The position numbers and the translations under genes were made by a program. From Halorussus gelatinilyticus (lineage in GTDB: Archaea > Halobacteriota > Halobacteria > Halobacteriales > Haladaptataceae), in assembly GCF_023238445.1 (NCBI RefSeq), contig NZ_CP096658.1, positions 3,100,001 through 3,164,000 of the forward strand: a stretch of DNA of 64,000 nt, written 5' to 3'. This document shows positions 1-64,000 of this stretch, piece by piece. The notes beneath the pieces are model-generated. The model saw nothing but the letters and a program-made list of their open reading frames with translations. It made no database searches and was not told the origin of the DNA. Position 1 is the stretch's first letter, and each line of letters begins with the position of its first letter.

Positions 1-1238
1 CCTTCTTGCTCATCATCAGTGTCCTGTTGCCAGTCAATCTGAACAGCGTCTCCGGCGCTTGATTCGACCGTGACGGATTTTCCGTCGTCGATATGTGGTG
101 CGACGAACCGAACTGTGATTGTCTCACCTTGGACGCGCTCAACGCGTGCATCGTCAAGAACAAAGGTAGTCGTTGCAGTCTCTTGGCTGACTGGAGTGTA
201 CTCAGCAAAGTCGAACGATCCAGGGTCACGTTGCTCGCCCGGGTGGACGGGGAAGCTAGACTGTCTCCATAAGGGCGATTCGTCGCTGTCTTCGGTGGTA
301 ACAGAGAGTATGGCGGCTTCGATGTTCCCGGATGATGCTGTATCAAGGAGTGCTCGACCGGTGATGTTGGGGCTTCCGTAGAGGATTGCTGTGCCCCATG
401 GACCTTTAAGTAGTAGTCCTTTGGCGTGAATCCAGCGGGAGGTGTCGTGTACAAGAGGGCGAAATGTAACGTCGTCGCCAAACGCGCTGACTGCGTCTTC
501 GGGAGTGAGGTGTGTGTTTCCGTCGGAGACGAGTACTTCATACTGATCGGCTCCGATTGTAGTCCCGATTCTTGAGAGCGTCTCTTCGCTGCCAAAGAAT
601 GGCGCGAAGAGCACCGCAGTTGTCACATCACCGAGTTCCTCGGTGACTTGCTGGAGGATTGGTTCGTCGAGGTTGTGGAAGAAACCACCTGAAATATCGG
701 TCTGATGGTCGAGATCTTCAAGCCACTCGGTCGTGTTCACTGCCCGATCAATTTGAGTTTGAACATCGTGTCCGGAGATGTGGTCTGCGGCAAGGTGTTG
801 TGTAAAGCGCCGCACCTCCTTTGCAACATGGATTACTTCTGGGGCAAGTGACTCTTCGCCCTGGTCAACGTCCCTAGGAACCGTAACCGTTTGGCCCAGT
901 TGTGCAGCAGTCGAATACTCACCGAGGGTGAGATTGGCGGAGGAGACTCCGACATGACATGCATCCTCCCCAGCGAGAAAGTTAACTTTCGGATGGAATG
1001 CGCCGCTAACGCTGATTGGCTCTAAGTAGTAGTGGTTACCGATTGCGCGACTAGATAATTGGTTTCGGCGAGCCAATTGCTCGTATTTTTGCCCATCCAT
1101 GAGAACAACCGGTGCGACAACACCTGCGTCTTGGAGCGGGTCAATTGCATAGTTCCCGAAAAACAGCGGCTCAAACGGGAACGTAGTGCAGACTGCGTAT
1201 TCAACGTCTGCCCCGCCTAGTGCGTCGATAAGGTTCAC
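1..1238 (-). CDS. PLD-like (double HKD) nuclease-family protein, partial
   Basis: The minus-strand frame is open from a GTG at 1238 to the window edge, giving about 412 residues with the C-terminus missing. Two phospholipase D-type half-motifs are visible: His82-x-Lys84 followed by SSANLT (Asn102), and His271-x-Lys273 followed by YGSPNITG (Asn291). Two H-x-K...N motifs are what a bilobed PLD-superfamily nuclease or phosphodiesterase has. The GTG start overlaps the stop of the 634-aa gene upstream (GTGA), so the two are translationally coupled. PLD proteins of this kind occur in helicase-nuclease defence loci such as DISARM (DrmC), but I cannot see the next gene and do not assign a system. Confidence 0.7.
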   Translation of the reverse strand, partial: MNLIDALGGADVEYAVCTTFPFEPLFFGNYAIDPLQDAGVVAPVVLMDGQKYEQLARRNQLSSRAIGNHYYLEPISVSGAFHPKVNFLAGEDACHVGVSSANLTLGEYSTAAQLGQTVTVPRDVDQGEESLAPEVIHVAKEVRRFTQHLAADHISGHDVQTQIDRAVNTTEWLEDLDHQTDISGGFFHNLDEPILQQVTEELGDVTTAVLFAPFFGSEETLSRIGTTIGADQYEVLVSDGNTHLTPEDAVSAFGDDVTFRPLVHDTSRWIHAKGLLLKGPWGTAILYGSPNITGRALLDTASSGNIEAAILSVTTEDSDESPLWRQSSFPVHPGEQRDPGSFDFAEYTPVSQETATTTFVLDDARVERVQGETITVRFVAPHIDDGKSVTVESSAGDAVQIDWQQDTDDEQE

Positions 1239-3139
1239 TCGTATTCACCTCGGAAACGGGCGAGAATGACCTCTCCATCCTCTGTCGGGATCCAGAGATC
1301 CTGATCAGCGTTGTACGTCAGCAACCCGGCGTCCCGCATGAGCCGTCGAAGGTCATTATACCGGAGAGTTTGGGTCCCTGGCTGTTTCGTTCCCCCTGCA
1401 GCGTATAGTGTATCGTCACCGTACCTCTCTGTTTCACCTCCAGAATCTGCCCCGACTCCAAACACGAGCGAAATTGGGCCACTTCCAAGACGGTCTTGGA
1501 CGACCTGGTTATGAACATCGATGACTCGATCCTCAAACAACTGGCGTGCAACTGTGGAGAGTGATGTCTCTGGAGGGATGGTATCCACGTATTGAGCAGT
1601 CTGGACGAGCGAGGATGGTCTACGTCCGTATTGGGCCTGCATATATCGATTGAAAAGGTCATTGTGGGTTGTCAAGTGGTTATACTGCCTGACGACGGCG
1701 AGGAGTTGTACTGTACTTCGAGCCACGAGTTTACTCAATGCGTTGAACGCTTCGGACGGTGTCGAAGCCGCTTCAACTGACTCAAAACTAAGCTCAGTCG
1801 CGTGTAGTAGCGTCCAACAGTTCACCGAATCGTCTGTCGTCGGTCGCCATTCCCCGGTCAGATTTGAGTCTAACCAGTCTTGAACGTCCCCGAGAGTCGT
1901 ATATCTCGTTGATGTCGTTCCGGGAACGGTAGTCTCATACGTAGTCGGAGTTACGCGGCCTGCGAGGAGCAATTCCTTAGCAACGGAGGACTGGCTCATC
2001 CGCTCATCATTGAGTCGGGTTTCGGTGTTTAGAACTGCGTTTGCCTCATCTACGATTATCGGCTCTCGTAAGCCTGCCAGTAGCTCTGAACGGGCAGTTC
2101 CACCAGGAGCTTCGCGTTTTAGGTGAGCAGAAAGCCCCCACAGCTCAGATCGTAGTGCGTGGGCCAATAGCACTTGGAGGAAGTATGCACGCCCGATTGG
2201 ACGGAACGGCTGGAACCGTTCTGCATCAATGTCGTCGTACTGCAATTCTCTCTGGTCAGTACTGTTTTGCAGTAATTGTTGGGTCCGCAAAATGGACAAA
2301 CACCAGGCGCGTCGAAGGTAGTGAACTCCACCGACTACGGCGTCCTTTAAATCGTTTGAATGCCGTTCTTCTGAAACGAGGTAGCGATAGTGATGGTCAA
2401 TAGGGATGTCGAGCTGTGAAGGCCACGTAGCGAGCGATACTGTCTGTTCTCGCTCGTCCCAACTGAAGAGTCCGAGCACAACGCGCTGGAGAGAATCTCG
2501 TTCGGGTTCGTTTCGTGAACCAGTAAAGCATCCTTGATGGGTGAACGCCTCTGCAAGTTCATCAAGCAAGTCAAGTGAGACTCGACCAGTTTGGACTGCG
2601 TCAAGGATTCTGTCGAAATACCTACCTGCGACATTATCTAAACTCTCCGCGAGCGACCGTCCAGCAGCTGTGAGCTGGAACTCACCCTCTTTTAATGAGA
2701 AGTTCCCAAGATTAGACTGGAATCCGCGAATAGCGTACTGACTATTGTCCAGTAGCGAAAAAGAAGAGAGATCAATGCTATCCGAATTGTACAGCTCGTC
2801 ATCTGAGGCGTTGGTCTTCCCCGTTAATCCTGAGAGACCGTCAGTGACTTCACCATGAACTTGACGTCGTCGATAGCTAGCGAGTGCGAGAATCTCTTCG
2901 AACCCTTTCAGAATTTGTCTCTTTTCTGTTCTGGGAAAATCAGCAGTAGCTGACGCAGTCGTAATCCGGTGCATTGCCCAACAAAACCCGGAAAGATACC
3001 GCCCTCTCGCGCGGACGTCGGTAGTTATGCCCCGTGCAATCGTGCTTGCAATTCCATTTCTGACACTATCAGCTCGGAGGGGTTGTTCTGGAGGACCAGT
3101 TTTTGACAATCGCTCACTCCACTGTGGTTCGAGCGCCAT
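1235..3139 (-). CDS. Unknown 634-aa protein coupled to PLD-like nuclease
   Basis: This is a full-length ORF from ATG, mostly alpha-helical in appearance. I recognise no family. Helical segments around residues 60-120 and 300-330 are rich in Leu and Arg, and the C-terminus (about residues 590-634) looks like a small winged-helix or helix-turn-helix ending in a strand-rich tail. There is no signal peptide or membrane segment. It is the first gene of a leftward pair with the PLD-like protein, joined by a 4-nt overlap, so the two products probably work together. The location in an accessory region makes defence the obvious guess, but the sequence itself gives no catalytic motif. Confidence 0.6.
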   Translation of the reverse strand: MALEPQWSERLSKTGPPEQPLRADSVRNGIASTIARGITTDVRARGRYLSGFCWAMHRITTASATADFPRTEKRQILKGFEEILALASYRRRQVHGEVTDGLSGLTGKTNASDDELYNSDSIDLSSFSLLDNSQYAIRGFQSNLGNFSLKEGEFQLTAAGRSLAESLDNVAGRYFDRILDAVQTGRVSLDLLDELAEAFTHQGCFTGSRNEPERDSLQRVVLGLFSWDEREQTVSLATWPSQLDIPIDHHYRYLVSEERHSNDLKDAVVGGVHYLRRAWCLSILRTQQLLQNSTDQRELQYDDIDAERFQPFRPIGRAYFLQVLLAHALRSELWGLSAHLKREAPGGTARSELLAGLREPIIVDEANAVLNTETRLNDERMSQSSVAKELLLAGRVTPTTYETTVPGTTSTRYTTLGDVQDWLDSNLTGEWRPTTDDSVNCWTLLHATELSFESVEAASTPSEAFNALSKLVARSTVQLLAVVRQYNHLTTHNDLFNRYMQAQYGRRPSSLVQTAQYVDTIPPETSLSTVARQLFEDRVIDVHNQVVQDRLGSGPISLVFGVGADSGGETERYGDDTLYAAGGTKQPGTQTLRYNDLRRLMRDAGLLTYNADQDLWIPTEDGEVILARFRGEYE

Positions 3140-3217
3140 TATAGCCGGGTGATTACCTGTGAGGACTGATAAAATATCGGGTAAGAAGAAATACCGAAGA
3201 AGGCTTATCCGTAGTTG

Positions 3218-3547
3218 CTATTGCATAGTGACCGTAAGTGAAATCCAATGGTGTTCCGAGGTCGTGAACACCGCTAATTTGTTGACCGAGATATAATTCC
3301 AAACAAGTGTATAGAGAGTTGATGAATTCACACCCGGATAAGAACCAACCGAATATTCTCTGAGATACGACGAACGTTGAAAGCTACTCGTCATTAGGTC
3401 GAAGATCTTTTTGATCCACGCGCCTTGTGCGAGTTTCAGCTGCATCTCCTCACTGTTTCCCCAGCCGTTGTCGAAGCCGTCGAAGACGTAGTCGTAGCCT
3501 TCGTCGAGGGAGATGTCTTCGTTGAAGATCAGTAACCTGTTTGACAT
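3218..3547 (-). CDS. Small hypothetical protein, possibly a gene remnant
   Basis: This short minus-strand ORF can start at 3583 or, more plausibly, at the ATG at 3547 (MSNRLLIFNEDISLDEGYD). The first 60 residues look protein-like, with acidic and aromatic content, while the second half becomes Ser/Tyr-rich and AT-rich. The ORF may therefore be a 5' fragment running into non-coding DNA. I recognise no family. It sits between the 634-aa gene and the divergent MBL-like gene. Confidence 0.3.
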   Translation of the reverse strand: MSNRLLIFNEDISLDEGYDYVFDGFDNGWGNSEEMQLKLAQGAWIKKIFDLMTSSFQRSSYLREYSVGSYPGVNSSTLYTLVWNYISVNKLAVFTTSEHHWISLTVTMQ

Positions 3548-3721
3548 CGCCGCGGTCGCTGTTGCCGTATATGACTCTCTCATGAATCCATATCAAGGTT
3601 GATAGGTAGTTGTCGTACTTGTGTCTTTAACAAGTATGGAAGTACCGTCGTCCTTTCGTATCCTTGTTTTATACCTTAGTAGACAGTAACGATTATGCAT
3701 ATCATCGATTAACGGTCTGGC

Positions 3722-6115
3722 GTGGAGATCTCATTTCATCATGCGAATCCCGATGCAGGCAACGAGTCCGTCCTGTTACGTTTCGAGTTTGATGGGTTCA
3801 CGGAGAATCCCTGCCTGCTGATCGACGCTGGGCAAGGAGTAGATGTTGATCGGCTCTTGGAATCGAATGATCGGCTGGCTGGGATATGCTTGACACACGC
3901 CCACCTGGATCATTACTCTAGCCTCTCGGCGGCTCACCGTGACGGAATTCCTATCTTTACTTCGCCGGCAACCGCCAGTGTTCTCGGTGACGTCTTTGAT
4001 GTTGCGAGCGATGAGTATGGAGTCCGAGCGAGTGGCGAGGTTACCAACGCGATCACACCGGTTGAAGATTGGAGGTCTATCACCTCCGAAGTTGAGATCC
4101 ATCCTGTTCCTACCGGGCATATTCCGGGAGCTGTTGGGTTTCTAGTGCGGGTAGTGGATGATGGAGAGACCTATCACTTGTTGGCCACCGGTGACTTTAC
4201 GTGTCGGAGTGCTGGCGGATTTACGGGCTTCCCTCCAGAGGAGTTCATCGATATTGATGCGCTGTTTTTACCTGCTGCAACGAACGAGTCGTTTAGCAGG
4301 TCGCTCACTAACGCGCTTGGGACGGCGCTTGAACACGCACATGGCGGTGCGCCGACGCTCGTGGCGACCAGCGGTTTGGTCGGTGTCCAAGTGGCCTACC
4401 TGTTAGATGCGTTGCGGGAAGAGTATGATCTCGGTGTGCCGATTCGTGTTGTCGGTCAGGTCGCTAAACTCTATGAGCGACTTGACTACGATTGCGCTGG
4501 CATAGAGCAAATCCCGGTGTTCGAGGACCCGCAAACGTGTCTTGGGCACGGTGTCATCACGATTGCCGGCCCGGAGATCCCCCGTGAACGTAGTAGCGGA
4601 CGGTTGTTCGATTGTCTTCGTGAGAACGCGAATGCATGTGTTGTGCAGTTAGTGGGCTCTGGCAATGACCCGGTGGCAGAAGGTCGGTGCACGATTCACG
4701 AGTACGAGTTGGTGAACCATCCTACTCCACAGACCCTCAAGTCCGTCCACGATGCTGTGGATCCGACGGAGACCGTTATCATTCACCGTCACGGCGGTGC
4801 CGGCGGGAAATTCAATGATTTCGACAGCGTCGTCTGGGGGACCGGCGATACAAACAAGCACACACTATTTGATGGCGAGCAGTGGCGGTTACCTCCGGCA
4901 GCAGGTGGTGGAACCGTCGTGTCGAATGGTGAGCGGAACCTCCAGCAGTTTGCCAGTACGGAACTCCTCCATTCGTTCTCAGTACCGTCACTTACTCGTC
5001 ATGACGACCCCGACCTCGAAGCTGAAGGGATCAACCAAGCAGAAATCGCCTCGTTACTTCATCACGGTCCCAACGCAGCGACAAGCTTGGACGCACCAAA
5101 CCACTCCGAAGAAACGCAAGCGACAATGTCTGATACGGAATCCATGACAGCAGACGATGATTCGACGAACGATGACGCTGAGGAGAAAGCGACGCATCGA
5201 CAGACTGGATTAATCGATACGACTGGTGTTACCCGCGGTGACCAGACGTCTATGGAGGCGACAGAACAACTGGACACCTCGTCGCTTACACCGAAGAACA
5301 TGGTTTCTCAACGAGCCGCCAAACAACTCAGAGAATCGCAATCCGAAGCCGACCTTGATAACTCGGTGAACGATGACAACGGTGAGCCCGGCACGGGCCA
5401 AGAGATTGATTCTACAGCGGAGACGGAGGGTGCGCAAACGACCGGGAACACGGAGGCAGAAGATAACGAGCCTGAACAAGAACCGGAAGGCGAGTCGGCT
5501 AGCCCTGAACAGAGCAGTCCCGTCGAAGAGGCCAGTCAAGAACGCCAAGACCCCCAGACAGGCGAAGGCAATCCCACTACTGAAAGTACAGTTACTCCTG
5601 AGGGTGACAAGTCCGCTAAGGAGGCGGATACCGAATCAGAGCGCGAGAACGGAAATGCTGAAACGACTGAGGGAGACAGCATAACTGTCTCTCTTGATCC
5701 ATTGGCAGTGGCATTAGCCGAATGGTCCGTCACGACATCTGACCAGGAAGATGTTCAGACAGTAGATGACTTCGTGACTGAAGCCGTGCGACAGTACGTC
5801 GTAGCATTGCTCGCCGGTGAGGCTTCGGGGAGTGAGAAACAGGGGTTCGCTGTCAACCTAACTGGTAGTCCTACTGTCGAGCAAACGATTGAGGACCTTG
5901 TTCGTAATAGTGGCGAACTCGATTCGACCATGGATATACTTGCAAAAGGGATTGCAGCCACTCTTGACACCGACATAGACTCAGCAGTTGAAATCCGCAA
6001 TATGGATGATCACCGTGAATACTTAGACGCCATAGTACGGAATGAGTCCAACACCTTTACCAACCACGAGGAAATCGTCGAAGCAGCCATTAACTGGCAA
6101 CTATGCACGGAATAG
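3722..6115 (+). CDS. MBL-fold (beta-CASP-like) metallohydrolase with long acidic tail
   Basis: Residues 1 to about 400 form a metallo-beta-lactamase fold with the zinc motif THAHLDH (residues 58-64), a later TGHIPGA segment and an ATGDF segment that supply further metal ligands. A central region like the beta-CASP insert of RNA/DNA-processing MBL nucleases follows, and HRHGG near residue 355 could be the C-terminal His motif. Residues about 450-660 are a low-complexity linker rich in Glu, Thr, Ser and Asp. Residues about 665-797 are a predicted folded helical C-terminal domain that I do not recognise. The start is GTG at 3722. The gene stands alone, without an operon partner. A nuclease role is inferred from the fold; the substrate is unknown. 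Confidence 0.65.
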   Translation: MEISFHHANPDAGNESVLLRFEFDGFTENPCLLIDAGQGVDVDRLLESNDRLAGICLTHAHLDHYSSLSAAHRDGIPIFTSPATASVLGDVFDVASDEYGVRASGEVTNAITPVEDWRSITSEVEIHPVPTGHIPGAVGFLVRVVDDGETYHLLATGDFTCRSAGGFTGFPPEEFIDIDALFLPAATNESFSRSLTNALGTALEHAHGGAPTLVATSGLVGVQVAYLLDALREEYDLGVPIRVVGQVAKLYERLDYDCAGIEQIPVFEDPQTCLGHGVITIAGPEIPRERSSGRLFDCLRENANACVVQLVGSGNDPVAEGRCTIHEYELVNHPTPQTLKSVHDAVDPTETVIIHRHGGAGGKFNDFDSVVWGTGDTNKHTLFDGEQWRLPPAAGGGTVVSNGERNLQQFASTELLHSFSVPSLTRHDDPDLEAEGINQAEIASLLHHGPNAATSLDAPNHSEETQATMSDTESMTADDDSTNDDAEEKATHRQTGLIDTTGVTRGDQTSMEATEQLDTSSLTPKNMVSQRAAKQLRESQSEADLDNSVNDDNGEPGTGQEIDSTAETEGAQTTGNTEAEDNEPEQEPEGESASPEQSSPVEEASQERQDPQTGEGNPTTESTVTPEGDKSAKEADTESERENGNAETTEGDSITVSLDPLAVALAEWSVTTSDQEDVQTVDDFVTEAVRQYVVALLAGEASGSEKQGFAVNLTGSPTVEQTIEDLVRNSGELDSTMDILAKGIAATLDTDIDSAVEIRNMDDHREYLDAIVRNESNTFTNHEEIVEAAINWQLCTE

Positions 6116-6319
6116 AATCAACGTTATAGGCGCTAACTTGCCAATACTGTCGTAAATGAAGTCTCGATTATTATTTTAAAGCCTGCATCTGATTAACACC
6201 GTCCTTCGTCTTTAGAAGAACGCTGTAAGACGTGAGAATGAGGAGACGACCGATTACTACACCTGCTACGGTGAGAATGGAGTGTTGGGTGAGGAATATG
6301 GAGTGAATAGAGAGGGGGG
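6116..6319. other. Intergenic gap, no gene seen
   Basis: This gap lies between convergent genes. I see an AT-rich stretch around 6165-6185 and no convincing ORF. It may hold terminators for both flanking genes, but no strong hairpin is obvious. Confidence 0.4.
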
Positions 6320-6793
6320 TTATTCCTTTAGGCGGATCGGCCGACCAATCAAGTACCCTTTCCCTTTCTCAAGTTTTACACGCCGGGTTTCGCCGGGAAC
6401 TCCGCCCTCGACGTGTATTTGGTGGTTCTTGTACTGGGCCATCGTGTCTAAGGTGCCGCCGTCGCTCTCAATCTCGACTTCAACGGTCTTCCCGGCGATT
6501 TCGTCTTGAGAGACCTTCGGCCCTTGATACTTGTTCTTCCCGGAGGACCGGTTCTCCTTTTTTGGCTTCGACGATTTTGCGGATTGCTTGGAGGAACCGG
6601 TTTCCTTTACGGACCGCTGGTAGGACTCTTGAGACTGTACCTTGCCATCGACGATAACATTGGAATCTGCCATCGCTCGGTCGTGGAATGTCCCCTTACT
6701 ATCACCGACATCCCCCGGTTTGGATTCGCCCATCTGATAGGCATCGTCAGAACGGTGTCGATAGCCGTACCGGTCTTTGTTATCGCGTGCCAC
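6320..6793 (-). CDS. TRAM-domain protein with a shared N-terminal motif
   Basis: The last ~60 residues form a TRAM domain (GKTVEVEIE...GVPGETRRVKL...GYLIGRPI), a small beta-barrel that binds RNA in archaeal stand-alone TRAM proteins and in tRNA/rRNA methyltransferases. The middle is a Lys/Ser-rich, probably disordered linker. I place the start at GTG 6793 because the first 39 residues then align, without gaps, with the start of the 85-aa protein at 9805-10062 (RHRS...PG.VGD...T.HDR). A longer ORF reaches 6880 but its N-terminus looks non-coding. The gene is divergent from the SF1 helicase. It probably has a nucleic-acid-binding role. Confidence 0.7.
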   Translation of the reverse strand: MARDNKDRYGYRHRSDDAYQMGESKPGDVGDSKGTFHDRAMADSNVIVDGKVQSQESYQRSVKETGSSKQSAKSSKPKKENRSSGKNKYQGPKVSQDEIAGKTVEVEIESDGGTLDTMAQYKNHQIHVEGGVPGETRRVKLEKGKGYLIGRPIRLKE

Positions 6794-6942
6794 GAAAGAA
6801 GGACCTATGTCTGACAAGATAAGTTTTCTGGAGCAGGAACTCTGGGTGAAGGTATCCGATCCCGGAGGGGTTGAATCCACGAATCATCAAATCAGCAGAT
6901 TTATAATTGGCGGGAAAGCCGTATCCCGGTAGATTACAGAGC

Positions 6943-9234
6943 ATGGCCGAGTCCTCCACAGTCTCGAACCAGAAAGCCCTCGCCGGTCTCTTTAAGAACT
7001 GGCAAGCGGCAAATGCGTCCCTCTATCAATCTCACGGCAAACCTTCAAACGGAAGCGGTGACGGCGTAGAGGAGATCAACACCGCCGAGGATGTCAAAGA
7101 CACTGTAGAACATGCAAAGGCCGTTGTCAAGCCAGACCAGCAGAATAAGAAGAGCTACCCGATTCCCCTACACCAGGAAAACGATCCAACCCCTACCCAG
7201 CAGTACGTTCTTTGGCGCCCTGATTCGGAGCAAATCGGCTGGTATGATTCGTCATTTGGGGTGAACGGTGTCACTCGGTTCACCTCTGCTGACACACTGC
7301 TTGGAACAGTCGTCTGTGAACGCCTCCAATTCTGGCATCCTGACGCAACTCTCGTTGAGGACAGTGAGCTCGAAGACATCGACTTTCCGGAGACGCGGGT
7401 GAATCCGCGGTCGGAATCCTCCTCGGCTGAACAGGATGCATTCTTCAACGACCTCTTGGAGTTTGTCCGAACGGAACGAGACACCGAACGTGAAACGAAC
7501 TGGGATCAACACTGTGAGACCGGGATTGAAACACTCGTCGACCGTGGGTCTGCGGTCGGGCCATTCGTTCCCGTAACCCAAGGTAGAGGGAACGATGGAA
7601 ATCCCAAGTTCATCTTCCAAATTACCGCTGAGGATGATGAGGATATCGACCTCTTCGAGGACGAAGATGTGTACCCGAATAACCTCTATATCCTAGATAC
7701 GGTGAGCGACACCGATGAGTTCCCCATTGCTACTGAAGTAACGAATGTGAGTGGCCCCTCGTTGACGCTTCAACCGGACTGGGAGACCGTTGAGAATCGT
7801 CCCGTTGTCGAAAAGCTACTGGCAAACGAACAGACCGACTTCTGGGTAACTCCGCTTCTTAATCCAATTCCGTTTGAGCGGCGGTTAGACGCGATCAACG
7901 AGGTGAAATCAGACACAGGAAAACGAAAGTTGCTTACCGGGAGTCGGCCAGTCAGGTTCTCGCCGAACAAGTTTGCGGTCCCTAGTGTGGAGGTGGACCT
8001 TAACCCGTATCAGAAGCAGGCGTTGGTCTGGGCTGACAGTGCGGAGGATATGGTTTGTATCCACGGGCCACCTGGCACTGGGAAGACGCGTACCCTCACA
8101 GCGTACGTCAAGCATGCTGTTACCCAAGGGCAGTCTGTGCTGGTGGCCGCTCACTCAAACCAAGCGGTCGATAATCTCTTAGTGGGAGACAGTACGGTGA
8201 ATGACCCCGAATCTGATACACTTCACGCGTTTGTATGCGATGAGGAAAGAGGTGAAGCCGAACTGACGATTGCCCGAGTCGGGCATAACTCGCGGAACAA
8301 AGTCGTTCAATCACACTACATGGATGTCTCCCCGAAGAGTGCGGATGTCGTCGCAGCAACAACGAGTGGTGCAGCGCAGTTCGATAAGAATGAGTTTGAC
8401 GTTGCAGTCGTTGATGAGGCGACGCAGGCGAGTCGTCCAGCGACTGCGATTGTCGTCAACTGTGCGCAGAAGGTAGTGCTGGCAGGCGATCACAAGCAGC
8501 TCCCGCCGTATTGTGCTGATGAGTCAATGAAGACTGAGGATATGCATATCTCGCTCTTTGAGCACCTCTTGGATCAGTACGGAGACAATGTTTCTGTCCT
8601 TCTGCGCCGCCAGTATCGGATGAACGAAGAGATCGCCGAGTTCCCCAACCAAGCGTTCTACGACGGGAATCTGGAAACCGCGGACAAAAACGCAGATTGG
8701 CAAATTGACGATCTAAAACCGGTGGCACTCATCGATATCGAAGGAACGGAAAAACAGGAGACTCACGGGAACTCGCGGTATAACGTCGCTGAAGCGGAGG
8801 CCGTTGCGAAGCAGGTCAAACTCCTCATGATGTCTGGGCTTGAACCGGCAGATATCGGCATCATTTCCGCGTATAGTGGACAAATTGGGAAGATTTGGTC
8901 ACAACTACATAGACTTGATGCTGACGATGTGGACCAGGTATCAGTCGATACGGTTGACTCCTTCCAAGGAGGTGAACGGGAAGCGATCATAGTCTCGTTC
9001 GTACGGAGTAACCCGGAGGGAAACAGTGGGTTCCTGACGTTCCCCGAGGAAGGGCCACGGCGATTGAACGTCGCACTCACGCGTGCCCGGAAGCGACTGG
9101 TTGTGGTCGGGGACTTTGACACCTTGTCAACCGTTGCTCCACATCGGACGACAGCTAATAGTTGTGCTAATCTCTATGGGGAACTATACGAGCTGTTGGA
9201 TTCGCAGGATCGGGTCTTGAGTATGCGGTCGTAG
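6943..9234 (+). CDS. UPF1/DNA2-like superfamily 1 helicase
   Basis: The C-terminal half has the SF1 motifs in order: Walker A GPPGTGKT (residues ~375-382), VVDEATQA (motif II, DEAT type), GDHKQLPP (motif III), RRQYRMNEEIAEFPNQAFY (motif IV), VDTVDSFQGGERE (motif V) and LNVALTRARKRLVVVGD (motif VI). This is the DNA2/NAM7/UPF1 family of 5'-3' nucleic-acid translocases. The N-terminal ~330 residues are acidic and I do not recognise them; they may be a regulatory or substrate-binding region. The ATG at 6943 is preferred over a TTG at 6907 that extends the ORF. The gene is divergent from the TRAM gene, with about 150 bp between starts. No nuclease domain is visible. Confidence 0.85.
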   Translation: MAESSTVSNQKALAGLFKNWQAANASLYQSHGKPSNGSGDGVEEINTAEDVKDTVEHAKAVVKPDQQNKKSYPIPLHQENDPTPTQQYVLWRPDSEQIGWYDSSFGVNGVTRFTSADTLLGTVVCERLQFWHPDATLVEDSELEDIDFPETRVNPRSESSSAEQDAFFNDLLEFVRTERDTERETNWDQHCETGIETLVDRGSAVGPFVPVTQGRGNDGNPKFIFQITAEDDEDIDLFEDEDVYPNNLYILDTVSDTDEFPIATEVTNVSGPSLTLQPDWETVENRPVVEKLLANEQTDFWVTPLLNPIPFERRLDAINEVKSDTGKRKLLTGSRPVRFSPNKFAVPSVEVDLNPYQKQALVWADSAEDMVCIHGPPGTGKTRTLTAYVKHAVTQGQSVLVAAHSNQAVDNLLVGDSTVNDPESDTLHAFVCDEERGEAELTIARVGHNSRNKVVQSHYMDVSPKSADVVAATTSGAAQFDKNEFDVAVVDEATQASRPATAIVVNCAQKVVLAGDHKQLPPYCADESMKTEDMHISLFEHLLDQYGDNVSVLLRRQYRMNEEIAEFPNQAFYDGNLETADKNADWQIDDLKPVALIDIEGTEKQETHGNSRYNVAEAEAVAKQVKLLMMSGLEPADIGIISAYSGQIGKIWSQLHRLDADDVDQVSVDTVDSFQGGEREAIIVSFVRSNPEGNSGFLTFPEEGPRRLNVALTRARKRLVVVGDFDTLSTVAPHRTTANSCANLYGELYELLDSQDRVLSMRS

Positions 9235-9280
9235 GTGCCCCATTGTATAGATCAGAGGCATTTCAGCCAAGGACTCTTCC

Positions 9281-9592
9281 TTACCGGAGTTTGGCATTGA
9301 GAAGTTCTGCGTGACCGTTTAGAACTGCTTTCCAGTCCTTTCTTTCGTTAGCCCAGGATTCAATAGTGTTATTTGCGAATTTGGTTTTGGACTGGAAATC
9401 GGTCCATCCAATACTGTGTTGTTGTAGTGTCTCTTTCCAATTCTCCCAAAGGTAAGAATTCACGGCGCTTTGGATTTCCCAGCTATCCACTATTCGGTCA
9501 CCACCTTCTGCATACATTCTTGCTACTTCTTCAGAATCTACTCGCTTTCGAACCTCGCTATCAGACGGTTCGGGAATATAAGGAAGCTCCAT
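9281..9592 (-). CDS. Small acidic helical hypothetical protein
   Basis: A 103-aa ORF from ATG, predicted helical, with four tryptophans in the C-terminal half. I recognise no family. It is convergent with the SF1 helicase, with its stop about 46 nt from the helicase stop. It has a normal haloarchaeal amino-acid profile, so it may be real; no function can be given. Confidence 0.45.
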   Translation of the reverse strand: MELPYIPEPSDSEVRKRVDSEEVARMYAEGGDRIVDSWEIQSAVNSYLWENWKETLQQHSIGWTDFQSKTKFANNTIESWANERKDWKAVLNGHAELLNAKLR

Positions 9593-9804
9593 ACGCCTTG
9601 TCGATTATCTATTCAGAATAATCTTACTCTATACAGAATTTACTTCTGCTAGAGGAGGTTCAGCTCATGCTCAGCGAAGGAGCCTATGTCGAAGAATGGG
9701 AGCCGAAAAGGTAGGGGAGACACTAACCCCTTTTTCGATTTCTCTCAGTAGTCATTCTGCGTAGTTTGATTTTGGCGGAGGAAGGGCAGACGCGTGGTGG
9801 CGAC

Positions 9805-10062
9805 TTAGCTTCGTAGTTTTGCTACGAGATCTTCAACTTCTATACCGTTGTCCTCAGTCGTCTCTTCGGTCTGACGTTCTTGGTGTTCGGACGGTACTTC
9901 CACGGTCTCGTTGATCACCGGCGTCTGCTCGTATCTGTCGTGGAGTGTCCGTTGCGCGTCACCGACAGTACCTGGCATTGAATCGCCAATACTGTGGTCT
10001 CCAGTCGAGCGGTGTCGCCAGTTGAACGCGTCGCGGTTATCGTTGGACCCCACAACTACCAC
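9805..10062 (-). CDS. Small protein sharing the N-terminal motif of the TRAM protein
   Basis: An 85-aa ORF with a GTG start (10062 or 10053). Residues ~5-43 match the N-terminal 39 residues of the TRAM protein at 6320-6793, with about 18 identical positions including RHRS, G.S.PG.VGD, T and HDR. The rest is an acidic tail ending in a short helix (VEDLVAKLRS). There is no TRAM domain. It lies 32 nt downstream of the DnaQ-like exonuclease on the same strand, so the two are probably co-transcribed. The shared motif suggests a common partner or localisation signal. Confidence 0.55.
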   Translation of the reverse strand: MVVVGSNDNRDAFNWRHRSTGDHSIGDSMPGTVGDAQRTLHDRYEQTPVINETVEVPSEHQERQTEETTEDNGIEVEDLVAKLRS

Positions 10063-10094
10063 CTCGTAAAGGTGTTATTTAATTTTATCTCTGG

Positions 10095-10832
10095 TCAAAC
10101 AATCTCCATTGCAGTACGCCTGTACATATCGTCAAGATCAGGACCACCGAGTACGGTGTAGAGTTCTATTAGGTCCGCGACATCGCTTGTACAATAATCT
10201 TCGAGTAATTGAGTGAACTCTTGGTGGACACTGGTTGCTTCGATACCCGCTTCAACGTTTTCGACGTATTGTTCACCGAGAACTTTCCCGATGTGTTTGC
10301 CCTGTACAGCAGAACCATCTATCTCTGAAAGGTATCCACCTGGGAAATCATAATCGTCATACCAGATGCTGTCGTTGTCGATACCCGCAATCTCGTATGC
10401 TTTCCAATCGGGGAGTATATGCTGGTCTTCCCATAGTTCGTCAGCATACTCGTCAGCCGCGGCGAGTGCGACATCGATATGGTTCTCGAATAGCCTTTCA
10501 GTACGTTTACGAAAGTCGTTGTCGGTAGTCGCGTCTATATCTTTAGCCCAATTGAGAAGATGCTTACCGTCAAACCAAGTGCCGTTGTACGTAAGGAGTC
10601 TTTCGACATTCCGTTGATTGCACCACTCAAACAGTCGCTGGTAGAGGTCCTTAGTATAGGAATCTTCCCAGTTCCCGGCCCGGAACAACACTTCTGTTTC
10701 TGGCGTTTCTTCAAGCTCGTCAACGTATGCGAGGCTGACGGCAAACCATTCGTAATACTTCGTTTTGTTTGAGTTCTCGGGTGGCTCTTCGAATGGACTT
10801 GCAGTTTCGATATCGAGTACCAGCGTCCCCAT
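10095..10832 (-). CDS. DnaQ/RNase H-like DEDD 3'-5' exonuclease
   Basis: The protein starts with VLDIET (Asp7, Glu9), followed by TYNGTWFDGKHLL (ExoII-like) and DYCTSDVADLIEL (ExoIII-like with Asp). This is the acidic set of DEDD-family exonucleases, close to the YprB/RNase_H_2 type. The ATG at 10832 gives a start directly at the first strand; the ORF extends 11 codons further upstream but without homology-like sequence. The gene lies between the 85-aa protein and the end of the Argonaute operon. An AT-rich region with an inverted repeat (10905-10935) lies upstream and may control it. It is the second DEDD nuclease in this part of the element. Confidence 0.7.
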   Translation of the reverse strand: MGTLVLDIETASPFEEPPENSNKTKYYEWFAVSLAYVDELEETPETEVLFRAGNWEDSYTKDLYQRLFEWCNQRNVERLLTYNGTWFDGKHLLNWAKDIDATTDNDFRKRTERLFENHIDVALAAADEYADELWEDQHILPDWKAYEIAGIDNDSIWYDDYDFPGGYLSEIDGSAVQGKHIGKVLGEQYVENVEAGIEATSVHQEFTQLLEDYCTSDVADLIELYTVLGGPDLDDMYRRTAMEIV

Positions 10833-10904
10833 ACTAGGAAAGCACCTCCACACCACCCTGTCCAAGGAAGTCTACAAGAATGTTTTCAAATCAATACATA
10901 TTGA

Positions 10905-10935
10905 ATTCTGGTTTACCAGTTTGGGGAACCAGAAT
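10905..10935. promoter_or_regulatory. Inverted repeat ATTCTGGTT / AACCAGAAT, candidate operator
   Basis: Perfect 9-bp arms at 10905-10913 and 10927-10935, with a related half-site ATTCTGGAAT near 10945. It lies about 70-100 bp upstream of the exonuclease ATG and downstream of the helicase stop, in AT-rich DNA. It could be an operator for the exonuclease gene or part of a terminator for the operon. Confidence 0.4.
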
Positions 10936-11009
10936 ATCCATTGTGATTCTGGAATAAACATTCTAACGAGACTAGAACTCACTTCCCAAATTGGTTCTCC
11001 CTGAACTAC

Positions 11010-13742
11010 TTACGAGTAGAAGACGACGGGGCGGCGGTCGCCACCATGTTCATCCTCAGGAAGGTGCTCTGAGAGATCCTCGCGGGTGTCGTCGCCGAGG
11101 AGTTGGTTGAGGACGTCGACGGCAGAGGCCCGGAGGAGGGGTTTGTTGTCGTTGCCGCAGTTTTCGTCGAAAGTGCAGGCAGGGCAGCCGTTGGGTTGAC
11201 CGCAGTGGCAGTCGCGGAGCTGATCGCGGGCGCGTTCGGCGAGCGCTTCGAAGTTTTCGTAGATGGCGCGAGCGAAGCCGAGGCCTCCGTCGACGCCGTC
11301 GTAGATGAACCAGCCGGAGGCGGTGCGGCCGGTGAGCTCCTGAGTGCGTTGTTCGAGTGCGTGGGTGGCGGCTTCGAAGGAGTCGCCGATGGAGTCGGTG
11401 ATGTCGTCGTAGTCGGGGTGGGCGTAGTGGGTGTCCATGACGAGCGTGGCGAGGCCGCCGAGGTCGTTTTTGTCGACGCGGAGTTCGAGCGGGGCGGTTT
11501 GGATAGTGGCGTGTTCTGCGGCGTGGAGCCCAGCGATGTATCCGAGGTGGGCGATACCGGTGTTTTCGGGGTCGACGCCGGTTTCGATGCCGTAGTCCTG
11601 GTACTTGCGGGTGAGGGCGGTTTCGACGTCTTCCGGGACTTCCACCCAGCAAAGCTGCGTATCCATCAGGATCGGCGGGGTTTCTGTCGGGATTGCTTGT
11701 TGTTTCGGGTCGCTATTGCCAATGTAGAGCTGGTCGTAGGAGTGGTGGTGGACGAGCACGGTTCCGCGGCCGAAGTGGAGAGTGAATCCGTTGACCTCGC
11801 GGGATTCTTCGGACTCGGCGTCAAGAACGTTGACTTTGTTTCGGGTACGGGTGTAGTACTCGCAATCGACTGGTTTGAGTTCGATGATGGGTTGCGGGCG
11901 GTCTTCGTCGACGTTGACGACTTCGAACTGCTGACCGTTCTGGAGGCGGACTGCGCCTTCGTGGTAGTCGCGGTAGGCGCGGTTCTGTTCGATTGGTTCT
12001 AAGTCGAGATCGTCGGGGAGGCCCCACTTGTCACGGTCGACATCGGCTGCGAGTTGAAGGCGGTAGTCCGTGTCGGTGGTGCCGTACAGGTTGACGCGTG
12101 TCTGTGGGCGGCTCGGGCCGGAGTAGTGAACGGCGGCGTCAAGGTAGCCGTCGACGAAGCCAGCTTCGCGCCACATCTTGACGGCAGCCCGAAGTCGGTC
12201 TTCATCCGCGAACGTACCGATATCTGATTCATCGAGTGCGATTTCGTCGGCGGCGGCGAGGACGTGAGTCGCAAAGACAGAGTTGTTCGATGTGTCGACG
12301 ACGGCGTCTTCGACGTCGTTTTCGAGGAGGTACTCGGGATGGTTGAGGATGTACTGATCGAGTGTGCGGTGATCGCCGACGAGGACAGCGAGGCTGCGGC
12401 TTGCTTCGCGGCCGGCGCGGCCGATGCGTTGCCAGAAGGACTGTCGCTGGCCGGGATAGCCCATGAGAACGGTCGCGTCGAGATTGCCGATATCGATCCC
12501 GAGTTCGAGTGCGGATGTCGTTGCGAGGCCGGTGAGGACGCCGGTTTTGAACTGGTGTTCGCGGGAGTGACGGGTGTGGCGACCGAGGCCAGCGTTGTAC
12601 GCTTCTCTCCCGACGGTGGTCGGATGGTCGTATTCGCGGGGGTTGTTCCGGCGGTGTTCGTCTGCCCGCTGGATGCTAAGCTCGGTGAGTTTGCGGCTGT
12701 CGCAGAACAATAACGTGCGGATGCCGCGCGAGGTCAGATGGTTGAAGACTTTCGGCGCTTCGACGCTGGCCGGGACGCGCTCGGCGATGAACTCTTCGCC
12801 TTCCTCTTCTGGATCATTCGCATCGTCGATGTCGATATCGAAGGTTTCCTCTTCGGGCGTAGGGTCCTGTGTTTTGTCCCGCGGCGGCGGGTTCCAGAGG
12901 ATGACGTCGCGGGGGCCGTGCGGCGAGCCGTCGTCATCGATAACGGTCACGGAGGCGTTAATAAGTTCCTCGGAGTGATCCCGGGGGTTCCCGATTGTGG
13001 CGGAGGTGAGGACGTATTGCGGGTCACCGCCCCAGTAATCGGCGACGCGTTGCATCCGGCGGAGGATCCACGCGACGTGCATGCCTTCGATGCCAGTGTA
13101 CGTGTGCGACTCGTCGATGGCGACGAGGTCAAGGGCGCTGTAGAATCGGCTCCACTTGTCGTGGTGTTCGAGGTAGACGTTGAGCCCGGCGAAGTTCGTG
13201 AGGATGACGTCGGCTTGCTCGCGGATGGCGCGTCGGTTGCCTGTTGTATCGCCGTCGTAGATTTCGACGCGGATGTCTAACCCGAGTTGGTCGTACAGTT
13301 CGTCGAGTGCTTCTTGCTGGTCTTTGGTGAGCGCCTTCATCGGATACACGCACAACGCGGTTGAAGCGTCGTTGTGTTCGGCGGCTCTCGTTCCGTCGGG
13401 GTTGAGCACGCCAGCATCGAGGAGATTCCGTGCGATTTGGAGGCCGTAAATGTGAGTTTTCCCGCTGGACGTTGATGTCGTGACGGCGACGTTGTCACCT
13501 GTTTCGAGTGCATTGAGCGCGTCGGCTTGGTGGCTGAACAGGTCGTGCGGGTATGGCTCGGCGAGCTCTGGACGGAGGACTTCCGCTGTCGGGACCGTGT
13601 CCGCTGGTTCGGCTGGTAAGCCGATGGTTTCGAGGTATTCCGAGTCGGGGGTGAGAGAGGTTCTCGGGAACGTGTCTATAATGGTGTCCGCATCAACGTC
13701 GGCTCGTGCGTTCGCGTCGGTCGAGGTGGTGTTGTCACTCAT
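11010..13742 (-). CDS. MrfA-like DEAD/DEAH helicase with DUF1998 C-terminus
   Basis: This SF2 helicase has Walker A TSTSSGKT (residues ~89-96), a DESH box (210-213), TSATIGNP (motif III) and GRAGREASRSLAVLV (motif VI). The C-terminal DUF1998 region carries a Cys cluster (CHCGQPNGCPACTFDENC). This architecture matches Bacillus MrfA/YprA, a 3'-5' helicase that works with the exonuclease MrfB in mitomycin C repair. The gene is the last of the leftward operon, starting 2 nt after the stop of an MrfB-like gene, so the MrfA-MrfB pairing is preserved. The protein is 910 aa, somewhat longer than the bacterial one. Its position beside Argonaute suggests unwinding or resection of cleaved DNA. Confidence 0.85.
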   Translation of the reverse strand: MSDNTTSTDANARADVDADTIIDTFPRTSLTPDSEYLETIGLPAEPADTVPTAEVLRPELAEPYPHDLFSHQADALNALETGDNVAVTTSTSSGKTHIYGLQIARNLLDAGVLNPDGTRAAEHNDASTALCVYPMKALTKDQQEALDELYDQLGLDIRVEIYDGDTTGNRRAIREQADVILTNFAGLNVYLEHHDKWSRFYSALDLVAIDESHTYTGIEGMHVAWILRRMQRVADYWGGDPQYVLTSATIGNPRDHSEELINASVTVIDDDGSPHGPRDVILWNPPPRDKTQDPTPEEETFDIDIDDANDPEEEGEEFIAERVPASVEAPKVFNHLTSRGIRTLLFCDSRKLTELSIQRADEHRRNNPREYDHPTTVGREAYNAGLGRHTRHSREHQFKTGVLTGLATTSALELGIDIGNLDATVLMGYPGQRQSFWQRIGRAGREASRSLAVLVGDHRTLDQYILNHPEYLLENDVEDAVVDTSNNSVFATHVLAAADEIALDESDIGTFADEDRLRAAVKMWREAGFVDGYLDAAVHYSGPSRPQTRVNLYGTTDTDYRLQLAADVDRDKWGLPDDLDLEPIEQNRAYRDYHEGAVRLQNGQQFEVVNVDEDRPQPIIELKPVDCEYYTRTRNKVNVLDAESEESREVNGFTLHFGRGTVLVHHHSYDQLYIGNSDPKQQAIPTETPPILMDTQLCWVEVPEDVETALTRKYQDYGIETGVDPENTGIAHLGYIAGLHAAEHATIQTAPLELRVDKNDLGGLATLVMDTHYAHPDYDDITDSIGDSFEAATHALEQRTQELTGRTASGWFIYDGVDGGLGFARAIYENFEALAERARDQLRDCHCGQPNGCPACTFDENCGNDNKPLLRASAVDVLNQLLGDDTREDLSEHLPEDEHGGDRRPVVFYS

Positions 13743-13744
13743 GG

Positions 13745-15292
13745 TTAGAAGTCGGTGAGGCCAGCTTGTTGTCCGGTTGCGCCGCCAGTGCCGCTGTCGG
13801 TCATATCACGTCGCGTGGCATTCGTGATTGCTTGGTAGACGTGCCAGAGTGCCCGGCAGTCGTCTTCGCAGTACGCCTTATGGCGTTCCCAGTCCGGTTC
13901 AGCCGCTGGAGAGTCCGGGTTGCGCATAAATTCTTGATACGCAGCAGCGGTTTGCGCGCCAGTTAACCCGGTTCCGGCAGGATCGTAGCCGAGCGCGCGA
14001 GCAACGTGGTCGAGTTTGTTCGTTCGACCGGGGAGGAGGGCATTCCCGTCGCGGACGGCCCATTTGTATAGGTCATATGTCCAAATGTCGTTCCAGGCCT
14101 CGACGTATTCGGGGAGGTGCTGTTCAAGGAACTGGGTGATCTGTGGATAGTCGAAGTTGTACCCGTTCCATGTGAGCACTGTTCTGTCTTGGTGGTTGGC
14201 GAGGAACCACGTGATGAACGCTTCAAGTACTGGCTTCGGGTCGTTTGGGTGTTGCTTCTCGATGAACGCTTGATGTGTGTCAGTTGCTGGGTCGTAGACG
14301 CCGAACTGCCAGATGATGGTAGGGGAGAGCCCGTCGGTTTCGATGTCGAGGCAGAGCGGTGGGCGGTCGTCACGTGTCTTGACTGGTGTCTTGTTTGTGA
14401 GAACGATGGGTTCGCCTGAGTCGATGACGTCTGCGTGAGCGTGTATCTTCTCGGCAGTCGTCTGTCCAATGCCGGAAAGGTCCGTGAGCGTACTGATGGC
14501 GAGGTTCTGGACATCGCCCGTTGTTTGACATCCCTGTCTGCGGAGCCGCTTCGCAGTAGACTCGGCGACACCGTTCAGCGCTTTGAGCCCGAACTGATCG
14601 GCGTCGACAGCTTCTGCTGCAACCGTCCCTTGAGGCGTGCAGGTGTACTGTGCGAACTTCAGTCCGTGTTCCTCAGACGCTCCGAGTCCAGAAATCGGGA
14701 CCTGCACTGATGAGTGATTATACGAGAGTGACCACTTGTGGTAGTACTCTGCTGGCTGGCCGCCTGCGAGGACCGTGACTGGTTCGGACAGGGTAGCAGT
14801 GATCGCCGCCAACTGCTCAGCCTGAGGGAGGGTCGTGGAGAGGGTCGTCGTATCCCACTCAACGGAGAGTTGGGGGACGAAGAGGTACGTCGCCGCCTCG
14901 GAGCCTGTCTGCCGCTCACCCGATGACAGCTGGGTCTGAAGTCGAGGGAGGACGTCCCCGCTTTGGACGGCGAGAATGTCTATCGTCTCGGGGGGTGGCG
15001 CTGTGTCAGGTGCTCCGTGAACGCCCGCGTCAGAGGAGTATCGATAGTGGTGGACGCGGTCAGCACCGTGGCCGCGTTGCGGGTGGAGAACTGGGAGGTC
15101 CGGTGCGGCGTCACGGGCGGTCGCATACGCAGTCGGGGTTCGGGCCCCAGGGACAGTAATGAGCGCAGCCGTGAAGTACTGGACAGCGTCACGGACCGCA
15201 GGCTGTGACACGCGGTCGAGGGTAGACGCGGGAAGTGCCAGTAACTCCAGGGGTGTTTCGCCGTCCGTGGTCGAATCGGTGTCTCCGGTCAT
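13745..15292 (-). CDS. MrfB/YprB-like DEDD exonuclease with HhH motif
   Basis: The N-terminal ~230 residues are unrecognised. Residues ~235-290 contain two helix-hairpin-helix-like repeats (ALNGVAESTAKRL and LSGIGQTTAEKI) for DNA binding. Residues ~312-490 are an RNase H-fold DEDD exonuclease: LDIETDG (Asp316, Glu318), WNGYNFDYP (Asp381) and YCEDDCRAL (Asp478). This matches the YprB/MrfB family, the nuclease partner of MrfA; the bacterial protein differs in its accessory domain. The gene lies 12 nt after the Argonaute stop and 2 nt before the MrfA-like helicase, in the same operon. Likely role: trimming DNA ends exposed by the helicase or Argonaute. Confidence 0.8.
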   Translation of the reverse strand: MTGDTDSTTDGETPLELLALPASTLDRVSQPAVRDAVQYFTAALITVPGARTPTAYATARDAAPDLPVLHPQRGHGADRVHHYRYSSDAGVHGAPDTAPPPETIDILAVQSGDVLPRLQTQLSSGERQTGSEAATYLFVPQLSVEWDTTTLSTTLPQAEQLAAITATLSEPVTVLAGGQPAEYYHKWSLSYNHSSVQVPISGLGASEEHGLKFAQYTCTPQGTVAAEAVDADQFGLKALNGVAESTAKRLRRQGCQTTGDVQNLAISTLTDLSGIGQTTAEKIHAHADVIDSGEPIVLTNKTPVKTRDDRPPLCLDIETDGLSPTIIWQFGVYDPATDTHQAFIEKQHPNDPKPVLEAFITWFLANHQDRTVLTWNGYNFDYPQITQFLEQHLPEYVEAWNDIWTYDLYKWAVRDGNALLPGRTNKLDHVARALGYDPAGTGLTGAQTAAAYQEFMRNPDSPAAEPDWERHKAYCEDDCRALWHVYQAITNATRRDMTDSGTGGATGQQAGLTDF

Positions 15293-15304
15293 TGTTGGGG
15301 TTAG

Positions 15305-17914
15305 TTAGATGAAGCCGATTTTATCTCGGAGTTTGTTGGTCGGTGGGAGGTGCTGGCGAGCGGCCGCAGTGCTTGCCAGGTCCGCGTACATTGTCGTGAT
15401 TGGAAGGCGAGCGGTGGCATTGGATGCGCCGACGTGCGCTTGCGACAGGAGGTACGTTTGCGCAGTTAACGTCTCGATGGGGGTATCGCCGTGGACGCGT
15501 TCGACAGTGATGGGTTGTGGGAGTCCGGTGCTTTCTCTGCTGGCGAGGGTTTCGGGTTCCCCAAAGGTGGCGACGATGGCTTTAGGAAGGTCCTCGTAGA
15601 TGGCTGCGGTCGCTTTCTGCGGTGTGTCGAAGTGAGCGCCGCTGTATTTCAGTACGCGGGCTGGAGCTTGCTTCCGGATCTCGACGACATCGTACGCGAC
15701 GTCGAGTTCCGTGAGGAACTTCTCGACTTCGCCGAGGTCTTCGTTTGCGAATCCATCTCGGTGGATCGTGATGTGGTTCGGGTACCGGTCGTATCGGGTC
15801 CGGAAGCCCATCACGGCCTGTTTGACGATCTCTTTGAGATCTTTCGGCGGGATCTTCTCTCCAGACTGCGGTCGAGAGGAGGTGTATCCGAGGACGGCCC
15901 CGTCAGCGTGAATCGCGGTGGTTGCGGCGGCGAGATGGACGTGGTTACCGTTCGCTGATTCGTCGTACTGATGGGTGACGTCGATTCCAAGGTGGAGTTC
16001 TGACTCGCCAGGCAACGCACGCTCAATAGTGAACGGAATGCCTCCTGCAGCCGCGACCAATCCGAGGGCGATGTTGATGATCGTGAATCGCTCGTCGAGT
16101 GTTTCCTCGTGGGCGAACTGGCTGTTGAGGTCCTTCGTAGCGAGAACCTTTTTCACCTCGTCGTAGACTCGCTCCGGATCCGCCGTGTCGAAGTACCCGG
16201 TGTTCTTCGGCGGGAGCGTGCAGAACACGGCGTCGTAATCGTGGTCGTCCGGGATTTCCGCCGCAATTTCCATGCCCAGCTGGTCAGGTGACATCGTCGC
16301 GTCGAAGGTGACCTCTTCGACGCTGTCTGGCGGAGCTCCGATCTGTTCTAGTTTGCTTTCGAGGGTGGACCATCCCCGCTGGATTCGCTTATCCCGTTTC
16401 TCCATCCGGACGTGGCACACGCGGAAGGAATCCGGTGCTTCGTAAACCCCGAGGCTCGTGACGTCACTCGGATGCGTTCCGGTTTTCCCATCACTGAACT
16501 GCAAGACGTCTGCCTCTGGGTCGAAGAGCCCACGGATTGAGACGTTCTCATCGCCGACCAACGGATCTGACTCGAACTCGACGGTGTGCCCGTCGAACTG
16601 AAGTGGGTCAAGTTGTTTGACGAAGTCCTCAGCCTTCGAGATGCATTGCTCGGCTGACAAACGTGTATTGAGCCGTTGTTTCTCCGCAAACTCCGGCGCG
16701 AATCGAGCGAGATTCTCAGGGTGACCTTGGAGTGCCAGGAGTTCAGGTGGGAACGCCATCTCTGTTCCATCGCCCCGCTGACGGACCGTCCAGATAACCT
16801 TACGATCTGCGTCCTCGATTTTCTGTACTTTCGCTGGATCGACCCAGGGTTCCTCGCGGTGATACTGGACGAGGCTTTTGTTCCCCTCGATATGGAGCTT
16901 GTCAGTGACGGTTTCTGACCCCACGCCGATAACGTACAATCCCATATCTCGGTACGTTGGTGTCACCCTGAGCCCAGGATGAATCTCGTCTTCATCGAGT
17001 TGATCGAGCGTCTTGTCCGAGAGAATCCGATGGCGGTAATCGACGTGCAGATAGGCTGCACGCGTGGGGAGGACCTCAACGGTGAGGTTGTATCGCTCGT
17101 GAAGGCGGAACCCCTCTTTCTCGATAACGGGTTCGATTTCTAGGATTTTATCGATTCCGTGGATGTCGTACTGGTCGCGTTTCGAGTCCTTCAGAACTTC
17201 ACCGAGCATTTCACCCAGAATCTCCCGGTCATCTTCGTCCGCGAAAGCGACCGGTCGCTTACCAACCTCGTTAATCTCGAAGCGGGGAAGGTCCACTCGT
17301 TCATGCGCGAGTTTCACGAGGGAAACCAGTTTGAACGCACTCCCAACCACGACCGGCGTGACGTCAAGTTGTTGCCGGACTTTGCGGCGCGCGCGGTACG
17401 TCGCTCGCAGCGCGTTCTCGCCAGAAGGTCGGAACCCTCGCTTCGGAACGAGTTCGTACTCGTAGACGTCGTAGTCTGGAAGATTCTCTGTGGCACGGAA
17501 CGTCGTAAGACCGTGATCGCCACTAGTAGCAGATGTGTCTGGAGTTTCAGCCAGACCGTCTTCGAGAGCTTCCTCTGTACTCGGTGGGCCCGACATTTCG
17601 AGAAGCTTAGCATCACTCTGAACAGTAAGATTCTGGTATCTCTCCCCGTCGTTTCCTTCGTCGATTTCGTACTCGACAGCTGTGATGAGGTAGGTAGCCC
17701 CCCTATCGTAATCTGCTTCGTAGATCTCCTCTGGTGCAGAGTTTTTCCAGATCGTGACGGTCCGGTCATCACCGCCGCCGTCTGTGAATTTCAGGTTGCG
17801 TCGAGGGTACTGACCCTCGTTCTCGAAGACCGCGTCTAAGGTGAATCGAACGGCGTAGGTGTCTCCAACCGGTACGTCGTTGAGTGAGTTCTTGTCAAGA
17901 TTAACTGGTTTCAT
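15305..17914 (-). CDS. Long prokaryotic Argonaute (NgAgo type)
   Basis: An 869-aa protein starting at ATG 17914, which overlaps the upstream stop (ATGA); a longer start at 17941 would overlap 31 nt. The N-terminal ~110 residues look like an OB-fold ssDNA-binding domain (TVTIW...YLITAVEYE), as reported for NgAgo. N, PAZ and MID regions follow, then PIWI. The catalytic tetrad is complete: Asp645 (GIDVTHQ), Glu686 (QSGEK, glutamate finger), Asp720 (IHRDGF) and Asp845 (TTMYADLA). It is therefore predicted to be an active guide-dependent nuclease, probably DNA-targeting as for related long-A proteins. It is fourth of six genes in the leftward operon, between DUF2797 and an MrfB-like exonuclease. 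Guide source and target preference cannot be read from the sequence. Confidence 0.92.
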   Translation of the reverse strand: MKPVNLDKNSLNDVPVGDTYAVRFTLDAVFENEGQYPRRNLKFTDGGGDDRTVTIWKNSAPEEIYEADYDRGATYLITAVEYEIDEGNDGERYQNLTVQSDAKLLEMSGPPSTEEALEDGLAETPDTSATSGDHGLTTFRATENLPDYDVYEYELVPKRGFRPSGENALRATYRARRKVRQQLDVTPVVVGSAFKLVSLVKLAHERVDLPRFEINEVGKRPVAFADEDDREILGEMLGEVLKDSKRDQYDIHGIDKILEIEPVIEKEGFRLHERYNLTVEVLPTRAAYLHVDYRHRILSDKTLDQLDEDEIHPGLRVTPTYRDMGLYVIGVGSETVTDKLHIEGNKSLVQYHREEPWVDPAKVQKIEDADRKVIWTVRQRGDGTEMAFPPELLALQGHPENLARFAPEFAEKQRLNTRLSAEQCISKAEDFVKQLDPLQFDGHTVEFESDPLVGDENVSIRGLFDPEADVLQFSDGKTGTHPSDVTSLGVYEAPDSFRVCHVRMEKRDKRIQRGWSTLESKLEQIGAPPDSVEEVTFDATMSPDQLGMEIAAEIPDDHDYDAVFCTLPPKNTGYFDTADPERVYDEVKKVLATKDLNSQFAHEETLDERFTIINIALGLVAAAGGIPFTIERALPGESELHLGIDVTHQYDESANGNHVHLAAATTAIHADGAVLGYTSSRPQSGEKIPPKDLKEIVKQAVMGFRTRYDRYPNHITIHRDGFANEDLGEVEKFLTELDVAYDVVEIRKQAPARVLKYSGAHFDTPQKATAAIYEDLPKAIVATFGEPETLASRESTGLPQPITVERVHGDTPIETLTAQTYLLSQAHVGASNATARLPITTMYADLASTAAARQHLPPTNKLRDKIGFI

Positions 17915-18777
17915 TGTGCGTCCTCCATTGCCGGGATGCACTCAGCAGGTGCTTCGACCGTGAGCTGTTCTCCTTTTAAATGATCGAAGTTCACTACAGC
18001 GTCCTTCGTCGCCAAAATCTGTCCCCGGACCCCAAGTACCTCTGACTGGAGTTCGTCACCAACAGTGACTTCGGGCAGGTTCAGGACAGTCGCGTCATCG
18101 CCAGAGAAGTGAACCGGGACCGTGATAATCCGATCATCGAAACCGTCCTCGTCATCCGGAAGGACTGAGAACGGTTCTAGAGACCCAGTTAGTACCTCAC
18201 GACAGGAATTTGCAGCCGTGACGAGTTCCTGTTTCGGGTCATCCAGCGGCTCGTACCATTCTTTCGTCGATTCCGTCGACACCACATCATCCAGAGCTTC
18301 TTCGATGATCCCGGCGACACGACGATTCGGTGTTCTCGCAACGACCATACCGTGCGTCGCTCCTTGCTCTGCCCAGCGACTGACATACCGATCTGCCTGC
18401 GTGATGCCAGCCTTCACACAGTCTTTGGCAACTAGGTAGACGACGAAGTTGTGCGCACACGACCGTCGTTTGAACGACGGGAACGGGCAGTCCTGATACG
18501 TACAAGACGTTCCAGGAGTGAAGATGCACTGCTGGTGTGGCGGCTTCGACTGGCACTCCTGGCACGGCGATGTGTCTGCTTGATCTCCGCAGTGCTGGCA
18601 CCGGAATCCAGGCTGGATATCGACGCAGATCTCTTCACCGACGAGACCTGCGAGGTCTATCGGCCCATCCGTATCAGCGAGGTATAGTCGTGGTTTTCCC
18701 CGTGACCAGGAGACCATTGTCGGGTGAGCACTCACTGTAGCCCGAGAGCGGAGCGTAGTAGTCTGTCGAACTGTCAT
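17911..18777 (-). CDS. DUF2797 protein (Cys-rich, GIY-YIG-like core)
   Basis: The N-terminal third has a Cys-rich cluster (CQHCG, CQEC, C...C..C) likely to bind zinc. The middle (VYLV...VKAGITQ...RW.EQGA...R..AGIIEEAL, about residues 112-165) is the signature of DUF2797, which resembles the GIY-YIG nuclease fold in its order of conserved residues. The C-terminal ~100 residues are strand-rich. No function is established for the family that I know of. The start (18777) and stop (17911) both overlap neighbouring genes by ATGA, immediately upstream of Argonaute, which suggests the two proteins are made together. Confidence 0.75.
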   Translation of the reverse strand: MTVRQTTTLRSRATVSAHPTMVSWSRGKPRLYLADTDGPIDLAGLVGEEICVDIQPGFRCQHCGDQADTSPCQECQSKPPHQQCIFTPGTSCTYQDCPFPSFKRRSCAHNFVVYLVAKDCVKAGITQADRYVSRWAEQGATHGMVVARTPNRRVAGIIEEALDDVVSTESTKEWYEPLDDPKQELVTAANSCREVLTGSLEPFSVLPDDEDGFDDRIITVPVHFSGDDATVLNLPEVTVGDELQSEVLGVRGQILATKDAVVNFDHLKGEQLTVEAPAECIPAMEDAQ

Positions 18778-19493
18778 TTGTACCCTCCGAGAGTTCCCTG
18801 AAAATCGGTCGGGCTTCGATACGGATCGATAATTTCGTCGGTCAAGTGTCGCATCGCCTCAGCCTGGATCGCCATCTCGATCTTGCGGCCGTAGAGCGTG
18901 ATACGACCGGTATCGTCGAACCCAACTTCGACCTGGATATTTCGGTCCGGGAGATCGACACGGACCTGTTCGAATGGATCCCCGAAGTATTGCTCCCACC
19001 AGTCCGTGTCTCTCAGGTCGCCCCTATCTTGAGCCGAAACGTGGTCTGGTCTTTCGCGCCTGCTCGGACTGACGTCGACACGTTGGACGCGGCTGGATTC
19101 CTCGATGACCGTTCGCAGGTCATCTTCGTCGAACTCTACCGTCTCAAATCTCACGTCCTCATCGAGAACTCCCGTGAGTGTCGTGAGAATCTCCTGTTCA
19201 ACCTCCTTTGTCGCCTTCTCGATGGCGACATATCCGTTCTGGAGGAAGAGGATCGGATACCGTTTCGCGCGTTTCGTTTGTTCGGTGCCTTCGAGCGTGG
19301 TCCGGTCGTAGTACGTCTCACGACCATACTCAGCCCAGCATAGCCCATCTACTCCCTCGGTGAACGTGTGCGGAAGCATTCCGCTGTGAAGGTCGACGTC
19401 CGAGTCGAACGCCGAGGTAGCCTCGATTCCGGCTTCGATCTCTTCCGTGTCGATGCTCTCGTCTCGCAGTGGCACAATTTTGTAACTAGCCAT
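18774..19493 (-). CDS. Unknown 239-aa protein in the Argonaute operon
   Basis: I recognise no family. The protein is acidic and mixed alpha/beta, with no membrane segment or Cys cluster. The C-terminal ~90 residues (VRVDLPDRNIQVEVGFDD..RITLYGRKIEMAIQAEAM) look like a beta-hairpin plus helix. It overlaps the AAA+ gene upstream by 8 nt and the DUF2797 gene downstream by ATGA, so it is made as part of the operon. A structural or adaptor role is possible, but nothing in the sequence shows it. Confidence 0.7.
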   Translation of the reverse strand: MASYKIVPLRDESIDTEEIEAGIEATSAFDSDVDLHSGMLPHTFTEGVDGLCWAEYGRETYYDRTTLEGTEQTKRAKRYPILFLQNGYVAIEKATKEVEQEILTTLTGVLDEDVRFETVEFDEDDLRTVIEESSRVQRVDVSPSRRERPDHVSAQDRGDLRDTDWWEQYFGDPFEQVRVDLPDRNIQVEVGFDDTGRITLYGRKIEMAIQAEAMRHLTDEIIDPYRSPTDFQGTLGGYK

Positions 19494-20607
19494 CGAACTC
19501 GGCCTCCTGGTTGATTCGTCGTTGGATGAACGGTTCCAATGTCTCGGTCACTCGATAGAACGCGCGTCGTCCCTCTCGGTCGCGTTCTACAAATCCTCTG
19601 TCGCTGAGTTCCCGGAGGTGGTAGGAGATGGTCGATTTGTCGCGGTGGAGTTCCTCAACCAGTGTGCCTGGTTGGACACCCCGGTCATTTGGAAGTTGGA
19701 GTATCTGTTTCAATACTGTAAGCTTTGACTCTGAGAGGTTCTGGACACGTGTACTCGCATCGGCCAAGTGGAGTCGGTCAGCAGCCGAGTTCGTGGCTGC
19801 TACGTCTCCTGGATCCAGTTCTTTCCGGAAGGCCTCTTGGAGCGACTCTAACGCGAGGATGTGAATCAAGCGCGGGATCCCCTCGCTTAGCTCATGGATG
19901 CGCTCCATGGTGTCCGACGGGAGTGTAAACTCGTTCTCGGAGAGCACCTCGAAGATGATGCGTAGCGTTTTGTCGGTGTCTTTGCGGGGGAACGCATCAA
20001 GGTAGATCTCTTTCGAGGGCGGGAGGGCGTCTTGGATTCGCCCTCGGTTGATGCCCCACCGTTCAGGCGTCCAAGTCGTCACGAATAGGCCGCTGTCTAC
20101 AGCCTGTCTGAGTTCGGTGAGTGAGGTTTCGATTCGCTTGTCTAGGCCACAATCATCGATACAGACGATTGGGGTTTCGAGTTCGGTCAGCCCGTGAGCG
20201 AACTCATCGAGAAGGAATCCTTTGTCGGCCTTCTTTCCGAGATCCGTCGCGTCGATGAACTTCGTATCGATGTCCTCGGAGAGTCCCGTGAGAAACGAGA
20301 TGACCGTGTGGAGTAACTGAGTCTTCCCGATCCCTGACGGTCCGATTACAGGGGTGTGATAGACATCCTGTTGCTGGGTTACGAAGCCCGCGTACTCACC
20401 GACTTCGTCAAGCGCATCTTCGTGATTCACCGCTTTTTCAGGGTAGTTTCGGAAGTATTCTGTGAGTCGGTTGCGGCTGGCTTGTTCTGCTTGGAACCCG
20501 TGATCCGACAACCAGACTTCGTAGCTTCCGATGTGCCCCTGTTGTCCGCGTTCGAAGGCTTCTCGGAAGCGGTTTTTCTTGTCTTCGTCTCCGTTGCCCG
20601 GTTCCAT
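19486..20607 (-). CDS. AAA+ ATPase with C-terminal winged helix
   Basis: Residues 89-96 are Walker A GPSGIGKT and residues ~146-152 are Walker B PIVCIDD. The AAA+ core is followed by a lid with SEGIPRLIHILALESL, the layout of Orc1/Cdc6, TniB and related STAND/AAA proteins. Residues ~285-360 are a winged helix with an ArsR/MarR-like recognition segment (DKSTISYHLRELSDRGFV). It is the first gene of the Argonaute operon. The ATG at 20607 is preferred to a TTG three codons upstream. It could be a DNA-loading ATPase for the system, or an ATP-dependent regulator binding the divergent promoter. Canonical Orc1/Cdc6 identity is not supported. Confidence 0.75.
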   Translation of the reverse strand: MEPGNGDEDKKNRFREAFERGQQGHIGSYEVWLSDHGFQAEQASRNRLTEYFRNYPEKAVNHEDALDEVGEYAGFVTQQQDVYHTPVIGPSGIGKTQLLHTVISFLTGLSEDIDTKFIDATDLGKKADKGFLLDEFAHGLTELETPIVCIDDCGLDKRIETSLTELRQAVDSGLFVTTWTPERWGINRGRIQDALPPSKEIYLDAFPRKDTDKTLRIIFEVLSENEFTLPSDTMERIHELSEGIPRLIHILALESLQEAFRKELDPGDVAATNSAADRLHLADASTRVQNLSESKLTVLKQILQLPNDRGVQPGTLVEELHRDKSTISYHLRELSDRGFVERDREGRRAFYRVTETLEPFIQRRINQEAEFDG

Positions 20608-20687
20608 CAGTTCCAACGCCTCAAACTATCCAAGATATCCAAAACTATTAAAACCTATTGCTTTGATTGACTATCTGTGGTAGCCAC
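20608..20687. promoter_or_regulatory. Divergent promoter between the Argonaute and Mre11 operons
   Basis: Only 80 bp separate the two start codons. The centre is AT-rich (ACTATTAAAACC, about 20644-20655) and can supply TATA elements on both strands, about 35-40 nt from each ATG. A direct repeat TATCCAA (20627-20633 and 20636-20642) lies on the Argonaute-operon side and could be an operator. The shared control region implies that the two operons are expressed together. Confidence 0.6.
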
Positions 20688-22196
20688 ATGTTGACGCTCA
20701 CGCACATCGCGGACACGCACCTCGGCCACCGGCAGTACGGGTTGAAACAACGAGAGGACGACATGGTGTCGACGACGCGTGCTGCATTCCGTGAAATGGT
20801 CGAGGAGCACGAGACGGACGCGATTCTGCTACCCGGGGATCTGTTCCACTCGCGGGATCTCCGCCCGAAGGTCCTCGACCAAGCAGAACAGGAACTAAGC
20901 AGATTACCGGACGACGTGCCGGTGTTAGTATCCCGAGGGAACCACGACGAGAACTTGACGCCACGCGAGGTGACGTGGCTAAATTATCTGCATCGGCGTG
21001 GCCACATCGTGTTTCTGAAGGCAGACCTGGAGGCGGATCCGGAAACCGCTCGGTTCGACCCGTACGACCCGAGTGACCCGGGGGATTACGCTGGATTCTA
21101 CGACATCGAGGTCGAGGAGTGCGACGGGCCGGTTCGGGTGTTCGGACTCCAATGGCGAGGCGCAAGAACGAGGCAAGCGTTGCAACAGGTGGCAAACGGG
21201 ATTGAAGCAGCGAACGCCGAGCACGGTGAACCGGCAGCGACCGTGCTACTGGCGCATTTCGGAATGGAGGATGAGGTCCCGACGCTCGGCGGGACGGTAA
21301 CGCACGGGGAACTCCGAGATGTGAAAGAGCACGTGGATTATTTGGCACTCGGACATATCCACAAGCGGTACGAGGCTGCTGACTGGATCTATAACCCTGG
21401 CTCCCCGGAAGCGCACAACACGCGCGAAGGCCGCCACGACTGGGAGCACGGCTACTGTTCAATTGCGCTATCTTCCAACGGAAACGAGGCCGAAGACGCG
21501 GTTGAGTACGAAGTGGACCACCACTCGACCAAGCGACGGCCGTACTACCAGGTGGAGTTCGATGTAACGTCGTACGACTCGCCGAGTGAACTCAAAACCG
21601 GGTTCCAAGAGCATGTCCGAGGAGAGCAATCGAACATTGACGAGTATTGCCAGAAGGAGGCGTTCACAGCGAATGGTAATCCCCGCGCGCCGATCATCGA
21701 TCTGCGGTTCACCGGGACATTACAGTTCAGTCGGGGAGACTTCCGGACGGATGAGCTCGCAGAGTGGCTGAAAGACGAGTGTGATGCTCTGTACGTGCAG
21801 GTGAACACAGGGATCCGGACGGCGGACGTGCAGCAACTGATCTCCGAAATCGACGAAGAGGAAGTGTTCCAGGATGGGCGGTTGAACACGAACGCGTTGG
21901 AACACCGGGTGTTCGAGACGATAGCGAAGGAGTCCATCTACGATGACCACGCGGAAGACGTCGCCGACGTGCTGGGGAACGCACACCAGATGGCGCAAGC
22001 GGAAGAGGCAGTCGAAGATATCCGCGATTCGGTGAGCTCCGCACGGCAGGAACTGTTCCCTGAATTGACTGGCAACATCGTGCTTGACATCGATGAGGAC
22101 CCCTTCTCGGACACGGATCCCGATGAGGAGACTGAGTCAGGAGATGAAGAACCCAGTCGAGAGGTCAGCGATGAAGCGGAGGTGGTGCAGCAATGA
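20688..22196 (+). CDS. mre11: Mre11-like DNA repair nuclease
   Basis: The calcineurin-type phosphoesterase motifs of Mre11 are present in order: ADTHLGH (residues ~8-14), PGDLFHS, SRGNHDEN, LAHFG and GHIHKRYE, followed by a capping domain. The C-terminal ~70 residues are acidic. Mre11 is a Mn-dependent 3'-5' exonuclease and endonuclease that acts with Rad50 at DNA ends. The ATG at 20688 is chosen over a TTG at 20667. The stop overlaps the rad50 start by ATGA. First gene of the rightward operon, divergent from the Argonaute operon. Haloarchaea normally carry a chromosomal mre11-rad50 as well, so this is likely a second, element-encoded copy. Confidence 0.92.
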   Translation: MLTLTHIADTHLGHRQYGLKQREDDMVSTTRAAFREMVEEHETDAILLPGDLFHSRDLRPKVLDQAEQELSRLPDDVPVLVSRGNHDENLTPREVTWLNYLHRRGHIVFLKADLEADPETARFDPYDPSDPGDYAGFYDIEVEECDGPVRVFGLQWRGARTRQALQQVANGIEAANAEHGEPAATVLLAHFGMEDEVPTLGGTVTHGELRDVKEHVDYLALGHIHKRYEAADWIYNPGSPEAHNTREGRHDWEHGYCSIALSSNGNEAEDAVEYEVDHHSTKRRPYYQVEFDVTSYDSPSELKTGFQEHVRGEQSNIDEYCQKEAFTANGNPRAPIIDLRFTGTLQFSRGDFRTDELAEWLKDECDALYVQVNTGIRTADVQQLISEIDEEEVFQDGRLNTNALEHRVFETIAKESIYDDHAEDVADVLGNAHQMAQAEEAVEDIRDSVSSARQELFPELTGNIVLDIDEDPFSDTDPDEETESGDEEPSREVSDEAEVVQQ

Positions 22197-24904
22197 AGAT
22201 TACTGAGGTAGCGTTAGAGGATATCAAGTCGTACGAGGGGCGGACAGTCGTGTCGATTGAAGGCGGTGTGACCGCAATCCTCGGTGAGAACGGCGCGGGG
22301 AAATCGACGATTCAGGAAGCGATTGGGTTCGCATTATTTGACTCGCTGCCGTTCAACAATAAGGACTTCGTGCGCGAGGACGCGAGTTCTGGGACTGTTG
22401 AGGTCACATTTGAGCAGGAGACCGCAAAGGGACAGCAACGCTTCCGCGTGACGCGGTCAGCCGGGCGGTCAAACTACGGCGTCCACAGGTACGATTCCGA
22501 GAACGAAGAGTGGATCAACCAAGACATCGATTCCAAATCCCAACTCATCAAATGGTTGTGCGCCCGGTTCGACGTCGAAGATAAAGAGGAGCTGCAGAGC
22601 CTGTGGAAGTCGTGTATCGGCGTTCCGCAGACACGATTCCTCTCTGACTTTGCGGACAATCCGAAGCCACGGAAGGAGAAGTTCGATGCGCTGCTGAATC
22701 TGGATGCGTACGAAGAGTCCTGGAATCGGCTCAAGGACATTCCGGATGCGATTGAGCAGGAGGAACAGAAGCTCCGTGAGGAGATTGCAGGGCTCACGAG
22801 TACGGTACAGGACCTGCCGGACAAGCGGGCGAAAGCGGAATCGCTGGCCGACGAGGTCGCATCAATCGAAGCCGAGATTGAGCGGAAAACCGACGAGCTG
22901 ACTGAGAAAAAAACAGAGCACGAAGAGTTAGAAGCCGTCCAGAATGAAATCGACAGCCTCGAACAGGAGGTGCGGTCACAGGAGCAGGAGATCGAGGCTA
23001 CCAAGCGAGAGCTAGAAGCTGCAGAGAAGGAACTTCGCGCCGCTCAGAAGGCACAGGAGAAATGTGAGGAGAACCGTGAGGGGTATCGCCGGCACGAGGA
23101 AGCGAGTAAGCGGCTGGACGAGCTGGAGGAACGAGAGAGCGAGCGGGACACGCTTGCTGAGCGGAAAGACGAGCAGAAACAGGAGGTCTCGTCGGTCGAA
23201 TTCGAGGTGAACCAGCTTGAAGATGACTTAGAGACGCTGCAGTCGGCGCAGGAAACGTTGGAGGAGCGTGAGGACGAGAAACAGCGGTACGAAGAACTTG
23301 ACGAGAAGATCAACTCGCTACAGCAGCGTGAGGGCGAGGTCGAGGAACTACAGGAACGAATCGACGATCTCACCGGAGATATTAGCGAGAAGCAAGAGAA
23401 GGTGGAGTCGCTCGAAGCGAAAGTTGAGGTCATCGAGGAAGAGTGGGAGGCGACGACGCGTCCGGGGGAACTCGACGAGAAGATTAACGAGCGGAAGGCG
23501 CGCCGGAAGCAACTGAAGAACGAACGGGAACAGCTCGAAGAGCAGTTGGAGCGACTGCGAGATACGGATGTGGATGCGCCGTGTCCGACGTGTGACCGAC
23601 CACTGAAGGAGGAACACCGGTCGGACGCAATCGACCAGCGCGAAGAACGGATCGAAGATATCGACACAGAACGTAAGGAGCTCAGCGAGGAACTCTCTGT
23701 TCTACGCGACCGTCGGGAGGAGGCCCGAAACGTCAAGCAACGTGCCGATAAGCTCCCGGTTCACCGTGAGAAGATCGAATCGTTGGAAGGAGAGGTCGAG
23801 AATCTCCAGGCAGAGAAGTCGGAGGCAGAGGAGACACTAGAGGACCTCGAAGAAGAACTGGCGGAACTGCCAGAACTCGAAGCAGAACGGGATGAACTGC
23901 AGGAAGCGTATGACGAGTACGAGACTGCGGAGTTCCGAGTGCAGGAGCACGCGGACATCCCTGACGAATTAGAGGAGAAACGGGCAGAGCTTGATGCTAC
24001 CAACTCGAAGTTGGAGGAGATCAACGACGAGTTGGCGGAATACGAAGGGCTGGACGAGAAACTGGCCGAGGTCAAGGAGACACTGGAGGAGACCGAGTCG
24101 GCGTATCAGACGTACATCAAGCACGAGCAACAGGCCTCCCAGGTAGAGGAACGGCAACAGGCCGTCAACGAGACGGAAGAGGAACTGGCCGAGCTCAAAG
24201 ACGCCCTTGACGAGACGAAAGCCGAGCTCGAAGAGACGAAAGCAGCGTTCGACGAGGAGCGACTTCAGGCGCTTGAGTCGAACATCGAGGACCTCAAAGG
24301 TGAGATAGAGCGAGCGAAAGGCTCGCTCGAAGAAAAGAAGGAGAATCTCACCGAGACGCGCGAGGAAACCCAGCGCTTAGAGACGGCGTTGGAGGAACGG
24401 CAGGAGAAGCTCCAGCAGTTGAAGGAGCTGAAAGCCGATCACCAGTTCGCGGAGTGGGTCCGGGAGAATGTTCGGGAGGCAGGGCCGAAGATGCGGGAAA
24501 TCATCACCGACCGAATCGGGGCGCGGGCGAACGAGTTGTTCCGGACGATCCGCGGTGCGTCCGCGGAAACGCTTGAGTGGACGAGTGATTACGAGATCGT
24601 CGTTCACGACGCGGACGTGAAGAAGTCGTTCTCGACGCTAAGCGGTGGTGAGAAGATGGCGGCTGCGCTCGCGGTTCGGCTCGCCATCCTCGAACAGCTG
24701 GCGTCGGTCGGCGTCGCGTTCCTGGACGAGCCGACGGCGAATCTCGACCGGCAGAAGAAACGCAACCTGGTGTCACAACTGAAGCAGCTGGATAGCTTCG
24801 AGCAGCTCACTGTCATCAGTCACGACGAGACGTTCGACTCGATGACGGACTACACGATCTCCGTGACGAAAGACCGGCAGACGTCGGAGGTGACGGTCAA
24901 TTAA
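22193..24904 (+). CDS. rad50: Rad50-like SMC-family ATPase
   Basis: N-terminal Walker A ILGENGAGKST (residues ~29-39), then a coiled coil of very high Glu/Lys/Arg content with a zinc hook CPTC at residues 464-467, the returning coiled coil, then the ABC signature LSGGEKMAAALAVRLA and Walker B VAFLDEPTANLD. All Rad50 elements are present and the length (903 aa) is normal. It forms the Mre11-Rad50 complex that tethers and processes DNA ends. It overlaps mre11 by ATGA and nurA by TAATG, indicating coupled translation. Confidence 0.93.
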   Translation: MKITEVALEDIKSYEGRTVVSIEGGVTAILGENGAGKSTIQEAIGFALFDSLPFNNKDFVREDASSGTVEVTFEQETAKGQQRFRVTRSAGRSNYGVHRYDSENEEWINQDIDSKSQLIKWLCARFDVEDKEELQSLWKSCIGVPQTRFLSDFADNPKPRKEKFDALLNLDAYEESWNRLKDIPDAIEQEEQKLREEIAGLTSTVQDLPDKRAKAESLADEVASIEAEIERKTDELTEKKTEHEELEAVQNEIDSLEQEVRSQEQEIEATKRELEAAEKELRAAQKAQEKCEENREGYRRHEEASKRLDELEERESERDTLAERKDEQKQEVSSVEFEVNQLEDDLETLQSAQETLEEREDEKQRYEELDEKINSLQQREGEVEELQERIDDLTGDISEKQEKVESLEAKVEVIEEEWEATTRPGELDEKINERKARRKQLKNEREQLEEQLERLRDTDVDAPCPTCDRPLKEEHRSDAIDQREERIEDIDTERKELSEELSVLRDRREEARNVKQRADKLPVHREKIESLEGEVENLQAEKSEAEETLEDLEEELAELPELEAERDELQEAYDEYETAEFRVQEHADIPDELEEKRAELDATNSKLEEINDELAEYEGLDEKLAEVKETLEETESAYQTYIKHEQQASQVEERQQAVNETEEELAELKDALDETKAELEETKAAFDEERLQALESNIEDLKGEIERAKGSLEEKKENLTETREETQRLETALEERQEKLQQLKELKADHQFAEWVRENVREAGPKMREIITDRIGARANELFRTIRGASAETLEWTSDYEIVVHDADVKKSFSTLSGGEKMAAALAVRLAILEQLASVGVAFLDEPTANLDRQKKRNLVSQLKQLDSFEQLTVISHDETFDSMTDYTISVTKDRQTSEVTVN

Positions 24905-26169
24905 TGCCGATTGATAAACGCGGGGTCGCCAGCGAGTTAGAGGCCAACGTCGAGACGATTGAGTCGTACCTGGAAGACGACTCCGGAATCGTCGAACGCT
25001 ACTTGGACGCGTTTCAGCGCCTCCCAGACGAGTGGACGAGCGATGAGATTCGAATGGCGTTACAGGACACGTCGTATCCGGGCGCATACCCCACGGACGC
25101 GTTCGACAACGCGACCAATGTCATCGTTCCGCACCCGGAGAGTGACGGATGGGAAAACCATGAGGAAGTCAACGAGTGGGCACGCGACATCGTCCGGGAC
25201 GTGCCCGTGATGGCTGTCGACGGGTCACAGCTCCCGCCGACCACGCAGTTCAACGTCCCGGTCGCATACGTGCAGTCGGCATGGGCGGTGAATCATCACC
25301 ACGCGGAAGGCCGACTCGACCGGAGCGTCGAAGGACGACTACTGACGCCTGACGAGGTGACACAGGAATCGGAAGACGGCGATTACCGGTTCGTCGATTC
25401 GCAGCTCGTCGGTCATCATCGCTACGAACACGAAGGGCAGCTCCTGATCGAGAAGTTGTCAGATCTGGCCGCTGCTCGTGACGCGGGAGATATCGAATAC
25501 GCGCCAATAGTGTTCTACGACGGGCCGTTGATCGCGTCGTTTGCGAACCCGTTGAAGCCTGAAACCCGGGAGCGATATCTCTCGACGTTGAGCCGGGTGA
25601 TCGCGGCAAGCCAACACCATGAAATTCCGCTGGTCGGATACGTCGCGGGTTCGAGTGCGACGGAGTTGGTGAAAATGACGCGGCTCCTGTGGCGTGAGGA
25701 GTTCGAAGATGATCGCGTCATTCCGGACGCTCACGTACTGGCAGAGTTGATGAGTCCCTGGGGCGACACGACGGTTCCGTTTATCTCGAAGCGAGACGGA
25801 AGTGTCGACGCGTTACAGGCGACGTACGAGGGTGAGACCTACGAGTTCCGTGATGACATTCTGTTCTCGTATCTGAACGTGCCACCGGGGGCTGGACTAG
25901 ACCGTATCGAATTCCCCGGGTGGCTGTGCCGTCGTGACGGTCCTGACGGGTGCGAGTCGATGTACGAGTACACCGTCGAGATTGTCCGCGCAGAGGCCGG
26001 TATCGGGCGCGGCTACCCCGAGATCCTCCAGCAGGTGGACAGTGATGCTGTGCTGGACCACCAAGACCGCCAAGAGTTTCACCGGGTCGTGCAGCGCTGG
26101 GCCGAATCGAACGACGTGCCACTGGAATGGAACGCCAAGGCACTAAGCAAGGAACTCCGCCGCCGATGA
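24904..26169 (+). CDS. nurA: NurA-family nuclease
   Basis: The NurA active-site segment AVDGSQLPP (Asp106) is followed by VAYVQSAW, a VFYDGPLI strand (second acidic residue) and a C-terminal H.F...VQRWAE helix. NurA is the 5'-3' nuclease partner of HerA and works with Mre11-Rad50 to generate 3' single strands in archaea. The start overlaps the rad50 stop (TAATG). The stop overlaps a 26-aa mini-ORF (ATGA). At 421 aa it is close to the usual archaeal length. Confidence 0.85.
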   Translation: MPIDKRGVASELEANVETIESYLEDDSGIVERYLDAFQRLPDEWTSDEIRMALQDTSYPGAYPTDAFDNATNVIVPHPESDGWENHEEVNEWARDIVRDVPVMAVDGSQLPPTTQFNVPVAYVQSAWAVNHHHAEGRLDRSVEGRLLTPDEVTQESEDGDYRFVDSQLVGHHRYEHEGQLLIEKLSDLAAARDAGDIEYAPIVFYDGPLIASFANPLKPETRERYLSTLSRVIAASQHHEIPLVGYVAGSSATELVKMTRLLWREEFEDDRVIPDAHVLAELMSPWGDTTVPFISKRDGSVDALQATYEGETYEFRDDILFSYLNVPPGAGLDRIEFPGWLCRRDGPDGCESMYEYTVEIVRAEAGIGRGYPEILQQVDSDAVLDHQDRQEFHRVVQRWAESNDVPLEWNAKALSKELRRR

Positions 26170-26246
26170 CAGACCCACATATATCAGAGATGATCAGAGC
26201 ACCGCTCGTCCGACAACCCCGAAGCACCCTAGAGGTGAACCTATGA
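26166..26246 (+). CDS. 26-aa mini-ORF bridging nurA and the next gene
   Basis: The ORF begins with an ATG that overlaps the nurA stop (ATGA at 26166-26169) and ends with a TGA that overlaps the next gene's ATG (ATGA at 26243-26246). The 26 residues (starting MTDPHISEMIRAPLVRQ) are slightly basic in the middle and have no known motif. Gap-free overlaps at both ends are unlikely by chance and would keep ribosomes moving through the operon. It may be a translational coupler only, or a real microprotein. Confidence 0.45.
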   Translation: MTDPHISEMIRAPLVRQPRSTLEVNL

Positions 26247-26908
26247 CAGAGTCAGTAACAGAACTCGATACCCCGGACCTCGACTCGTGTGTCCGGATCG
26301 GGAGCATCGTTTCTTCAAACAGCCACCTCGACTACGTCGTCGAGATCTTCAAAGAGCGAGATTGTGACCGGCCGCCAAAGCTTCACGAGCGCGAATTCGG
26401 GCAACCCGTCTTCATCAAGAAGGTCATTGACGGGACGGAGCATGCGGTCATGGGTGTGATTTACGACACGAAGCTCGTCGATCCTGACCAAGGTCGAACC
26501 GGTCCGCGATTAGCCCAAGACGACCAAGCGCAGTTCACACCTGGATACATCGAGGAGCGAACCACGCTCGCTGGCGTGGCGCTCCTCGGGACAGCTGTCG
26601 TGACCGACGACCGGTCGATTACCGATCCGACGCATCGGATGCCGCGGTGGACGTTAGAGGTCGATGATACGGTCTACCACTGTCCGGATGAGGTGACCGT
26701 CTCCTTCCACACCGTCGACGGGCAGATCCAGCTGGCCTACCTCGACCGACTCATCGACATTGCAGGTGACCTCGGTGCTGAGGTCATCGTCGCACTGATC
26801 GACCGGCTCCGACGGATGCTCCCCGAGGACGATTCGAACCAGCGGGTACTCGATGTGGTGGAGCAAAACATCGAGTGGCAGGCGCACGAGCGCCGGGGGG
26901 TGGTCTAA
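26243..26908 (+). CDS. HerA-associated protein, possible HAS-barrel
   Basis: A 221-aa acidic protein. The N-terminal ~150 residues are strand-rich, starting SCVRIGSIVSS and including HAVMGVIYDT, similar in pattern to the HAS beta-barrel that opens HerA. The last 60 residues are two helices (LIDIAGDLGAEVIVALIDRLRRML and a tail ending in ERRGVV). I do not recognise a named family with certainty. The gene is joined to herA by a TAATG overlap, so it is probably a HerA partner or accessory subunit. Confidence 0.6.
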   Translation: MTESVTELDTPDLDSCVRIGSIVSSNSHLDYVVEIFKERDCDRPPKLHEREFGQPVFIKKVIDGTEHAVMGVIYDTKLVDPDQGRTGPRLAQDDQAQFTPGYIEERTTLAGVALLGTAVVTDDRSITDPTHRMPRWTLEVDDTVYHCPDEVTVSFHTVDGQIQLAYLDRLIDIAGDLGAEVIVALIDRLRRMLPEDDSNQRVLDVVEQNIEWQAHERRGVV

Positions 26909-28551
26909 TGTCCGGGAAGTCCTCCGTTGTCGGTACTGTTGCCGGACCAGGTGATGACCCGAACGAGTTCGTCTTCGTCACCCCTGCGGACAAGTCGATA
27001 AAGACCGGGGAGTTCATCACCTACACTGTCTCCGTCGATGGAGGGAACCGGTCTGTGCTCGCCAGGGTAACGAACCGTGAGTTGATTCGCGGGCTACCCG
27101 AGGGCTTTCTCGCAGATCCCGAGGTTGGTCCAGATACGGTCGCGGCAACCCTCGGCGTCCCGACCGACGACACCGAATTGTACCGGCTGACGGCGACGGT
27201 CATCGGGTACTATGACACTGAGATGACCACGTTCGCTAATCCGCGACAGCTCCCGGCCCCAGGGACACCACTATCGATTGCTCCCGACCAACAGCTCGAA
27301 ACAGTTCTCCCGAACCTCGGCTGCGAGACGGACAGTACTGACGTCACGGAGCTAGAAGGGACTGCGCACCTGGGATGGTTACTGAATCGGTCACCGAAGG
27401 CGACGAATATCCACATTCCAATTGAGGAGTTCGCTTCGACGCACCTGGCAATCCTCGCATCCACTGGGAGCGGGAAATCGTACACAGCCTCTGTGTTGAT
27501 CGAGGAAATGATGGGGGCTGATTCCCGTGCCTCACTACTCGTGTTCGACCCGCACGGGGAATACGATACCCTCGCGGAGATGCAGGGGAACGAGGCATTC
27601 CGAGGCGAGGACGGGTACGAGCCGGAGGTCGTATACTACGACCCTGAACGACTTCGGGTTCGTATCTCGGAACTGGAGATAGGCGACGTCATGGCCGTCT
27701 TAGACAATCCGAGCAACCGGATGCAAGAGCGTTTGTCGACGGCATGGCGTGCGATGCAGCGACAGGAGAGTCGGACGTGGGGTATCGATGAGCTTATCGG
27801 TGAAATGGAAGCGAGATACGGGGAGGATGACGCGAGTGTCGGTGCGTTAGAGTGGCGACTTCGCCAGTCGATTGAGCGGAACGATCTGTTCCACCCCGAA
27901 GACAACGTTCCGCTGAACGAGATCGTGGATCCAGGTCAGTGTACAGTGTTGCAGATGGATACGTTGGATCGGTGGAATCAGCAACTCATCACGACCGTTC
28001 TCTTGCGACGGATGTATCGAGAGCGGCTCGATGCCGTCCGAGACCGAGACTCTCAGATTGAACATCCGCTCTTCGCGCTGTTCGAAGAGGGGCACCGGTT
28101 CGCACCAGCGTCTGGTGATGCGCCGTCACTTGGAATCATGCGAACGATCACGTCCGAGGGCCGCAAGTTCGGCTTCGGGCTGGGAATCATCAGTCAACGT
28201 CCGTCGAAGATCGACCAAGACGTGCTGTCACAGTGCGGGACGCAGATCTCGATGCAAATCAAGAACCCGAATGACCAGGACGCGATCAAGAACTCTGTTG
28301 AGGCTGCCGGTGAAGACGTTCTCCGTGAGTTACCTGGTCTGACGCCTGGGCAAGCGGTCGTCTCTGGCGATGCGATGAATACGCCGGCGCTGATACAAGT
28401 TCGGCAGCGCCGGACGTCCCACGGGGCAGGGAGCCGTCCCGTTATTGAGGAATGGCGTGACGCCTACGATCAGCGGCAGCGTGAACCGACACAGTCCGAA
28501 GCAGCCGACTTTGGTGAAGGCGATTCGACCGGTGTCCAGAGTCTGGATTGA
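26908..28551 (+). CDS. herA: HerA-like hexameric DNA translocase
   Basis: The N-terminal ~100 residues are the HAS-barrel, followed by a RecA/FtsK-like ATPase: Walker A ASTGSGKSYTA (residues ~184-194), LLVFDPHGEY, Walker B LFALFEEGHRF, ISQRPSKID (sensor) and a C-terminal brace. HerA forms hexamers that drive DNA into NurA for end resection. The ATG at 26908 is used because it overlaps the previous stop (TAATG); the ORF extends upstream to 26875 without support. Last gene of the rightward operon. HerA proteins are also recurrent in bacterial anti-phage systems, which fits the context. Confidence 0.9.
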   Translation: MSGKSSVVGTVAGPGDDPNEFVFVTPADKSIKTGEFITYTVSVDGGNRSVLARVTNRELIRGLPEGFLADPEVGPDTVAATLGVPTDDTELYRLTATVIGYYDTEMTTFANPRQLPAPGTPLSIAPDQQLETVLPNLGCETDSTDVTELEGTAHLGWLLNRSPKATNIHIPIEEFASTHLAILASTGSGKSYTASVLIEEMMGADSRASLLVFDPHGEYDTLAEMQGNEAFRGEDGYEPEVVYYDPERLRVRISELEIGDVMAVLDNPSNRMQERLSTAWRAMQRQESRTWGIDELIGEMEARYGEDDASVGALEWRLRQSIERNDLFHPEDNVPLNEIVDPGQCTVLQMDTLDRWNQQLITTVLLRRMYRERLDAVRDRDSQIEHPLFALFEEGHRFAPASGDAPSLGIMRTITSEGRKFGFGLGIISQRPSKIDQDVLSQCGTQISMQIKNPNDQDAIKNSVEAAGEDVLRELPGLTPGQAVVSGDAMNTPALIQVRQRRTSHGAGSRPVIEEWRDAYDQRQREPTQSEAADFGEGDSTGVQSLD

Positions 28552-29129
28552 TGCCAACCGAATCACGCTGAATACCTATCACGTATTCTATGGATAGCGA
28601 GAACGGAGGTGTCCAGAATTATTCGCCGGCTTCAGCGGACCGTTAGTAGTGTTCCTCGGTAGCCTCACGGGGGGTGTCCAGAAATACTATCAAGAATATT
28701 CCAATTCGGGGTTTAAATCAAGACAACTGGGGTACCCGTTAGCAAACCAAGAGAAACACTAGTATCGGAGATAGCAAATTGGTGCTTCGTTCGTCTGAAT
28801 AACCAGTGACTCGCTCTCTACGAGGCTCTTTGGTAGACTGTCAGTAAGAGTTCTTGTTTAATTAGTATAGTGGTGGCGAGCACTGTCAGTGGTGTCAACA
28901 CAATCAACTGGCCTGCGCGCCGGATTCGTTCACCGTCGGCCCAGGATTTGAGGAGTGACCAGTCGAACCCGCGCAATTGGACGGACAATATTCCCGTCTC
29001 TCCAGCCCTGTTTCGCCTGAATCTTTCGCCGGGCTTGGTTCGGTACTCTGTTCGCAGTCCGAGCAACTCTCGGTTGGGCCTGGTTGACCGAATGTTTAAG
29101 TCATTATCGCAGTAATCATTACCCAGAGT
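28552..29129. other. Intergenic region with two origin-box-like repeats and a promoter
   Basis: About 580 bp without a convincing gene; overlapping ORFs on both strands here do not look coding. The left half holds two TGTCCAGAA boxes (listed separately). The right end has TTTAAG near 29094, about 35 nt before the ATG at 29130, a good leaderless promoter. Confidence 0.5.
28603..28683 (+). repeat. Two TGTCCAGAA boxes, one with G-string
   Basis: TGTCCAGAA at 28610-28618 (preceded by GGAGG) and at 28675-28683 (preceded by GGGGGG). The same nonamer with an adjacent G-run recurs in the 33-34 kb region. They could be binding sites of one protein controlling both places. Confidence 0.6.
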
Positions 29130-30521
29130 ATGACCTTCTACGACCGGGAGGCGGAACTCGACACCCTCACCGCCGCGGTGGAGACCCCTGGTGCGGACTT
29201 TATCGTTGTTTACGGGCGACGTCGAGTCGGGAAGACGGAACTCCTCAAAGAATTCTGTGCCAACCGTCCCCACATATACTTCCTCGCCGCGCAGGAGGCC
29301 GAACATAGACAGCGAGAGAAGTTCCTCGACCAGATCGCAGACCACTTCGACGAGCGCGTCCCGCGAATCGACGGGTGGGACGAGGCGTTCGAATACCTCG
29401 GGGAGCAACTCCAGCGTGAGGATCTCGTCGTCGTCATCGACGAGTTCCCATATCTCGTCGCAGAGAACGACTCGCTCCCGTCGTACGTACAAGCGTTCGT
29501 CGACCAGGAACTCGATGGGACGGATTCGATGCTCGTACTCTGTGGGTCGAGCGTGAGTACGATGGAATCAGAGATATTGGGTCACGAGAGCCCACTATAC
29601 GGGCGACGAACGGCGCAACTCGACGTGACGCCGTTTTCGTTTCAACAGGCCCGAGCGGTCATCTCGTACGACATCCAGGATGCGATTCGCTCGTATGCCG
29701 TCACGGGTGGCACCCCGATGTACCTCACGCTGTTCGACTACACACAGTCGCTCGCGGCGAATATTCAGTCGCACGTACTGTCACCGTCTGCAGTGCTGTA
29801 TAACGAACCCGAGTTCCTCCTGCGCACCGAACTTCGAAGCCCAGCTCGGTACATGAGCATCCTCGAAGCGGTCGCACTGGGCCATACGACCCCGAACGAG
29901 ATCTCCGGCGCAACTGGGATCGATTCGGGACCGCTCTCGAAGTACTTACAGACACTTCGTCGACTTCGGCTCGTCAAACGAGATGTCCCAGTCACGGCCT
30001 CGGGGAAGAAATCCAAGCGGTCACGGTACCGGGTGGCTGATGAGTTCCTTCGGTTCTGGTTTCGATACGTCGAGCCGAATCGATCCAGTATCGAGGAAGC
30101 ACCGGAGATCGTGTACGACGGGACGATTGAGCCGGATCTCCCAATCCACGTCGCAACCACGTTCGAAGACGTGTGCCAAGAAGCCGTCTGGGAAGGGATT
30201 CGACGCGGCACGTTCGACCCGTACTCGGAGGTCGGTCGCTGGTGGTACGGCGAAGAAGAGATCGACATCGTCGGACTGGCACCGAACGACGACCGAGTCC
30301 TCCTCGCCGAATGTAAATGGACGACGGAGCCGGTTGGGGAAGACCTCGTCCAGAGTCTGCGAGCAAAGGCAGAGAACGTCCGATGGGGGCCGCCGGATCG
30401 AAACGAGCGGTTCGCCCTCTTCTCGAAAAGCGGGTTCGTCGACGGACTCGAAGCACAACTCGACGACTCGTGGTCCCTTTTCAGCGTAGCGGACCTCGAC
30501 GACCTACTCATGCCGTCCTGA
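29130..30521 (+). CDS. AAA ATPase with DUF234-type C-terminal nuclease-like domain
   Basis: Walker A VYGRRRVGKTELL near residue 30 and Walker B VVVIDEFPYL, with a sensor CGSS, are the archaeal ATPase (AAA_14-like) pattern. A winged helix (ISGATGIDSGPLSKYLQTLRRL) follows. The last ~150 residues match DUF234, with a PD-(D/E)xK-like core: E...GRWWYGEEEIDIVG and LLAECKW. Such proteins are common in archaea and mobile elements, often as suspected defence or toxin-type ATPases; their role is not established. Start ATG 29130 with a TATA-like element about 35 nt upstream. Monocistronic or first before the Mrr-like gene. Confidence 0.8.
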   Translation: MTFYDREAELDTLTAAVETPGADFIVVYGRRRVGKTELLKEFCANRPHIYFLAAQEAEHRQREKFLDQIADHFDERVPRIDGWDEAFEYLGEQLQREDLVVVIDEFPYLVAENDSLPSYVQAFVDQELDGTDSMLVLCGSSVSTMESEILGHESPLYGRRTAQLDVTPFSFQQARAVISYDIQDAIRSYAVTGGTPMYLTLFDYTQSLAANIQSHVLSPSAVLYNEPEFLLRTELRSPARYMSILEAVALGHTTPNEISGATGIDSGPLSKYLQTLRRLRLVKRDVPVTASGKKSKRSRYRVADEFLRFWFRYVEPNRSSIEEAPEIVYDGTIEPDLPIHVATTFEDVCQEAVWEGIRRGTFDPYSEVGRWWYGEEEIDIVGLAPNDDRVLLAECKWTTEPVGEDLVQSLRAKAENVRWGPPDRNERFALFSKSGFVDGLEAQLDDSWSLFSVADLDDLLMPS

Positions 30522-30588
30522 GTGCTTCGATACTGATCCAAGGGAACGTATATACGAGACAAACAACCAAGAAATAGAACACATCAAA

Positions 30589-31953
30589 ATGCCAGTTCTG
30601 GATGATCTCTCCGGTTTCGAGTTTGAGGACGTGATGGAGGACGTCTTCCGGAACCTCGGTTACGAGAACGTTCGGCAAGCAGAACGGACGGCTGACGAGG
30701 GGCGCGACATCCTCATGGAAGAGGTCGTTGACGGAACCCGTCGAGGGATCGTCGTTGAGTGTAAGCACACGGGGTCTGTCGGACGGCCGGTCGTGCAGAA
30801 ACTTCACTCGGCGATTGCGACTTTCGAGTTCGATGGGCCGAAACGCGGAATGGTGGTGACGACTGGCCGATTCACAGATCCGGCTGTGGAGTACGCCGAG
30901 CGGCTTCAGCGGAACGATGATCCGTATCCAATCGAGCTTCTCGACGGTGTTGACCTCCGTGAGATTGCTGACGAGATCGGGCTTGACCTCTACAACGGTC
31001 GGATCGAAATCCTGTGCGACGAAACACTTCGGCCGTACGACCCAGCGACGTCAGTGACTGCGCCCGTCAAAGAGGCGTTCCAAGACATCGAAAACATCGA
31101 TTCATCGGACCTTCCGCAGCCGAATTCACAAGTTGCATTCCGCCCAGTTGTCGCTGTGACGGCGGACACGAACGCAGTCTTCGAGACGTCGGTTGGCGTG
31201 ATTCACCGGATCAACGACCGGTCCCAGTTCGTCGTCCACGCTGAACGCGGTCACCCCCGAACTGCATCGAGTGAAGTCTCGAACCTCGTGTCGGAGAACC
31301 TGCATGCGGCAGTTGACCTCGATGTGGATCAATTCGAGAACGTGTTTGATGCGGTTGAGGAGCGACGATTCGGGCAAACCCAGACCGAGTACAAGGAATG
31401 GGCAGTCGAACGACTCCAAGACTATCACACGACGACCGTCTCCTATACAGGAGACAATAACGTCACGTACACGAAGACGTGCGAACCGAACCGTTCCGAC
31501 ATCTCGGTGCAGTCAATCGAACCGGTGTATCTTCCACTCGTTCGTCACACGACTGACCTGCAGGAGTACTCGTATCCGTACGAGTATTTCGCCGCGGGGC
31601 CGTCACGCGTGACGAGCGAAGACGGCATCCATCAATGCGTCCACTGCGGCACGAACGGTGCCAACAACGCCTATACGTACTGTGCGAACTGCGGAAGCAT
31701 CAACTGTGATTCACACATCAAGACCGAGCGACTGGAGGGAACACCGGTCTGTACCGGGTGCGCTGTAACCGAGCGCTTTGTGTTCAAGACCAAGTACTTC
31801 TACGACGAGGAAAACCGGGATGCGTTCCGAGAACAGTACGAAGCAATGCCGTTCCACGAGAAGGCCATGGAGAACACGCCGCTCACTGTCGGTGCGGTCG
31901 TCGTGACGCTGCTCCTCGTCGTCAGCCTCCTAGTTAGCGTCGGAGTGCTGTAG
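30589..31953 (+). CDS. Mrr-like restriction endonuclease with zinc ribbon and C-terminal TM
   Basis: Residues 1-130 are an Mrr_cat PD-(D/E)xK domain: FEDVMEDVFRNLGY, DEGRDILM (Asp) and VVECKHT (Glu-x-Lys). The middle (~130-340) is unrecognised. Residues ~345-395 are a double zinc ribbon (CVHCG, CANCG, C, CTGC). The last ~25 residues (from TPLTVGAVVV) are a membrane helix. The predicted product is a nuclease tethered to the membrane, facing the cytoplasm, which would suit attack on incoming DNA. Mrr enzymes usually cut modified DNA; a methyltransferase is encoded 2 kb downstream. Confidence 0.75.
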   Translation: MPVLDDLSGFEFEDVMEDVFRNLGYENVRQAERTADEGRDILMEEVVDGTRRGIVVECKHTGSVGRPVVQKLHSAIATFEFDGPKRGMVVTTGRFTDPAVEYAERLQRNDDPYPIELLDGVDLREIADEIGLDLYNGRIEILCDETLRPYDPATSVTAPVKEAFQDIENIDSSDLPQPNSQVAFRPVVAVTADTNAVFETSVGVIHRINDRSQFVVHAERGHPRTASSEVSNLVSENLHAAVDLDVDQFENVFDAVEERRFGQTQTEYKEWAVERLQDYHTTTVSYTGDNNVTYTKTCEPNRSDISVQSIEPVYLPLVRHTTDLQEYSYPYEYFAAGPSRVTSEDGIHQCVHCGTNGANNAYTYCANCGSINCDSHIKTERLEGTPVCTGCAVTERFVFKTKYFYDEENRDAFREQYEAMPFHEKAMENTPLTVGAVVVTLLLVVSLLVSVGVL

Positions 31954-32022
31954 CAAGGTGTAGTACCCGAAGGGGTAGGATCACTTTCCAACTGTTTAAG
32001 TGGATTCTTGACTATCGCTTGT

Positions 32023-32127
32023 ATGAAGCATAGAACCACTGGAAGTTCCTTCGCTGTAGAGGGATTCGGGATTGAACGGCGAGCGAGCGAGAACGGTGAG
32101 GTGAGTACGGTGGGGAGGCATCGATGA
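32023..32127 (+). CDS. 34-aa small ORF coupled to the TraB-like gene
   Basis: An ATG at 32023 lies 29 nt after a TATA-like TTTAAG (31994), ideal spacing for a leaderless transcript. The ORF (MKHRTTGSSFAVEGFG...) ends with TGA overlapping the next ATG (ATGA). No known motif. It may act as a leader peptide that couples translation of the downstream gene. Confidence 0.35.
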   Translation: MKHRTTGSSFAVEGFGIERRASENGEVSTVGRHR

Positions 32128-32819
32128 ACAAGCGAAGCCGTTCTATCGAACCCACCGGAATCACAACGTGCGATACAGCCGGTCGCGTCGGCGGGGTGCA
32201 CGTTCTCGGTGTGCTCCACGGACAACCGCTTGCGACTGCCCGAGTGACTGGCGCGATCACGCGATACGACCCGGACGTTGTCGCTATTGAAACGTCTGCG
32301 GAGGGGATCAGTCAGTACCACCCAGACGTTCGAGACGCGCGGTGGCCGCCGCGAGACGAACTCGAAGCCGCCGCGTTCGCAACGGATCACCTCTACGATC
32401 TGTTAATCGCCGGCATCGATACGCAGGACTACGAGACGGCAGTGGACTTCGAACAGCTGGATCGGGAGATCTTCACTGCACTCGGGCAGATCGACTCAGA
32501 AGACCAGTTGAGGCGGACGACGTACTACGAGTTAGACCTCCAGACGATCCGGCAGTGGCGCGACCTGACGAAGCAGCGAGCCCCTGACGCCTTCCAAACT
32601 GTTATCTCAGATCGTGACGCAGTGATGGCGGGTCACCTCACCGCACTCACTAACCACGACGACATCGACACAGTCGTCGCGGCTGTCGGCGTCCAGCATC
32701 TCACTGGCGTACTGGATCTGCTACGTGCGCCGTCGAAGATCCCCGACGACATCGTCGAGGTCCCACCGCTTGCGCATTACCGGTTATTCCCGCGAGAATC
32801 ACCGTACTCGAACGCATAA
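32124..32819 (+). CDS. TraB/GumN (TIKI-like) family protein
   Basis: The pattern of the TraB superfamily is visible: HVLGVLHGQPL (Gly-x-x-His) at residues ~25-35, VVAIETS (conserved Glu), an R..VM..HL motif (ISDRDAVMAGHL) and a terminal VVAAVGVQHLTGVLDLL (Gly-x-x-His). TraB proteins are putative metalloproteases related to TIKI; a plasmid-borne TraB acts on pheromone in Enterococcus. It lacks the C-terminal membrane helices of longer archaeal TraB proteins. The substrate here is unknown. It begins within ATGA of a small ORF. Confidence 0.65.
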   Translation: MNKRSRSIEPTGITTCDTAGRVGGVHVLGVLHGQPLATARVTGAITRYDPDVVAIETSAEGISQYHPDVRDARWPPRDELEAAAFATDHLYDLLIAGIDTQDYETAVDFEQLDREIFTALGQIDSEDQLRRTTYYELDLQTIRQWRDLTKQRAPDAFQTVISDRDAVMAGHLTALTNHDDIDTVVAAVGVQHLTGVLDLLRAPSKIPDDIVEVPPLAHYRLFPRESPYSNA

Positions 32820-33059
32820 GTCGGGAACGAACTACTCACCCTCGTTCGCTTCACTTTCTGTACTTCCCACGCATGTAATGGTGGAGTGTGAATACAGGTA
32901 TAGCGTACTGTGACACAACCAACCCCTTTGCACGCTGGAGTCCATCACTGTTGACCCCGGACCCATGGAGAACCGGGCCGGGTGCTGCGGTCAGTAGCTA
33001 TTAGTTTTATCCGATTGCCCCAGGCCCCAATCGTCACTCTCCATCGAGGTTGAACCCCC

Positions 33060-33086
33060 TGTCCAGAATGTCCAGGATGTCGAGAA
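33060..33086 (+). repeat. Three tandem 9-bp boxes
   Basis: TGTCCAGAA, TGTCCAGGA and TGTCGAGAA follow each other without a gap. The 9-bp phase is close to one helical turn, so a protein could bind the three on nearly one face. Confidence 0.7.
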
Positions 33087-33104
33087 GACGTTTTCCCTAT
33101 AAAT

Positions 33105-33130
33105 CCGGGGGGAGGGGGGTTGTCCAGAAC
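33105..33130 (+). repeat. Left arm of a long inverted repeat with G-string
   Basis: Two runs of six G separated by one A, followed by TTGTCCAGAAC. It matches the reverse complement of 33724-33749 at 24 of 26 positions. The spacing between arms is 593 bp, holding the AT-rich core. Confidence 0.8.
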
Positions 33131-33723
33131 CTCCTGCCCCATATGGGGTGTTTTTCTGAGTAGCGGGCTACTGTTTCCATCGACAGATGACCATGGTGAG
33201 TACCTCCGACTTTAATGTCAAGGCGGCTCAGTCGAATAGCCGGGATACACATATAATATGGTCGGGGAAGACAAGGGATCCGTGAAGGAAGAGAAACGCC
33301 TAAAGAGGCGGATCACATGTTTTTCTAGCGTATACCGCACGTTCGCCATCTATTCCAATTAGGGGAATATACTACCTACAACAAAAGAATTATAATATTA
33401 TATCAAGTGTAGATGAACGGCTACTTCCAGGGGAAACCTGGGGTCGGTTAGGTGATCTTGTCGCCAATCTTTTGCTGATGTCCACTCTGTATTGTATTCA
33501 TATTCTTCTAGCCGATAAAGCTGATTACGGCCTCGGGAATATCCGCTGAGGTTGGCCGTAAAGGTCAGGATTCCTCAAAATTCTGGGTACACCTCCTCGT
33601 ACACCGCCCTCATCTGAGAGTAACAGGTGATAGTACTCAGTTAGTCCCTGGAAGACCCCCAGTTCGACTGAAGTGATATGGGTCTACTTTAGCGAAGTAA
33701 TGTGGCCTAACAAGTGGTGGGAA

Positions 33724-33749
33724 GTTCTGGACAACCCCCCTCCCCGGGG
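33724..33749 (-). repeat. Right arm of the long inverted repeat
   Basis: GTTCTGGACAA followed by six C, T, four C and four G. It pairs with 33105-33130 as an inverted repeat. A further tandem pair of the same nonamer on the same strand lies at 33777-33794, next to a C-run, and two in the opposite orientation lie at 33885-33893 and 33929-33937. Confidence 0.8.
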
Positions 33750-34113
33750 TCTTAAGTGAGGGACTAGTTATTGACGTTCTGGACGTTCTGGACACACCCC
33801 CTCTATGGATTCTTTGCGAACAAACACCAAACACAGAACAAGAATACTGTTTGGGTGATGCTGTATCCTGAGTGGAACAGGAGATGTCCAGAATCATCTA
33901 AACGTAATCCAAACGTCCACACGGGGGATGTCCAGAAAACAAATAATTTAGTTTATATATTATGGCAATTCTCCATTCTGTCGGGTGATTCTGGATAATC
34001 CATTGCGATCCAACGTCGGACAGACCCTACGTCGAGAGTGTGGCGTTGCTCTGTGTTTATTACACTCTATCTACCGGCGATAATAGGAGTCTTCGGGGTT
34101 TCGAGGGCAGAGC

Positions 34114-34119
34114 TTTAAA
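34114..34119 (+). promoter_or_regulatory. TATA-like TTTAAA for the methyltransferase
   Basis: TTTAAA lies 38 nt before the ATG at 34152. This supports that ATG rather than the GTG at 34125. Confidence 0.45.
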
Positions 34120-34151
34120 CCGGGGTGGTTCATCAAGCCGAAGCACCTCCG

Positions 34152-36422
34152 ATGACGAATCAACGGCACAGACTTCGCCGGATGGCGAATCTCCACAGCA
34201 CATACCCAAGTATCGATAGGGAACCAGCAATACCGGTAACCGGTATTGCAGCTACACCACCGGATGCACGGCGACGACCAGAGCCGCCGAATAGCGAGAC
34301 AACAGTTCCAGAATTGAGGAAACACTCGGTCTTCAGCGATACCCTCGTCAAGCTACTCGAAACGACTGCTGCGGTCGTAGAACCAGGAATCACTGACGCA
34401 TCACCCGCGATTCAAGAATTGGTCGAGTCGTGGTGTGAGTTACACGGGTACGCTCCTGACGATGACGAGACGCCTTCAATTATCGCTCACCAAGCGGTGT
34501 TCGCACTTCTATTGAAGGGCACGCTCTACGAATGGCACCATCAACGCGGTGACCTCCCAGAGTTCACGGGCGATGCACGTGAGAACTTCCAACTCGCTAG
34601 CGAGGAAACCGGTGACCCAGCGTTCACGCCGTGTACATTAGACGAAATTCTCTGGAGCGTTGAAGAGGCCGATACGACAGCCGTCACCGAAGCGCGAGAT
34701 CGGCTTCTGAAGTCAACGCAGCCAGCAACGGACATCGGCCGCCTGTACGAGACGCTGATTTTAGGAGATCATCGTCGGGTGCTCGGGCAATACCGAACCC
34801 CACAGTCACTCGGGCAGGTGATGCGAACGTGGGCAACCAGTGGTGGTGATGTCGTACTTGACCCCGGAATGGGTGCTGGCGAACTGTCGGGACCGTTCCA
34901 TCCAGATTGGGAGATAAGTACTGACCCGGACCACGTCCACGGGATTGATCGCAGTCCGCTCGCAGCGCTCGCAGGCCGGACAGCACAGACGATTGCCGGC
35001 CAACAACACGAGGCCCGCCGGTCTGATTTCTTCGACGTGGAACCCACGGACTTAGATCGAGACGTAGATGCGGTCCTGTGCAACCCGCCTTACACCCGTC
35101 ACGACTCACTCCCCTCGGCGTACAAAGACGAACTCAACGCACAAGCCGAGGAACTGACCGGATTAGACATTCCGAAAACGTCACCGCTGTACTCGTACTT
35201 CTATTACCACCTCAGGCAGTTCCTCGACGTTGGGGATCGAGCGGCAGTCCTCACGCCACACCACTTCTTGGAGCGAGATTACGGAGAGTCCCTCAAACGG
35301 TTCCTTCTCCGGGAATTTGACATCCGGGCACTCCTCTTGGACAATCCAGAGAACGAGTCGAAATTCGACACGGCGCAGACGACAGACATGGTCGTGTTTT
35401 TGGAAGCGACTGATGAGCCGGACACAGGAGTCACGCGGTTCATTCGTGTCGACGAGAATCCTGGGGTCGAGACTAAATTGGAGGCAGTTCAGAACGGCAT
35501 CCACGGAGAGACAGATTGGGGAGCCATCAACTGCATCGAGCAGTCAGAGCTGAACCCGGAGGAAAGATGGGACAATCTATTTGATCTCAATCCTGACGAA
35601 CTGCCCGATCTGCGGCCACTTTCGGACATAGCGGAAGTCCACCGCGGATTGCAGACCGGTGAGAACGATTTCTTCTGCCTCTCGCAGGAACAGGTCGAGT
35701 CTTGGGGAATCGACCCGCAGTACTTGTCACGCATCGTTCCAAAGCGGCGTTATTTCGATGGATATGACGTCCGCGCAGACGATTGGGCTAATTTCGATGA
35801 ACAGGGACGGCCAACGTGGCTACTCTATCACCTCGACCGGTTGCCCGGGGTTCCCGAAACGACCTACGACGACGAAGACGAGCGCGCCTACTGGTCAGAA
35901 GACTCGATGAACACTGACCAAGCACCCTCCATTGTCGGATATCTACGTCACGGCCTCACTAACCATGACAAACTCCCGACGAGGTCAAGCGTTCACGGCC
36001 GGGATCCATGGTACCGGGTTGAGCGCGGTGATACCGCACCGATTCTCGTGACTCCGATGAGCCGGTCAGAATTTCGCGCCATACTCAACGAAACCAACGC
36101 GCGGCACCTGAACAATTACTACGGGGTCTACCCGGACGCTACAATGAGCCGGCAAGGTCAGAGGGCATTACTGGCGTATTTGAACTACGTCTTCGCTGAT
36201 AACGGGGTTTCTCAGTACCGACGGCAACTCGTAGGCGGGTTACAGAAGTTCGAACCAGGAGACGTCGGAGAGATTCCAGTCATTGACCCACGAGAGCAGC
36301 CAGACGATGTCGTCGCTACGCTTGCAGAGTGTTTCGATGAACTCCGGGAAGCGGCGCGATGCAATCAAGATGAAACGGCGGTGATCGAACGAATTGATAC
36401 GGTGGTCCGACGCCTACAGTGA
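34152..36422 (+). CDS. N6-adenine DNA methyltransferase (Eco57I/TaqI-like)
   Basis: Motif I is VVLDPGMGAGELSG, with an acidic motif II (VHGIDRSP) and motif IV CNPPYTRHD; together these define a gamma-class N6-adenine methyltransferase. The C-terminal ~280 residues, from LSDIAEVHRGLQTGENDFFCL, resemble the target-recognition domain of Type IIG/TaqI-like enzymes. There is no nuclease motif, so it is a methyltransferase only, either a solitary enzyme or half of a system with the Mrr-like or DUF234 proteins upstream. The first ~60 residues are Pro/Arg-rich and may be non-coding; a TTG near 34315 would remove them. A perfect palindrome lies in this 5' part. Confidence 0.8.
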   Translation: MTNQRHRLRRMANLHSTYPSIDREPAIPVTGIAATPPDARRRPEPPNSETTVPELRKHSVFSDTLVKLLETTAAVVEPGITDASPAIQELVESWCELHGYAPDDDETPSIIAHQAVFALLLKGTLYEWHHQRGDLPEFTGDARENFQLASEETGDPAFTPCTLDEILWSVEEADTTAVTEARDRLLKSTQPATDIGRLYETLILGDHRRVLGQYRTPQSLGQVMRTWATSGGDVVLDPGMGAGELSGPFHPDWEISTDPDHVHGIDRSPLAALAGRTAQTIAGQQHEARRSDFFDVEPTDLDRDVDAVLCNPPYTRHDSLPSAYKDELNAQAEELTGLDIPKTSPLYSYFYYHLRQFLDVGDRAAVLTPHHFLERDYGESLKRFLLREFDIRALLLDNPENESKFDTAQTTDMVVFLEATDEPDTGVTRFIRVDENPGVETKLEAVQNGIHGETDWGAINCIEQSELNPEERWDNLFDLNPDELPDLRPLSDIAEVHRGLQTGENDFFCLSQEQVESWGIDPQYLSRIVPKRRYFDGYDVRADDWANFDEQGRPTWLLYHLDRLPGVPETTYDDEDERAYWSEDSMNTDQAPSIVGYLRHGLTNHDKLPTRSSVHGRDPWYRVERGDTAPILVTPMSRSEFRAILNETNARHLNNYYGVYPDATMSRQGQRALLAYLNYVFADNGVSQYRRQLVGGLQKFEPGDVGEIPVIDPREQPDDVVATLAECFDELREAARCNQDETAVIERIDTVVRRLQ
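34227..34249. promoter_or_regulatory. Perfect palindrome GCAATACCGGT-A-ACCGGTATTGC
   Basis: Two 11-bp arms around a single A, inside the annotated 5' end of the methyltransferase gene. If translation starts downstream, it would be an operator; otherwise it is intragenic. Control of a methyltransferase by such a site is common in restriction-modification loci. Confidence 0.45.
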
Positions 36423-36582
36423 TATTCGAGAATACTGGTCTGCGCAATTGAGGACGTCAGTACTCACATCGAGATTGAAGGAATGAGTAACGTGATTAGA
36501 AGCGTAGTTCCGTGGGTATCATCTCATCTGTTTCGGTGGTTCTGTAGATCAGTTTGTACACCCTGGAACTTGCACGCAGCTA
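36423..36582. other. Intergenic, nothing recognised
   Basis: This stretch follows the methyltransferase stop and precedes the duplicated GTAC-repeat segment. I see no ORF or repeat in it. Confidence 0.4.
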
Positions 36583-36912
36583 CTTACTCGCAACGGTACG
36601 CAGGTACGTATTGAGGTACATACGCATGTACATGAGTACGTACATTGCCGTGTACATGACCTCGACACTGGGATTTTGAAGGGCTGTCTCTTTGTCGACG
36701 ATGATGCTCCGGCTGTCGGTCCTCAGGACGGTCTCGGTGGTATCAACACACGCGTTAGTTCCGGATAGGCTCACGTCGGCCTACCGACAGTGACCGCGGT
36801 TCTATGCAGTCAAGGATGTGTTTCTGGATCGGCGATCCGTTGGCGAGTTCATCACGATTAGTTCTTTCCGATGTACCTGGGTCGCTTCACCGGATTACAA
36901 ACATTCCATTGT
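36583..36912 (+). repeat. GTAC 12-bp-period array, copy A of a duplicated segment
   Basis: GTAC occurs at 36604, 36616, 36628, 36640 and 36652, exactly 12 bp apart, with extra copies at 36596 and 36636 in 4-bp register. The array is followed by ATGACCTCGAC..TGGGATTTT and, at the right end, GATTACAAACATTCCATTG (36893-36911). The same arrangement recurs at 40.1-40.5 kb. Regularly spaced short repeats of this kind act as plasmid iterons or centromere sites. On the minus strand the array can be read as a Tyr-rich ORF (MYTAMYVLMYM...), which I regard as a by-product of the 12-bp period. Confidence 0.75.
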
Positions 36913-37182
36913 CGAGAACAGGGTGAACTGACCTCCGCCTCCAAATCCACTAATGCTCGGGATGAGGCCGAGTGTCACGACTGCGGACAACAAGCTGTCT
37001 GGGCGAATTTCATTTCGAGCACTTCGGAGTCACGCGTTCTCATCGATTGTGGTGATAAGCCGGGAGCTGAGGGTGAAGTTCCGTACTTGCAAATCCCAGA
37101 GGCAACCCCGATTGTAGACCTCGATGCAGTCGTGCTCACTCACGCCCCCGATCAGACGAGCTCACAGACTTCTATATGTTGA
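36913..37182 (+). pseudogene. Truncated FttA/aCPSF-like beta-CASP nuclease remnant
   Basis: The reading frame (ORF from 36871) encodes a segment like the start of the MBL domain in archaeal CPSF/FttA proteins: [30 protein letters not shown]. It breaks off right at the first zinc motif, where THAHLDH would be expected, and stops at 37182. All catalytic parts are missing. It is probably the leftover of a gene cut by recombination at the neighbouring repeat. Confidence 0.55.
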
Positions 37183-37234
37183 TGCGTTGCTGTACAGTAG
37201 TATTCCACGAAAGTCATACAGTAGACTGAGAAGA

Positions 37235-39505
37235 CTAGCCGAACAGCCGAGAAAGGAATCCACCGGAGTTGTCTGTATCAGACGCGTCTTCCATCTTAGC
37301 TGACTGCTCGGTATCTGTGCCGGTTTCTGCTGTCCCGTTCAGGAGTTCGTCGACGGAGTACCCGATCCACTCGGCGAACTCCTCGGGTGCACCGATGTAG
37401 ACGCTCGTGGACGACTTCTCGGACATGAAGCGCTTGGGGAGACGCTTCTCGTAGTCGTACACCTCGTACTCTTCGCGGTCGAAGTCAGCCGTGATGGCAT
37501 TCGGTTCCGGCTCGAACGTGACGCGACCGCCCTGAATGTCGCGCTGCCACTTCAGCCGCCCCGTGTCGTACGTCTTCTCGGCCGGCTCGTCAGCGGGGAA
37601 GTACTCGGGTTGCTCTCGACCAGCTTCGTCGTAGAACTCGCGGACGATGCGGCGGACGTCTTCGATAGTGCCGTTCCCGTCAGTCCACGGTCGCTCGGTG
37701 AGCATCCGGCGGGCCACGTAACTGAAGATCGGGTTCTGCCGTTCCAGCACGTCCGAAAGGTCTTCTTGCGCTTCGCGGAAGCCCGGGTCCTCCGGGTTGG
37801 AGGGGAAGGAGACGTCCATGCTCAGGATTTTCATCCGGTTCCGGAACTCGGATTTCGGAAGCGCGTCGTTCGTCGTGAAGATGAGGCACGGCTGATCGAC
37901 GCTGGTCGGCGTCCAGTCGCCCCAGTAGTTCCGAATCGGGCTCCACCGTTGAATCTTCTCTTTCTCCGCGTCGATGATTGCGTACGGGAAGCACGTGTCC
38001 CACTCGCGGACGCCACGGACCTCCTTGACACCGACCTCGTCCGCGTCGACACCGGAGATGACCGTGTTGTCGGAGACGAGGCGAAGAATGTACTCGGTGA
38101 GCTTGTCCTTCCCTGCGTCGCTCTTTCCTTCGATGTAGAGATGTTGGAGGACGTTATCCAGCGTCCGCGACGGTGACGAGAGGGCTTCAGCGTACTGGTT
38201 GGCGAACGGAGCCCAGAACCCGTAGAGGAACGCCTCGTACATCTGCGCCATTACTGCGGTCTCGGACTGCGTGTGGCCGTGGTTCTCGACGGTCTCGATG
38301 TAGTGCTCGATGGTTTCGAGGCAGTGATCCAGGACTTCGGGCGTCGGCTCGTCGGTGGCGACGAGAATCATCTCGTCGTCTTCGCCGATCACGACCTGCT
38401 CGGCCTCCGGAAGGACGGACATCGTCGGGATGGCCGTCGATTCCTTGACCTGGTTGTTGTACGCGCTCAGCGGCGCGGTGATGCTGTGATCTTCGACGGT
38501 CGCACCGCGGTCACGGAGACCGGCTCCGAACTCGTCTGCGGTATCCTTGTCCACCTTGCTGGTTCCCATCCGGATCTTCTCGTCGGGGGCGCGAACCCGT
38601 GGCCGGTCGAGCGTATCCGTCAACCCCGTTTCGTGATCCGACTCCACGAGGCCGACATCCGGCGACTCGTCACTGTTCTCGTCCTCGCCAGACTCTTTCT
38701 CACCTGTCTGAGCGTCCGGTTCGACGACGTTGCGGTCGGCGTTCTCGGGTTCTTCGACGAACGCGACCGTCTCGTCAGCCTCCTCGGGGTCGTCGACGAC
38801 GGCGGTGACCTGGTCGGCGACGTCTTTCAGGTCCTCGACGGCGTCTTGATTCAGTGCGGCCGTGTCGCTCACGTCGAGGTCGCCCGCACCGACCCAGTAC
38901 TCGATGCGGTTCTCCCGCTCCTCCGGCGAATCGGCTTCCTCCAGCGCTTCGACGAGCCCTTCGAGGAGCGTCTGGTCGCTGTACCCCTCGCGGTACTCGT
39001 CGATGAACCGCTCGAACTCCTCGTCCAGCTCAGTCCCGACCTCAGTCGTGAAGACCGAGATTTGGTTCGTGTGGTACTCCCACGAGTTCCGCGAGAGGTT
39101 CGCCGACCCCTGTACGAGCTTCACCGTGTCGTCCGGCATGACGATCCGGTAGATCTTCGAGTGGACGGTCTTCCGATTCTTCAGTCGAACGGTGAGCCGG
39201 TCGTCTTGCCGAAGTCGGACGAGAGACCTGGCCGTCGAGACTTCGCTCACTTGGTCTGCGTAGTCTTCGGCGTTCCCGATGAGTACGTCCAGCGACCCGA
39301 TGTCGTACTCGGTCAGCATCTTCACCATCAGCTCGGGCGTCTCCGCGTACGTCACCGCATCCACGTGACGAGCGCCTTCGAACAGGTCGAGGAAGTCGTC
39401 TCGTTCTTTCACCATCGCCAGGCGGTACTTCGCAGCACCCGATCCGTAGAACTCCGGCATATCGGCGAACCTGTCGAACGAGATATTCGCTCTCAGTTCG
39501 TTCAT
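37235..39505 (-). CDS. PLD-type nuclease fused to SF3/D5-like ATPase
   Basis: The N-terminal ~180 residues are a PLD-superfamily domain with one HKD half-motif (VHSKIYRI, then QGSANLSRNSW, about residues 115-140). Residues ~190-310 are an acidic, disordered linker. The C-terminal ~350 residues contain a P-loop EGKSDAGKDK, a Walker B-like YAIIDAEKE, IFTTND (SF3 motif C/sensor Asn) and NRMKILSMD (arginine-finger region), as in SF3/D5 primase-helicases of viruses and plasmids. The Walker A ends in Asp instead of Ser/Thr. The ATG at 39505 is preferred to GTG 39520. It lies between the two GTAC-repeat copies and may be a replication or defence protein of the element. Confidence 0.7.
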   Translation of the reverse strand: MNELRANISFDRFADMPEFYGSGAAKYRLAMVKERDDFLDLFEGARHVDAVTYAETPELMVKMLTEYDIGSLDVLIGNAEDYADQVSEVSTARSLVRLRQDDRLTVRLKNRKTVHSKIYRIVMPDDTVKLVQGSANLSRNSWEYHTNQISVFTTEVGTELDEEFERFIDEYREGYSDQTLLEGLVEALEEADSPEERENRIEYWVGAGDLDVSDTAALNQDAVEDLKDVADQVTAVVDDPEEADETVAFVEEPENADRNVVEPDAQTGEKESGEDENSDESPDVGLVESDHETGLTDTLDRPRVRAPDEKIRMGTSKVDKDTADEFGAGLRDRGATVEDHSITAPLSAYNNQVKESTAIPTMSVLPEAEQVVIGEDDEMILVATDEPTPEVLDHCLETIEHYIETVENHGHTQSETAVMAQMYEAFLYGFWAPFANQYAEALSSPSRTLDNVLQHLYIEGKSDAGKDKLTEYILRLVSDNTVISGVDADEVGVKEVRGVREWDTCFPYAIIDAEKEKIQRWSPIRNYWGDWTPTSVDQPCLIFTTNDALPKSEFRNRMKILSMDVSFPSNPEDPGFREAQEDLSDVLERQNPIFSYVARRMLTERPWTDGNGTIEDVRRIVREFYDEAGREQPEYFPADEPAEKTYDTGRLKWQRDIQGGRVTFEPEPNAITADFDREEYEVYDYEKRLPKRFMSEKSSTSVYIGAPEEFAEWIGYSVDELLNGTAETGTDTEQSAKMEDASDTDNSGGFLSRLFG

Positions 39506-39612
39506 AAAGGAGGAATTCACCTAACACGAATAAACCCCTGCCACAGAGTGATAGGGTGGTGCACTCTATCCGTACCCGGAGACACTTACCACTCCTCGCT
39601 GTTGAGAAAATC

Positions 39613-39975
39613 ATGCCGACGATTACGATTGAGCGAGAAGACGACTGGTTCGTGATTACGGACGAAGAGACCGGAGTGACGACGCAGGGAGAGACGAAAC
39701 TGGAGTCGTTGCTGATGTTGGCTGATGCACTCGCTGGCTACGAAGACGCAGATGAAGACCTGCTAGCGATGGCACTCGACGTGTTCGTTCCCGAACCGGA
39801 GGCCGAGGAGTTGGTCGCTGAATTACGCGGTGACGAGTACGAGCCTCCGAATGTGTCTGAGGAACAGATTCGGAAACAACGTGATGCTACGTTACGACTG
39901 GCGAAATCCTACAGGACTACGGACTACTCGGATACGGATAATCTTGAGATGCTGTATTCGCTATTTAATGACTAA
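39613..39975 (+). CDS. HicB-like antitoxin-family protein, no HicA seen
   Basis: The first 60 residues (TITIEREDDWFVITDEETG...TQGETKLESLLMLADAL) match the HicB partial RNase H fold (strand-strand-helix). The remainder is acidic, with a basic helix. HicB normally neutralises the HicA RNA-cleaving toxin, but I find no HicA-like ORF beside it. The ATG at 39613 fits the domain start. It is divergent from the PLD-ATPase gene, about 107 bp away, so it could regulate that promoter. Confidence 0.65.
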   Translation: MPTITIEREDDWFVITDEETGVTTQGETKLESLLMLADALAGYEDADEDLLAMALDVFVPEPEAEELVAELRGDEYEPPNVSEEQIRKQRDATLRLAKSYRTTDYSDTDNLEMLYSLFND

Positions 39976-40135
39976 ATTCTCGGTTTCTTAGCCCTGCTGC
40001 TGGCTAATCTACGCGAATCTCCTGAGAAGCGGTTGCCAAAGTCGAGTGGAATGACGGAACCTCCGTTAGATCTAATCTATCGTCTTCCGTAGTTCCGCAT
40101 ACCAGTTCGTACATACTGAGACGAGTACATATCTG
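39976..40135. other. Intergenic, nothing recognised
   Basis: This stretch lies between the hicB-like gene and copy B of the repeat. It holds two GTAC sites (40109, 40125) outside the 12-bp register. Confidence 0.35.
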
Positions 40136-40473
40136 CCTACTCATTGGTGTTCGCCAGTGGGTACTGAGGTACCTGTGTATGTACCTGAGTACGTACTTAG
40201 CCGTGTACATGACATCGACGATGGGATTTTTGGAGGGCGATTGTTTGTCGAGGGCATTGTTTCGACGGTCGTTTCAGGCAGTCTCTGCTGTCACAATATT
40301 CCCGGCAATTCCTGATGGGATTCCGCCAGATAGCCCGCTATCGGTACCGCCAGAAGGAGATGTGGTTTTCTAGTATCACTTTTAGGCCGGTATCGATATT
40401 TCGTTAACGGCCAGACGAGGGTATCTCCTTCCGGGAAACGGATCACTTCACGGGATTACAAACATTCCATTGT
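40136..40473 (+). repeat. GTAC 12-bp-period array, copy B
   Basis: GTAC at 40169, 40181, 40193 and 40205 is spaced 12 bp, with extra copies at 40161 and 40189 in 4-bp register, as in copy A. It is followed by ATGACATCGAC..TGGGATTTT and by GATTACAAACATTCCATTG (40454-40472). The two copies are about 3.55 kb apart in direct orientation and bracket the MBL remnant, the PLD-ATPase and hicB. They have diverged, except for the array and the terminal motif. Confidence 0.75.
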
Positions 40474-40635
40474 AGAGACCGGTAGTGGCGTAGGATCGGT
40501 TACCGTATTCCCCAAACAGAACTTACAGACCCTGGATAGGGCGATTATCCGGGGAAGGATACATTCGATGGAAGCACCGAAAGTGGTTGATTACGAGGGT
40601 ATTTAGGTAACCGGTCCATTTCCCGGTGTGCTTCG

Positions 40636-41985
40636 ATGCCAGACCACCAACCAAAATCGATCACGGACGCGCTTGCGGAGTCGCTCGGTGATGACGCGAG
40701 CAGAGTACAGAGCGATCTCGACGAGTTCTACAACTGGATGCTGACGAAGGGGAAGAACCCGAATCGACGACAGCCGCTGTCATCGTCGCTGTCGGAGAAC
40801 TACCACGCACGTGTTGACCAAGTCTTCAGGTTCGTCATCGACCGCTTTGACCCATCGGACAAGACGGAACTCACGCACGACCAGGCGGATCTGATCGTCA
40901 AGTGGTTGGACCGCGACGAAATCCGTACCCAGAGTGGCGATCCGTACTCGGAGACGAGCAAGCGGAAGTTCGCTGATGCGCTCCAGAAGTACTTCGCGTG
41001 GAAGCACGACCAGTACGGGGCAGAGAAATGGCGGCCGCGGATCAACTTCACTGACGGTGAGCACGAACACGCCGACAAACTAAATTTCGAAGAGCGCTGG
41101 CAGGTTCTCCAAGCGGCGAAGGAGTACGGGTCGCTGCCGTCGTACTACGAGACGTCCGAGGAGGAGCGCGACAAGATCGATAGCCTCGTCGCGCAGCGAC
41201 TTGGGAAACCGAAAGCCGAAGTCACGAGGAAAGACTGGGAGCGCGCGGACACCAGCAACAAAGTTGCTTCGCTCATCGCCGTGGCCCTGGAAACGGGGAT
41301 CATCCCGGTTGAGGTCGAGCGGGCGCGTACGGACTGGTACGACGCGAAGCGGAACATCCTCAAAATCACGAAGGAGGACGCCGGGAAGGACCGGCCGACG
41401 ACGGAACTCCCGCTCACGGATGAAACCGGCGAACTGATGGGCAAGTGGTTGCAGGAGCGCCGTCACTACGAGAAGTACGACGGGACGAATCGCCTCTGGC
41501 TCAACCGCGACGGGAACCCGTACAGTTCGAAGAACCTCTGCTACCTGCTCCGGCGGCTCTGCGACGAGGCGGGTATCGACCACGAGCACCGCAACATCGT
41601 GTGGTACAGCCTCCGACACAACCTCGGGCAATCCATCGAAGAGACGGAAGGCGTCTCACAGGCCCGCGACCAGCTCCGCCACGAGCACATCGAGACCACG
41701 AAGAAAACCTACGGCGAGTCCACCATCGAGAGTCGCCGCCACACGCTCGAAAAAGTGAACGAGACCGCACGACGGGCAGTAGAAGACCCGGAGTTCAACC
41801 CGTACGCGGACGAGACACAGCAACCGACTCGGGAGGACACGCCACAGGAACCCGCTCGGAAGACCCAAAACGAGACATCGGCCCCCGCAGCAGAGACTCC
41901 TCCTACGCACATCGACGCGGTCATCGACGACACTCAGGAGGACCGCGCCGACCTCGCTCAGAAAATACTGTCCGAAGAAATCTGA
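40636..41985 (+). CDS. Tyrosine recombinase (integrase family) lacking Arg I
   Basis: The N-terminal ~140 residues form a SAM-like core-binding domain, and the C-terminal catalytic domain includes WYSLRHNLGQ (Arg II box) and HIETTKKTYG (Tyr nucleophile). It is clearly related to the integrase at 42010-43134. The box I arginine is replaced: ETGIIPVEVERA here against DAGLRPIEVERA in the neighbour. Arg I is essential in the family, so this copy may be catalytically dead, regulatory, or dependent on its partner. It is convergent with the second integrase, 24 nt apart. A TATTTAGG element lies about 35 nt upstream of the ATG. Confidence 0.8.
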   Translation: MPDHQPKSITDALAESLGDDASRVQSDLDEFYNWMLTKGKNPNRRQPLSSSLSENYHARVDQVFRFVIDRFDPSDKTELTHDQADLIVKWLDRDEIRTQSGDPYSETSKRKFADALQKYFAWKHDQYGAEKWRPRINFTDGEHEHADKLNFEERWQVLQAAKEYGSLPSYYETSEEERDKIDSLVAQRLGKPKAEVTRKDWERADTSNKVASLIAVALETGIIPVEVERARTDWYDAKRNILKITKEDAGKDRPTTELPLTDETGELMGKWLQERRHYEKYDGTNRLWLNRDGNPYSSKNLCYLLRRLCDEAGIDHEHRNIVWYSLRHNLGQSIEETEGVSQARDQLRHEHIETTKKTYGESTIESRRHTLEKVNETARRAVEDPEFNPYADETQQPTREDTPQEPARKTQNETSAPAAETPPTHIDAVIDDTQEDRADLAQKILSEEI

Positions 41986-42009
41986 CCGGGCCTGCTCGGC
42001 GTCCGTTTC

Positions 42010-43134
42010 TCAGCCCATCCGGTCTAGGGCGTTCTGACGGTCCTCTACGGGCGCTTGGTCGTACTTCATAGTTGTTTCAGGGCTTTTATGTCGGAGTTGA
42101 GCTTGAGCTGCAGCGAGGTCTTCCTCCCTGGTCATGTAAGTACCAGTGGAATGACGTATAGAGTACCAACTCATCTGCCGGTTTTCGTATGGGATGTCGG
42201 CCTGATCGCAGAGCCGGCGAAGGACCTTTCGCAGTGAAGCTGACCCGTAGGTGTTGCCGAACCGAGTCAGCCAGAGCTTGTCAGTGTCGTCGTACGTCGG
42301 GTCGTTCTCGCGCTGCTCAAGCCAGCGGTCGAGCGTCTCGGCCGTCCGGTCCTGAAGACCGACGATCCAGTGGCCGGTGTTCTTCGAGGACTGCTCCTTC
42401 GGGATGCGCAACACGGCGTTCTCGATATCGACCCAGCCCGTCACGGCACGCTCCACTTCGATGGGACGCAGTCCTGCGTCGAGACTCACCGAGACGAGGC
42501 TCGGGATCTTCCAGCCGTTCGCCTCGTCCCAGTCCTCCGGCGTCACTTCGGATTTCGGCTTCTCGAAGCGCTGGGCGAGGTAAGCCTTCCACCGGTCGCG
42601 CTCCTCGGAATCGAGGCCCTTGTACGACGGGACGCTTCCGTATTCGAGCGCGGCTTCCCGAATCTGGCCGCGTTCCTCACGTGTCAGGTAGTCGCGCGGC
42701 GTGGTCGTCTTGTGGCCGGTACTGAAGGACAGCTCCGGGTCCCACTCGTCTAACCCGTGTTCGTGTTCGCGCCACTTGTACAGCATCAGCAGCGCCTTCC
42801 GGCAGTTGTCCTTGTGGGCGTTGCTGTGGTCCTGCTTGGCGAGCCAGGTCAGGTACGCGTCGGCGTGGTCGTGCGTGACGTTCGTCGTATACCCGTCTTG
42901 GTCCCACACCCACCGGTAGAACTGGTCCATTCGGTGGGCGCGGTTCTTGACGGTAGTGCGTGCGTAACCCTCGGCCTTCTTGGGGTCTTTCCCGAATACG
43001 AGCAGCCATTCGAGGCACTGCTCGCGCTGGTTGCGGTAGTCGATCTGTTGGCGTTCGTTGAGGAGTTCCGCGGAGGGTTCGGGGACGACTGTAATCCCCT
43101 CTAGAGGGGTCGTTGCCTCGTCGGCGTTCTTCAT
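42010..43134 (-). CDS. int: Tyrosine recombinase / integrase
   Basis: The layout is the same as the neighbouring recombinase. All main catalytic elements are visible: GLRPIEVERA (Arg I), WYSIRHSTGTYM (Arg II box, with the usual His replaced by Trp/Ser) and LRHKSPETTMKY (His/Tyr). It is the likely integrase of the element, acting on the adjacent tRNA-Glu. I use ATG 43134 as the start because the upstream extension to 43185 runs through a tandem repeat and does not look coding. It has higher GC than most of the element. Confidence 0.85.
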   Translation of the reverse strand: MKNADEATTPLEGITVVPEPSAELLNERQQIDYRNQREQCLEWLLVFGKDPKKAEGYARTTVKNRAHRMDQFYRWVWDQDGYTTNVTHDHADAYLTWLAKQDHSNAHKDNCRKALLMLYKWREHEHGLDEWDPELSFSTGHKTTTPRDYLTREERGQIREAALEYGSVPSYKGLDSEERDRWKAYLAQRFEKPKSEVTPEDWDEANGWKIPSLVSVSLDAGLRPIEVERAVTGWVDIENAVLRIPKEQSSKNTGHWIVGLQDRTAETLDRWLEQRENDPTYDDTDKLWLTRFGNTYGSASLRKVLRRLCDQADIPYENRQMSWYSIRHSTGTYMTREEDLAAAQAQLRHKSPETTMKYDQAPVEDRQNALDRMG

Positions 43135-43159
43135 TGCCTGCCACCTCGCGGGGAACCCA

Positions 43160-43290
43160 GGTGCTTGCCCGTCGATTTCACCCAATCGCCAGACGGCGTG
43201 GGGTTCAGTACATCTAAGGTGCTTGCCGCCGCTATATCGCTAATCGCAAGACGGCGGCGGGTTCGACCGGTCCATCGAAGGTAATTGCCC
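43160..43290 (+). repeat. Two and a half 58-bp repeats between integrase and tRNA
   Basis: GGTGCTTGCC at 43160 and 43218 and GGTAATTGCC at 43280; AATCGC.AGACGGCG..GGGTTC at 43184 and 43242. The first two copies are offset by 58 bp and the third begins 62 bp later. Their place between an integrase start and the att tRNA suggests arm-type recombinase sites. Confidence 0.6.
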
Positions 43291-43355
43291 GTGAACATGC
43301 GTTGGTTTCACCGTTGTTCACGGACGAAAACTGCATGACGGGAGAAGGATGGGAG

Positions 43356-43430
43356 TGCTCCGTCAGGGATTTGAACCCTGGTCCTTGCCGTGAGAGGGCA
43401 AGATGATTGGCCGGACTACACCAACGGAGC
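43356..43430 (-). tRNA. tRNA-Glu (anticodon CTC)
   Basis: The 75-nt minus-strand sequence folds as a tRNA: acceptor GCTCCGT/ACGGAGC with discriminator A, anticodon stem TTGCC/GGCAA with loop CTCTCAC (anticodon CTC) and T-arm CAGGG-TTCAAAT-CCCTG. CCA is not encoded and no intron is seen. Its 3' end borders the element, so it is probably the integration site. Confidence 0.95.
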
Positions 43431-43611
43431 GCGTCGGCACTTTTTCGTAGTGGCACGGACCGTTTAACAGTTGCGTTTTCACGGCACCGTGGTCCTGTCC
43501 CCCATATCAGCGAAACTATTGGAAACCGTTCACGTGAGCGAAATCACGGCTTTCCAGCCGCCGCGCTACGAACAGTCTCGACTCTCGGTCAGAATGAACG
43601 GACGTGAACGA

Positions 43612-44880
43612 TTACTCGCCTTCGAGCGGCGAGCCGGCAGCGTCGGGTTCGTGGCCTTCGAGGCTGATGATGTTCTCGCGGCCGACCCGGAGTTTGCTGA
43701 TGTCGCCTTCCTCCTCCATCTCCGAGAGGAGCATGCTGACCTTCGACTTCGACCAGCCGGTCTCCTCGACGATGTTGACCTGCTTCATCCGGCCGCCGTT
43801 CTCGTCGAGCAGTTTCTTCACGCGAGCCTCGTCGGTGAGTAACTCCTCGTCGCTGACGGACGGTTCCGAGGCGGTCGTTCCGCCGTTGCCCGCCGCGGCC
43901 GCCCCGCCACCGCCGTCGCCACCGTCGGGCCTGTCTGTACTCCCGGCGAACGACCCGAAGTCGCCCTGCCGGTAGGCGAACGCGGCCGCGAGACCGAGGA
44001 GGACGACGACGGCACCGATGAACATCATCAACAGCGACCAGCCGCCTCCCCCGTCAGACGGCGGTTGTCCGGCCGGTCGCGTCGTGACTGTCGCGTTCCC
44101 GCCGCCGGAGTTGGTCGTCTCGGCGGTCGTCGTGGTCGTCGTCCCCTCTACCGGTTCGAACTTGACGCGCGGGCGCTGGTCGATGAAATCGTGCTCGCCC
44201 TGCCACGTCACCGACTCGCTGGCGACCAGCGAGTCGCCGGACGGCTGGGCGGAGGCCGAGGGCTGTGCCGACTGGAACTGGAGACCGGTCCCGGTGTGGA
44301 CGACCAGCGACTGGTTCGGGCCGATGTAGAGACCGCCCTCGAACACGTCGCCGATGATGACCGTCTCGCCCTCGGCGGTGGCGAAGCTCGTCCACTGGAA
44401 CGACATCTTGACGATGCCGCGGTTCTCGTTGACGAGACCGCCGACGTAGGCCTCCTTGTGGAAGTGCTGGGCCTTCATCGCGCGGCCGGTCGCGTTCTGC
44501 CCGGCGCTGGCGAGTTGGCGGGCCTGCCGTTTGAAGTTCTCGTAGAGCCGCGTCGAGTTGTTGTTGAACTCGCTGGCGAACTGCTGGAACTGGCGACGCT
44601 CGGTGTCGTTGTTCAGCGTGCGCTGGTAGGTGAACGTCCACTCGGCGGTCCCGTTCTCGTGGACCGTGATGTGGAACTCCACGGTGTCGAAGTTCTCCGC
44701 GACGCCGAGCGTCTGGGGCGTTCGGGAGAGTTCCGTCGAGGGCCCGTCGCGGACCTCCGTGGAGGGCATCGTCGAGACTGACGTCGCGTCACGCGCAGGA
44801 AGGACGCCCAGCACCGGCGCTACGGGCACCGTCCCGACGAGTAGCACGACTACGAGGCCGACAGCCAGCAGCCGTCTCAT
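43612..44880 (-). CDS. Membrane-anchored protein with C-terminal winged helix
   Basis: The N-terminal signal/anchor helix (MRRLLAVGLVVVLLVG) is followed by an extracellular strand-rich domain of ~240 residues, a Thr-rich stalk, a transmembrane helix (WSLLMMFIGAVVVLLGLAAA), a Gly/Ala-rich linker and a cytoplasmic winged helix (VKKLLDENGGRMKQVNIVEETGWSKSKV, split here by domain). This is a common haloarchaeal layout for membrane-tethered regulators. ATG 44880 is supported by a TATA-like CTTTTATA on the minus strand about 30 nt upstream; the longer ORF to 44967 is not. The target genes are unknown. Confidence 0.75.
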   Translation of the reverse strand: MRRLLAVGLVVVLLVGTVPVAPVLGVLPARDATSVSTMPSTEVRDGPSTELSRTPQTLGVAENFDTVEFHITVHENGTAEWTFTYQRTLNNDTERRQFQQFASEFNNNSTRLYENFKRQARQLASAGQNATGRAMKAQHFHKEAYVGGLVNENRGIVKMSFQWTSFATAEGETVIIGDVFEGGLYIGPNQSLVVHTGTGLQFQSAQPSASAQPSGDSLVASESVTWQGEHDFIDQRPRVKFEPVEGTTTTTTAETTNSGGGNATVTTRPAGQPPSDGGGGWSLLMMFIGAVVVLLGLAAAFAYRQGDFGSFAGSTDRPDGGDGGGGAAAAGNGGTTASEPSVSDEELLTDEARVKKLLDENGGRMKQVNIVEETGWSKSKVSMLLSEMEEEGDISKLRVGRENIISLEGHEPDAAGSPLEGE

Positions 44881-44904
44881 GTAGTGTAATTCTCCATTGC
44901 CCGG

Positions 44905-45019
44905 TATAAAAGACCTTTTGTCAGCGCCGAGCTTCTGATAAAGTGGAACACACCACACGGCCTCCAATTTTCAATCTTGTTATTTATAGGAAGTATTACT
45001 AAATATAAAAGACCTTTTG
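44905..45019. repeat. Direct repeat TATAAAAGACCTTTTG, 99 bp apart
   Basis: Identical 16-mers at 44905-44920 and 45004-45019. The first lies in the promoter of the gene at 44880. The near-palindrome AAAAGACCTTTT could be an operator. The second is just past the amidohydrolase stop. Confidence 0.55.
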
Positions 45020-45030
45020 ACGTAGGCTTG

Positions 45031-46185
45031 TCACCGGACCGTGGTTCCACGGCACACGACACGCGTTGGCGATTGCCACGTCGTCACGTCGTCCAGCGGA
45101 TTCTCGTCCAACACCACGAGGTCCGCGCGAGCGCCCTCCGAAACCGTGCCTACGTCGTCCAGACCGAGCAGGTCGGCGGCGTTGACCGTCGCGGCTTCCA
45201 GTGCTTGTCGCTCCGAGAGACCGTGGTTCACCATGAGTTCCAACTCCTCGGGGATGTCGGCGAAGAAGTTGAACGGCGTCCCGGCATCGGTCCCCATGGC
45301 GATGGGGACGCCGGCATCGAGCGCGTACTCGAAGGCGTCTTCCCACGCCTCCTTGGCTTCTTCGGCCTTCTCGACGGCGAATTCGGGGATTCCGGCCTCG
45401 GTCCCCGCCTCCACGATGCCGTAGAGCGCCTTCGCGGTCGGCACCCAGTAGGTGCCCCGGTCGGCCATCAGTTCGGTCGCCTCGCGGTCCATGAAGGTTC
45501 CGTGTTCGACGCTGGAGATGCCGGCCCGGACCGCGTTCTTGATGCCTTCGGTCCCGTGAGCGTGGGCCGCGGTCGGCACGCGCTTGGCTCCGGCGGTCTC
45601 GACGACGGTTTCGAGTTCCTCCTCGTCGAGTTCCGGCATCCCCGTCAGCGCTCCCTCGGTGAGGACGCCGCCGGTCGCCATGCACTTCACCACGTCCGCG
45701 CCGCGCTTGAGTTGCTTGCGGACCGCCTTCTTGACTTCCGGCACGCCGTCGGCCTCCCGACCGAACCAGTGGCCGTGGCCGCCGGTCATCACGACGCCCT
45801 GGCCGCACGCGACGACCTGCGGCCCGTCGAGGGTACCCGCCGCGACCGCGTCGCGGGCGTCGAGCGCGAGCGTGCCCGCCGAACCGAGGTCTCGGACCGT
45901 CGTCACGCCCGCGTCGAGCGCGTTCCGGAGGTTGGCCGTCGCCCGGTAGGCCAGCGTCGCGTCGCTGTCGCCGTCTATCTCGCCCGGGTCGGCCCGGCCG
46001 TCCATCATCACGTGGACGTGGGCGTCCACGAGTCCGGGCGCGACGAACCGGCCGGTCGCGTCTATCTCGTCGTCGGGGTCGTCGGGTACGTCGCCGACAG
46101 CGGCGATTCGCCCGTCTTCGACCGCGACGTCGGCTTCTCGGGTCCCGTCGGCGTCCACGACCGTCCCGCCTCGAATGACGAACAT
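45031..46185 (-). CDS. Amidohydrolase family protein
   Basis: The TIM-barrel amidohydrolase pattern is present: VDAHVHVMMDG (two metal His), GGVLTEG..., AHAHGTEGIKNAV, SSVEHGTFMD and a final MGTDAGTPF with the catalytic Asp. Closest in feel to imidazolonepropionase-like and Xaa-Pro dipeptidase (prolidase-like) amidohydrolases. The substrate cannot be read from the sequence. Single gene, transcribed away from the SDR gene. Confidence 0.85.
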   Translation of the reverse strand: MFVIRGGTVVDADGTREADVAVEDGRIAAVGDVPDDPDDEIDATGRFVAPGLVDAHVHVMMDGRADPGEIDGDSDATLAYRATANLRNALDAGVTTVRDLGSAGTLALDARDAVAAGTLDGPQVVACGQGVVMTGGHGHWFGREADGVPEVKKAVRKQLKRGADVVKCMATGGVLTEGALTGMPELDEEELETVVETAGAKRVPTAAHAHGTEGIKNAVRAGISSVEHGTFMDREATELMADRGTYWVPTAKALYGIVEAGTEAGIPEFAVEKAEEAKEAWEDAFEYALDAGVPIAMGTDAGTPFNFFADIPEELELMVNHGLSERQALEAATVNAADLLGLDDVGTVSEGARADLVVLDENPLDDVTTWQSPTRVVCRGTTVR

Positions 46186-46370
46186 ATCTCCTTGTTACCA
46201 CGCACCGTCCTAAATTCCGGGGTTGCGGCACGGTCTTCCCGTGCGGTCGCGACGGAGCGTCGCCGGACGAGAGGGACGAAGTGTCTCCGGACGGACGAGG
46301 CGTCCCCGAACGGACGCGTCGGTCCCCGACCACCGAAAGAACCAATCCGCTCGTCGTCTCACTGCTCCGC

Positions 46371-47111
46371 ATGGCAGACGACCCGCTCGACGGGAAGACG
46401 GCGCTGGTCACCGGTGCCAGTTCCGGCATCGGCGAAGCGACGGCCCACGCACTCGCCCGCGACGGCGCGCGCGTCGCGCTCGCGGCCCGCCGCCGGAAGG
46501 TGCTGAACGACATCGCGGAGACGATAGAGAGCGAGTGGGACGCCGAGACGCTCGTCGTCCAGACCAACGTGCGAAACGAGGACTCGGTCGAGGAGATGAT
46601 CGAGACGACAGTCGCCGAGTTCGACGGTCTCGACGTGCTGGTCAACAACGCCGGACTGGCCCGCGGCGAGTCGGTCGAATCGCTGGGTACCGACGAGTAC
46701 GAGACGATGATGGAGACCAACGTGGACGGCGTGTTCTACGCGACGCGGGCCGCGGTTCCGCATCTCGAAGAGACCGAGGGCAACCTCGTCTTCGTCGGGA
46801 GTTTCGCGGGCCAGTATCCCCGGCCGTTTAACCCCATCTACGCCGCGACGAAGTGGTGGGTCCGCGGGTTCGCCCACAGCATCGAGGGCAACGTCGGTGA
46901 GGAGGGCGTCGCCGTCACGGTGGTCAACCCCTCCGAGGTCCGGACAGAGTTCGGGTCGGCCTACGGCGAGTCGTTCGCCGAGCGGTTCGGTGAGGGCGAA
47001 GTCACCGAACCCGAGGAGGTCGCCGACGCCATCGCGTTCGCGGCGAAACAGGAGAACTCGACCGTGAGCGAACTTGACATCTACCGGCGCGACAAGTTCA
47101 GCGGGTTCTGA
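46371..47111 (+). CDS. SDR-family oxidoreductase
   Basis: TGASSGIGEATAHAL (NAD(P)-binding TGxxxGxG), NNAGLA, a catalytic Tyr-x-x-x-Lys (YAATK) and VNPSEVRTEF mark a classical short-chain dehydrogenase/reductase. Start at ATG 46371, where the nucleotide-binding domain begins; the ORF runs open upstream without support. An Arg after the first strand (AARRRK) suggests an NADP preference. Substrate unknown. Confidence 0.88.
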   Translation: MADDPLDGKTALVTGASSGIGEATAHALARDGARVALAARRRKVLNDIAETIESEWDAETLVVQTNVRNEDSVEEMIETTVAEFDGLDVLVNNAGLARGESVESLGTDEYETMMETNVDGVFYATRAAVPHLEETEGNLVFVGSFAGQYPRPFNPIYAATKWWVRGFAHSIEGNVGEEGVAVTVVNPSEVRTEFGSAYGESFAERFGEGEVTEPEEVADAIAFAAKQENSTVSELDIYRRDKFSGF

Positions 47112-47238
47112 GCGAGCGCGGACCGGCGGAGAACGAGCGACCGGAGAACGGACGACGGAAGAACGATAACGGAGAGAAGAACGCGCCCGCCGATTCAGAG
47201 CGAGACGAACTCGCTCCCGGCGAGCGACGGGGGCACCG

Positions 47239-48255
47239 TCAGTCGTCGGCGGGACCCGCCGAACTGGACCACGCAGTTCCGTCCCCGGTGGCGGCGTCCT
47301 CGGACACCGACTCGTCGCCGCGCGCGGACGACCCCCGCACGGACACCGCGACCTCCCGAACGACGTGGCGGTTCAGCACCGCGAACCCGGCGAAGATGGC
47401 CGCGAAGCCGACGAGCGTCGAGGGACCGACCAACTCGTCCAGCACGGCCCAACTCGCCAGCGTCGCCACGACGGGTTCGAGGTAGCCCACGAGGTTGAGC
47501 CGCGTCGGACCGAGTTCGTCCAGCAGGTGGAAGTACAGCAGGTACGCCACGACGCCCGAGAAGAGCGTCAGGTACGCGAACGAGGCCAGCGCGGTCGGGG
47601 TGAGCCGAATCGCGGCCAGCGACTCGCCGCGAATCCTGCCGGCGACGAACAGCAGTCCCGACCCGCCGAGCATCGCCCACCCCTCCATCGTCGCTATCGG
47701 GAAGTCGGTCCGGAGCGGCCGGGTCAGGACCCCGCCGAGCGCGAAGCACGCGATGCCCAGCAGGACCAGACCGACGCCGAGGACGCTCGCCGAGAGCGCG
47801 CTCGTCGGGTTCAGGCCCGCGACGACGCCCACGCCGACGATGCCGAGCGCGAAGCCGACGCCCTTCGGCACGGTCAGGCGTTCGTCCAGCAGGACGGCCG
47901 CGAACCCCGCGGTCAGGACCGGCGAGAGGCTGACGACGACCGACGCGACCGCGCCCGAGACGCGCAGTTCCCCCAGATACAGCAGGCCGTGGTAGCCGGC
48001 GATGACGAACGCGCCGACGACGCCCACCGCGAGGTACTCGTCGCGCTCTCGGGGCCGCCAGCGGTCGGTCGCCACCGCGGCGTAACCGAGGACCACCGAG
48101 CCGGCCACCGCGTACCGGAGTCCGGCGAAGACCAGCGGCGGGAAGTAGTGCAGGCCGATTTCGATGGCGACGAACGAACCGCCCCAGACCGTGGCGAGCA
48201 AAACGAATAGAACGGGAGTAAGTGAAACTCGACTCCCAATCTTGTCCGAAATCAT
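47239..48255 (-). CDS. EamA/DMT-family transporter
   Basis: Ten predicted membrane helices in two EamA repeats: the first starts LTPVLFVLLATVWGGSFVA and the second around ASVLGVGLVLLGIACFALG, each with the Pro/Gly-rich motifs of the family (LSPVLTAGFAAVLLDERLT; LEPVVATLASWAVLDEL). Drug/metabolite transporters export amino acids or other metabolites. The C-terminal ~30 residues are a cytoplasmic Ser/Asp-rich tail. A second, longer ORF in another frame here is a GC-rich shadow. Confidence 0.88.
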   Translation of the reverse strand: MISDKIGSRVSLTPVLFVLLATVWGGSFVAIEIGLHYFPPLVFAGLRYAVAGSVVLGYAAVATDRWRPRERDEYLAVGVVGAFVIAGYHGLLYLGELRVSGAVASVVVSLSPVLTAGFAAVLLDERLTVPKGVGFALGIVGVGVVAGLNPTSALSASVLGVGLVLLGIACFALGGVLTRPLRTDFPIATMEGWAMLGGSGLLFVAGRIRGESLAAIRLTPTALASFAYLTLFSGVVAYLLYFHLLDELGPTRLNLVGYLEPVVATLASWAVLDELVGPSTLVGFAAIFAGFAVLNRHVVREVAVSVRGSSARGDESVSEDAATGDGTAWSSSAGPADD

Positions 48256-48483
48256 GATTCTGTTTCAACTGTCTTTGCTCGTCGTCCTTAAACGCTTCTA
48301 CAACAGATTGGAGTAGAGTAGAACTGAAGACGAAAATAGGGGGAGAACAATGGATTCTTAACGAATAATCGCTCGTTCAGAGCAATTCAATTCTAGCAGA
48401 TAATTTATCCGGCGTAGCTGCATCCGACCCGGCCGAACCGACAGACCCGACGTTAAGTAGTCGGCGACGCAAGGTGGAGGAAA

Positions 48484-48969
48484 ATGGACGAGCGTGACGT
48501 GACCATTCTCAAGGCTATCGCGGACCTCGGAACCGGCAGTCCCGAGAAGTTGAGCGAGGAGACCGACATCCCGGTCTCGACCATCCACTACCGACTGAAC
48601 AACCTGCGCGAGGAGGGCGTCATCGAGAACGACCTCTACGACATCGACCTCGAAGCCGCGGGCCTCGGGGTCACCGTCGTCGTGGAGGTGCTGGCCGACT
48701 ACAGCGACTCCTACGAGGAGTTCGGCGAGAAGCTACTCGCCGTCGAGGGCGTCACGCAGGCGTACTTCGCCATGGGCGAGACCGACTTCATCATCGTCGC
48801 GCGCCTCCCCAACAGTGACGCGGTCGAACGCCTCATCAGCGACTTCGAGAGCATCGACGGGGTCGAGCGCACGAACTCGACGTTCGTCATCTCGTCGCTC
48901 CGGGATACGGACAATCCGCTGGAGAGCTACAGTTTAGAGACGCTGGTCGAGGAACTGGCCGACGAGTAG
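48484..48969 (+). CDS. Lrp/AsnC-family transcriptional regulator
   Basis: The N-terminal winged helix (MDERDVTILKAIADLGTGS, then ISTIHYRLNNLREEGVI-type recognition) is followed by a RAM domain (VTVVVEVLADY...YFAMGETDFIIVARL). At 161 aa it is normal for the family. These proteins sense amino acids and often regulate a neighbour; the EamA transporter is divergent, about 230 bp away, and is a plausible target. Confidence 0.88.
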   Translation: MDERDVTILKAIADLGTGSPEKLSEETDIPVSTIHYRLNNLREEGVIENDLYDIDLEAAGLGVTVVVEVLADYSDSYEEFGEKLLAVEGVTQAYFAMGETDFIIVARLPNSDAVERLISDFESIDGVERTNSTFVISSLRDTDNPLESYSLETLVEELADE

Positions 48970-49000
48970 AAGCGATCAATAAAAGCTGTCAATCCGACAG

Positions 49001-49681
49001 CTACGGCCATTTGTACGCAAATCCCGGTGGCGGTGAACCGACCCATTCGAGAAACCGCTTCGTTTCGTCTGTCGTGAACTGAAGTTCCGTGCGAGTAAAA
49101 TGCGGGTCGAGTCCCTGTTTGGTGAAAAGCCGTTTGAGGTATCTAGGTCGATCGGCTTCGTTAGTGGCCTTTATCATCGCTCTCGGTCGGTGATTCTTTT
49201 CCTCGGCTAGCCACCCGTCACAGACGTACCACATCTTCGCTATCGTTGGAGTGAGCGTGAGGTCGCTCGGAAATCGCTTCTCGCCGGTACCGTACCACCG
49301 TTTCAAGTCGTGAATCTGAGGATGAGAGCGCGTCCGTAGACCGTAGAAGTCGTTGTACTCTTCGCTGTTTGCGACATCGAACTTGTCGTGGCTCGAATTT
49401 TTCGCTTGTTCGTACTGATACTCGGCGGTTCGGTCCAGAAAGACGCCTGTAGAGAGGACACCCAAACAGTCGCCCAAATAGCGAAACTCTCGATTCGTCA
49501 TCCGAACGCGGAAGTGGGGATTTCGGTCTGACCGACCGTGTACATCACCGTCACCCATGAGAATCCCGACGAGCAGTTCGAATTGATACTCCGTGATACG
49601 GGGTCGTTCACAGTTTGACCGTGCCCAGTGACTGCCAAGACGCTCGAAGTCACGATTACAACGGGGACACGTCGCTGTCAT
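49001..49681 (-). CDS. LAGLIDADG homing endonuclease, free-standing
   Basis: The N-terminal C2HC zinc finger (CPRCNRDFERLGSHWARSNC) is followed by a LAGLIDADG motif (LLVGILMGDGDVHG, with catalytic Asp) and a second, weaker half (IAKMWYVCDGWLAEE), then a C-terminal DNA-binding region. At 226 aa it is a complete LAGLIDADG enzyme, not embedded in an intein or intron here. It lies 42 nt downstream of thyX on the same strand, a gene that hosts inteins and introns in other organisms. Confidence 0.75.
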   Translation of the reverse strand: MTATCPRCNRDFERLGSHWARSNCERPRITEYQFELLVGILMGDGDVHGRSDRNPHFRVRMTNREFRYLGDCLGVLSTGVFLDRTAEYQYEQAKNSSHDKFDVANSEEYNDFYGLRTRSHPQIHDLKRWYGTGEKRFPSDLTLTPTIAKMWYVCDGWLAEEKNHRPRAMIKATNEADRPRYLKRLFTKQGLDPHFTRTELQFTTDETKRFLEWVGSPPPGFAYKWP

Positions 49682-49723
49682 AACCCGTCGTAGTCACTAT
49701 CGTCTAAAATAGCTACCGGGGCG

Positions 49724-50467
49724 TCACGGAGCGATGCGATTCTTGCGATTCTTCATGTTCTCCTCGTAGTACTCGAAGGTGATGGGACACCACTCTTTTG
49801 CCAAGTCGAGAACGCGCTCGGTCATATCTCGAATCTCCCACTGGCTGTCCGCCGCCGCACGCAAATCTGCGATGTGCATGAGCATTCGTGCGTTGACGGA
49901 GAACACCATATTCACCTCCGTCCCGATGGGCAAGACGAACCGGGCGTCCTCGGGAGGCATGCCCAGATCGAGCAACTCCTGATACTCCTCGACAGAGCGC
50001 TTGACCGACTCTCGGAAGACGGCCTCGCGCTTCTCGACGGTCTCGTCGTCCACCGCGCCGCCCTCTTGATTCCGGCCGATCCAGTCGGGGTCAGTCGCAG
50101 ACGGTGGTGTGACGACGAGTTCGCCCTCGGCAACGTCCTCAGGGTCCACGTCGTCGAACGAGACGTAGCGCATGCTTCGCACGTCGAACGAGGCGTGACG
50201 GTGGCGGGTGATCTGAGCCATGCAGGACCGACTGATGCCTTTCACAGCGAAGGTGATTTGCGGGTGTTCGAAGGGTCCGAAGTGGCCCTGCTTCAGCAGA
50301 TGACCGATGAGCGTCTCCTTCTTCTCCTCGATGGTCTCGCCCTCGACCGTCGTCATGACCTCCTCAAACGACTTGTCGCCGACGAAATCCTCCATATAAT
50401 CGTTGCGTGCCGCCGAACAAATCAGCTCCTCCGGATCGTCCGTGGCCTCCAGTAGTTGGACTTCCAT
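49724..50467 (-). CDS. thyX: Flavin-dependent thymidylate synthase ThyX
   Basis: The ThyX motif RHRHASFDVRSMRY (RHRxxSxxxxSxR) and the second motif LPIGTEVNMVFSVNARMLMHIADLRAAADSQWEIR are present. ThyX makes dTMP from dUMP using FAD and methylene-tetrahydrofolate. Length 247 aa, as expected. It is uninterrupted, without intein or intron. Confidence 0.95.
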   Translation of the reverse strand: MEVQLLEATDDPEELICSAARNDYMEDFVGDKSFEEVMTTVEGETIEEKKETLIGHLLKQGHFGPFEHPQITFAVKGISRSCMAQITRHRHASFDVRSMRYVSFDDVDPEDVAEGELVVTPPSATDPDWIGRNQEGGAVDDETVEKREAVFRESVKRSVEEYQELLDLGMPPEDARFVLPIGTEVNMVFSVNARMLMHIADLRAAADSQWEIRDMTERVLDLAKEWCPITFEYYEENMKNRKNRIAP

Positions 50468-50521
50468 GGGTGTGACGAGTACAGTCTGGACACATAAATC
50501 GACCCATCGACTTTCTCTCTA

Positions 50522-51145
50522 ATGGACAACGACACCCACAAACCCTCCCCGCTCGTACCCCGAGGCATGATTACGAACCTCGCGCGCGGCGTGCAGGCGT
50601 TCACGAGCAACGCCTTCCTCGTGGAGGGCGACCGGACCGTGCTGGTCGATACCGGGTCGAACTTCGACGCGGTCGCGCGAATCGAAGACCGCGGCGCGGA
50701 CCTCGATGCCGTAATTCTCACCCACACCCACCACGACCACGTCGGGAACCTCGAAGCCGTCAGCGAGGCCTTCGGCGTCGAGACGTGGGGCTTCGACACC
50801 GACCAACCGGCGGTGGACAACCCCATCGGCGACGAGGAGTCGGTCCGGATGGGCGACCACGCCTACACCGCGCTCCACACGCCGGGGCACAAGAACGACC
50901 ACCTCTGCTTCTACTCGTCGGCCGCGAGCGTCCTGTTCGCGGGCGACCTGATATTCCAGAACGGGAGCTTCGGCCGGACAGACCTCGAAGAGGGCGACCG
51001 GAAGCGGCTAATCGAGAGCATCGACCGAGTCCGCGAGCGCGCGGACGAACACCTCGCGGAGATGCACGTCGGCCACGGCCCGAGCGTCACGACGAACCCG
51101 TACCAGGACGTGGAACTGGCCGGTCGAGCGGCCCGGATGGAATAA
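50522..51145 (+). CDS. MBL-fold metallohydrolase (glyoxalase II-like)
   Basis: HTHHDHVGNLEA (HxHxDH), LHTPGHKNDHLCFY and FAGDLIFQNGSFGRTDL give the full zinc-ligand set of MBL hydrolases of the hydroxyacylglutathione hydrolase type. Final His in MHVGHGP. 207 aa. Start at 50522 or at the internal ATG 50567. It is divergent from thyX, 54 bp apart. Substrate unknown. Confidence 0.85.
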   Translation: MDNDTHKPSPLVPRGMITNLARGVQAFTSNAFLVEGDRTVLVDTGSNFDAVARIEDRGADLDAVILTHTHHDHVGNLEAVSEAFGVETWGFDTDQPAVDNPIGDEESVRMGDHAYTALHTPGHKNDHLCFYSSAASVLFAGDLIFQNGSFGRTDLEEGDRKRLIESIDRVRERADEHLAEMHVGHGPSVTTNPYQDVELAGRAARME

Positions 51146-51205
51146 GTTCCGGCGAGAGGGCGACCCTCGGCCAGTTTTATTTTCTGCGAGTTCGTTCCTC
51201 GCACC

Positions 51206-51730
51206 GTGACCGGAAGAACGCGACTGACGACGACCGAGACGGTCCGCGACGAGCGGTCGTGGCTGTTCACGGTCCGCGACCAGTACGACGAACTGGACGA
51301 GGTGATTCTGGTTCCCTGCGAGGAGGAGCGAACGGACGGCGGAGCGACCGCCGAGTCGGACGACTCCGCCGCCGACGCCGACCCCGACGACCCCGGCGTC
51401 GAGGCGTGGATTAACCGATGTACGCACGAGGCCCAGCGACTCGACCGGGGGTTCGGCGCGGCGATGCGCGACGGTCAGATAATCTGCCCGAAGCACGGGT
51501 CGATGTTCGACGCCTGCTCGGGCTACTGCGACAACGGCGATGCCGCGGACACGACGCTCCCGTCGGTCGAAGTCGCGGTCGAGGACGGCGCGGTCTACCT
51601 GGCCGACGACGGCTACGAGTTCGTCCACGAGGGCAGCATCGAAGGCGGCGGTGAGGAGGCGGGAGACGGGGACGAATCGCAGGACGACGATGACGACATG
51701 CCGAGTTCGACTTCTCACATCGGCTTCTGA
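51206..51730 (+). CDS. Rieske [2Fe-2S] domain protein
   Basis: The two cluster-binding boxes are visible: C-T-H (NRCTHEA) and C-P-K-H-G (IICPKHGSMFD). No signal peptide or membrane helix is present, so it is a soluble Rieske ferredoxin-like protein. The last ~30 residues are acidic and poorly structured. GTG start at 51206, about 60 nt after the MBL stop, so the two genes may be co-transcribed. Confidence 0.82.
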   Translation: MTGRTRLTTTETVRDERSWLFTVRDQYDELDEVILVPCEEERTDGGATAESDDSAADADPDDPGVEAWINRCTHEAQRLDRGFGAAMRDGQIICPKHGSMFDACSGYCDNGDAADTTLPSVEVAVEDGAVYLADDGYEFVHEGSIEGGGEEAGDGDESQDDDDDMPSSTSHIGF

Positions 51731-51753
51731 GGCGACTCCCCTCGCGGGTCGGC

Positions 51754-52584
51754 CTACGACTCGGCGACGGCGAGCAGTTCGTCGAACGCCTCGTCGTAGG
51801 CCCGCGCGACGGCGGCGGGGTCCCGGCGGTCGTCGCCGGAGAGTGCCGGGAGCGCGGCGGTCGCCTTCGGGTCCGCGAGTTCGGTCGCGTCGCCGGTGTG
51901 GACCTCCAGTCGGCCCTCGCGGGCGCTCCCGCCGGCGACTTCGCAGGCTTTCACGAACCGGTCGCCGTCGTAGGCCCGCACGCGGCCGGGTTCGACCACG
52001 GCCACCGCGTCGAAGTCGAGGCCGCGAATCGGGAGCGCGACGTCGCCGTACGATTCGACGACCGCGGTCCCGCCGGTCTCGCGCTGGAGTTCGCGGACGC
52101 GCTCGGCGAACCCCTCCAGCATGGGGAGATGAAGCCGTCGGGTAATCTCGTCCAGTCGCTCGACCGACTCGACTACCGGCGCGTCGGCCAGCGGGAGGGT
52201 CCGGCGGGCCGACTCCGGCACGTCGGCGTGGGCGTTCACGACGAACGACTCGCCCACGCGGTCCAGCACGTACTCCCGATGGGACTGGCCGACGAGTCCG
52301 GTGTCCGGGCCGGGCGAGGGCCGCCAGAGTCGGTGGACCGGGTTCAACTCCTCGGGGTCGAAGTCGGTCCCGCAGGCTTCGGAACTCGCGGCGGCGAGTC
52401 GCTTCGCGTCCTTCCCGTAGAGGCGACCGTCCTCGACCGCGCGCCGGTAGTCGTCGTGGTCGAACCAGTAGTCGTTGCCCGCGCGAGGCTTGACCCCGAC
52501 CGCGCTGAGTCGGTCGAGGAGACCGGTGGTGAACGTCGTCTTCCCGGCGTCCACGCGGTCGCCGCCGGCGACGAGGAACCTCAT
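51754..52584 (-). CDS. P-loop ATPase (dethiobiotin synthetase-like fold)
   Basis: Walker A GGDRVDAGKTTF lies at the N-terminus, followed by a protein of the MinD/BioD/CobQ type. The C-terminal half has conserved acidic strands (LDFDAVAVVEPGRVRAYDGDR, in parts). Haloarchaea carry an uncharacterised conserved ATPase of this form; I do not assign a pathway. ATG 52584 overlaps the stop of the upstream gene (ATGA). The long extension upstream in the same frame reads through another gene and is rejected. Confidence 0.7.
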   Translation of the reverse strand: MRFLVAGGDRVDAGKTTFTTGLLDRLSAVGVKPRAGNDYWFDHDDYRRAVEDGRLYGKDAKRLAAASSEACGTDFDPEELNPVHRLWRPSPGPDTGLVGQSHREYVLDRVGESFVVNAHADVPESARRTLPLADAPVVESVERLDEITRRLHLPMLEGFAERVRELQRETGGTAVVESYGDVALPIRGLDFDAVAVVEPGRVRAYDGDRFVKACEVAGGSAREGRLEVHTGDATELADPKATAALPALSGDDRRDPAAVARAYDEAFDELLAVAES

Positions 52585-52856
52585 CGGTCGTCGGACTTCA
52601 GGCCGTAGTAGCCCGGTTCGTCGTCGGCCTCGGGTTCGGCGATGACCAAGTCGTCGGCGTTGTTCATCACCCACGGGATGGCCCAGTCGAGCAGGATGTC
52701 CTCGGTCTCGGCTTCCAACTCGGCGTCCGGGTCGAGTCCCTGCAGGAGACGCGCGATTTCGTAGACGGTGTACATCTGGTCGGTCTTCAGCAGTTCCTCG
52801 GCGGTGTAGAAGTCGCAGGGATGGAGCTGTTCGAAATCCGATTTCGGTCGGGGCAT
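52581..52856 (-). CDS. Conserved small haloarchaeal protein (probably DUF5827)
   Basis: A 91-aa acidic protein beginning MPRPKSDFEQLHPCDFYT. It is conserved among haloarchaea as I remember it (DUF5827; name not certain). No catalytic motif. It overlaps the P-loop ATPase gene by ATGA, suggesting a shared role. Start chosen at ATG 52856; the ORF extends upstream to 52934 with Arg-rich sequence that looks non-coding. Confidence 0.65.
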   Translation of the reverse strand: MPRPKSDFEQLHPCDFYTAEELLKTDQMYTVYEIARLLQGLDPDAELEAETEDILLDWAIPWVMNNADDLVIAEPEADDEPGYYGLKSDDR

Positions 52857-52985
52857 GGCCGAGCGTACGACCGAGCGCGGGGTAAATGGTTCGTCTCGTC
52901 GTCGGACGCCGCGGCCGCGCTTCTGCAACGTCACGACCGACGGAGGCTAATTTTTATACCGTGTGCCGACGCAGGTTCGGTGTCT

Positions 52986-53414
52986 ATGGGAGACGAGGAC
53001 GCGGAACGCCGAGAAGCGAACCGCGCGTTCGTCGAGGCGTTCTCGACGTTCGGGACCGACGCCCTCCGAGACGTATGGCTGTTCGACCAGCAGAGCCACG
53101 AGCGACTCTACGTCCGCGACGACGTGGACGAGAAGGTCGCCGACGTAGACGTGTCCCGCTACGTGGACAACGAGCGATACGGCTACGTCACGCGCGACAC
53201 CTACAGCGACCTCCACTACGCCGACTACGCCTACACCGTCCGGGGATTCGACGGGTTCGAGCAGTTCCGAACGTTCCTGCGCGAAGGCGACCGGCGAATC
53301 GGCACGTTCGGCAGTTTCGACCGACGGGAGGGCGGCTACGACTTCGGGGCGCTGAACGACGCGCTCGCCGAAGTGACGGCGGACTACCCGCTCGACGCGT
53401 TCGCCCCGGAGTGA
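52986..53414 (+). CDS. Conserved hypothetical haloarchaeal protein
   Basis: A 142-aa acidic, Tyr/Asp-rich protein (ATG 52986) with alternating strands, e.g. YGYVTRDTYSDLHYADY. I recognise no characterised family, although the style is that of conserved haloarchaeal DUF proteins. It is divergent from the DUF5827-like gene, about 130 bp apart, with an AT-rich TTTTTATACC element near 52951 as its probable promoter. Confidence 0.6.
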   Translation: MGDEDAERREANRAFVEAFSTFGTDALRDVWLFDQQSHERLYVRDDVDEKVADVDVSRYVDNERYGYVTRDTYSDLHYADYAYTVRGFDGFEQFRTFLREGDRRIGTFGSFDRREGGYDFGALNDALAEVTADYPLDAFAPE

Positions 53415-53450
53415 CGCGGCCGGCGAAGTCGGCCGACCCGCGGCGACGGT

Positions 53451-54545
53451 TCAGTTCTCGGTGTCCGGAAGGTTGTCGAGTTGCTTCTTCCGGCGCTCGT
53501 CGGTGAGCGTCGCGTACCCCTGCGTCTCGACGTAGTTCTGCTGTCCGAAGTCGCTGATTATCATCCGGAGGAAGGAGGCCTCCTTCTTCGAGGTGCCCTC
53601 GTAGGTGTAGCAGTGGAGGTCGCGCGAGAGGGGGTAGTTCTCGTCGGCGAGGTTCTCGCCGGGCTTGTAGACCGTCCCGTCGAACGAGAGGGAGACGGCG
53701 GGAACTTCGGAATCGACGAACGCCAGCGCCATGTACGCGATGGCGTTGTCGGACTTCGAGACGACCGTCTTGACCTGCTGGTTCTGCCCCTTGCGCACGT
53801 CCACGCCGGGCATCTTCGCGTTCGGGCCGCCGAGCATGTTCGCTCGGAAGGCGGTGTCGGTGCCCGAGCCTTCCGCGCGACCGATCGCCTGAATCTTCTT
53901 GTCCGGGCCGTCGTAGGCGTCTATCTCCGACCAGTTCGTGATTTCGCCGGTGTAGATGTTCCGGACCTGCTCGGCGGTCAACTGCTTCACGCCCGCCTCG
54001 TAAACCTCGCTACTGACGACGATGGGTTGGGCGTCCACGCCGACCACGTGGTCCGTGTACTTGTTCAGCTCCTCCTCGCTGGCGTCGGGGAGTTCGGCCG
54101 AGACCGGCGCGCTGGAGTCGCCGATGTCCACGAGACGGTTCTTGAGTTTCTCCAGTCCGGTCCCGGAGTGGCTCAACCCGACCGACACGTCGAACGGCGG
54201 CGCGGCGCTCCCGGTCGCCTCGAACCCGTAGAGACCCGCCCAGTAGTCGGCGAGGCGCTTCTCGGTGTCGATGCCGTACTGGCTCGGTCCCCAGTACTCC
54301 TCGTCGCTGGCGGCCGGGTTCGACGACCAGACCGACCCGGCGGTGCTCGTGATTGGATAAACGGTCGAAGAGCCGCCGGCCTTCAACTGCGTCGGCTCCG
54401 ACGACTGACTCCCGGAACCGGAGTCGTTCTGGTTCCCGCTCGCGTTCGTGGCACCGCCCGTGCCGCCGACGCATCCCGCGAGCGCCAGCGCACCGGACGC
54501 TCCCGCGGCGGTCAAGAACTTGCGACGAGTCGATTTCCCTGTCAT
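53451..54545 (-). CDS. pstS: PstS-like phosphate-binding lipoprotein
   Basis: Twin-arginine signal STRRKFLTAAG with a lipobox LAGC, so it is a Tat-exported lipoprotein. The mature part has GGSSTVYPIT (phosphate-binding loop), DIGDSSAPVS, AEGSGTDTAFR and SKSDNAIAYMAL, the marks of PBP_like_2 phosphate receptors. 364 aa. No pstCAB or phoU is next to it, so the permease is elsewhere or the protein is a solitary receptor. Confidence 0.88.
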   Translation of the reverse strand: MTGKSTRRKFLTAAGASGALALAGCVGGTGGATNASGNQNDSGSGSQSSEPTQLKAGGSSTVYPITSTAGSVWSSNPAASDEEYWGPSQYGIDTEKRLADYWAGLYGFEATGSAAPPFDVSVGLSHSGTGLEKLKNRLVDIGDSSAPVSAELPDASEEELNKYTDHVVGVDAQPIVVSSEVYEAGVKQLTAEQVRNIYTGEITNWSEIDAYDGPDKKIQAIGRAEGSGTDTAFRANMLGGPNAKMPGVDVRKGQNQQVKTVVSKSDNAIAYMALAFVDSEVPAVSLSFDGTVYKPGENLADENYPLSRDLHCYTYEGTSKKEASFLRMIISDFGQQNYVETQGYATLTDERRKKQLDNLPDTEN

Positions 54546-54773
54546 CGTGTGAGGGAAGACGAGACTATCGGATAAACTCTCCGAAGAAGATATATATTTT
54601 CTCGATAACTATATATTGCTCTCCATTGCCACCGTTTCACGATGGAATGCAACGGTTCGAGAACCATTCGCATGCATAGCTATCGAGAGTCGGAGATGTC
54701 GAATGGGAAACTCCTGTCGAGGAGACGCGTCGCTGGTCGGAGGTAGCGGCCGAAAGAATACTAGCGGTTCGGG

Positions 54774-55385
54774 TTACTCGTGGTTGCCCACGGTCTTCTC
54801 GTACTGGTCGGCGACGTGATCCCAGTCGACGACCTCGAAGAAGTTCTCCACGAAGTCGCCGCGGTCCGGACCGTAGTCGTAGTAGTACGAGTGCTCCCAC
54901 ACGTCGAGGGCGAGGATGGGGTGTGCGCCCCAGAGCGCGCCCTGGTCGTGCTTGTCGACGGCGATGTTACGGAGCTGCTTGGCGACCGGGTCGTAGACCA
55001 GCAGCGCCCAGCCACCGGCGGCGCTCGCTGCGGCCTCGAACTCGCCCTTCCAGCCCTCGTAGGAACCGAAGTCCTCCTCGATGCGGTCGAGCAGGTCGCC
55101 CTCGGGTTCGCCGCCGCCGTTCGGGTCCATGTTCTCCCAGAACAGCGTGTGCAGGTAGTGACCCGAGCCGTTGTGGGTCACGTCGCCGAGCGCGCCCGCG
55201 GTGCCGCCGTAGTCCCCGCTCTCGCGGTTCTCGGCCAGCGTCTCCTCGGCGCTGTCGAGCCCGTTGACGTAGCCCTGATGGTGGGTGTCGTGGTGCCAGG
55301 TGAGCACCTGTTCACTGATGTGCGGCTCGAGCGCGTCGTAGTCGTACGGAAGCGGTGGTAGTTCGGGGTTGGATCGCTCGGACAT
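54774..55385 (-). CDS. sod: Fe/Mn superoxide dismutase (copy 1)
   Basis: The metal ligands are present: His31 in WHHDTHHQGYVN, His in LHTLFWENM, and DVWEHSYYYDYG (Asp and His). GGWALLVYD and the C-terminal VVDWDHVADQYE also fit. 203 aa. It removes superoxide in the cytoplasm. A second, diverged copy lies 276 bp upstream on the same strand. Confidence 0.93.
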   Translation of the reverse strand: MSERSNPELPPLPYDYDALEPHISEQVLTWHHDTHHQGYVNGLDSAEETLAENRESGDYGGTAGALGDVTHNGSGHYLHTLFWENMDPNGGGEPEGDLLDRIEEDFGSYEGWKGEFEAAASAAGGWALLVYDPVAKQLRNIAVDKHDQGALWGAHPILALDVWEHSYYYDYGPDRGDFVENFFEVVDWDHVADQYEKTVGNHE

Positions 55386-55661
55386 AATTGAACCTCGACC
55401 CTATATAGTCGCTTTTCGGTCTTAAACTTTGAGAAGTCGATTGGTAACACGCCCCTCGGTTCGAGCTGTTTCAGCTTCTCGAGCGCTCTCGGCGCCGTTT
55501 CTCTCCCCCGTCCTGAACCGAGTTACAGTAAATAAAATTATATGTAGGTCTCGAACCGACCCGCTGTCCGTCGCATCCGAGCAATCTAGGCGTCCGACCG
55601 ACCCGGCGTAGTCGAACGACCAGGTGCGGCCGACAGGCTCGTCGCTACCGACTTGTTCGGC
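55386..55661. other. Intergenic between the two sod genes
   Basis: 276 bp without a gene. It contains an AT-rich segment near 55527-55545 and a TATATAG close to the copy 1 start, suggesting that copy 1 has its own promoter. Confidence 0.4.
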
Positions 55662-56294
55662 TCAGTGGGAGCCGGTGTGCTTCGGAATCGTGTCGGCCTG
55701 CTTCGCCTGCTGGAAGCGTTCCTCCACGTCGTCCCAGTTCACGACGTCCCAGAAGTTGTCCACGTACTCGCCGCGGTTGTTCTCGTACTGGAGATAGTAG
55801 GCGTGTTCCCAGACGTCACAGACGAGCAGCGGCGTCGCGCCCTGCGGGTGCTGGTTCTGGTGGTTCTCCGCGGCCGCGACGATGGGCTTGTCGGCGATGT
55901 GGTCGTAGACGAGCATGCCCCACCCGGAGCCTTCGACGCCCTTCGCGGCCGCCGAGAAGTCCTGCTTGAACTGGTCGTAGCCGCCGAAGTGGTCGTCGAA
56001 CGCGTCGGAGAGTTCGCCCTCGGGCTCGCCGCCGCCGTCGGGGTGCATGTTGCTCCAGAAGACGGTGTGGTTGACGTGGCCCGAGAGGTTGAACGCGAGG
56101 CTCCGCTTGACAGAGCGCACGTCGCCGAAGTCGCCGCTCCCGCGCATCTCCTCCAGTTTGTCGAGGGCGGCGTTCGCGCCGTCTACGTAGCCCTGGTGGT
56201 GCTTGTCGTGGTGAAGTTCCATGATGCGCTGGTCGATGGCCGGTTCGAGCGCGTCGTAGTCGTACGGCAGTTCCGGTAGTTCGTAAGTAGCCAT
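55662..56294 (-). CDS. sod: Fe/Mn superoxide dismutase (copy 2)
   Basis: The same fold and ligands as copy 1: LHHDKHHQGYVDG, VNHTVFWSNM and DVWEHAYYLQYE. Start ATG 56294, with the SOD domain beginning at once; the ORF runs nine codons further. 210 aa, ending in a His-rich tail. Tandem sod paralogues may differ in metal or expression. Confidence 0.93.
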   Translation of the reverse strand: MATYELPELPYDYDALEPAIDQRIMELHHDKHHQGYVDGANAALDKLEEMRGSGDFGDVRSVKRSLAFNLSGHVNHTVFWSNMHPDGGGEPEGELSDAFDDHFGGYDQFKQDFSAAAKGVEGSGWGMLVYDHIADKPIVAAAENHQNQHPQGATPLLVCDVWEHAYYLQYENNRGEYVDNFWDVVNWDDVEERFQQAKQADTIPKHTGSH

Positions 56295-56477
56295 TAGTCT
56301 CTCCCCCGTCGTCCGGGCCAACGGCCACGCGGTTAAGTGTTAAGCCAGTGGTCGAATCGGCGATATGCAGGCTCACGGACAGGCGCGCCGGAGTTCGGGG
56401 ACGGAGCTCGCGTGGGGTCGCTCCGACGAGACGTAAACTACGCAACAACTTTTACGGCCGGTGGCGAACCGTCTCCC

Positions 56478-56708
56478 ATGAACGGCATCCTCCGAAACCG
56501 TCGCGCCGCGGTCCGCGCCGGTTTGACGATGCTCGTGGTTTGCCTGCTCGGTCTCTCGTTCGTCGCCGTCGCTGGCGGGCCGGCGTGGCACCGCGTCGAG
56601 TCCGCCCTCTCGGTAGTCGCGTCCGTCCTCGTCGCTCTCCTCTTGCTCAAAGCCGCCGTCGTCTTCGCCTCGGTCGGGCTTCGACTCGTCTTGTCTTCGG
56701 GCGAGTGA
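56478..56708 (+). CDS. Small two-helix membrane protein
   Basis: A 76-aa protein from ATG 56478 with two predicted membrane helices (AGLTMLVVCLLGLSFVAVAG and LSVVASVLVALLLLKAAVVF) joined by a short loop. No known family. It precedes the redoxin gene by 34 nt and may share its transcript. Confidence 0.55.
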   Translation: MNGILRNRRAAVRAGLTMLVVCLLGLSFVAVAGGPAWHRVESALSVVASVLVALLLLKAAVVFASVGLRLVLSSGE

Positions 56709-56742
56709 ACGCGCTGACATCGTCGGGCGTGAGCGCGCCGAC

Positions 56743-57309
56743 ATGCCGAAATCCTCGGCGACCGAGACCGCGGTCAGTTCGGCCGCCGCCACAACCGGCT
56801 TTGACGTAGGCCACCACGGACGAACCGTGACGCTCGAAGGTTCGGAGGCACCCGAGTTCAGCCTCGAAAGCACGTCCGGCGGCGAAGTATCGCTCGAAGA
56901 GACGCTCGAATCCGGCCCGACGATAGTCTTGGTAAACCGCGGTCACTGGTGTAGCTTCTGCGCCGAGCAGTTGGCGACCTTCAGCAGGGTCTACGAGGAC
57001 CTCCACTTCAACGAGGGCGTGGACGTTCTACCCGTCGTAACCAGCGAGGTCCCCAAACTGGTCGAGATGCGCGACCGCTTCGACTACGACTTCCAACTGC
57101 TCGCGGACCCGGACGGCGAGGTCGCCGAGCAGTACAGCGGCACCGAGCAGACCAGCCACGGTCTGACCGGTATCGCCGGAACCTACGTCGTGGACACCGA
57201 CGGCGTCGTCCGATACGAGCAGGTCGCCGACGATTTGACCGACCGCACCTACGGCAACTGGATTCGGTACTTCCTCCGCAACGACTTCGAGGACCCCTTG
57301 GACGAGTAG
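56743..57309 (+). CDS. AhpC/TSA-like redoxin
   Basis: Thioredoxin-fold peroxiredoxin-like protein with the motif NRGHWCSFCAEQLATF; the CxxC replaces the single peroxidatic Cys context of classical peroxiredoxins. GIAGTYVVDTDGVVRY is the typical last strand pair. 188 aa, with a ~25-residue flexible N-terminus, so the true start may be internal. A role in peroxide or thiol homeostasis fits the neighbouring superoxide dismutases. Confidence 0.8.
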   Translation: MPKSSATETAVSSAAATTGFDVGHHGRTVTLEGSEAPEFSLESTSGGEVSLEETLESGPTIVLVNRGHWCSFCAEQLATFSRVYEDLHFNEGVDVLPVVTSEVPKLVEMRDRFDYDFQLLADPDGEVAEQYSGTEQTSHGLTGIAGTYVVDTDGVVRYEQVADDLTDRTYGNWIRYFLRNDFEDPLDE

Positions 57310-57336
57310 CGACCGCTTCCGTCCGGGGCGAGGACT

Positions 57337-58776
57337 TCAGTCGTCGCCGCGGGCGGCCTCGAACATCGCTATCGCTTCCTCGCGGCGCTCGGAGTGGTCC
57401 ACGATGGGCGCGGGGTAGTCGGGCGCGATGCGCTCGCGCTCGGCGTCGCTCAGTTCGTGCCAGCCGTGAATATCGTCGGGGGAGGCGGCTTCGAGTTCCG
57501 GCACGTACTCCTCGACGAACTCGCAGTCCGGGTCGTAGCGCTCGCCCTGTGTCATCGGGTTGAAGACGCGGAAGTACGGCTGAGCGTCGGTGCCGGTCGA
57601 GGCGGCCCACTGCCACCCGCCGGTGTCGTTTCCGGTGTCGTGGTCCGCCAGTTTCTCGCGGAACCAGTCGTACCCCTCGCGCCAGTCGAGCAGGAGGTCC
57701 TTCGTGAGGAAGGAGGCGACGACCATCCGGAGGCGGTTGTGCATGTAGGCCTCCTCGCGGAGTTGCCGCATCGCGGCGTCCACGATGGGGTAGCCGGTCT
57801 TCCCCTGCCTCCACGCTCGCAGGGCCTCCTCGTCCTCGCGCCAGTCGATGTCGTTCTCGTAGGACTTGTAGTTGCGAGTCACCACGTCGGGCCGCGCCGA
57901 GAGGACGTGGGCGTAGAACTCCCGCCACGCGAGCTGACTCTGGAACTCCCGGACGGAGGCGGCCTCGGTCCCCTCCTCGTCGGGGTCGCCGTCGGCGCGG
58001 TCCATCGCTTCCTCGGTCGCCCACCAGACCTCTCGAATCCCGATAGTGCCCCACTTGAGGTGGGGAGAGAGCCGCGAGGTCGCGTCTCTCGCGGGGTAGT
58101 CGCGGTCCTCGGCGTACCGGAAGATGGCCTCCTCGCGGAAGTCGGCGAGGCGGCCGCGCGCGACCCCGGTTCCGGCCGGCGGCACGTCCGCCTCCGGCTC
58201 GTCGAAGCCGAGGTCCGCGAGGGACGGGAGAGCGGTCGTACCGGGCAGGTCCGGGGCATCGGCGGGGGTCGCTATCTCGCCCTCCTCGGGCGCGTCGTAC
58301 GGAGCGTCTTTCTCCCGGTCGCGCCACTTCTTCCAGAAGTAGGTGTAGACGGAGTAGTGTTCGCCCTTGTTCGTCCGAATCGACCCCGGTTCGTGGTGGA
58401 GCGCGTCGTGGTAGGCCGCCCGCGAGACGCCGGCGTCGTCCAGCGCGAGGCGGACCTCGTTATCCCGTTCGCGGGCCAGTCCGGAGTAGTCGCGGTTCCA
58501 GTACACCGCGTCGGCGTCGTACGACTCGGCGATTCGGGGCACCTCCTCGCGGGGGTCGCCGCGGACGACCAGCAGGTCCCCGCCCAGTTCCCGGTAGTCG
58601 GCGCGGAGCGATTCGAGCGCGTCGAGCATGACGGCCACGCGGGGCGGCGAGGCGTGCGCGAGAATCTCCGGGTCGAAGACGAACACCGGGAGGACCGACC
58701 CGTCGCCGCGAGCGGCCTCGGCGAGCGCGCGGTTGTCCGACGCGCGGAGGTCCCGTCGGTGCCAGTGAACGTTCAT
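57337..58776 (-). CDS. phr: CPD photolyase (class I)
   Basis: N-terminal antenna-binding domain (MNVHWHRRDLRASDNRAL), then the FAD-binding C-terminal domain with RLSPHLKWGTIGIREV, WREFYAHVL, GKTGYPIVDAAMRQL, NRLRMVVASFLTKDLLLDWREG (in parts), WASTGTDAQPYFRVFNP and FNPMTQGERYDPD. It repairs UV-induced pyrimidine dimers with light. Start at ATG 58776; ten codons upstream are open but not conserved in character. 479 aa. Confidence 0.93.
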   Translation of the reverse strand: MNVHWHRRDLRASDNRALAEAARGDGSVLPVFVFDPEILAHASPPRVAVMLDALESLRADYRELGGDLLVVRGDPREEVPRIAESYDADAVYWNRDYSGLARERDNEVRLALDDAGVSRAAYHDALHHEPGSIRTNKGEHYSVYTYFWKKWRDREKDAPYDAPEEGEIATPADAPDLPGTTALPSLADLGFDEPEADVPPAGTGVARGRLADFREEAIFRYAEDRDYPARDATSRLSPHLKWGTIGIREVWWATEEAMDRADGDPDEEGTEAASVREFQSQLAWREFYAHVLSARPDVVTRNYKSYENDIDWREDEEALRAWRQGKTGYPIVDAAMRQLREEAYMHNRLRMVVASFLTKDLLLDWREGYDWFREKLADHDTGNDTGGWQWAASTGTDAQPYFRVFNPMTQGERYDPDCEFVEEYVPELEAASPDDIHGWHELSDAERERIAPDYPAPIVDHSERREEAIAMFEAARGDD

Positions 58777-58837
58777 ACGCGGACCGTCGGACCGACGGAC
58801 CGTCAAACGAAGGGTTCGAGGGGAGTAGACGACGGCG

Positions 58838-59731
58838 TTACTTGTTCGGCAGGAACGCCAGCGCGATCATCGTGAACGCGGCGAGGACGCTGAGGATGAG
58901 GACGCCCCAGAGACCGGCGAAGCGTTCGTGCTTGTGGCGCACGGTGTCGAGTTGCGCGTGGTACTCCGCGGCCTGGTTGGAGAGGACGAGCGTACTGTTG
59001 TCGGGGTAGTGAGTCGTGTACGTCTGCCCGTTCAGCGTCACGTTGTTCCCGCCGGCCGGGAACGCCATCTTCGTCGGGGTCCCGCTGCGGATGAGCGTGG
59101 TCCGCATCGCCGTGGTCTTCCCGAACTCGAGGGTGTTCGTCCGGGGTGCGTCCCACGCCAGTTTCACCGCGCTCGCGGTGATGTTTTCGACTGACGTGCT
59201 GTTGTTCGCGTACTGGAACGTGCTACCGACGGTCAGCCGTCGGGTCTGGGCTTCGCCGAACTGCTGGCGCTTGTACTCCGAGACCGGGACGAGCGAGCGA
59301 TTACCGTCGCTCTCGTTGACGACGACGTAGCTCTGGCCGCCCTGCTGAATCGTCGTGGTGTTGTTCCCGAGCGGTCGGACCTCCCGGAGCGTCGCCTCGG
59401 AGGGGTTCGAGACGTTGGGTATCAGGACGCGGTACGTGTCGTTCCGGTACGTGACCGTCGAGTTGTTCGCCCACGTCGCGGTGTAGCGCGCCGACTCGTT
59501 CACCCACGTCGCCGACGCCGAGCGGACGACGCTCCCCTCGGACATCTGGGCGGACAGGTCGCTGACGTTGTAGGTTCGCCCATCGACCGTGAAGTTCTCG
59601 CCCGCCGAGAGTTCGTACTCGGGGTTCTCGACGGACGCGGTCGGTTGCTCTGTGACCGTAAGAACCGTGAACGCTGCCGTCGCTACGAGGAAAAAGAACG
59701 CCACGTACAGCGCAGTAGTGCGCTTTTGCAT
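58838..59731 (-). CDS. Secreted/membrane protein with N- and C-terminal anchors
   Basis: N-terminal hydrophobic helix (LYVAFFFLVATAAFTVLTV), an extracellular domain of ~220 residues that is strand-rich with many NNST/NES sequons for N-glycosylation, and a C-terminal helix (GLWGVLILSVLAAFTMIALAF). Haloarchaeal conserved type, with no catalytic motif. Possibly an envelope protein. Confidence 0.65.
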   Translation of the reverse strand: MQKRTTALYVAFFFLVATAAFTVLTVTEQPTASVENPEYELSAGENFTVDGRTYNVSDLSAQMSEGSVVRSASATWVNESARYTATWANNSTVTYRNDTYRVLIPNVSNPSEATLREVRPLGNNTTTIQQGGQSYVVVNESDGNRSLVPVSEYKRQQFGEAQTRRLTVGSTFQYANNSTSVENITASAVKLAWDAPRTNTLEFGKTTAMRTTLIRSGTPTKMAFPAGGNNVTLNGQTYTTHYPDNSTLVLSNQAAEYHAQLDTVRHKHERFAGLWGVLILSVLAAFTMIALAFLPNK

Positions 59732-59882
59732 ACGATTTAGGTTTCTATTCGTACCATAAAACAGTTGCTAAACCCTCTATCGGTAATGAATTATGATACG
59801 AAGCTCTTCGGCGGCTTCGATGCAGAACTATCTGATAAACGACGTACTTTACTGGAAAAATAAAAGCGAACTAGTCTCTCGC

Positions 59883-60260
59883 TCAGTAGGTGTTTACCGG
59901 AGGGACCCCGTTCGTGGGACTCCAACCGGTGGGACCGCCGTCCCAGTCCACTTCGACGAAGTCGACGCCGGAATCGGGGTCTTCCACTGCACTGCCGAGG
60001 GCGTTTCCGTACGGGGGGTTGACGCCTCCGTCGTAGGTCTGGTCGAACGTGTCCGTGTCGGGTTGGTTGTAGATGGAGACGTACCCGTCGTCGTTGCCGT
60101 CCGTGACCCGCTGGCCGTCGTAGAAGTCGGGGGAGACGGTCGGTCCGTCGGAGGTGGCGACTTTCTCGGCGCTCGCGGGAACGGTCGCGGCGAGTCCGGC
60201 CGTAGCGATACCGACGGTACGAAGGAGTCGTCGTCGAGTGCTTTTGTTCTCGTCGCTCAT
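59883..60260 (-). CDS. Small Tat-exported protein, SH3-like
   Basis: Twin-arginine signal (STRRRLLRTVGIATAG) with an AXA cleavage region (PASA), then ~90 residues with GQRVTDGNDDGYVSIYN and FVEVDWDGG, a pattern of bacterial SH3-type beta-barrels. It is divergent from a regulator gene, with a perfect palindrome in between. Confidence 0.6.
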   Translation of the reverse strand: MSDENKSTRRRLLRTVGIATAGLAATVPASAEKVATSDGPTVSPDFYDGQRVTDGNDDGYVSIYNQPDTDTFDQTYDGGVNPPYGNALGSAVEDPDSGVDFVEVDWDGGPTGWSPTNGVPPVNTY

Positions 60261-60352
60261 GGGTTCGGATACCCGTCCATTGCCGCCGGTTATATTTCTA
60301 CTAATCGAGAGGATAAATCTATCCGAAGTCGAGTTACCGTACTAATTTCTTT

Positions 60353-60374
60353 ATTCTTCCTATATAGGAAGAAT
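60353..60374. promoter_or_regulatory. 22-bp perfect palindrome, candidate operator
   Basis: Half-site ATTCTTCCTAT and its exact reverse complement, in an AT-rich promoter region. It is about 20-30 nt before the regulator start and about 95 nt from the divergent Tat-protein start. Position and symmetry suit a dimeric winged-helix repressor. Confidence 0.65.
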
Positions 60375-60403
60375 TAATTATTATTAACAAATTATGTTAT
60401 CGC

Positions 60404-61185
60404 ATGGTCCCGACGCTGACAGACGACGTCCTCCTCACGCTGTTCAAGCGGCGACGCTACCTCCGGTATCTCCTCGGCGACCCGAAGTCGAAGTCGGAAC
60501 TGATAGACGGAACAGAGTCGGCGTGCTCGACGGTAGACCGAACGATACGAGAGTTGGAATCGGTCGGCGCGGTCGAACGGACCGCGGCGGGGTACGGCGC
60601 GACGGCACTCGGACGACTCGCGTACCGCGAACTCGTCCAGACGCGACGGGAGTTTGACGGCATCATCGACTGCGAGGACGCGCTCCGGTCGGGAAACAAC
60701 ACCGATGAGTTCTCGACGGCGTTGTTCCGAGACGCGACCGTCGTCAGACCGACGCGGAGCGAACCCGACGCACCGCTTCGCCGTCTCTGCGACTGCGTCC
60801 GCGGCGCGGACGCCCTCGAAATCATGTCGCCGTTGCTCCTCGACCAATCGGTTCGCTTCTACCACGAAGCGGTGACGACGACCTGTCCGCGACGTTCGTC
60901 CTCACGTCGCCCTGCGTAGAGCGTCTGGTGTCGTCCTACCGGGAGCAGTTAGCGGAGATAGTCGCCCAACGGGACGTCTCAGTCCGCGAGGCTTCGGCCG
61001 AGATACCGTTCGCCCTGTTGCTGGTCCGCCGGAACAACCGGTCACGGGTAGCCGTGCTGTTGCAGAGCGACGACGGCGTCACCGCCTTGCTGACCGCTCG
61101 TCATCGACTCGCACTCGACTGGGCCGAACGGACGTACGAACGGTACCGACGACGGTCGCGAGACCTATCGCGGATTTCCGAGTAA
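60404..61185 (+). pseudogene. Frameshifted HTH regulator (FilR1/DUF1724-like)
   Basis: The first frame (60404-60919) encodes a winged helix (LFKRRRYLRYLLGDPKSKSELI...STVDRTIRELESVGAV, in parts) and the start of a FilR1-type C-terminal domain. The sequence continues in another frame with DDLSATFVLTSPC and the ORF at 60928-61185, which completes the domain. One single-base indel near 60875-60885 rejoins both. The intact protein would be about 260 aa, the normal length. It is either an inactivated gene or a sequencing error; the operator upstream is intact. Confidence 0.75.
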
Positions 61186-61205
61186 CGGAGCTCCTCGACC
61201 GGTTC

Positions 61206-62417
61206 TCACTCGCCGGGTCGCGTGAGTACCGACGAGTCGAGTTCGGCCGCCGCGTCCCGGCCGCTCAACGCCATCGTCAGGTCGAAGTCCGCGAGGAAGT
61301 TCCGGACGACTTCGCGGACGCCGTCCTCGCCGTCTATCGCCAGTCCGTAGACGTAGGGTCGGCCCAACAGCACCGCGTCAGCGCCGAGCGCCAGCGCCTT
61401 GATGGCGTCAGCGCCGCGGCGAATCCCGCTGTCGAACAGCACCGCGAACTCGTCGTCGTCAGCGCCCGGCGCGCGCTCGTCTTCCACCGCCTCCACGACG
61501 CCCGGTAGCGCCTCGACGGCCGAAATCGCGCCGTCCACCTGTCGCCCGCCGTGGTTCGAGACGACCACGCCGTCCACGTCCCTGCGGACCGCCTCGCGGG
61601 CGTCCTCGGAGTGGAGGATGCCCTTCAGAACCACGGGCAGGTCGGTGGCGTTCCGCACGCGCTCGACGGTCTCCCAGTCCATCGAGAGGTCGCCGAACTG
61701 CTCGACGAACCGCCAGAGGGCGGACTGCTCGTCCTCCTCCGGCGGCGCGTCGAGCGTGTCGCGGAACGCGGGGTCCGAGAGGTAGTTCGCCACGCCCTCG
61801 CCGTCGAGGAAGGGGAGGTAGGCGTTGGCCACGTCGCGCTCGCGCCACCCCATCGTCGGCGTGTCGAGCGTTATCACGATGGCCTCGTAGCCCGCGTCCT
61901 CGGCCCGCCGGACGAAGCTCTCGGTCACGTCGGGGTCCGCGTTCGGGTAGAGTTGGAACCACCCCGGCGAGTCGCCGAGTTCCTCCGCGACCTCCTCCAT
62001 CGTCGCCGACGCCGCGGAACTGGAAACGAAGGGCACGCCGAGCGATTCGGCGGCCCGCGCGCTGGCGAGTTCGCCGCCCTCGTGGATGATGGACTGGACG
62101 CCGACGGGCGCGAGTAGGACCGGCACCGCTAACCCTCGCCCGCAGACCTCGACCGAGAGGTCGCGCTCGGCCACGTCCCGCAACATCCGCGGCACGATGC
62201 GCCACCGCCGGAACGCCTCACGGTTCCGGTCGGCGGTGTCCTCGCCGCCCGCGCTCCCGACGACGTAGGCGCGGGCCTCCTCGGAGAGGGCCGCCATCGC
62301 GGCTTCCTCCAACTCGTCGGGCGAGACGGGCATCTCTGGGCGCTGGTCGGCGAGCATCCCGCCGGCGTACACCTCGCGCTGGCGATTCGGGCCGTAGGCT
62401 TCCGAAGGGTCGTCCAT
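61206..62417 (-). CDS. FMN-dependent alpha-hydroxy-acid oxidase/dehydrogenase
   Basis: VSNHGGRQVDGA (catalytic His-x-x-Arg region), FDSGIRRGADAIKALALGAD and GRPYVYGL are the family signature of lactate/glycolate oxidases and lactate 2-monooxygenase. PVLLAPVGVQ and SSSAASATMEEVAEE form the FMN site. 403 aa from ATG 62417; the open frame running upstream to 63593 overlaps a transporter antisense and is rejected. Probable role: oxidation of lactate or a similar 2-hydroxy acid. Confidence 0.87.
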   Translation of the reverse strand: MDDPSEAYGPNRQREVYAGGMLADQRPEMPVSPDELEEAAMAALSEEARAYVVGSAGGEDTADRNREAFRRWRIVPRMLRDVAERDLSVEVCGRGLAVPVLLAPVGVQSIIHEGGELASARAAESLGVPFVSSSAASATMEEVAEELGDSPGWFQLYPNADPDVTESFVRRAEDAGYEAIVITLDTPTMGWRERDVANAYLPFLDGEGVANYLSDPAFRDTLDAPPEEDEQSALWRFVEQFGDLSMDWETVERVRNATDLPVVLKGILHSEDAREAVRRDVDGVVVSNHGGRQVDGAISAVEALPGVVEAVEDERAPGADDDEFAVLFDSGIRRGADAIKALALGADAVLLGRPYVYGLAIDGEDGVREVVRNFLADFDLTMALSGRDAAAELDSSVLTRPGE

Positions 62418-62500
62418 GCGCGGTCCGTCGTCCGGCGGGGTGTTATAAGTTGACGTGCCAGTCGTCGGCGTTTCTACCCCGTAGATTCGTCTGCTGCCGA

Positions 62501-63640
62501 CTACTCCGTCTCCGCCCCGCGGACGCGCGCCAGCACCGCCGACGCCGCGACGCCGGCGACGAACGCCGCGCCGACGTTCGTCGCCACGCCCAGCACGCCG
62601 ACGCCCGCGGTCAGCGCGAGCGAGTCGGTGTCGAGGCTGGCTTTCCCCAACTCGACGGCGACGAGCGCGAGGACGACCCCGAGCGCGGACATCGGGAACG
62701 CCGCGACCAACTCGGCCGCGCCGAGCGCCGCGACGACGTAGAGGCCGCCCAGAATCAGGTTCGCGCCGGCGGTCCGCGCGCCGAAGGCGTGCTTGCCCGC
62801 GACGCCGCCGCTCCCGTGGCACATCGGGAGCGCGCCGAGCGGAACCGCCAGCAGGTTCATCGCGCCCATGCTCGTCGCCAGTTCGTCGGGCGAGACCTCG
62901 GCGTCGAACAGGTCCCCGAGCAGGAGCGAGGTCGCGACCGCGGCGTTTCCCACCGTCATCGCCAGTTGCGCGCCGGTCGCCGCGAGCGCGTCGCCGGTGA
63001 GCGCGAAGGCGTCGCCGGTCGCCGCTCCGGCGGCGACCGCGACGCCGCTTTTCGGAAGCGTCTCGAACGCCGGGACCGCTACGCTCGGCGCGCCGGTCTC
63101 GGCCGCCGCGAGACCGAGACCGACCGCGAGGACGGACAGCGCGGCCGCGCGTCGGTAGCCGAGCGCGACCACCGCACCGCCCACGGCCGCGGCCGCGAGG
63201 GCCGTCGTCGGTGCGCCAGCGCCGAGTTCGAGACCGGTCCGCGCGAGGACGAGCGCCACCGCCAACTGGACGCCCCGAATCACCGCGAGGTCGATGCGGT
63301 CGGCGAGCGCACCGAGCGCGCCGACCGACCCGAGACCGAGGAGGACCGCGCCCGCGAGCGTGCCGGCGACCGCCAACTCCGGCACCGACAGCGACCCCGC
63401 GATGACCAGCGCGGCGAGCGCCTTCATCGGTTCCACGGAGACCGGCGCGCCGTAGCGGAGCCCCCAGACCACCTGAAACGCGCCGAACCAGAGCAGTAGA
63501 ACGGGGAGCCGTAGCTCCGTCAGCGCCGAGACGGCGACCACGACCGGCAGGACCGTCACCGAGTCGCCGACCGCGCCGGTCGCGTCGCCCCACTCGACGG
63601 CGAGCGTCCGGTCCCGGAGCGCGGCGGTCGAGAACTCCAT
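62501..63640 (-). CDS. MOT1-like molybdate/sulfate transporter
   Basis: A protein of about 10-12 membrane helices with the two family motifs GAVGDSVTVLPVVV and PVSVEPMKALAAL, and a third, LPMCHGSGGVAGKHAFG. This matches the MFS_MOT1 (SulP-related) transporters. ATG 63640 chosen; the region upstream to 63709 is Arg-rich and unlikely to be coding. Confidence 0.85.
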   Translation of the reverse strand: MEFSTAALRDRTLAVEWGDATGAVGDSVTVLPVVVAVSALTELRLPVLLLWFGAFQVVWGLRYGAPVSVEPMKALAALVIAGSLSVPELAVAGTLAGAVLLGLGSVGALGALADRIDLAVIRGVQLAVALVLARTGLELGAGAPTTALAAAAVGGAVVALGYRRAAALSVLAVGLGLAAAETGAPSVAVPAFETLPKSGVAVAAGAATGDAFALTGDALAATGAQLAMTVGNAAVATSLLLGDLFDAEVSPDELATSMGAMNLLAVPLGALPMCHGSGGVAGKHAFGARTAGANLILGGLYVVAALGAAELVAAFPMSALGVVLALVAVELGKASLDTDSLALTAGVGVLGVATNVGAAFVAGVAASAVLARVRGAETE

Positions 63641-63755
63641 CGTCGGCACGTCGGGCGTAACCGACTTAGATTTACTGAGAAACTGAAAGCGCGGACGACG
63701 ACGCACCATGTAACCGAAAGTGGTTACTTACCGGGCGCTCAGAACTTCGGTTGGG

Positions 63756-64000
63756 TCAGTTCCCGGAGACGGCGAGGCGGACGTGGCCGAGTTCCGGAAT
63801 CGTCAGCTCGGCGGTGCCGCGGACCCACGAGGGCCGGACCGGGCGACTGCGCCCGACGGCCTGGTCGTAGAGTTCGTTGTTGTCGCCCAGCGTGACGAAC
63901 CCCGCGTTCGGGGCCGGGCAGTGCGTGACCTCGGCGCAGTTGTCGCCCGCGAGGTACTTCGGATTCGCCTTCCGATACCAGTTCTCCGAGTCGTTCACCC
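63756..64000 (-). CDS. Signal peptidase I-like protein, 5' end cut by window
   Basis: The open frame reaches the window edge. NCPAP-type Cys pair, GFVTLGDNNELYDQ (S26 box with GDN) and WVRGTAELTIPELGHVRL match the C-terminal part of haloarchaeal type I signal peptidases. The catalytic Ser/His would be in the missing N-terminal part. Confidence 0.7.
   Translation of the reverse strand, partial: VNDSENWYRKANPKYLAGDNCAEVTHCPAPNAGFVTLGDNNELYDQAVGRSRPVRPSWVRGTAELTIPELGHVRLAVSGN

What the first reader, a model, noticed from the sequence alone, without database searches (positions are those of the whole stretch)
11010..28551. Argonaute coupled to a complete Mre11-Rad50-NurA-HerA module and an MrfAB-like helicase/nuclease pair
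Two divergent operons with an 80-bp shared promoter encode eleven products, almost all joined by ATGA/TAATG overlaps: AAA-wHTH, unknown 239 aa, DUF2797, long pAgo, DEDD exonuclease, DUF1998 helicase on one side; Mre11, Rad50, NurA, mini-ORF, HerA partner, HerA on the other. The families are seen directly. Known biochemistry: Argonautes cleave with guides, MrfAB and HerA-NurA/Mre11-Rad50 unwind and resect DNA ends. Inference: Argonaute cuts or marks invading DNA, the two resection machines degrade it and may feed guide production. I know of no described defence system with this gene set.
Basis: partly seen in the sequence, partly recalled or inferred. Interest (0 to 1): 0.92.

Follow-up and report, generated by a model that had tools for sequence, protein, structure and literature searches.

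The report
Argonaute paired with DNA end-resection machines
A mobile gene cluster in salt-loving archaea pairs an Argonaute (a guide-directed DNA-cutting protein) with two complete DNA end-chewing machines, and related Argonautes have been joined to such machines several separate times, which suggests they destroy foreign DNA together.

Summary
Two divergent operons share an 80-bp promoter and encode MrfA, MrfB, a long pAgo with an intact DEDD tetrad, DUF2797, an orphan 239-aa protein and an AAA-wHTH protein on one side, and Mre11, Rad50, NurA, a 26-codon mini-ORF, a HAS-barrel HerA partner and HerA on the other. The 11 main genes recur in the same order in Halobellus, Halopiger and Natrinema (71-98% aa identity, dN/dS 0.02-0.14, promoter conserved, different flanks).

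It is not the ordinary chromosomal MRN set, and it is not one fixed unit. The Mre11-Rad50-NurA-U221-HerA cassette occurs in 36 of 392 Halobacteriales genomes, 28 of them with no Argonaute in the fetched neighbourhood (usually 40 kb), so it is exchangeable. Other haloarchaeal long pAgos sit in one operon with the same cassette or with a second type of Mre11-Rad50-NurA-HerA. On trees of Ago and of Rad50 this pairing needs at least five changes. Of 42 haloarchaeal pAgo loci, 32 carry some end-processing helicase-nuclease set within 10 kb.

Best reading: a variant of the pAgo-PLD (APAP) defence theme, in which Argonaute cuts or marks invader DNA and a dedicated resection machine destroys it, perhaps supplying guides. 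The linkage is shown; the mechanism is inferred. I found no published description in the library.

The parts
11010..13742 (-). MrfA/YprA-type SF2 helicase (910 aa): DEAD + Helicase_C + MZB zinc domain
   Evidence: Pfam DEAD 2.2e-21, MZB 4.2e-15; C845HC / C853PAC Cys motifs
13745..15292 (-). MrfB/YprB-type RNase H-fold exonuclease with HHH (515 aa)
   Evidence: Pfam RNase_H_2 2e-28; DxE motif LDIET at 315; >=62% identical copies in 14 of 392 genomes, 8 beside Ago
15305..17941 (-). Long prokaryotic Argonaute (878 aa from GTG; probable ATG start 17914, 869 aa) with DEDD tetrad D654/E695/D729/D854
   Evidence: PADLOC pAgo PDLC02391 1153 bits; Piwi 5.6e-17; alignment to CpAgo 9jh7; motif positions
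17911..18777 (-). DUF2797 protein (288 aa) with two CxxC pairs
   Evidence: Pfam DUF2797 7.1e-26; beside the fetched Agos of this clade; absent from the 28 control loci
18774..19493 (-). Orphan 239-aa protein, found only in this Ago sub-clade
   Evidence: no Pfam or NCBIfam hit; 84-89% identical in 3 other genera; dN/dS 0.07-0.10; AF2 failed, pLDDT 35
19486..20607 (-). AAA ATPase (GPSGIGKT) + C-terminal winged HTH; probable regulator
   Evidence: wHTH Pfam hits; Walker A at 92; weak profile match to the AAA_14-DUF4143 ATPase beside other pAgos, hhalign prob 93 over the P-loop region only
20608..20687 (.). 80-bp divergent promoter, core AACTATCCAAG..CCAAAACTATTAAAACC
   Evidence: compared in 4 loci; single site in the window
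20688..22196 (+). Mre11 (502 aa), all phosphoesterase motifs
   Evidence: Metallophos 1.5e-12; PDB Mre11 1ii7 3.7e-15; ADTHLG, GDLF, GNH, AHFG, GHIH
22193..24904 (+). Rad50 (903 aa), Walker A, LSGGE, Walker B, CPTC zinc hook
   Evidence: closer to thermophile-type Rad50 models (237 bits) than to the haloarchaeal one (153 bits)
24904..26169 (+). NurA nuclease (421 aa), a second copy beside the genome's own NurA
   Evidence: PF09376 3.5e-26; G000 has 2 NurA matches
26166..26246 (+). 26-aa mini-ORF coupled by ATGA to NurA and to the next gene; probable translational relay
   Evidence: sequence read; C-terminal half kept in G215 and G275, 10 codons in G219
26243..26908 (+). Stand-alone HerA N-terminal (HAS-barrel) protein, 221 aa: HerA partner
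   Evidence: AF2 pLDDT 83.9; all 36 best PDB matches belong to HerA entries; aligns to HerA residues 1-152, Z 12.7; marks the cassette in 36 of 392 genomes
26908..28551 (+). HerA DNA translocase (547 aa from ATG 26908)
   Evidence: DUF87 4.1e-35; T. kodakarensis HerA 9x1l 9.2e-39
37235..39520 (-). Ago-associated-type PLD nuclease (761 aa); probable further component, displaced here
   Evidence: directly after HerA in G215 and G275 (93 and 102 bp); 81% relative just upstream of Piwi in Halobaculum litoreum; HxK-x15-GSxN motif

Best explanation
A mobile anti-invader locus in which a catalytically intact long-A Argonaute works with dedicated DNA-end-processing machines. Shown: gene identities, intact motifs, purifying selection, conserved order and promoter, and repeated independent pairing of haloarchaeal pAgos with Mre11-Rad50-NurA-HerA. 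Inferred: (1) Ago loaded with short guides nicks or cuts high-copy foreign DNA; (2) Mre11-Rad50 opens the ends and the HerA hexamer, capped or adapted by the separate HAS-barrel protein, pumps DNA into NurA for processive degradation; (3) MrfA/MrfB unwinds and trims from the 3' side; (4) the fragments destroy the invader and may be loaded as new guides. It would be the archaeal counterpart, encoded in cis, of the cooperation of CbAgo with the host's RecBCD. The cassette is exchangeable, and the AAA-wHTH protein probably controls the shared promoter.
For: The 11 genes recur in order in Halobellus, Halopiger and Natrinema hispanicum with unrelated flanks; dN/dS 0.02-0.14. Pairing with other Agos: G054 (AGO-PLD-Mre11-Rad50-NurA-U221-HerA, one strand), G173 (AGO-Mre11-Rad50-NurA-U221-HerA plus MrfBA), G287 (Mre11-Rad50-NurA-HerA-PLD-AGO), G125 (Mre11-Rad50-NurA-HerA-PLD-DUF2797-AGO), G153, G027/G163, G270. 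At least 5 changes of MRN pairing on the Ago tree and 5 on the Rad50 tree. The close type-2 NurA (>=71% id) is found in 3 genomes, all beside Ago. In the 10 genomes with both Ago and the type-1 cassette, 7 have them adjacent. 32 of 42 Ago loci have an end-processing set within 10 kb; MrfAB and UvrD-PDDEXK are rarer in the 28 Ago-free cassette loci. Published: CbAgo with RecBCD (PMC10164581), smDNA from DSB processing (PMC10269773), pAgo-PLD immunity in haloarchaea (PMC11442185).
Against: 28 of 36 type-1 cassettes have no Ago in the fetched neighbourhood, and 10 of 42 Ago loci have no end-processing set within 10 kb. Everything lies in defence islands, where neighbours cluster anyway. Genome-level co-occurrence of Ago and cassette is only modest (10 against 4.7 expected, p 0.01, no phylogenetic correction). 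No experiment exists; guide type, cleavage, and DNA against RNA targeting are unknown. The cassette in Halopiger has a broken HerA frame and G173's Ago has an internal stop, so the pairing is not indispensable everywhere.
Confidence: 0.6

Rival explanations
1. Two or three separate defence systems that merely share an island and a promoter region: the MR-NurA-HerA cassette is its own anti-phage nuclease (comparable to Lamassu or the HerA-nuclease systems), and Ago and MrfAB act alone.
For: The cassette stands without Ago in 28 of 36 loci, beside other candidate front-ends such as McrB-like, TmtA-like, TerB/ATPase/DEAD or PLD genes. In Halopiger the cassette groups with Ago-free cassettes although its Ago groups with the window's (support 88). 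Rad50 scores against LmuB, and HerA against HerA defence models.
Against: Ago and MR-NurA-HerA lie in one same-strand run in G287, G125, G054 and G173, with overlaps or short gaps at most junctions; a second, distant cassette type shows the same pairing; the close type-2 NurA was never seen without Ago (3 of 3).
Confidence: 0.25
2. Repair or self-protection: the resection machines do not attack invaders but repair host breaks made by Ago, or help Ago resolve replication or recombination intermediates.
For: Native MrfAB and MR-HerA-NurA are repair machines (PMC12458937, PMC7776575); pAgos aid decatenation and recombination in a RecBCD/RecA-dependent way (PMC10269773; PMC10164581).
Against: The genome already has its own Rad50 and NurA; cassettes are mobile and island-borne; PLD nucleases, toxic in the published case, are often in the same operon, which fits attack better than repair.
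Confidence: 0.13
3. The MRN-HerA genes are just the normal chromosomal repair set that happens to adjoin an Argonaute.
For: Thermophilic archaea have mre11-rad50-nurA-herA as their standard operon (PMC7776575).
Against: The genome has another Rad50 at 26% identity 640 kb away and a second NurA; the cassette is in only 36 of 392 genomes; its Mre11 and Rad50 score better against thermophile models than against haloarchaeal ones.
Confidence: 0.02

Closest known systems
APAP (long-A pAgo with AgaP PLD nuclease), Natrinema pellirubrum (PMC11442185)
   Same: Haloarchaeal long-A pAgo with intact tetrad and a PLD nuclease of the same family; often a divergent AAA ATPase (c7 family) nearby. G154 in the sample is evidently this locus: its 275,821-bp contig matches plasmid pNATPE02 and its PLD has the published H105/K107.
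   Different: Published APAP is two genes; the paper mentions only an occasional neighbouring helicase and none of Mre11, NurA or HerA. Here Ago is 26% identical, the PLD is 9 kb beyond HerA and has the common HxK-x15-GSxN spacing, not the split x49 motif, and a full resection set is present.
CbAgo with RecBCD (Clostridium butyricum Ago in E. coli; PMC10164581)
   Same: Proposed logic: guided cuts are handed to an end-processing helicase-nuclease that degrades invader DNA and shapes guide production.
   Different: There the machine is the host's own repair enzyme, unlinked to ago; here it is encoded in cis and is archaeal MR-NurA-HerA plus MrfAB.
Thermophile herA-mre11-rad50-nurA repair operon
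   Same: Same four proteins and conserved catalytic motifs.
   Different: An extra HAS-barrel subunit; in haloarchaea mobile, additional to the native Rad50 and NurA, and in defence islands.
MrfAB (YprAB) of Bacillus subtilis
   Same: Helicase with MZB domain plus RNase H-fold exonuclease as neighbouring genes.
   Different: Known as mitomycin repair factors; the 2025 YprA survey (PMC12458937) does not mention Argonaute.
NgAgo (Natronobacterium gregoryi)
   Same: Haloarchaeal long pAgo that attacks plasmid and phage DNA in E. coli (PMC9040764).
   Different: No MRN or MrfAB in G112's immediate Ago neighbourhood; genomic context is not discussed in that paper.

Membership tests
Long-A prokaryotic Argonaute | Long protein with PIWI domain and DEDX catalytic tetrad | tested here: met
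   878 aa; Piwi 5.6e-17; tetrad D654, E695, D729, D854 by alignment to CpAgo and motif search. PAZ/MID boundaries not resolved.
APAP (pAgo-AgaP) | agaP directly beside ago in one operon | tested here: not met
   PLD at 37235-39520, 19 kb from ago; in G215/G275 it follows HerA
APAP (pAgo-AgaP) | PLD with split HxK(x)49GSxN motif | tested here: not met
   Window PLD spacing 15; the published N. pellirubrum AgaP gives 49 in the same test, its two close relatives 47
APAP (pAgo-AgaP) | Restricts plasmid and ssDNA virus | not testable with these tools
   needs a haloarchaeal host experiment
Mre11-Rad50 | Mre11 phosphoesterase motifs; Rad50 Walker A/B, LSGGE signature, CxxC hook | tested here: met
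HerA-NurA | HerA DUF87 ATPase with P-loop, and NurA domain | tested here: met
   DUF87 4.1e-35, STGSGKS aligned to T. kodakarensis HerA; PF09376 3.5e-26
MrfAB | SF2 helicase with MZB domain beside an RNase H-fold exonuclease | tested here: met
   neighbours 2 bp apart
MrfAB | Role in mitomycin or nucleotide excision repair | not testable with these tools
   no experiment
DISARM / Druantia / ARMADA (YprA-based defence) | Characteristic partner genes (e.g. DrmB/DrmC, BrxHII, PglX) | tested here: not met
   MrfA scores weakly against DruE/DrmA models, but the 11-gene cluster holds none of these partners
Lamassu | LmuA effector with LmuB SMC | tested here: not met
   Rad50 hits LmuB (131 bits) but no LmuA/LmuC model was hit by the cluster's proteins tested

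The most novel reading that the evidence does not exclude
Haloarchaeal long Argonautes form a class of systems in which a guide-directed Argonaute is paired, repeatedly and interchangeably, with a dedicated end-resection engine encoded in cis (two types of Mre11-Rad50-NurA-HerA, UvrD-PDDEXK AddAB-like sets, MrfAB, or SF1-PDDEXK with Mre11-Rad50). The engine both destroys the target and produces the guides, so the locus would be a self-contained Argonaute immune system.
Probability: 0.4. Interest if true: 0.87.

Novelty: new variant of a known kind. Interest (0 to 1): 0.72.

Why it matters
Where long prokaryotic Argonautes get their DNA guides, and how a slow nicking enzyme clears an invader, are open questions; in bacteria the host's RecBCD takes part. 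If haloarchaeal Argonautes carry their own resection machine in the same operon, both questions can be tested by deleting single genes of one locus in a tractable archaeon. It would also give the Mre11-Rad50-NurA-HerA machine a role in immunity and explain why it travels as a mobile cassette in haloarchaea that already have their own repair copies.

Tried and rejected
Normal chromosomal MRN copy: rejected. Fixed 11-gene unit across haloarchaea: rejected; the cassette and Ago are often apart. Virus-borne locus: no relative of Ago or U221 found in viral contigs, which tests close relatives only. att-site search at tRNA-Glu 43355-43430: no repeat of 16 bp or more within 63 kb to the left, so the left end of the island is not fixed. 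Structure of the 239-aa protein: model unusable (pLDDT 35); not searched. NurA against solved structures: no sequence hit. Rad50 survey of 392 genomes failed by tool error; U221 was used as cassette marker instead. First dN/dS for Mre11 was out of frame and was redone. A conserved-DNA plasmid search found cassettes or MrfAB, never the whole locus. Supplementary tables of PMC6299218 could not be read; that paper reports 'hydrolases and phosphatases' in 10% of long-pAgo operons, which might include Mre11 without naming it.
Full report
OBSERVATION. The window lies at 3,100,001-3,164,000 of a single 3.67-Mb haloarchaeal contig. With the in-frame ATGs the two operons are separated by exactly 80 bp (20608-20687). 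Most junctions are ATGA or TAATG overlaps; Ago/MrfB and MrfB/MrfA are separated by 12 and 2 bp. The mini-ORF between NurA and the HerA partner is real as a coupled ORF (26166-26246), with its second half kept in two relatives and shortened to 10 codons in a third, so a translational relay is more likely than a conserved peptide.

IDENTITIES. The Argonaute aligns best with CpAgo and keeps the DEDD tetrad (D654, E695, D729, D854). Mre11 keeps all phosphoesterase motifs; Rad50 keeps Walker A, LSGGE, Walker B and a CPTC hook. NurA matches PF09376 and HerA aligns with the Thermococcus HerA of the HerA-NurA complex. MrfA has the MZB zinc domain and MrfB the RNase_H_2 domain. The 221-aa HerA partner has no family hit, but its AlphaFold2 model (24 sequences, pLDDT 83.9) matches HerA entries in all 36 best Foldseek hits, and VIA-align puts it on HerA residues 1-152 at Z 12.7. 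It is therefore read as a stand-alone HerA N-terminal (HAS-barrel) protein. The 239-aa protein stays unknown.

CONSERVATION OF THE LOCUS. The named relatives are Halobellus inordinatus, Halopiger djelfimassiliensis and Natrinema hispanicum; one further genome of the same genus has a near-identical copy (G136). In all of them the order MrfA-MrfB-Ago-DUF2797-U239-AAAwH <> Mre11-Rad50-NurA-U221-HerA is kept, and the three named relatives have different flanks. DUF2797 is missing from my gene calls of the relatives but is found by tblastn at 78-80% identity. dN/dS is 0.02-0.14 wherever it could be calculated (HerA against Halopiger was saturated). The promoter core is conserved in four loci.

IS IT THE CHROMOSOMAL SET? 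No. The same genome has another Rad50 at 26% identity about 640 kb away and a second NurA. NurA of some kind occurs in 372 of 392 Halobacteriales genomes, and the Haloferax volcanii control also matches, although a review states that H. volcanii lacks HerA and NurA (PMC7776575). The U221-marked cassette is in only 36 genomes, in five-gene order wherever the context is complete. Its Mre11 and Rad50 score better against Pyrococcus- and Sulfolobus-type models than against the haloarchaeal ones.

IS THE PAIRING REAL? Against: 28 of the 36 cassettes show no Ago in the fetched neighbourhood (usually 40 kb; some cut by contig ends) and one more is 27 kb from its Ago. In Halopiger the cassette groups with Ago-free cassettes while its Ago groups with the window's (support 88), so cassettes appear to be swapped. 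For: the same cassette type sits in one same-strand run with quite different Agos in G054 and G173, and a second type of Mre11-Rad50-NurA-HerA sits beside Agos in G125, G153, G287, G027/G163 and G270, with Ago as the last gene of the same run in G287 and G125. The close type-2 NurA (>=71%) was found in three genomes, all beside Ago. MRN pairing needs at least five changes on the Ago tree and five on the Rad50 tree. Genome-level co-occurrence alone is modest (p 0.01, uncorrected for phylogeny).

A WIDER PATTERN. Of 42 haloarchaeal pAgo loci, 32 carry an end-processing set within 10 kb: Mre11 and/or Rad50 in 14, UvrD-PDDEXK (AddA-like) in 15, MrfAB in 10. In 28 Ago-free cassette loci from the same genome set, UvrD-PDDEXK appears once and MrfAB once (p 0.001 and 0.04, not corrected for relatedness). 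Named plasmids add cases: Salinigranum rubrum has Piwi, SF1-PDDEXK, Mre11 and Rad50 in a row; Haloglomus halophilum has Piwi beside MrfAB; Halobaculum litoreum has a window-type PLD, Piwi, then PDDEXK and UvrD genes.

MECHANISM. The best-supported reading is guided cutting or marking by Ago followed by processive resection. Published support is by analogy: CbAgo generates breaks and cooperates with RecBCD (PMC10164581), pAgo small DNAs follow double-strand-break processing (PMC10269773; RecBCD is not strictly required there), and haloarchaeal pAgo with a PLD nuclease removes plasmids and restricts a virus (PMC11442185). None of these steps has been shown for this locus.

NOVELTY. In the library of open papers, none that I read on pAgo contexts (Makarova 2009, Ryazansky 2018, Cheng 2024) or on YprA helicases (2025 preprint) names Mre11, Rad50 or NurA beside an Argonaute (Rad50 was not searched for in Cheng 2024 or in the preprint), and full-text searches gave none. 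Subscription papers and supplementary tables were not searchable. I file it as a new variant of pAgo-plus-auxiliary-nuclease defence, not as an APAP member, because two APAP features were tested and not met.

Noticed in passing
window 37235-39520; PLD genes of about 30 other loci: The split HxK(x)49GSxN motif described for Argonaute-associated PLD proteins is the exception here: only N. pellirubrum AgaP (49) and two relatives (47) have it; nearly all other Ago- or cassette-associated PLDs have the common 15-residue spacing.
   Followed up: yes
L067 (G173): This Argonaute has an in-frame TAA splitting it into 577 and 262 residues directly abutting, while the neighbouring cassette is intact.
   Followed up: no
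L042 (G219, Halopiger): HerA is broken into 394- and 198-residue frames although the rest of the locus is intact.
   Followed up: no
L228 (Natrinema zhouii plasmid unnamed4): Here the type-1 cassette follows TerB-N, ATPase and DEAD-helicase genes on the same strand, while an Ago-PLD pair is on another plasmid of the strain: other front-ends may use the same cassette.
   Followed up: partly
window 29130-36422: Further defence-like genes after HerA: ATPase_2/DUF234, Mrr endonuclease, TraB-like protein, Eco57I-type methylase.
   Followed up: partly
window 40636-43430: Two integrase-like genes (one by Pfam, the second by similarity to it) next to tRNA-Glu at the right edge of a low-GC island that extends at least 20 kb beyond the window's left end; no att repeat found.
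   Followed up: partly
392 Halobacteriales genomes: A NurA-family gene is nearly universal in haloarchaea, and the Haloferax volcanii control matches too, contrary to a published statement that H. volcanii lacks HerA and NurA.
   Followed up: partly
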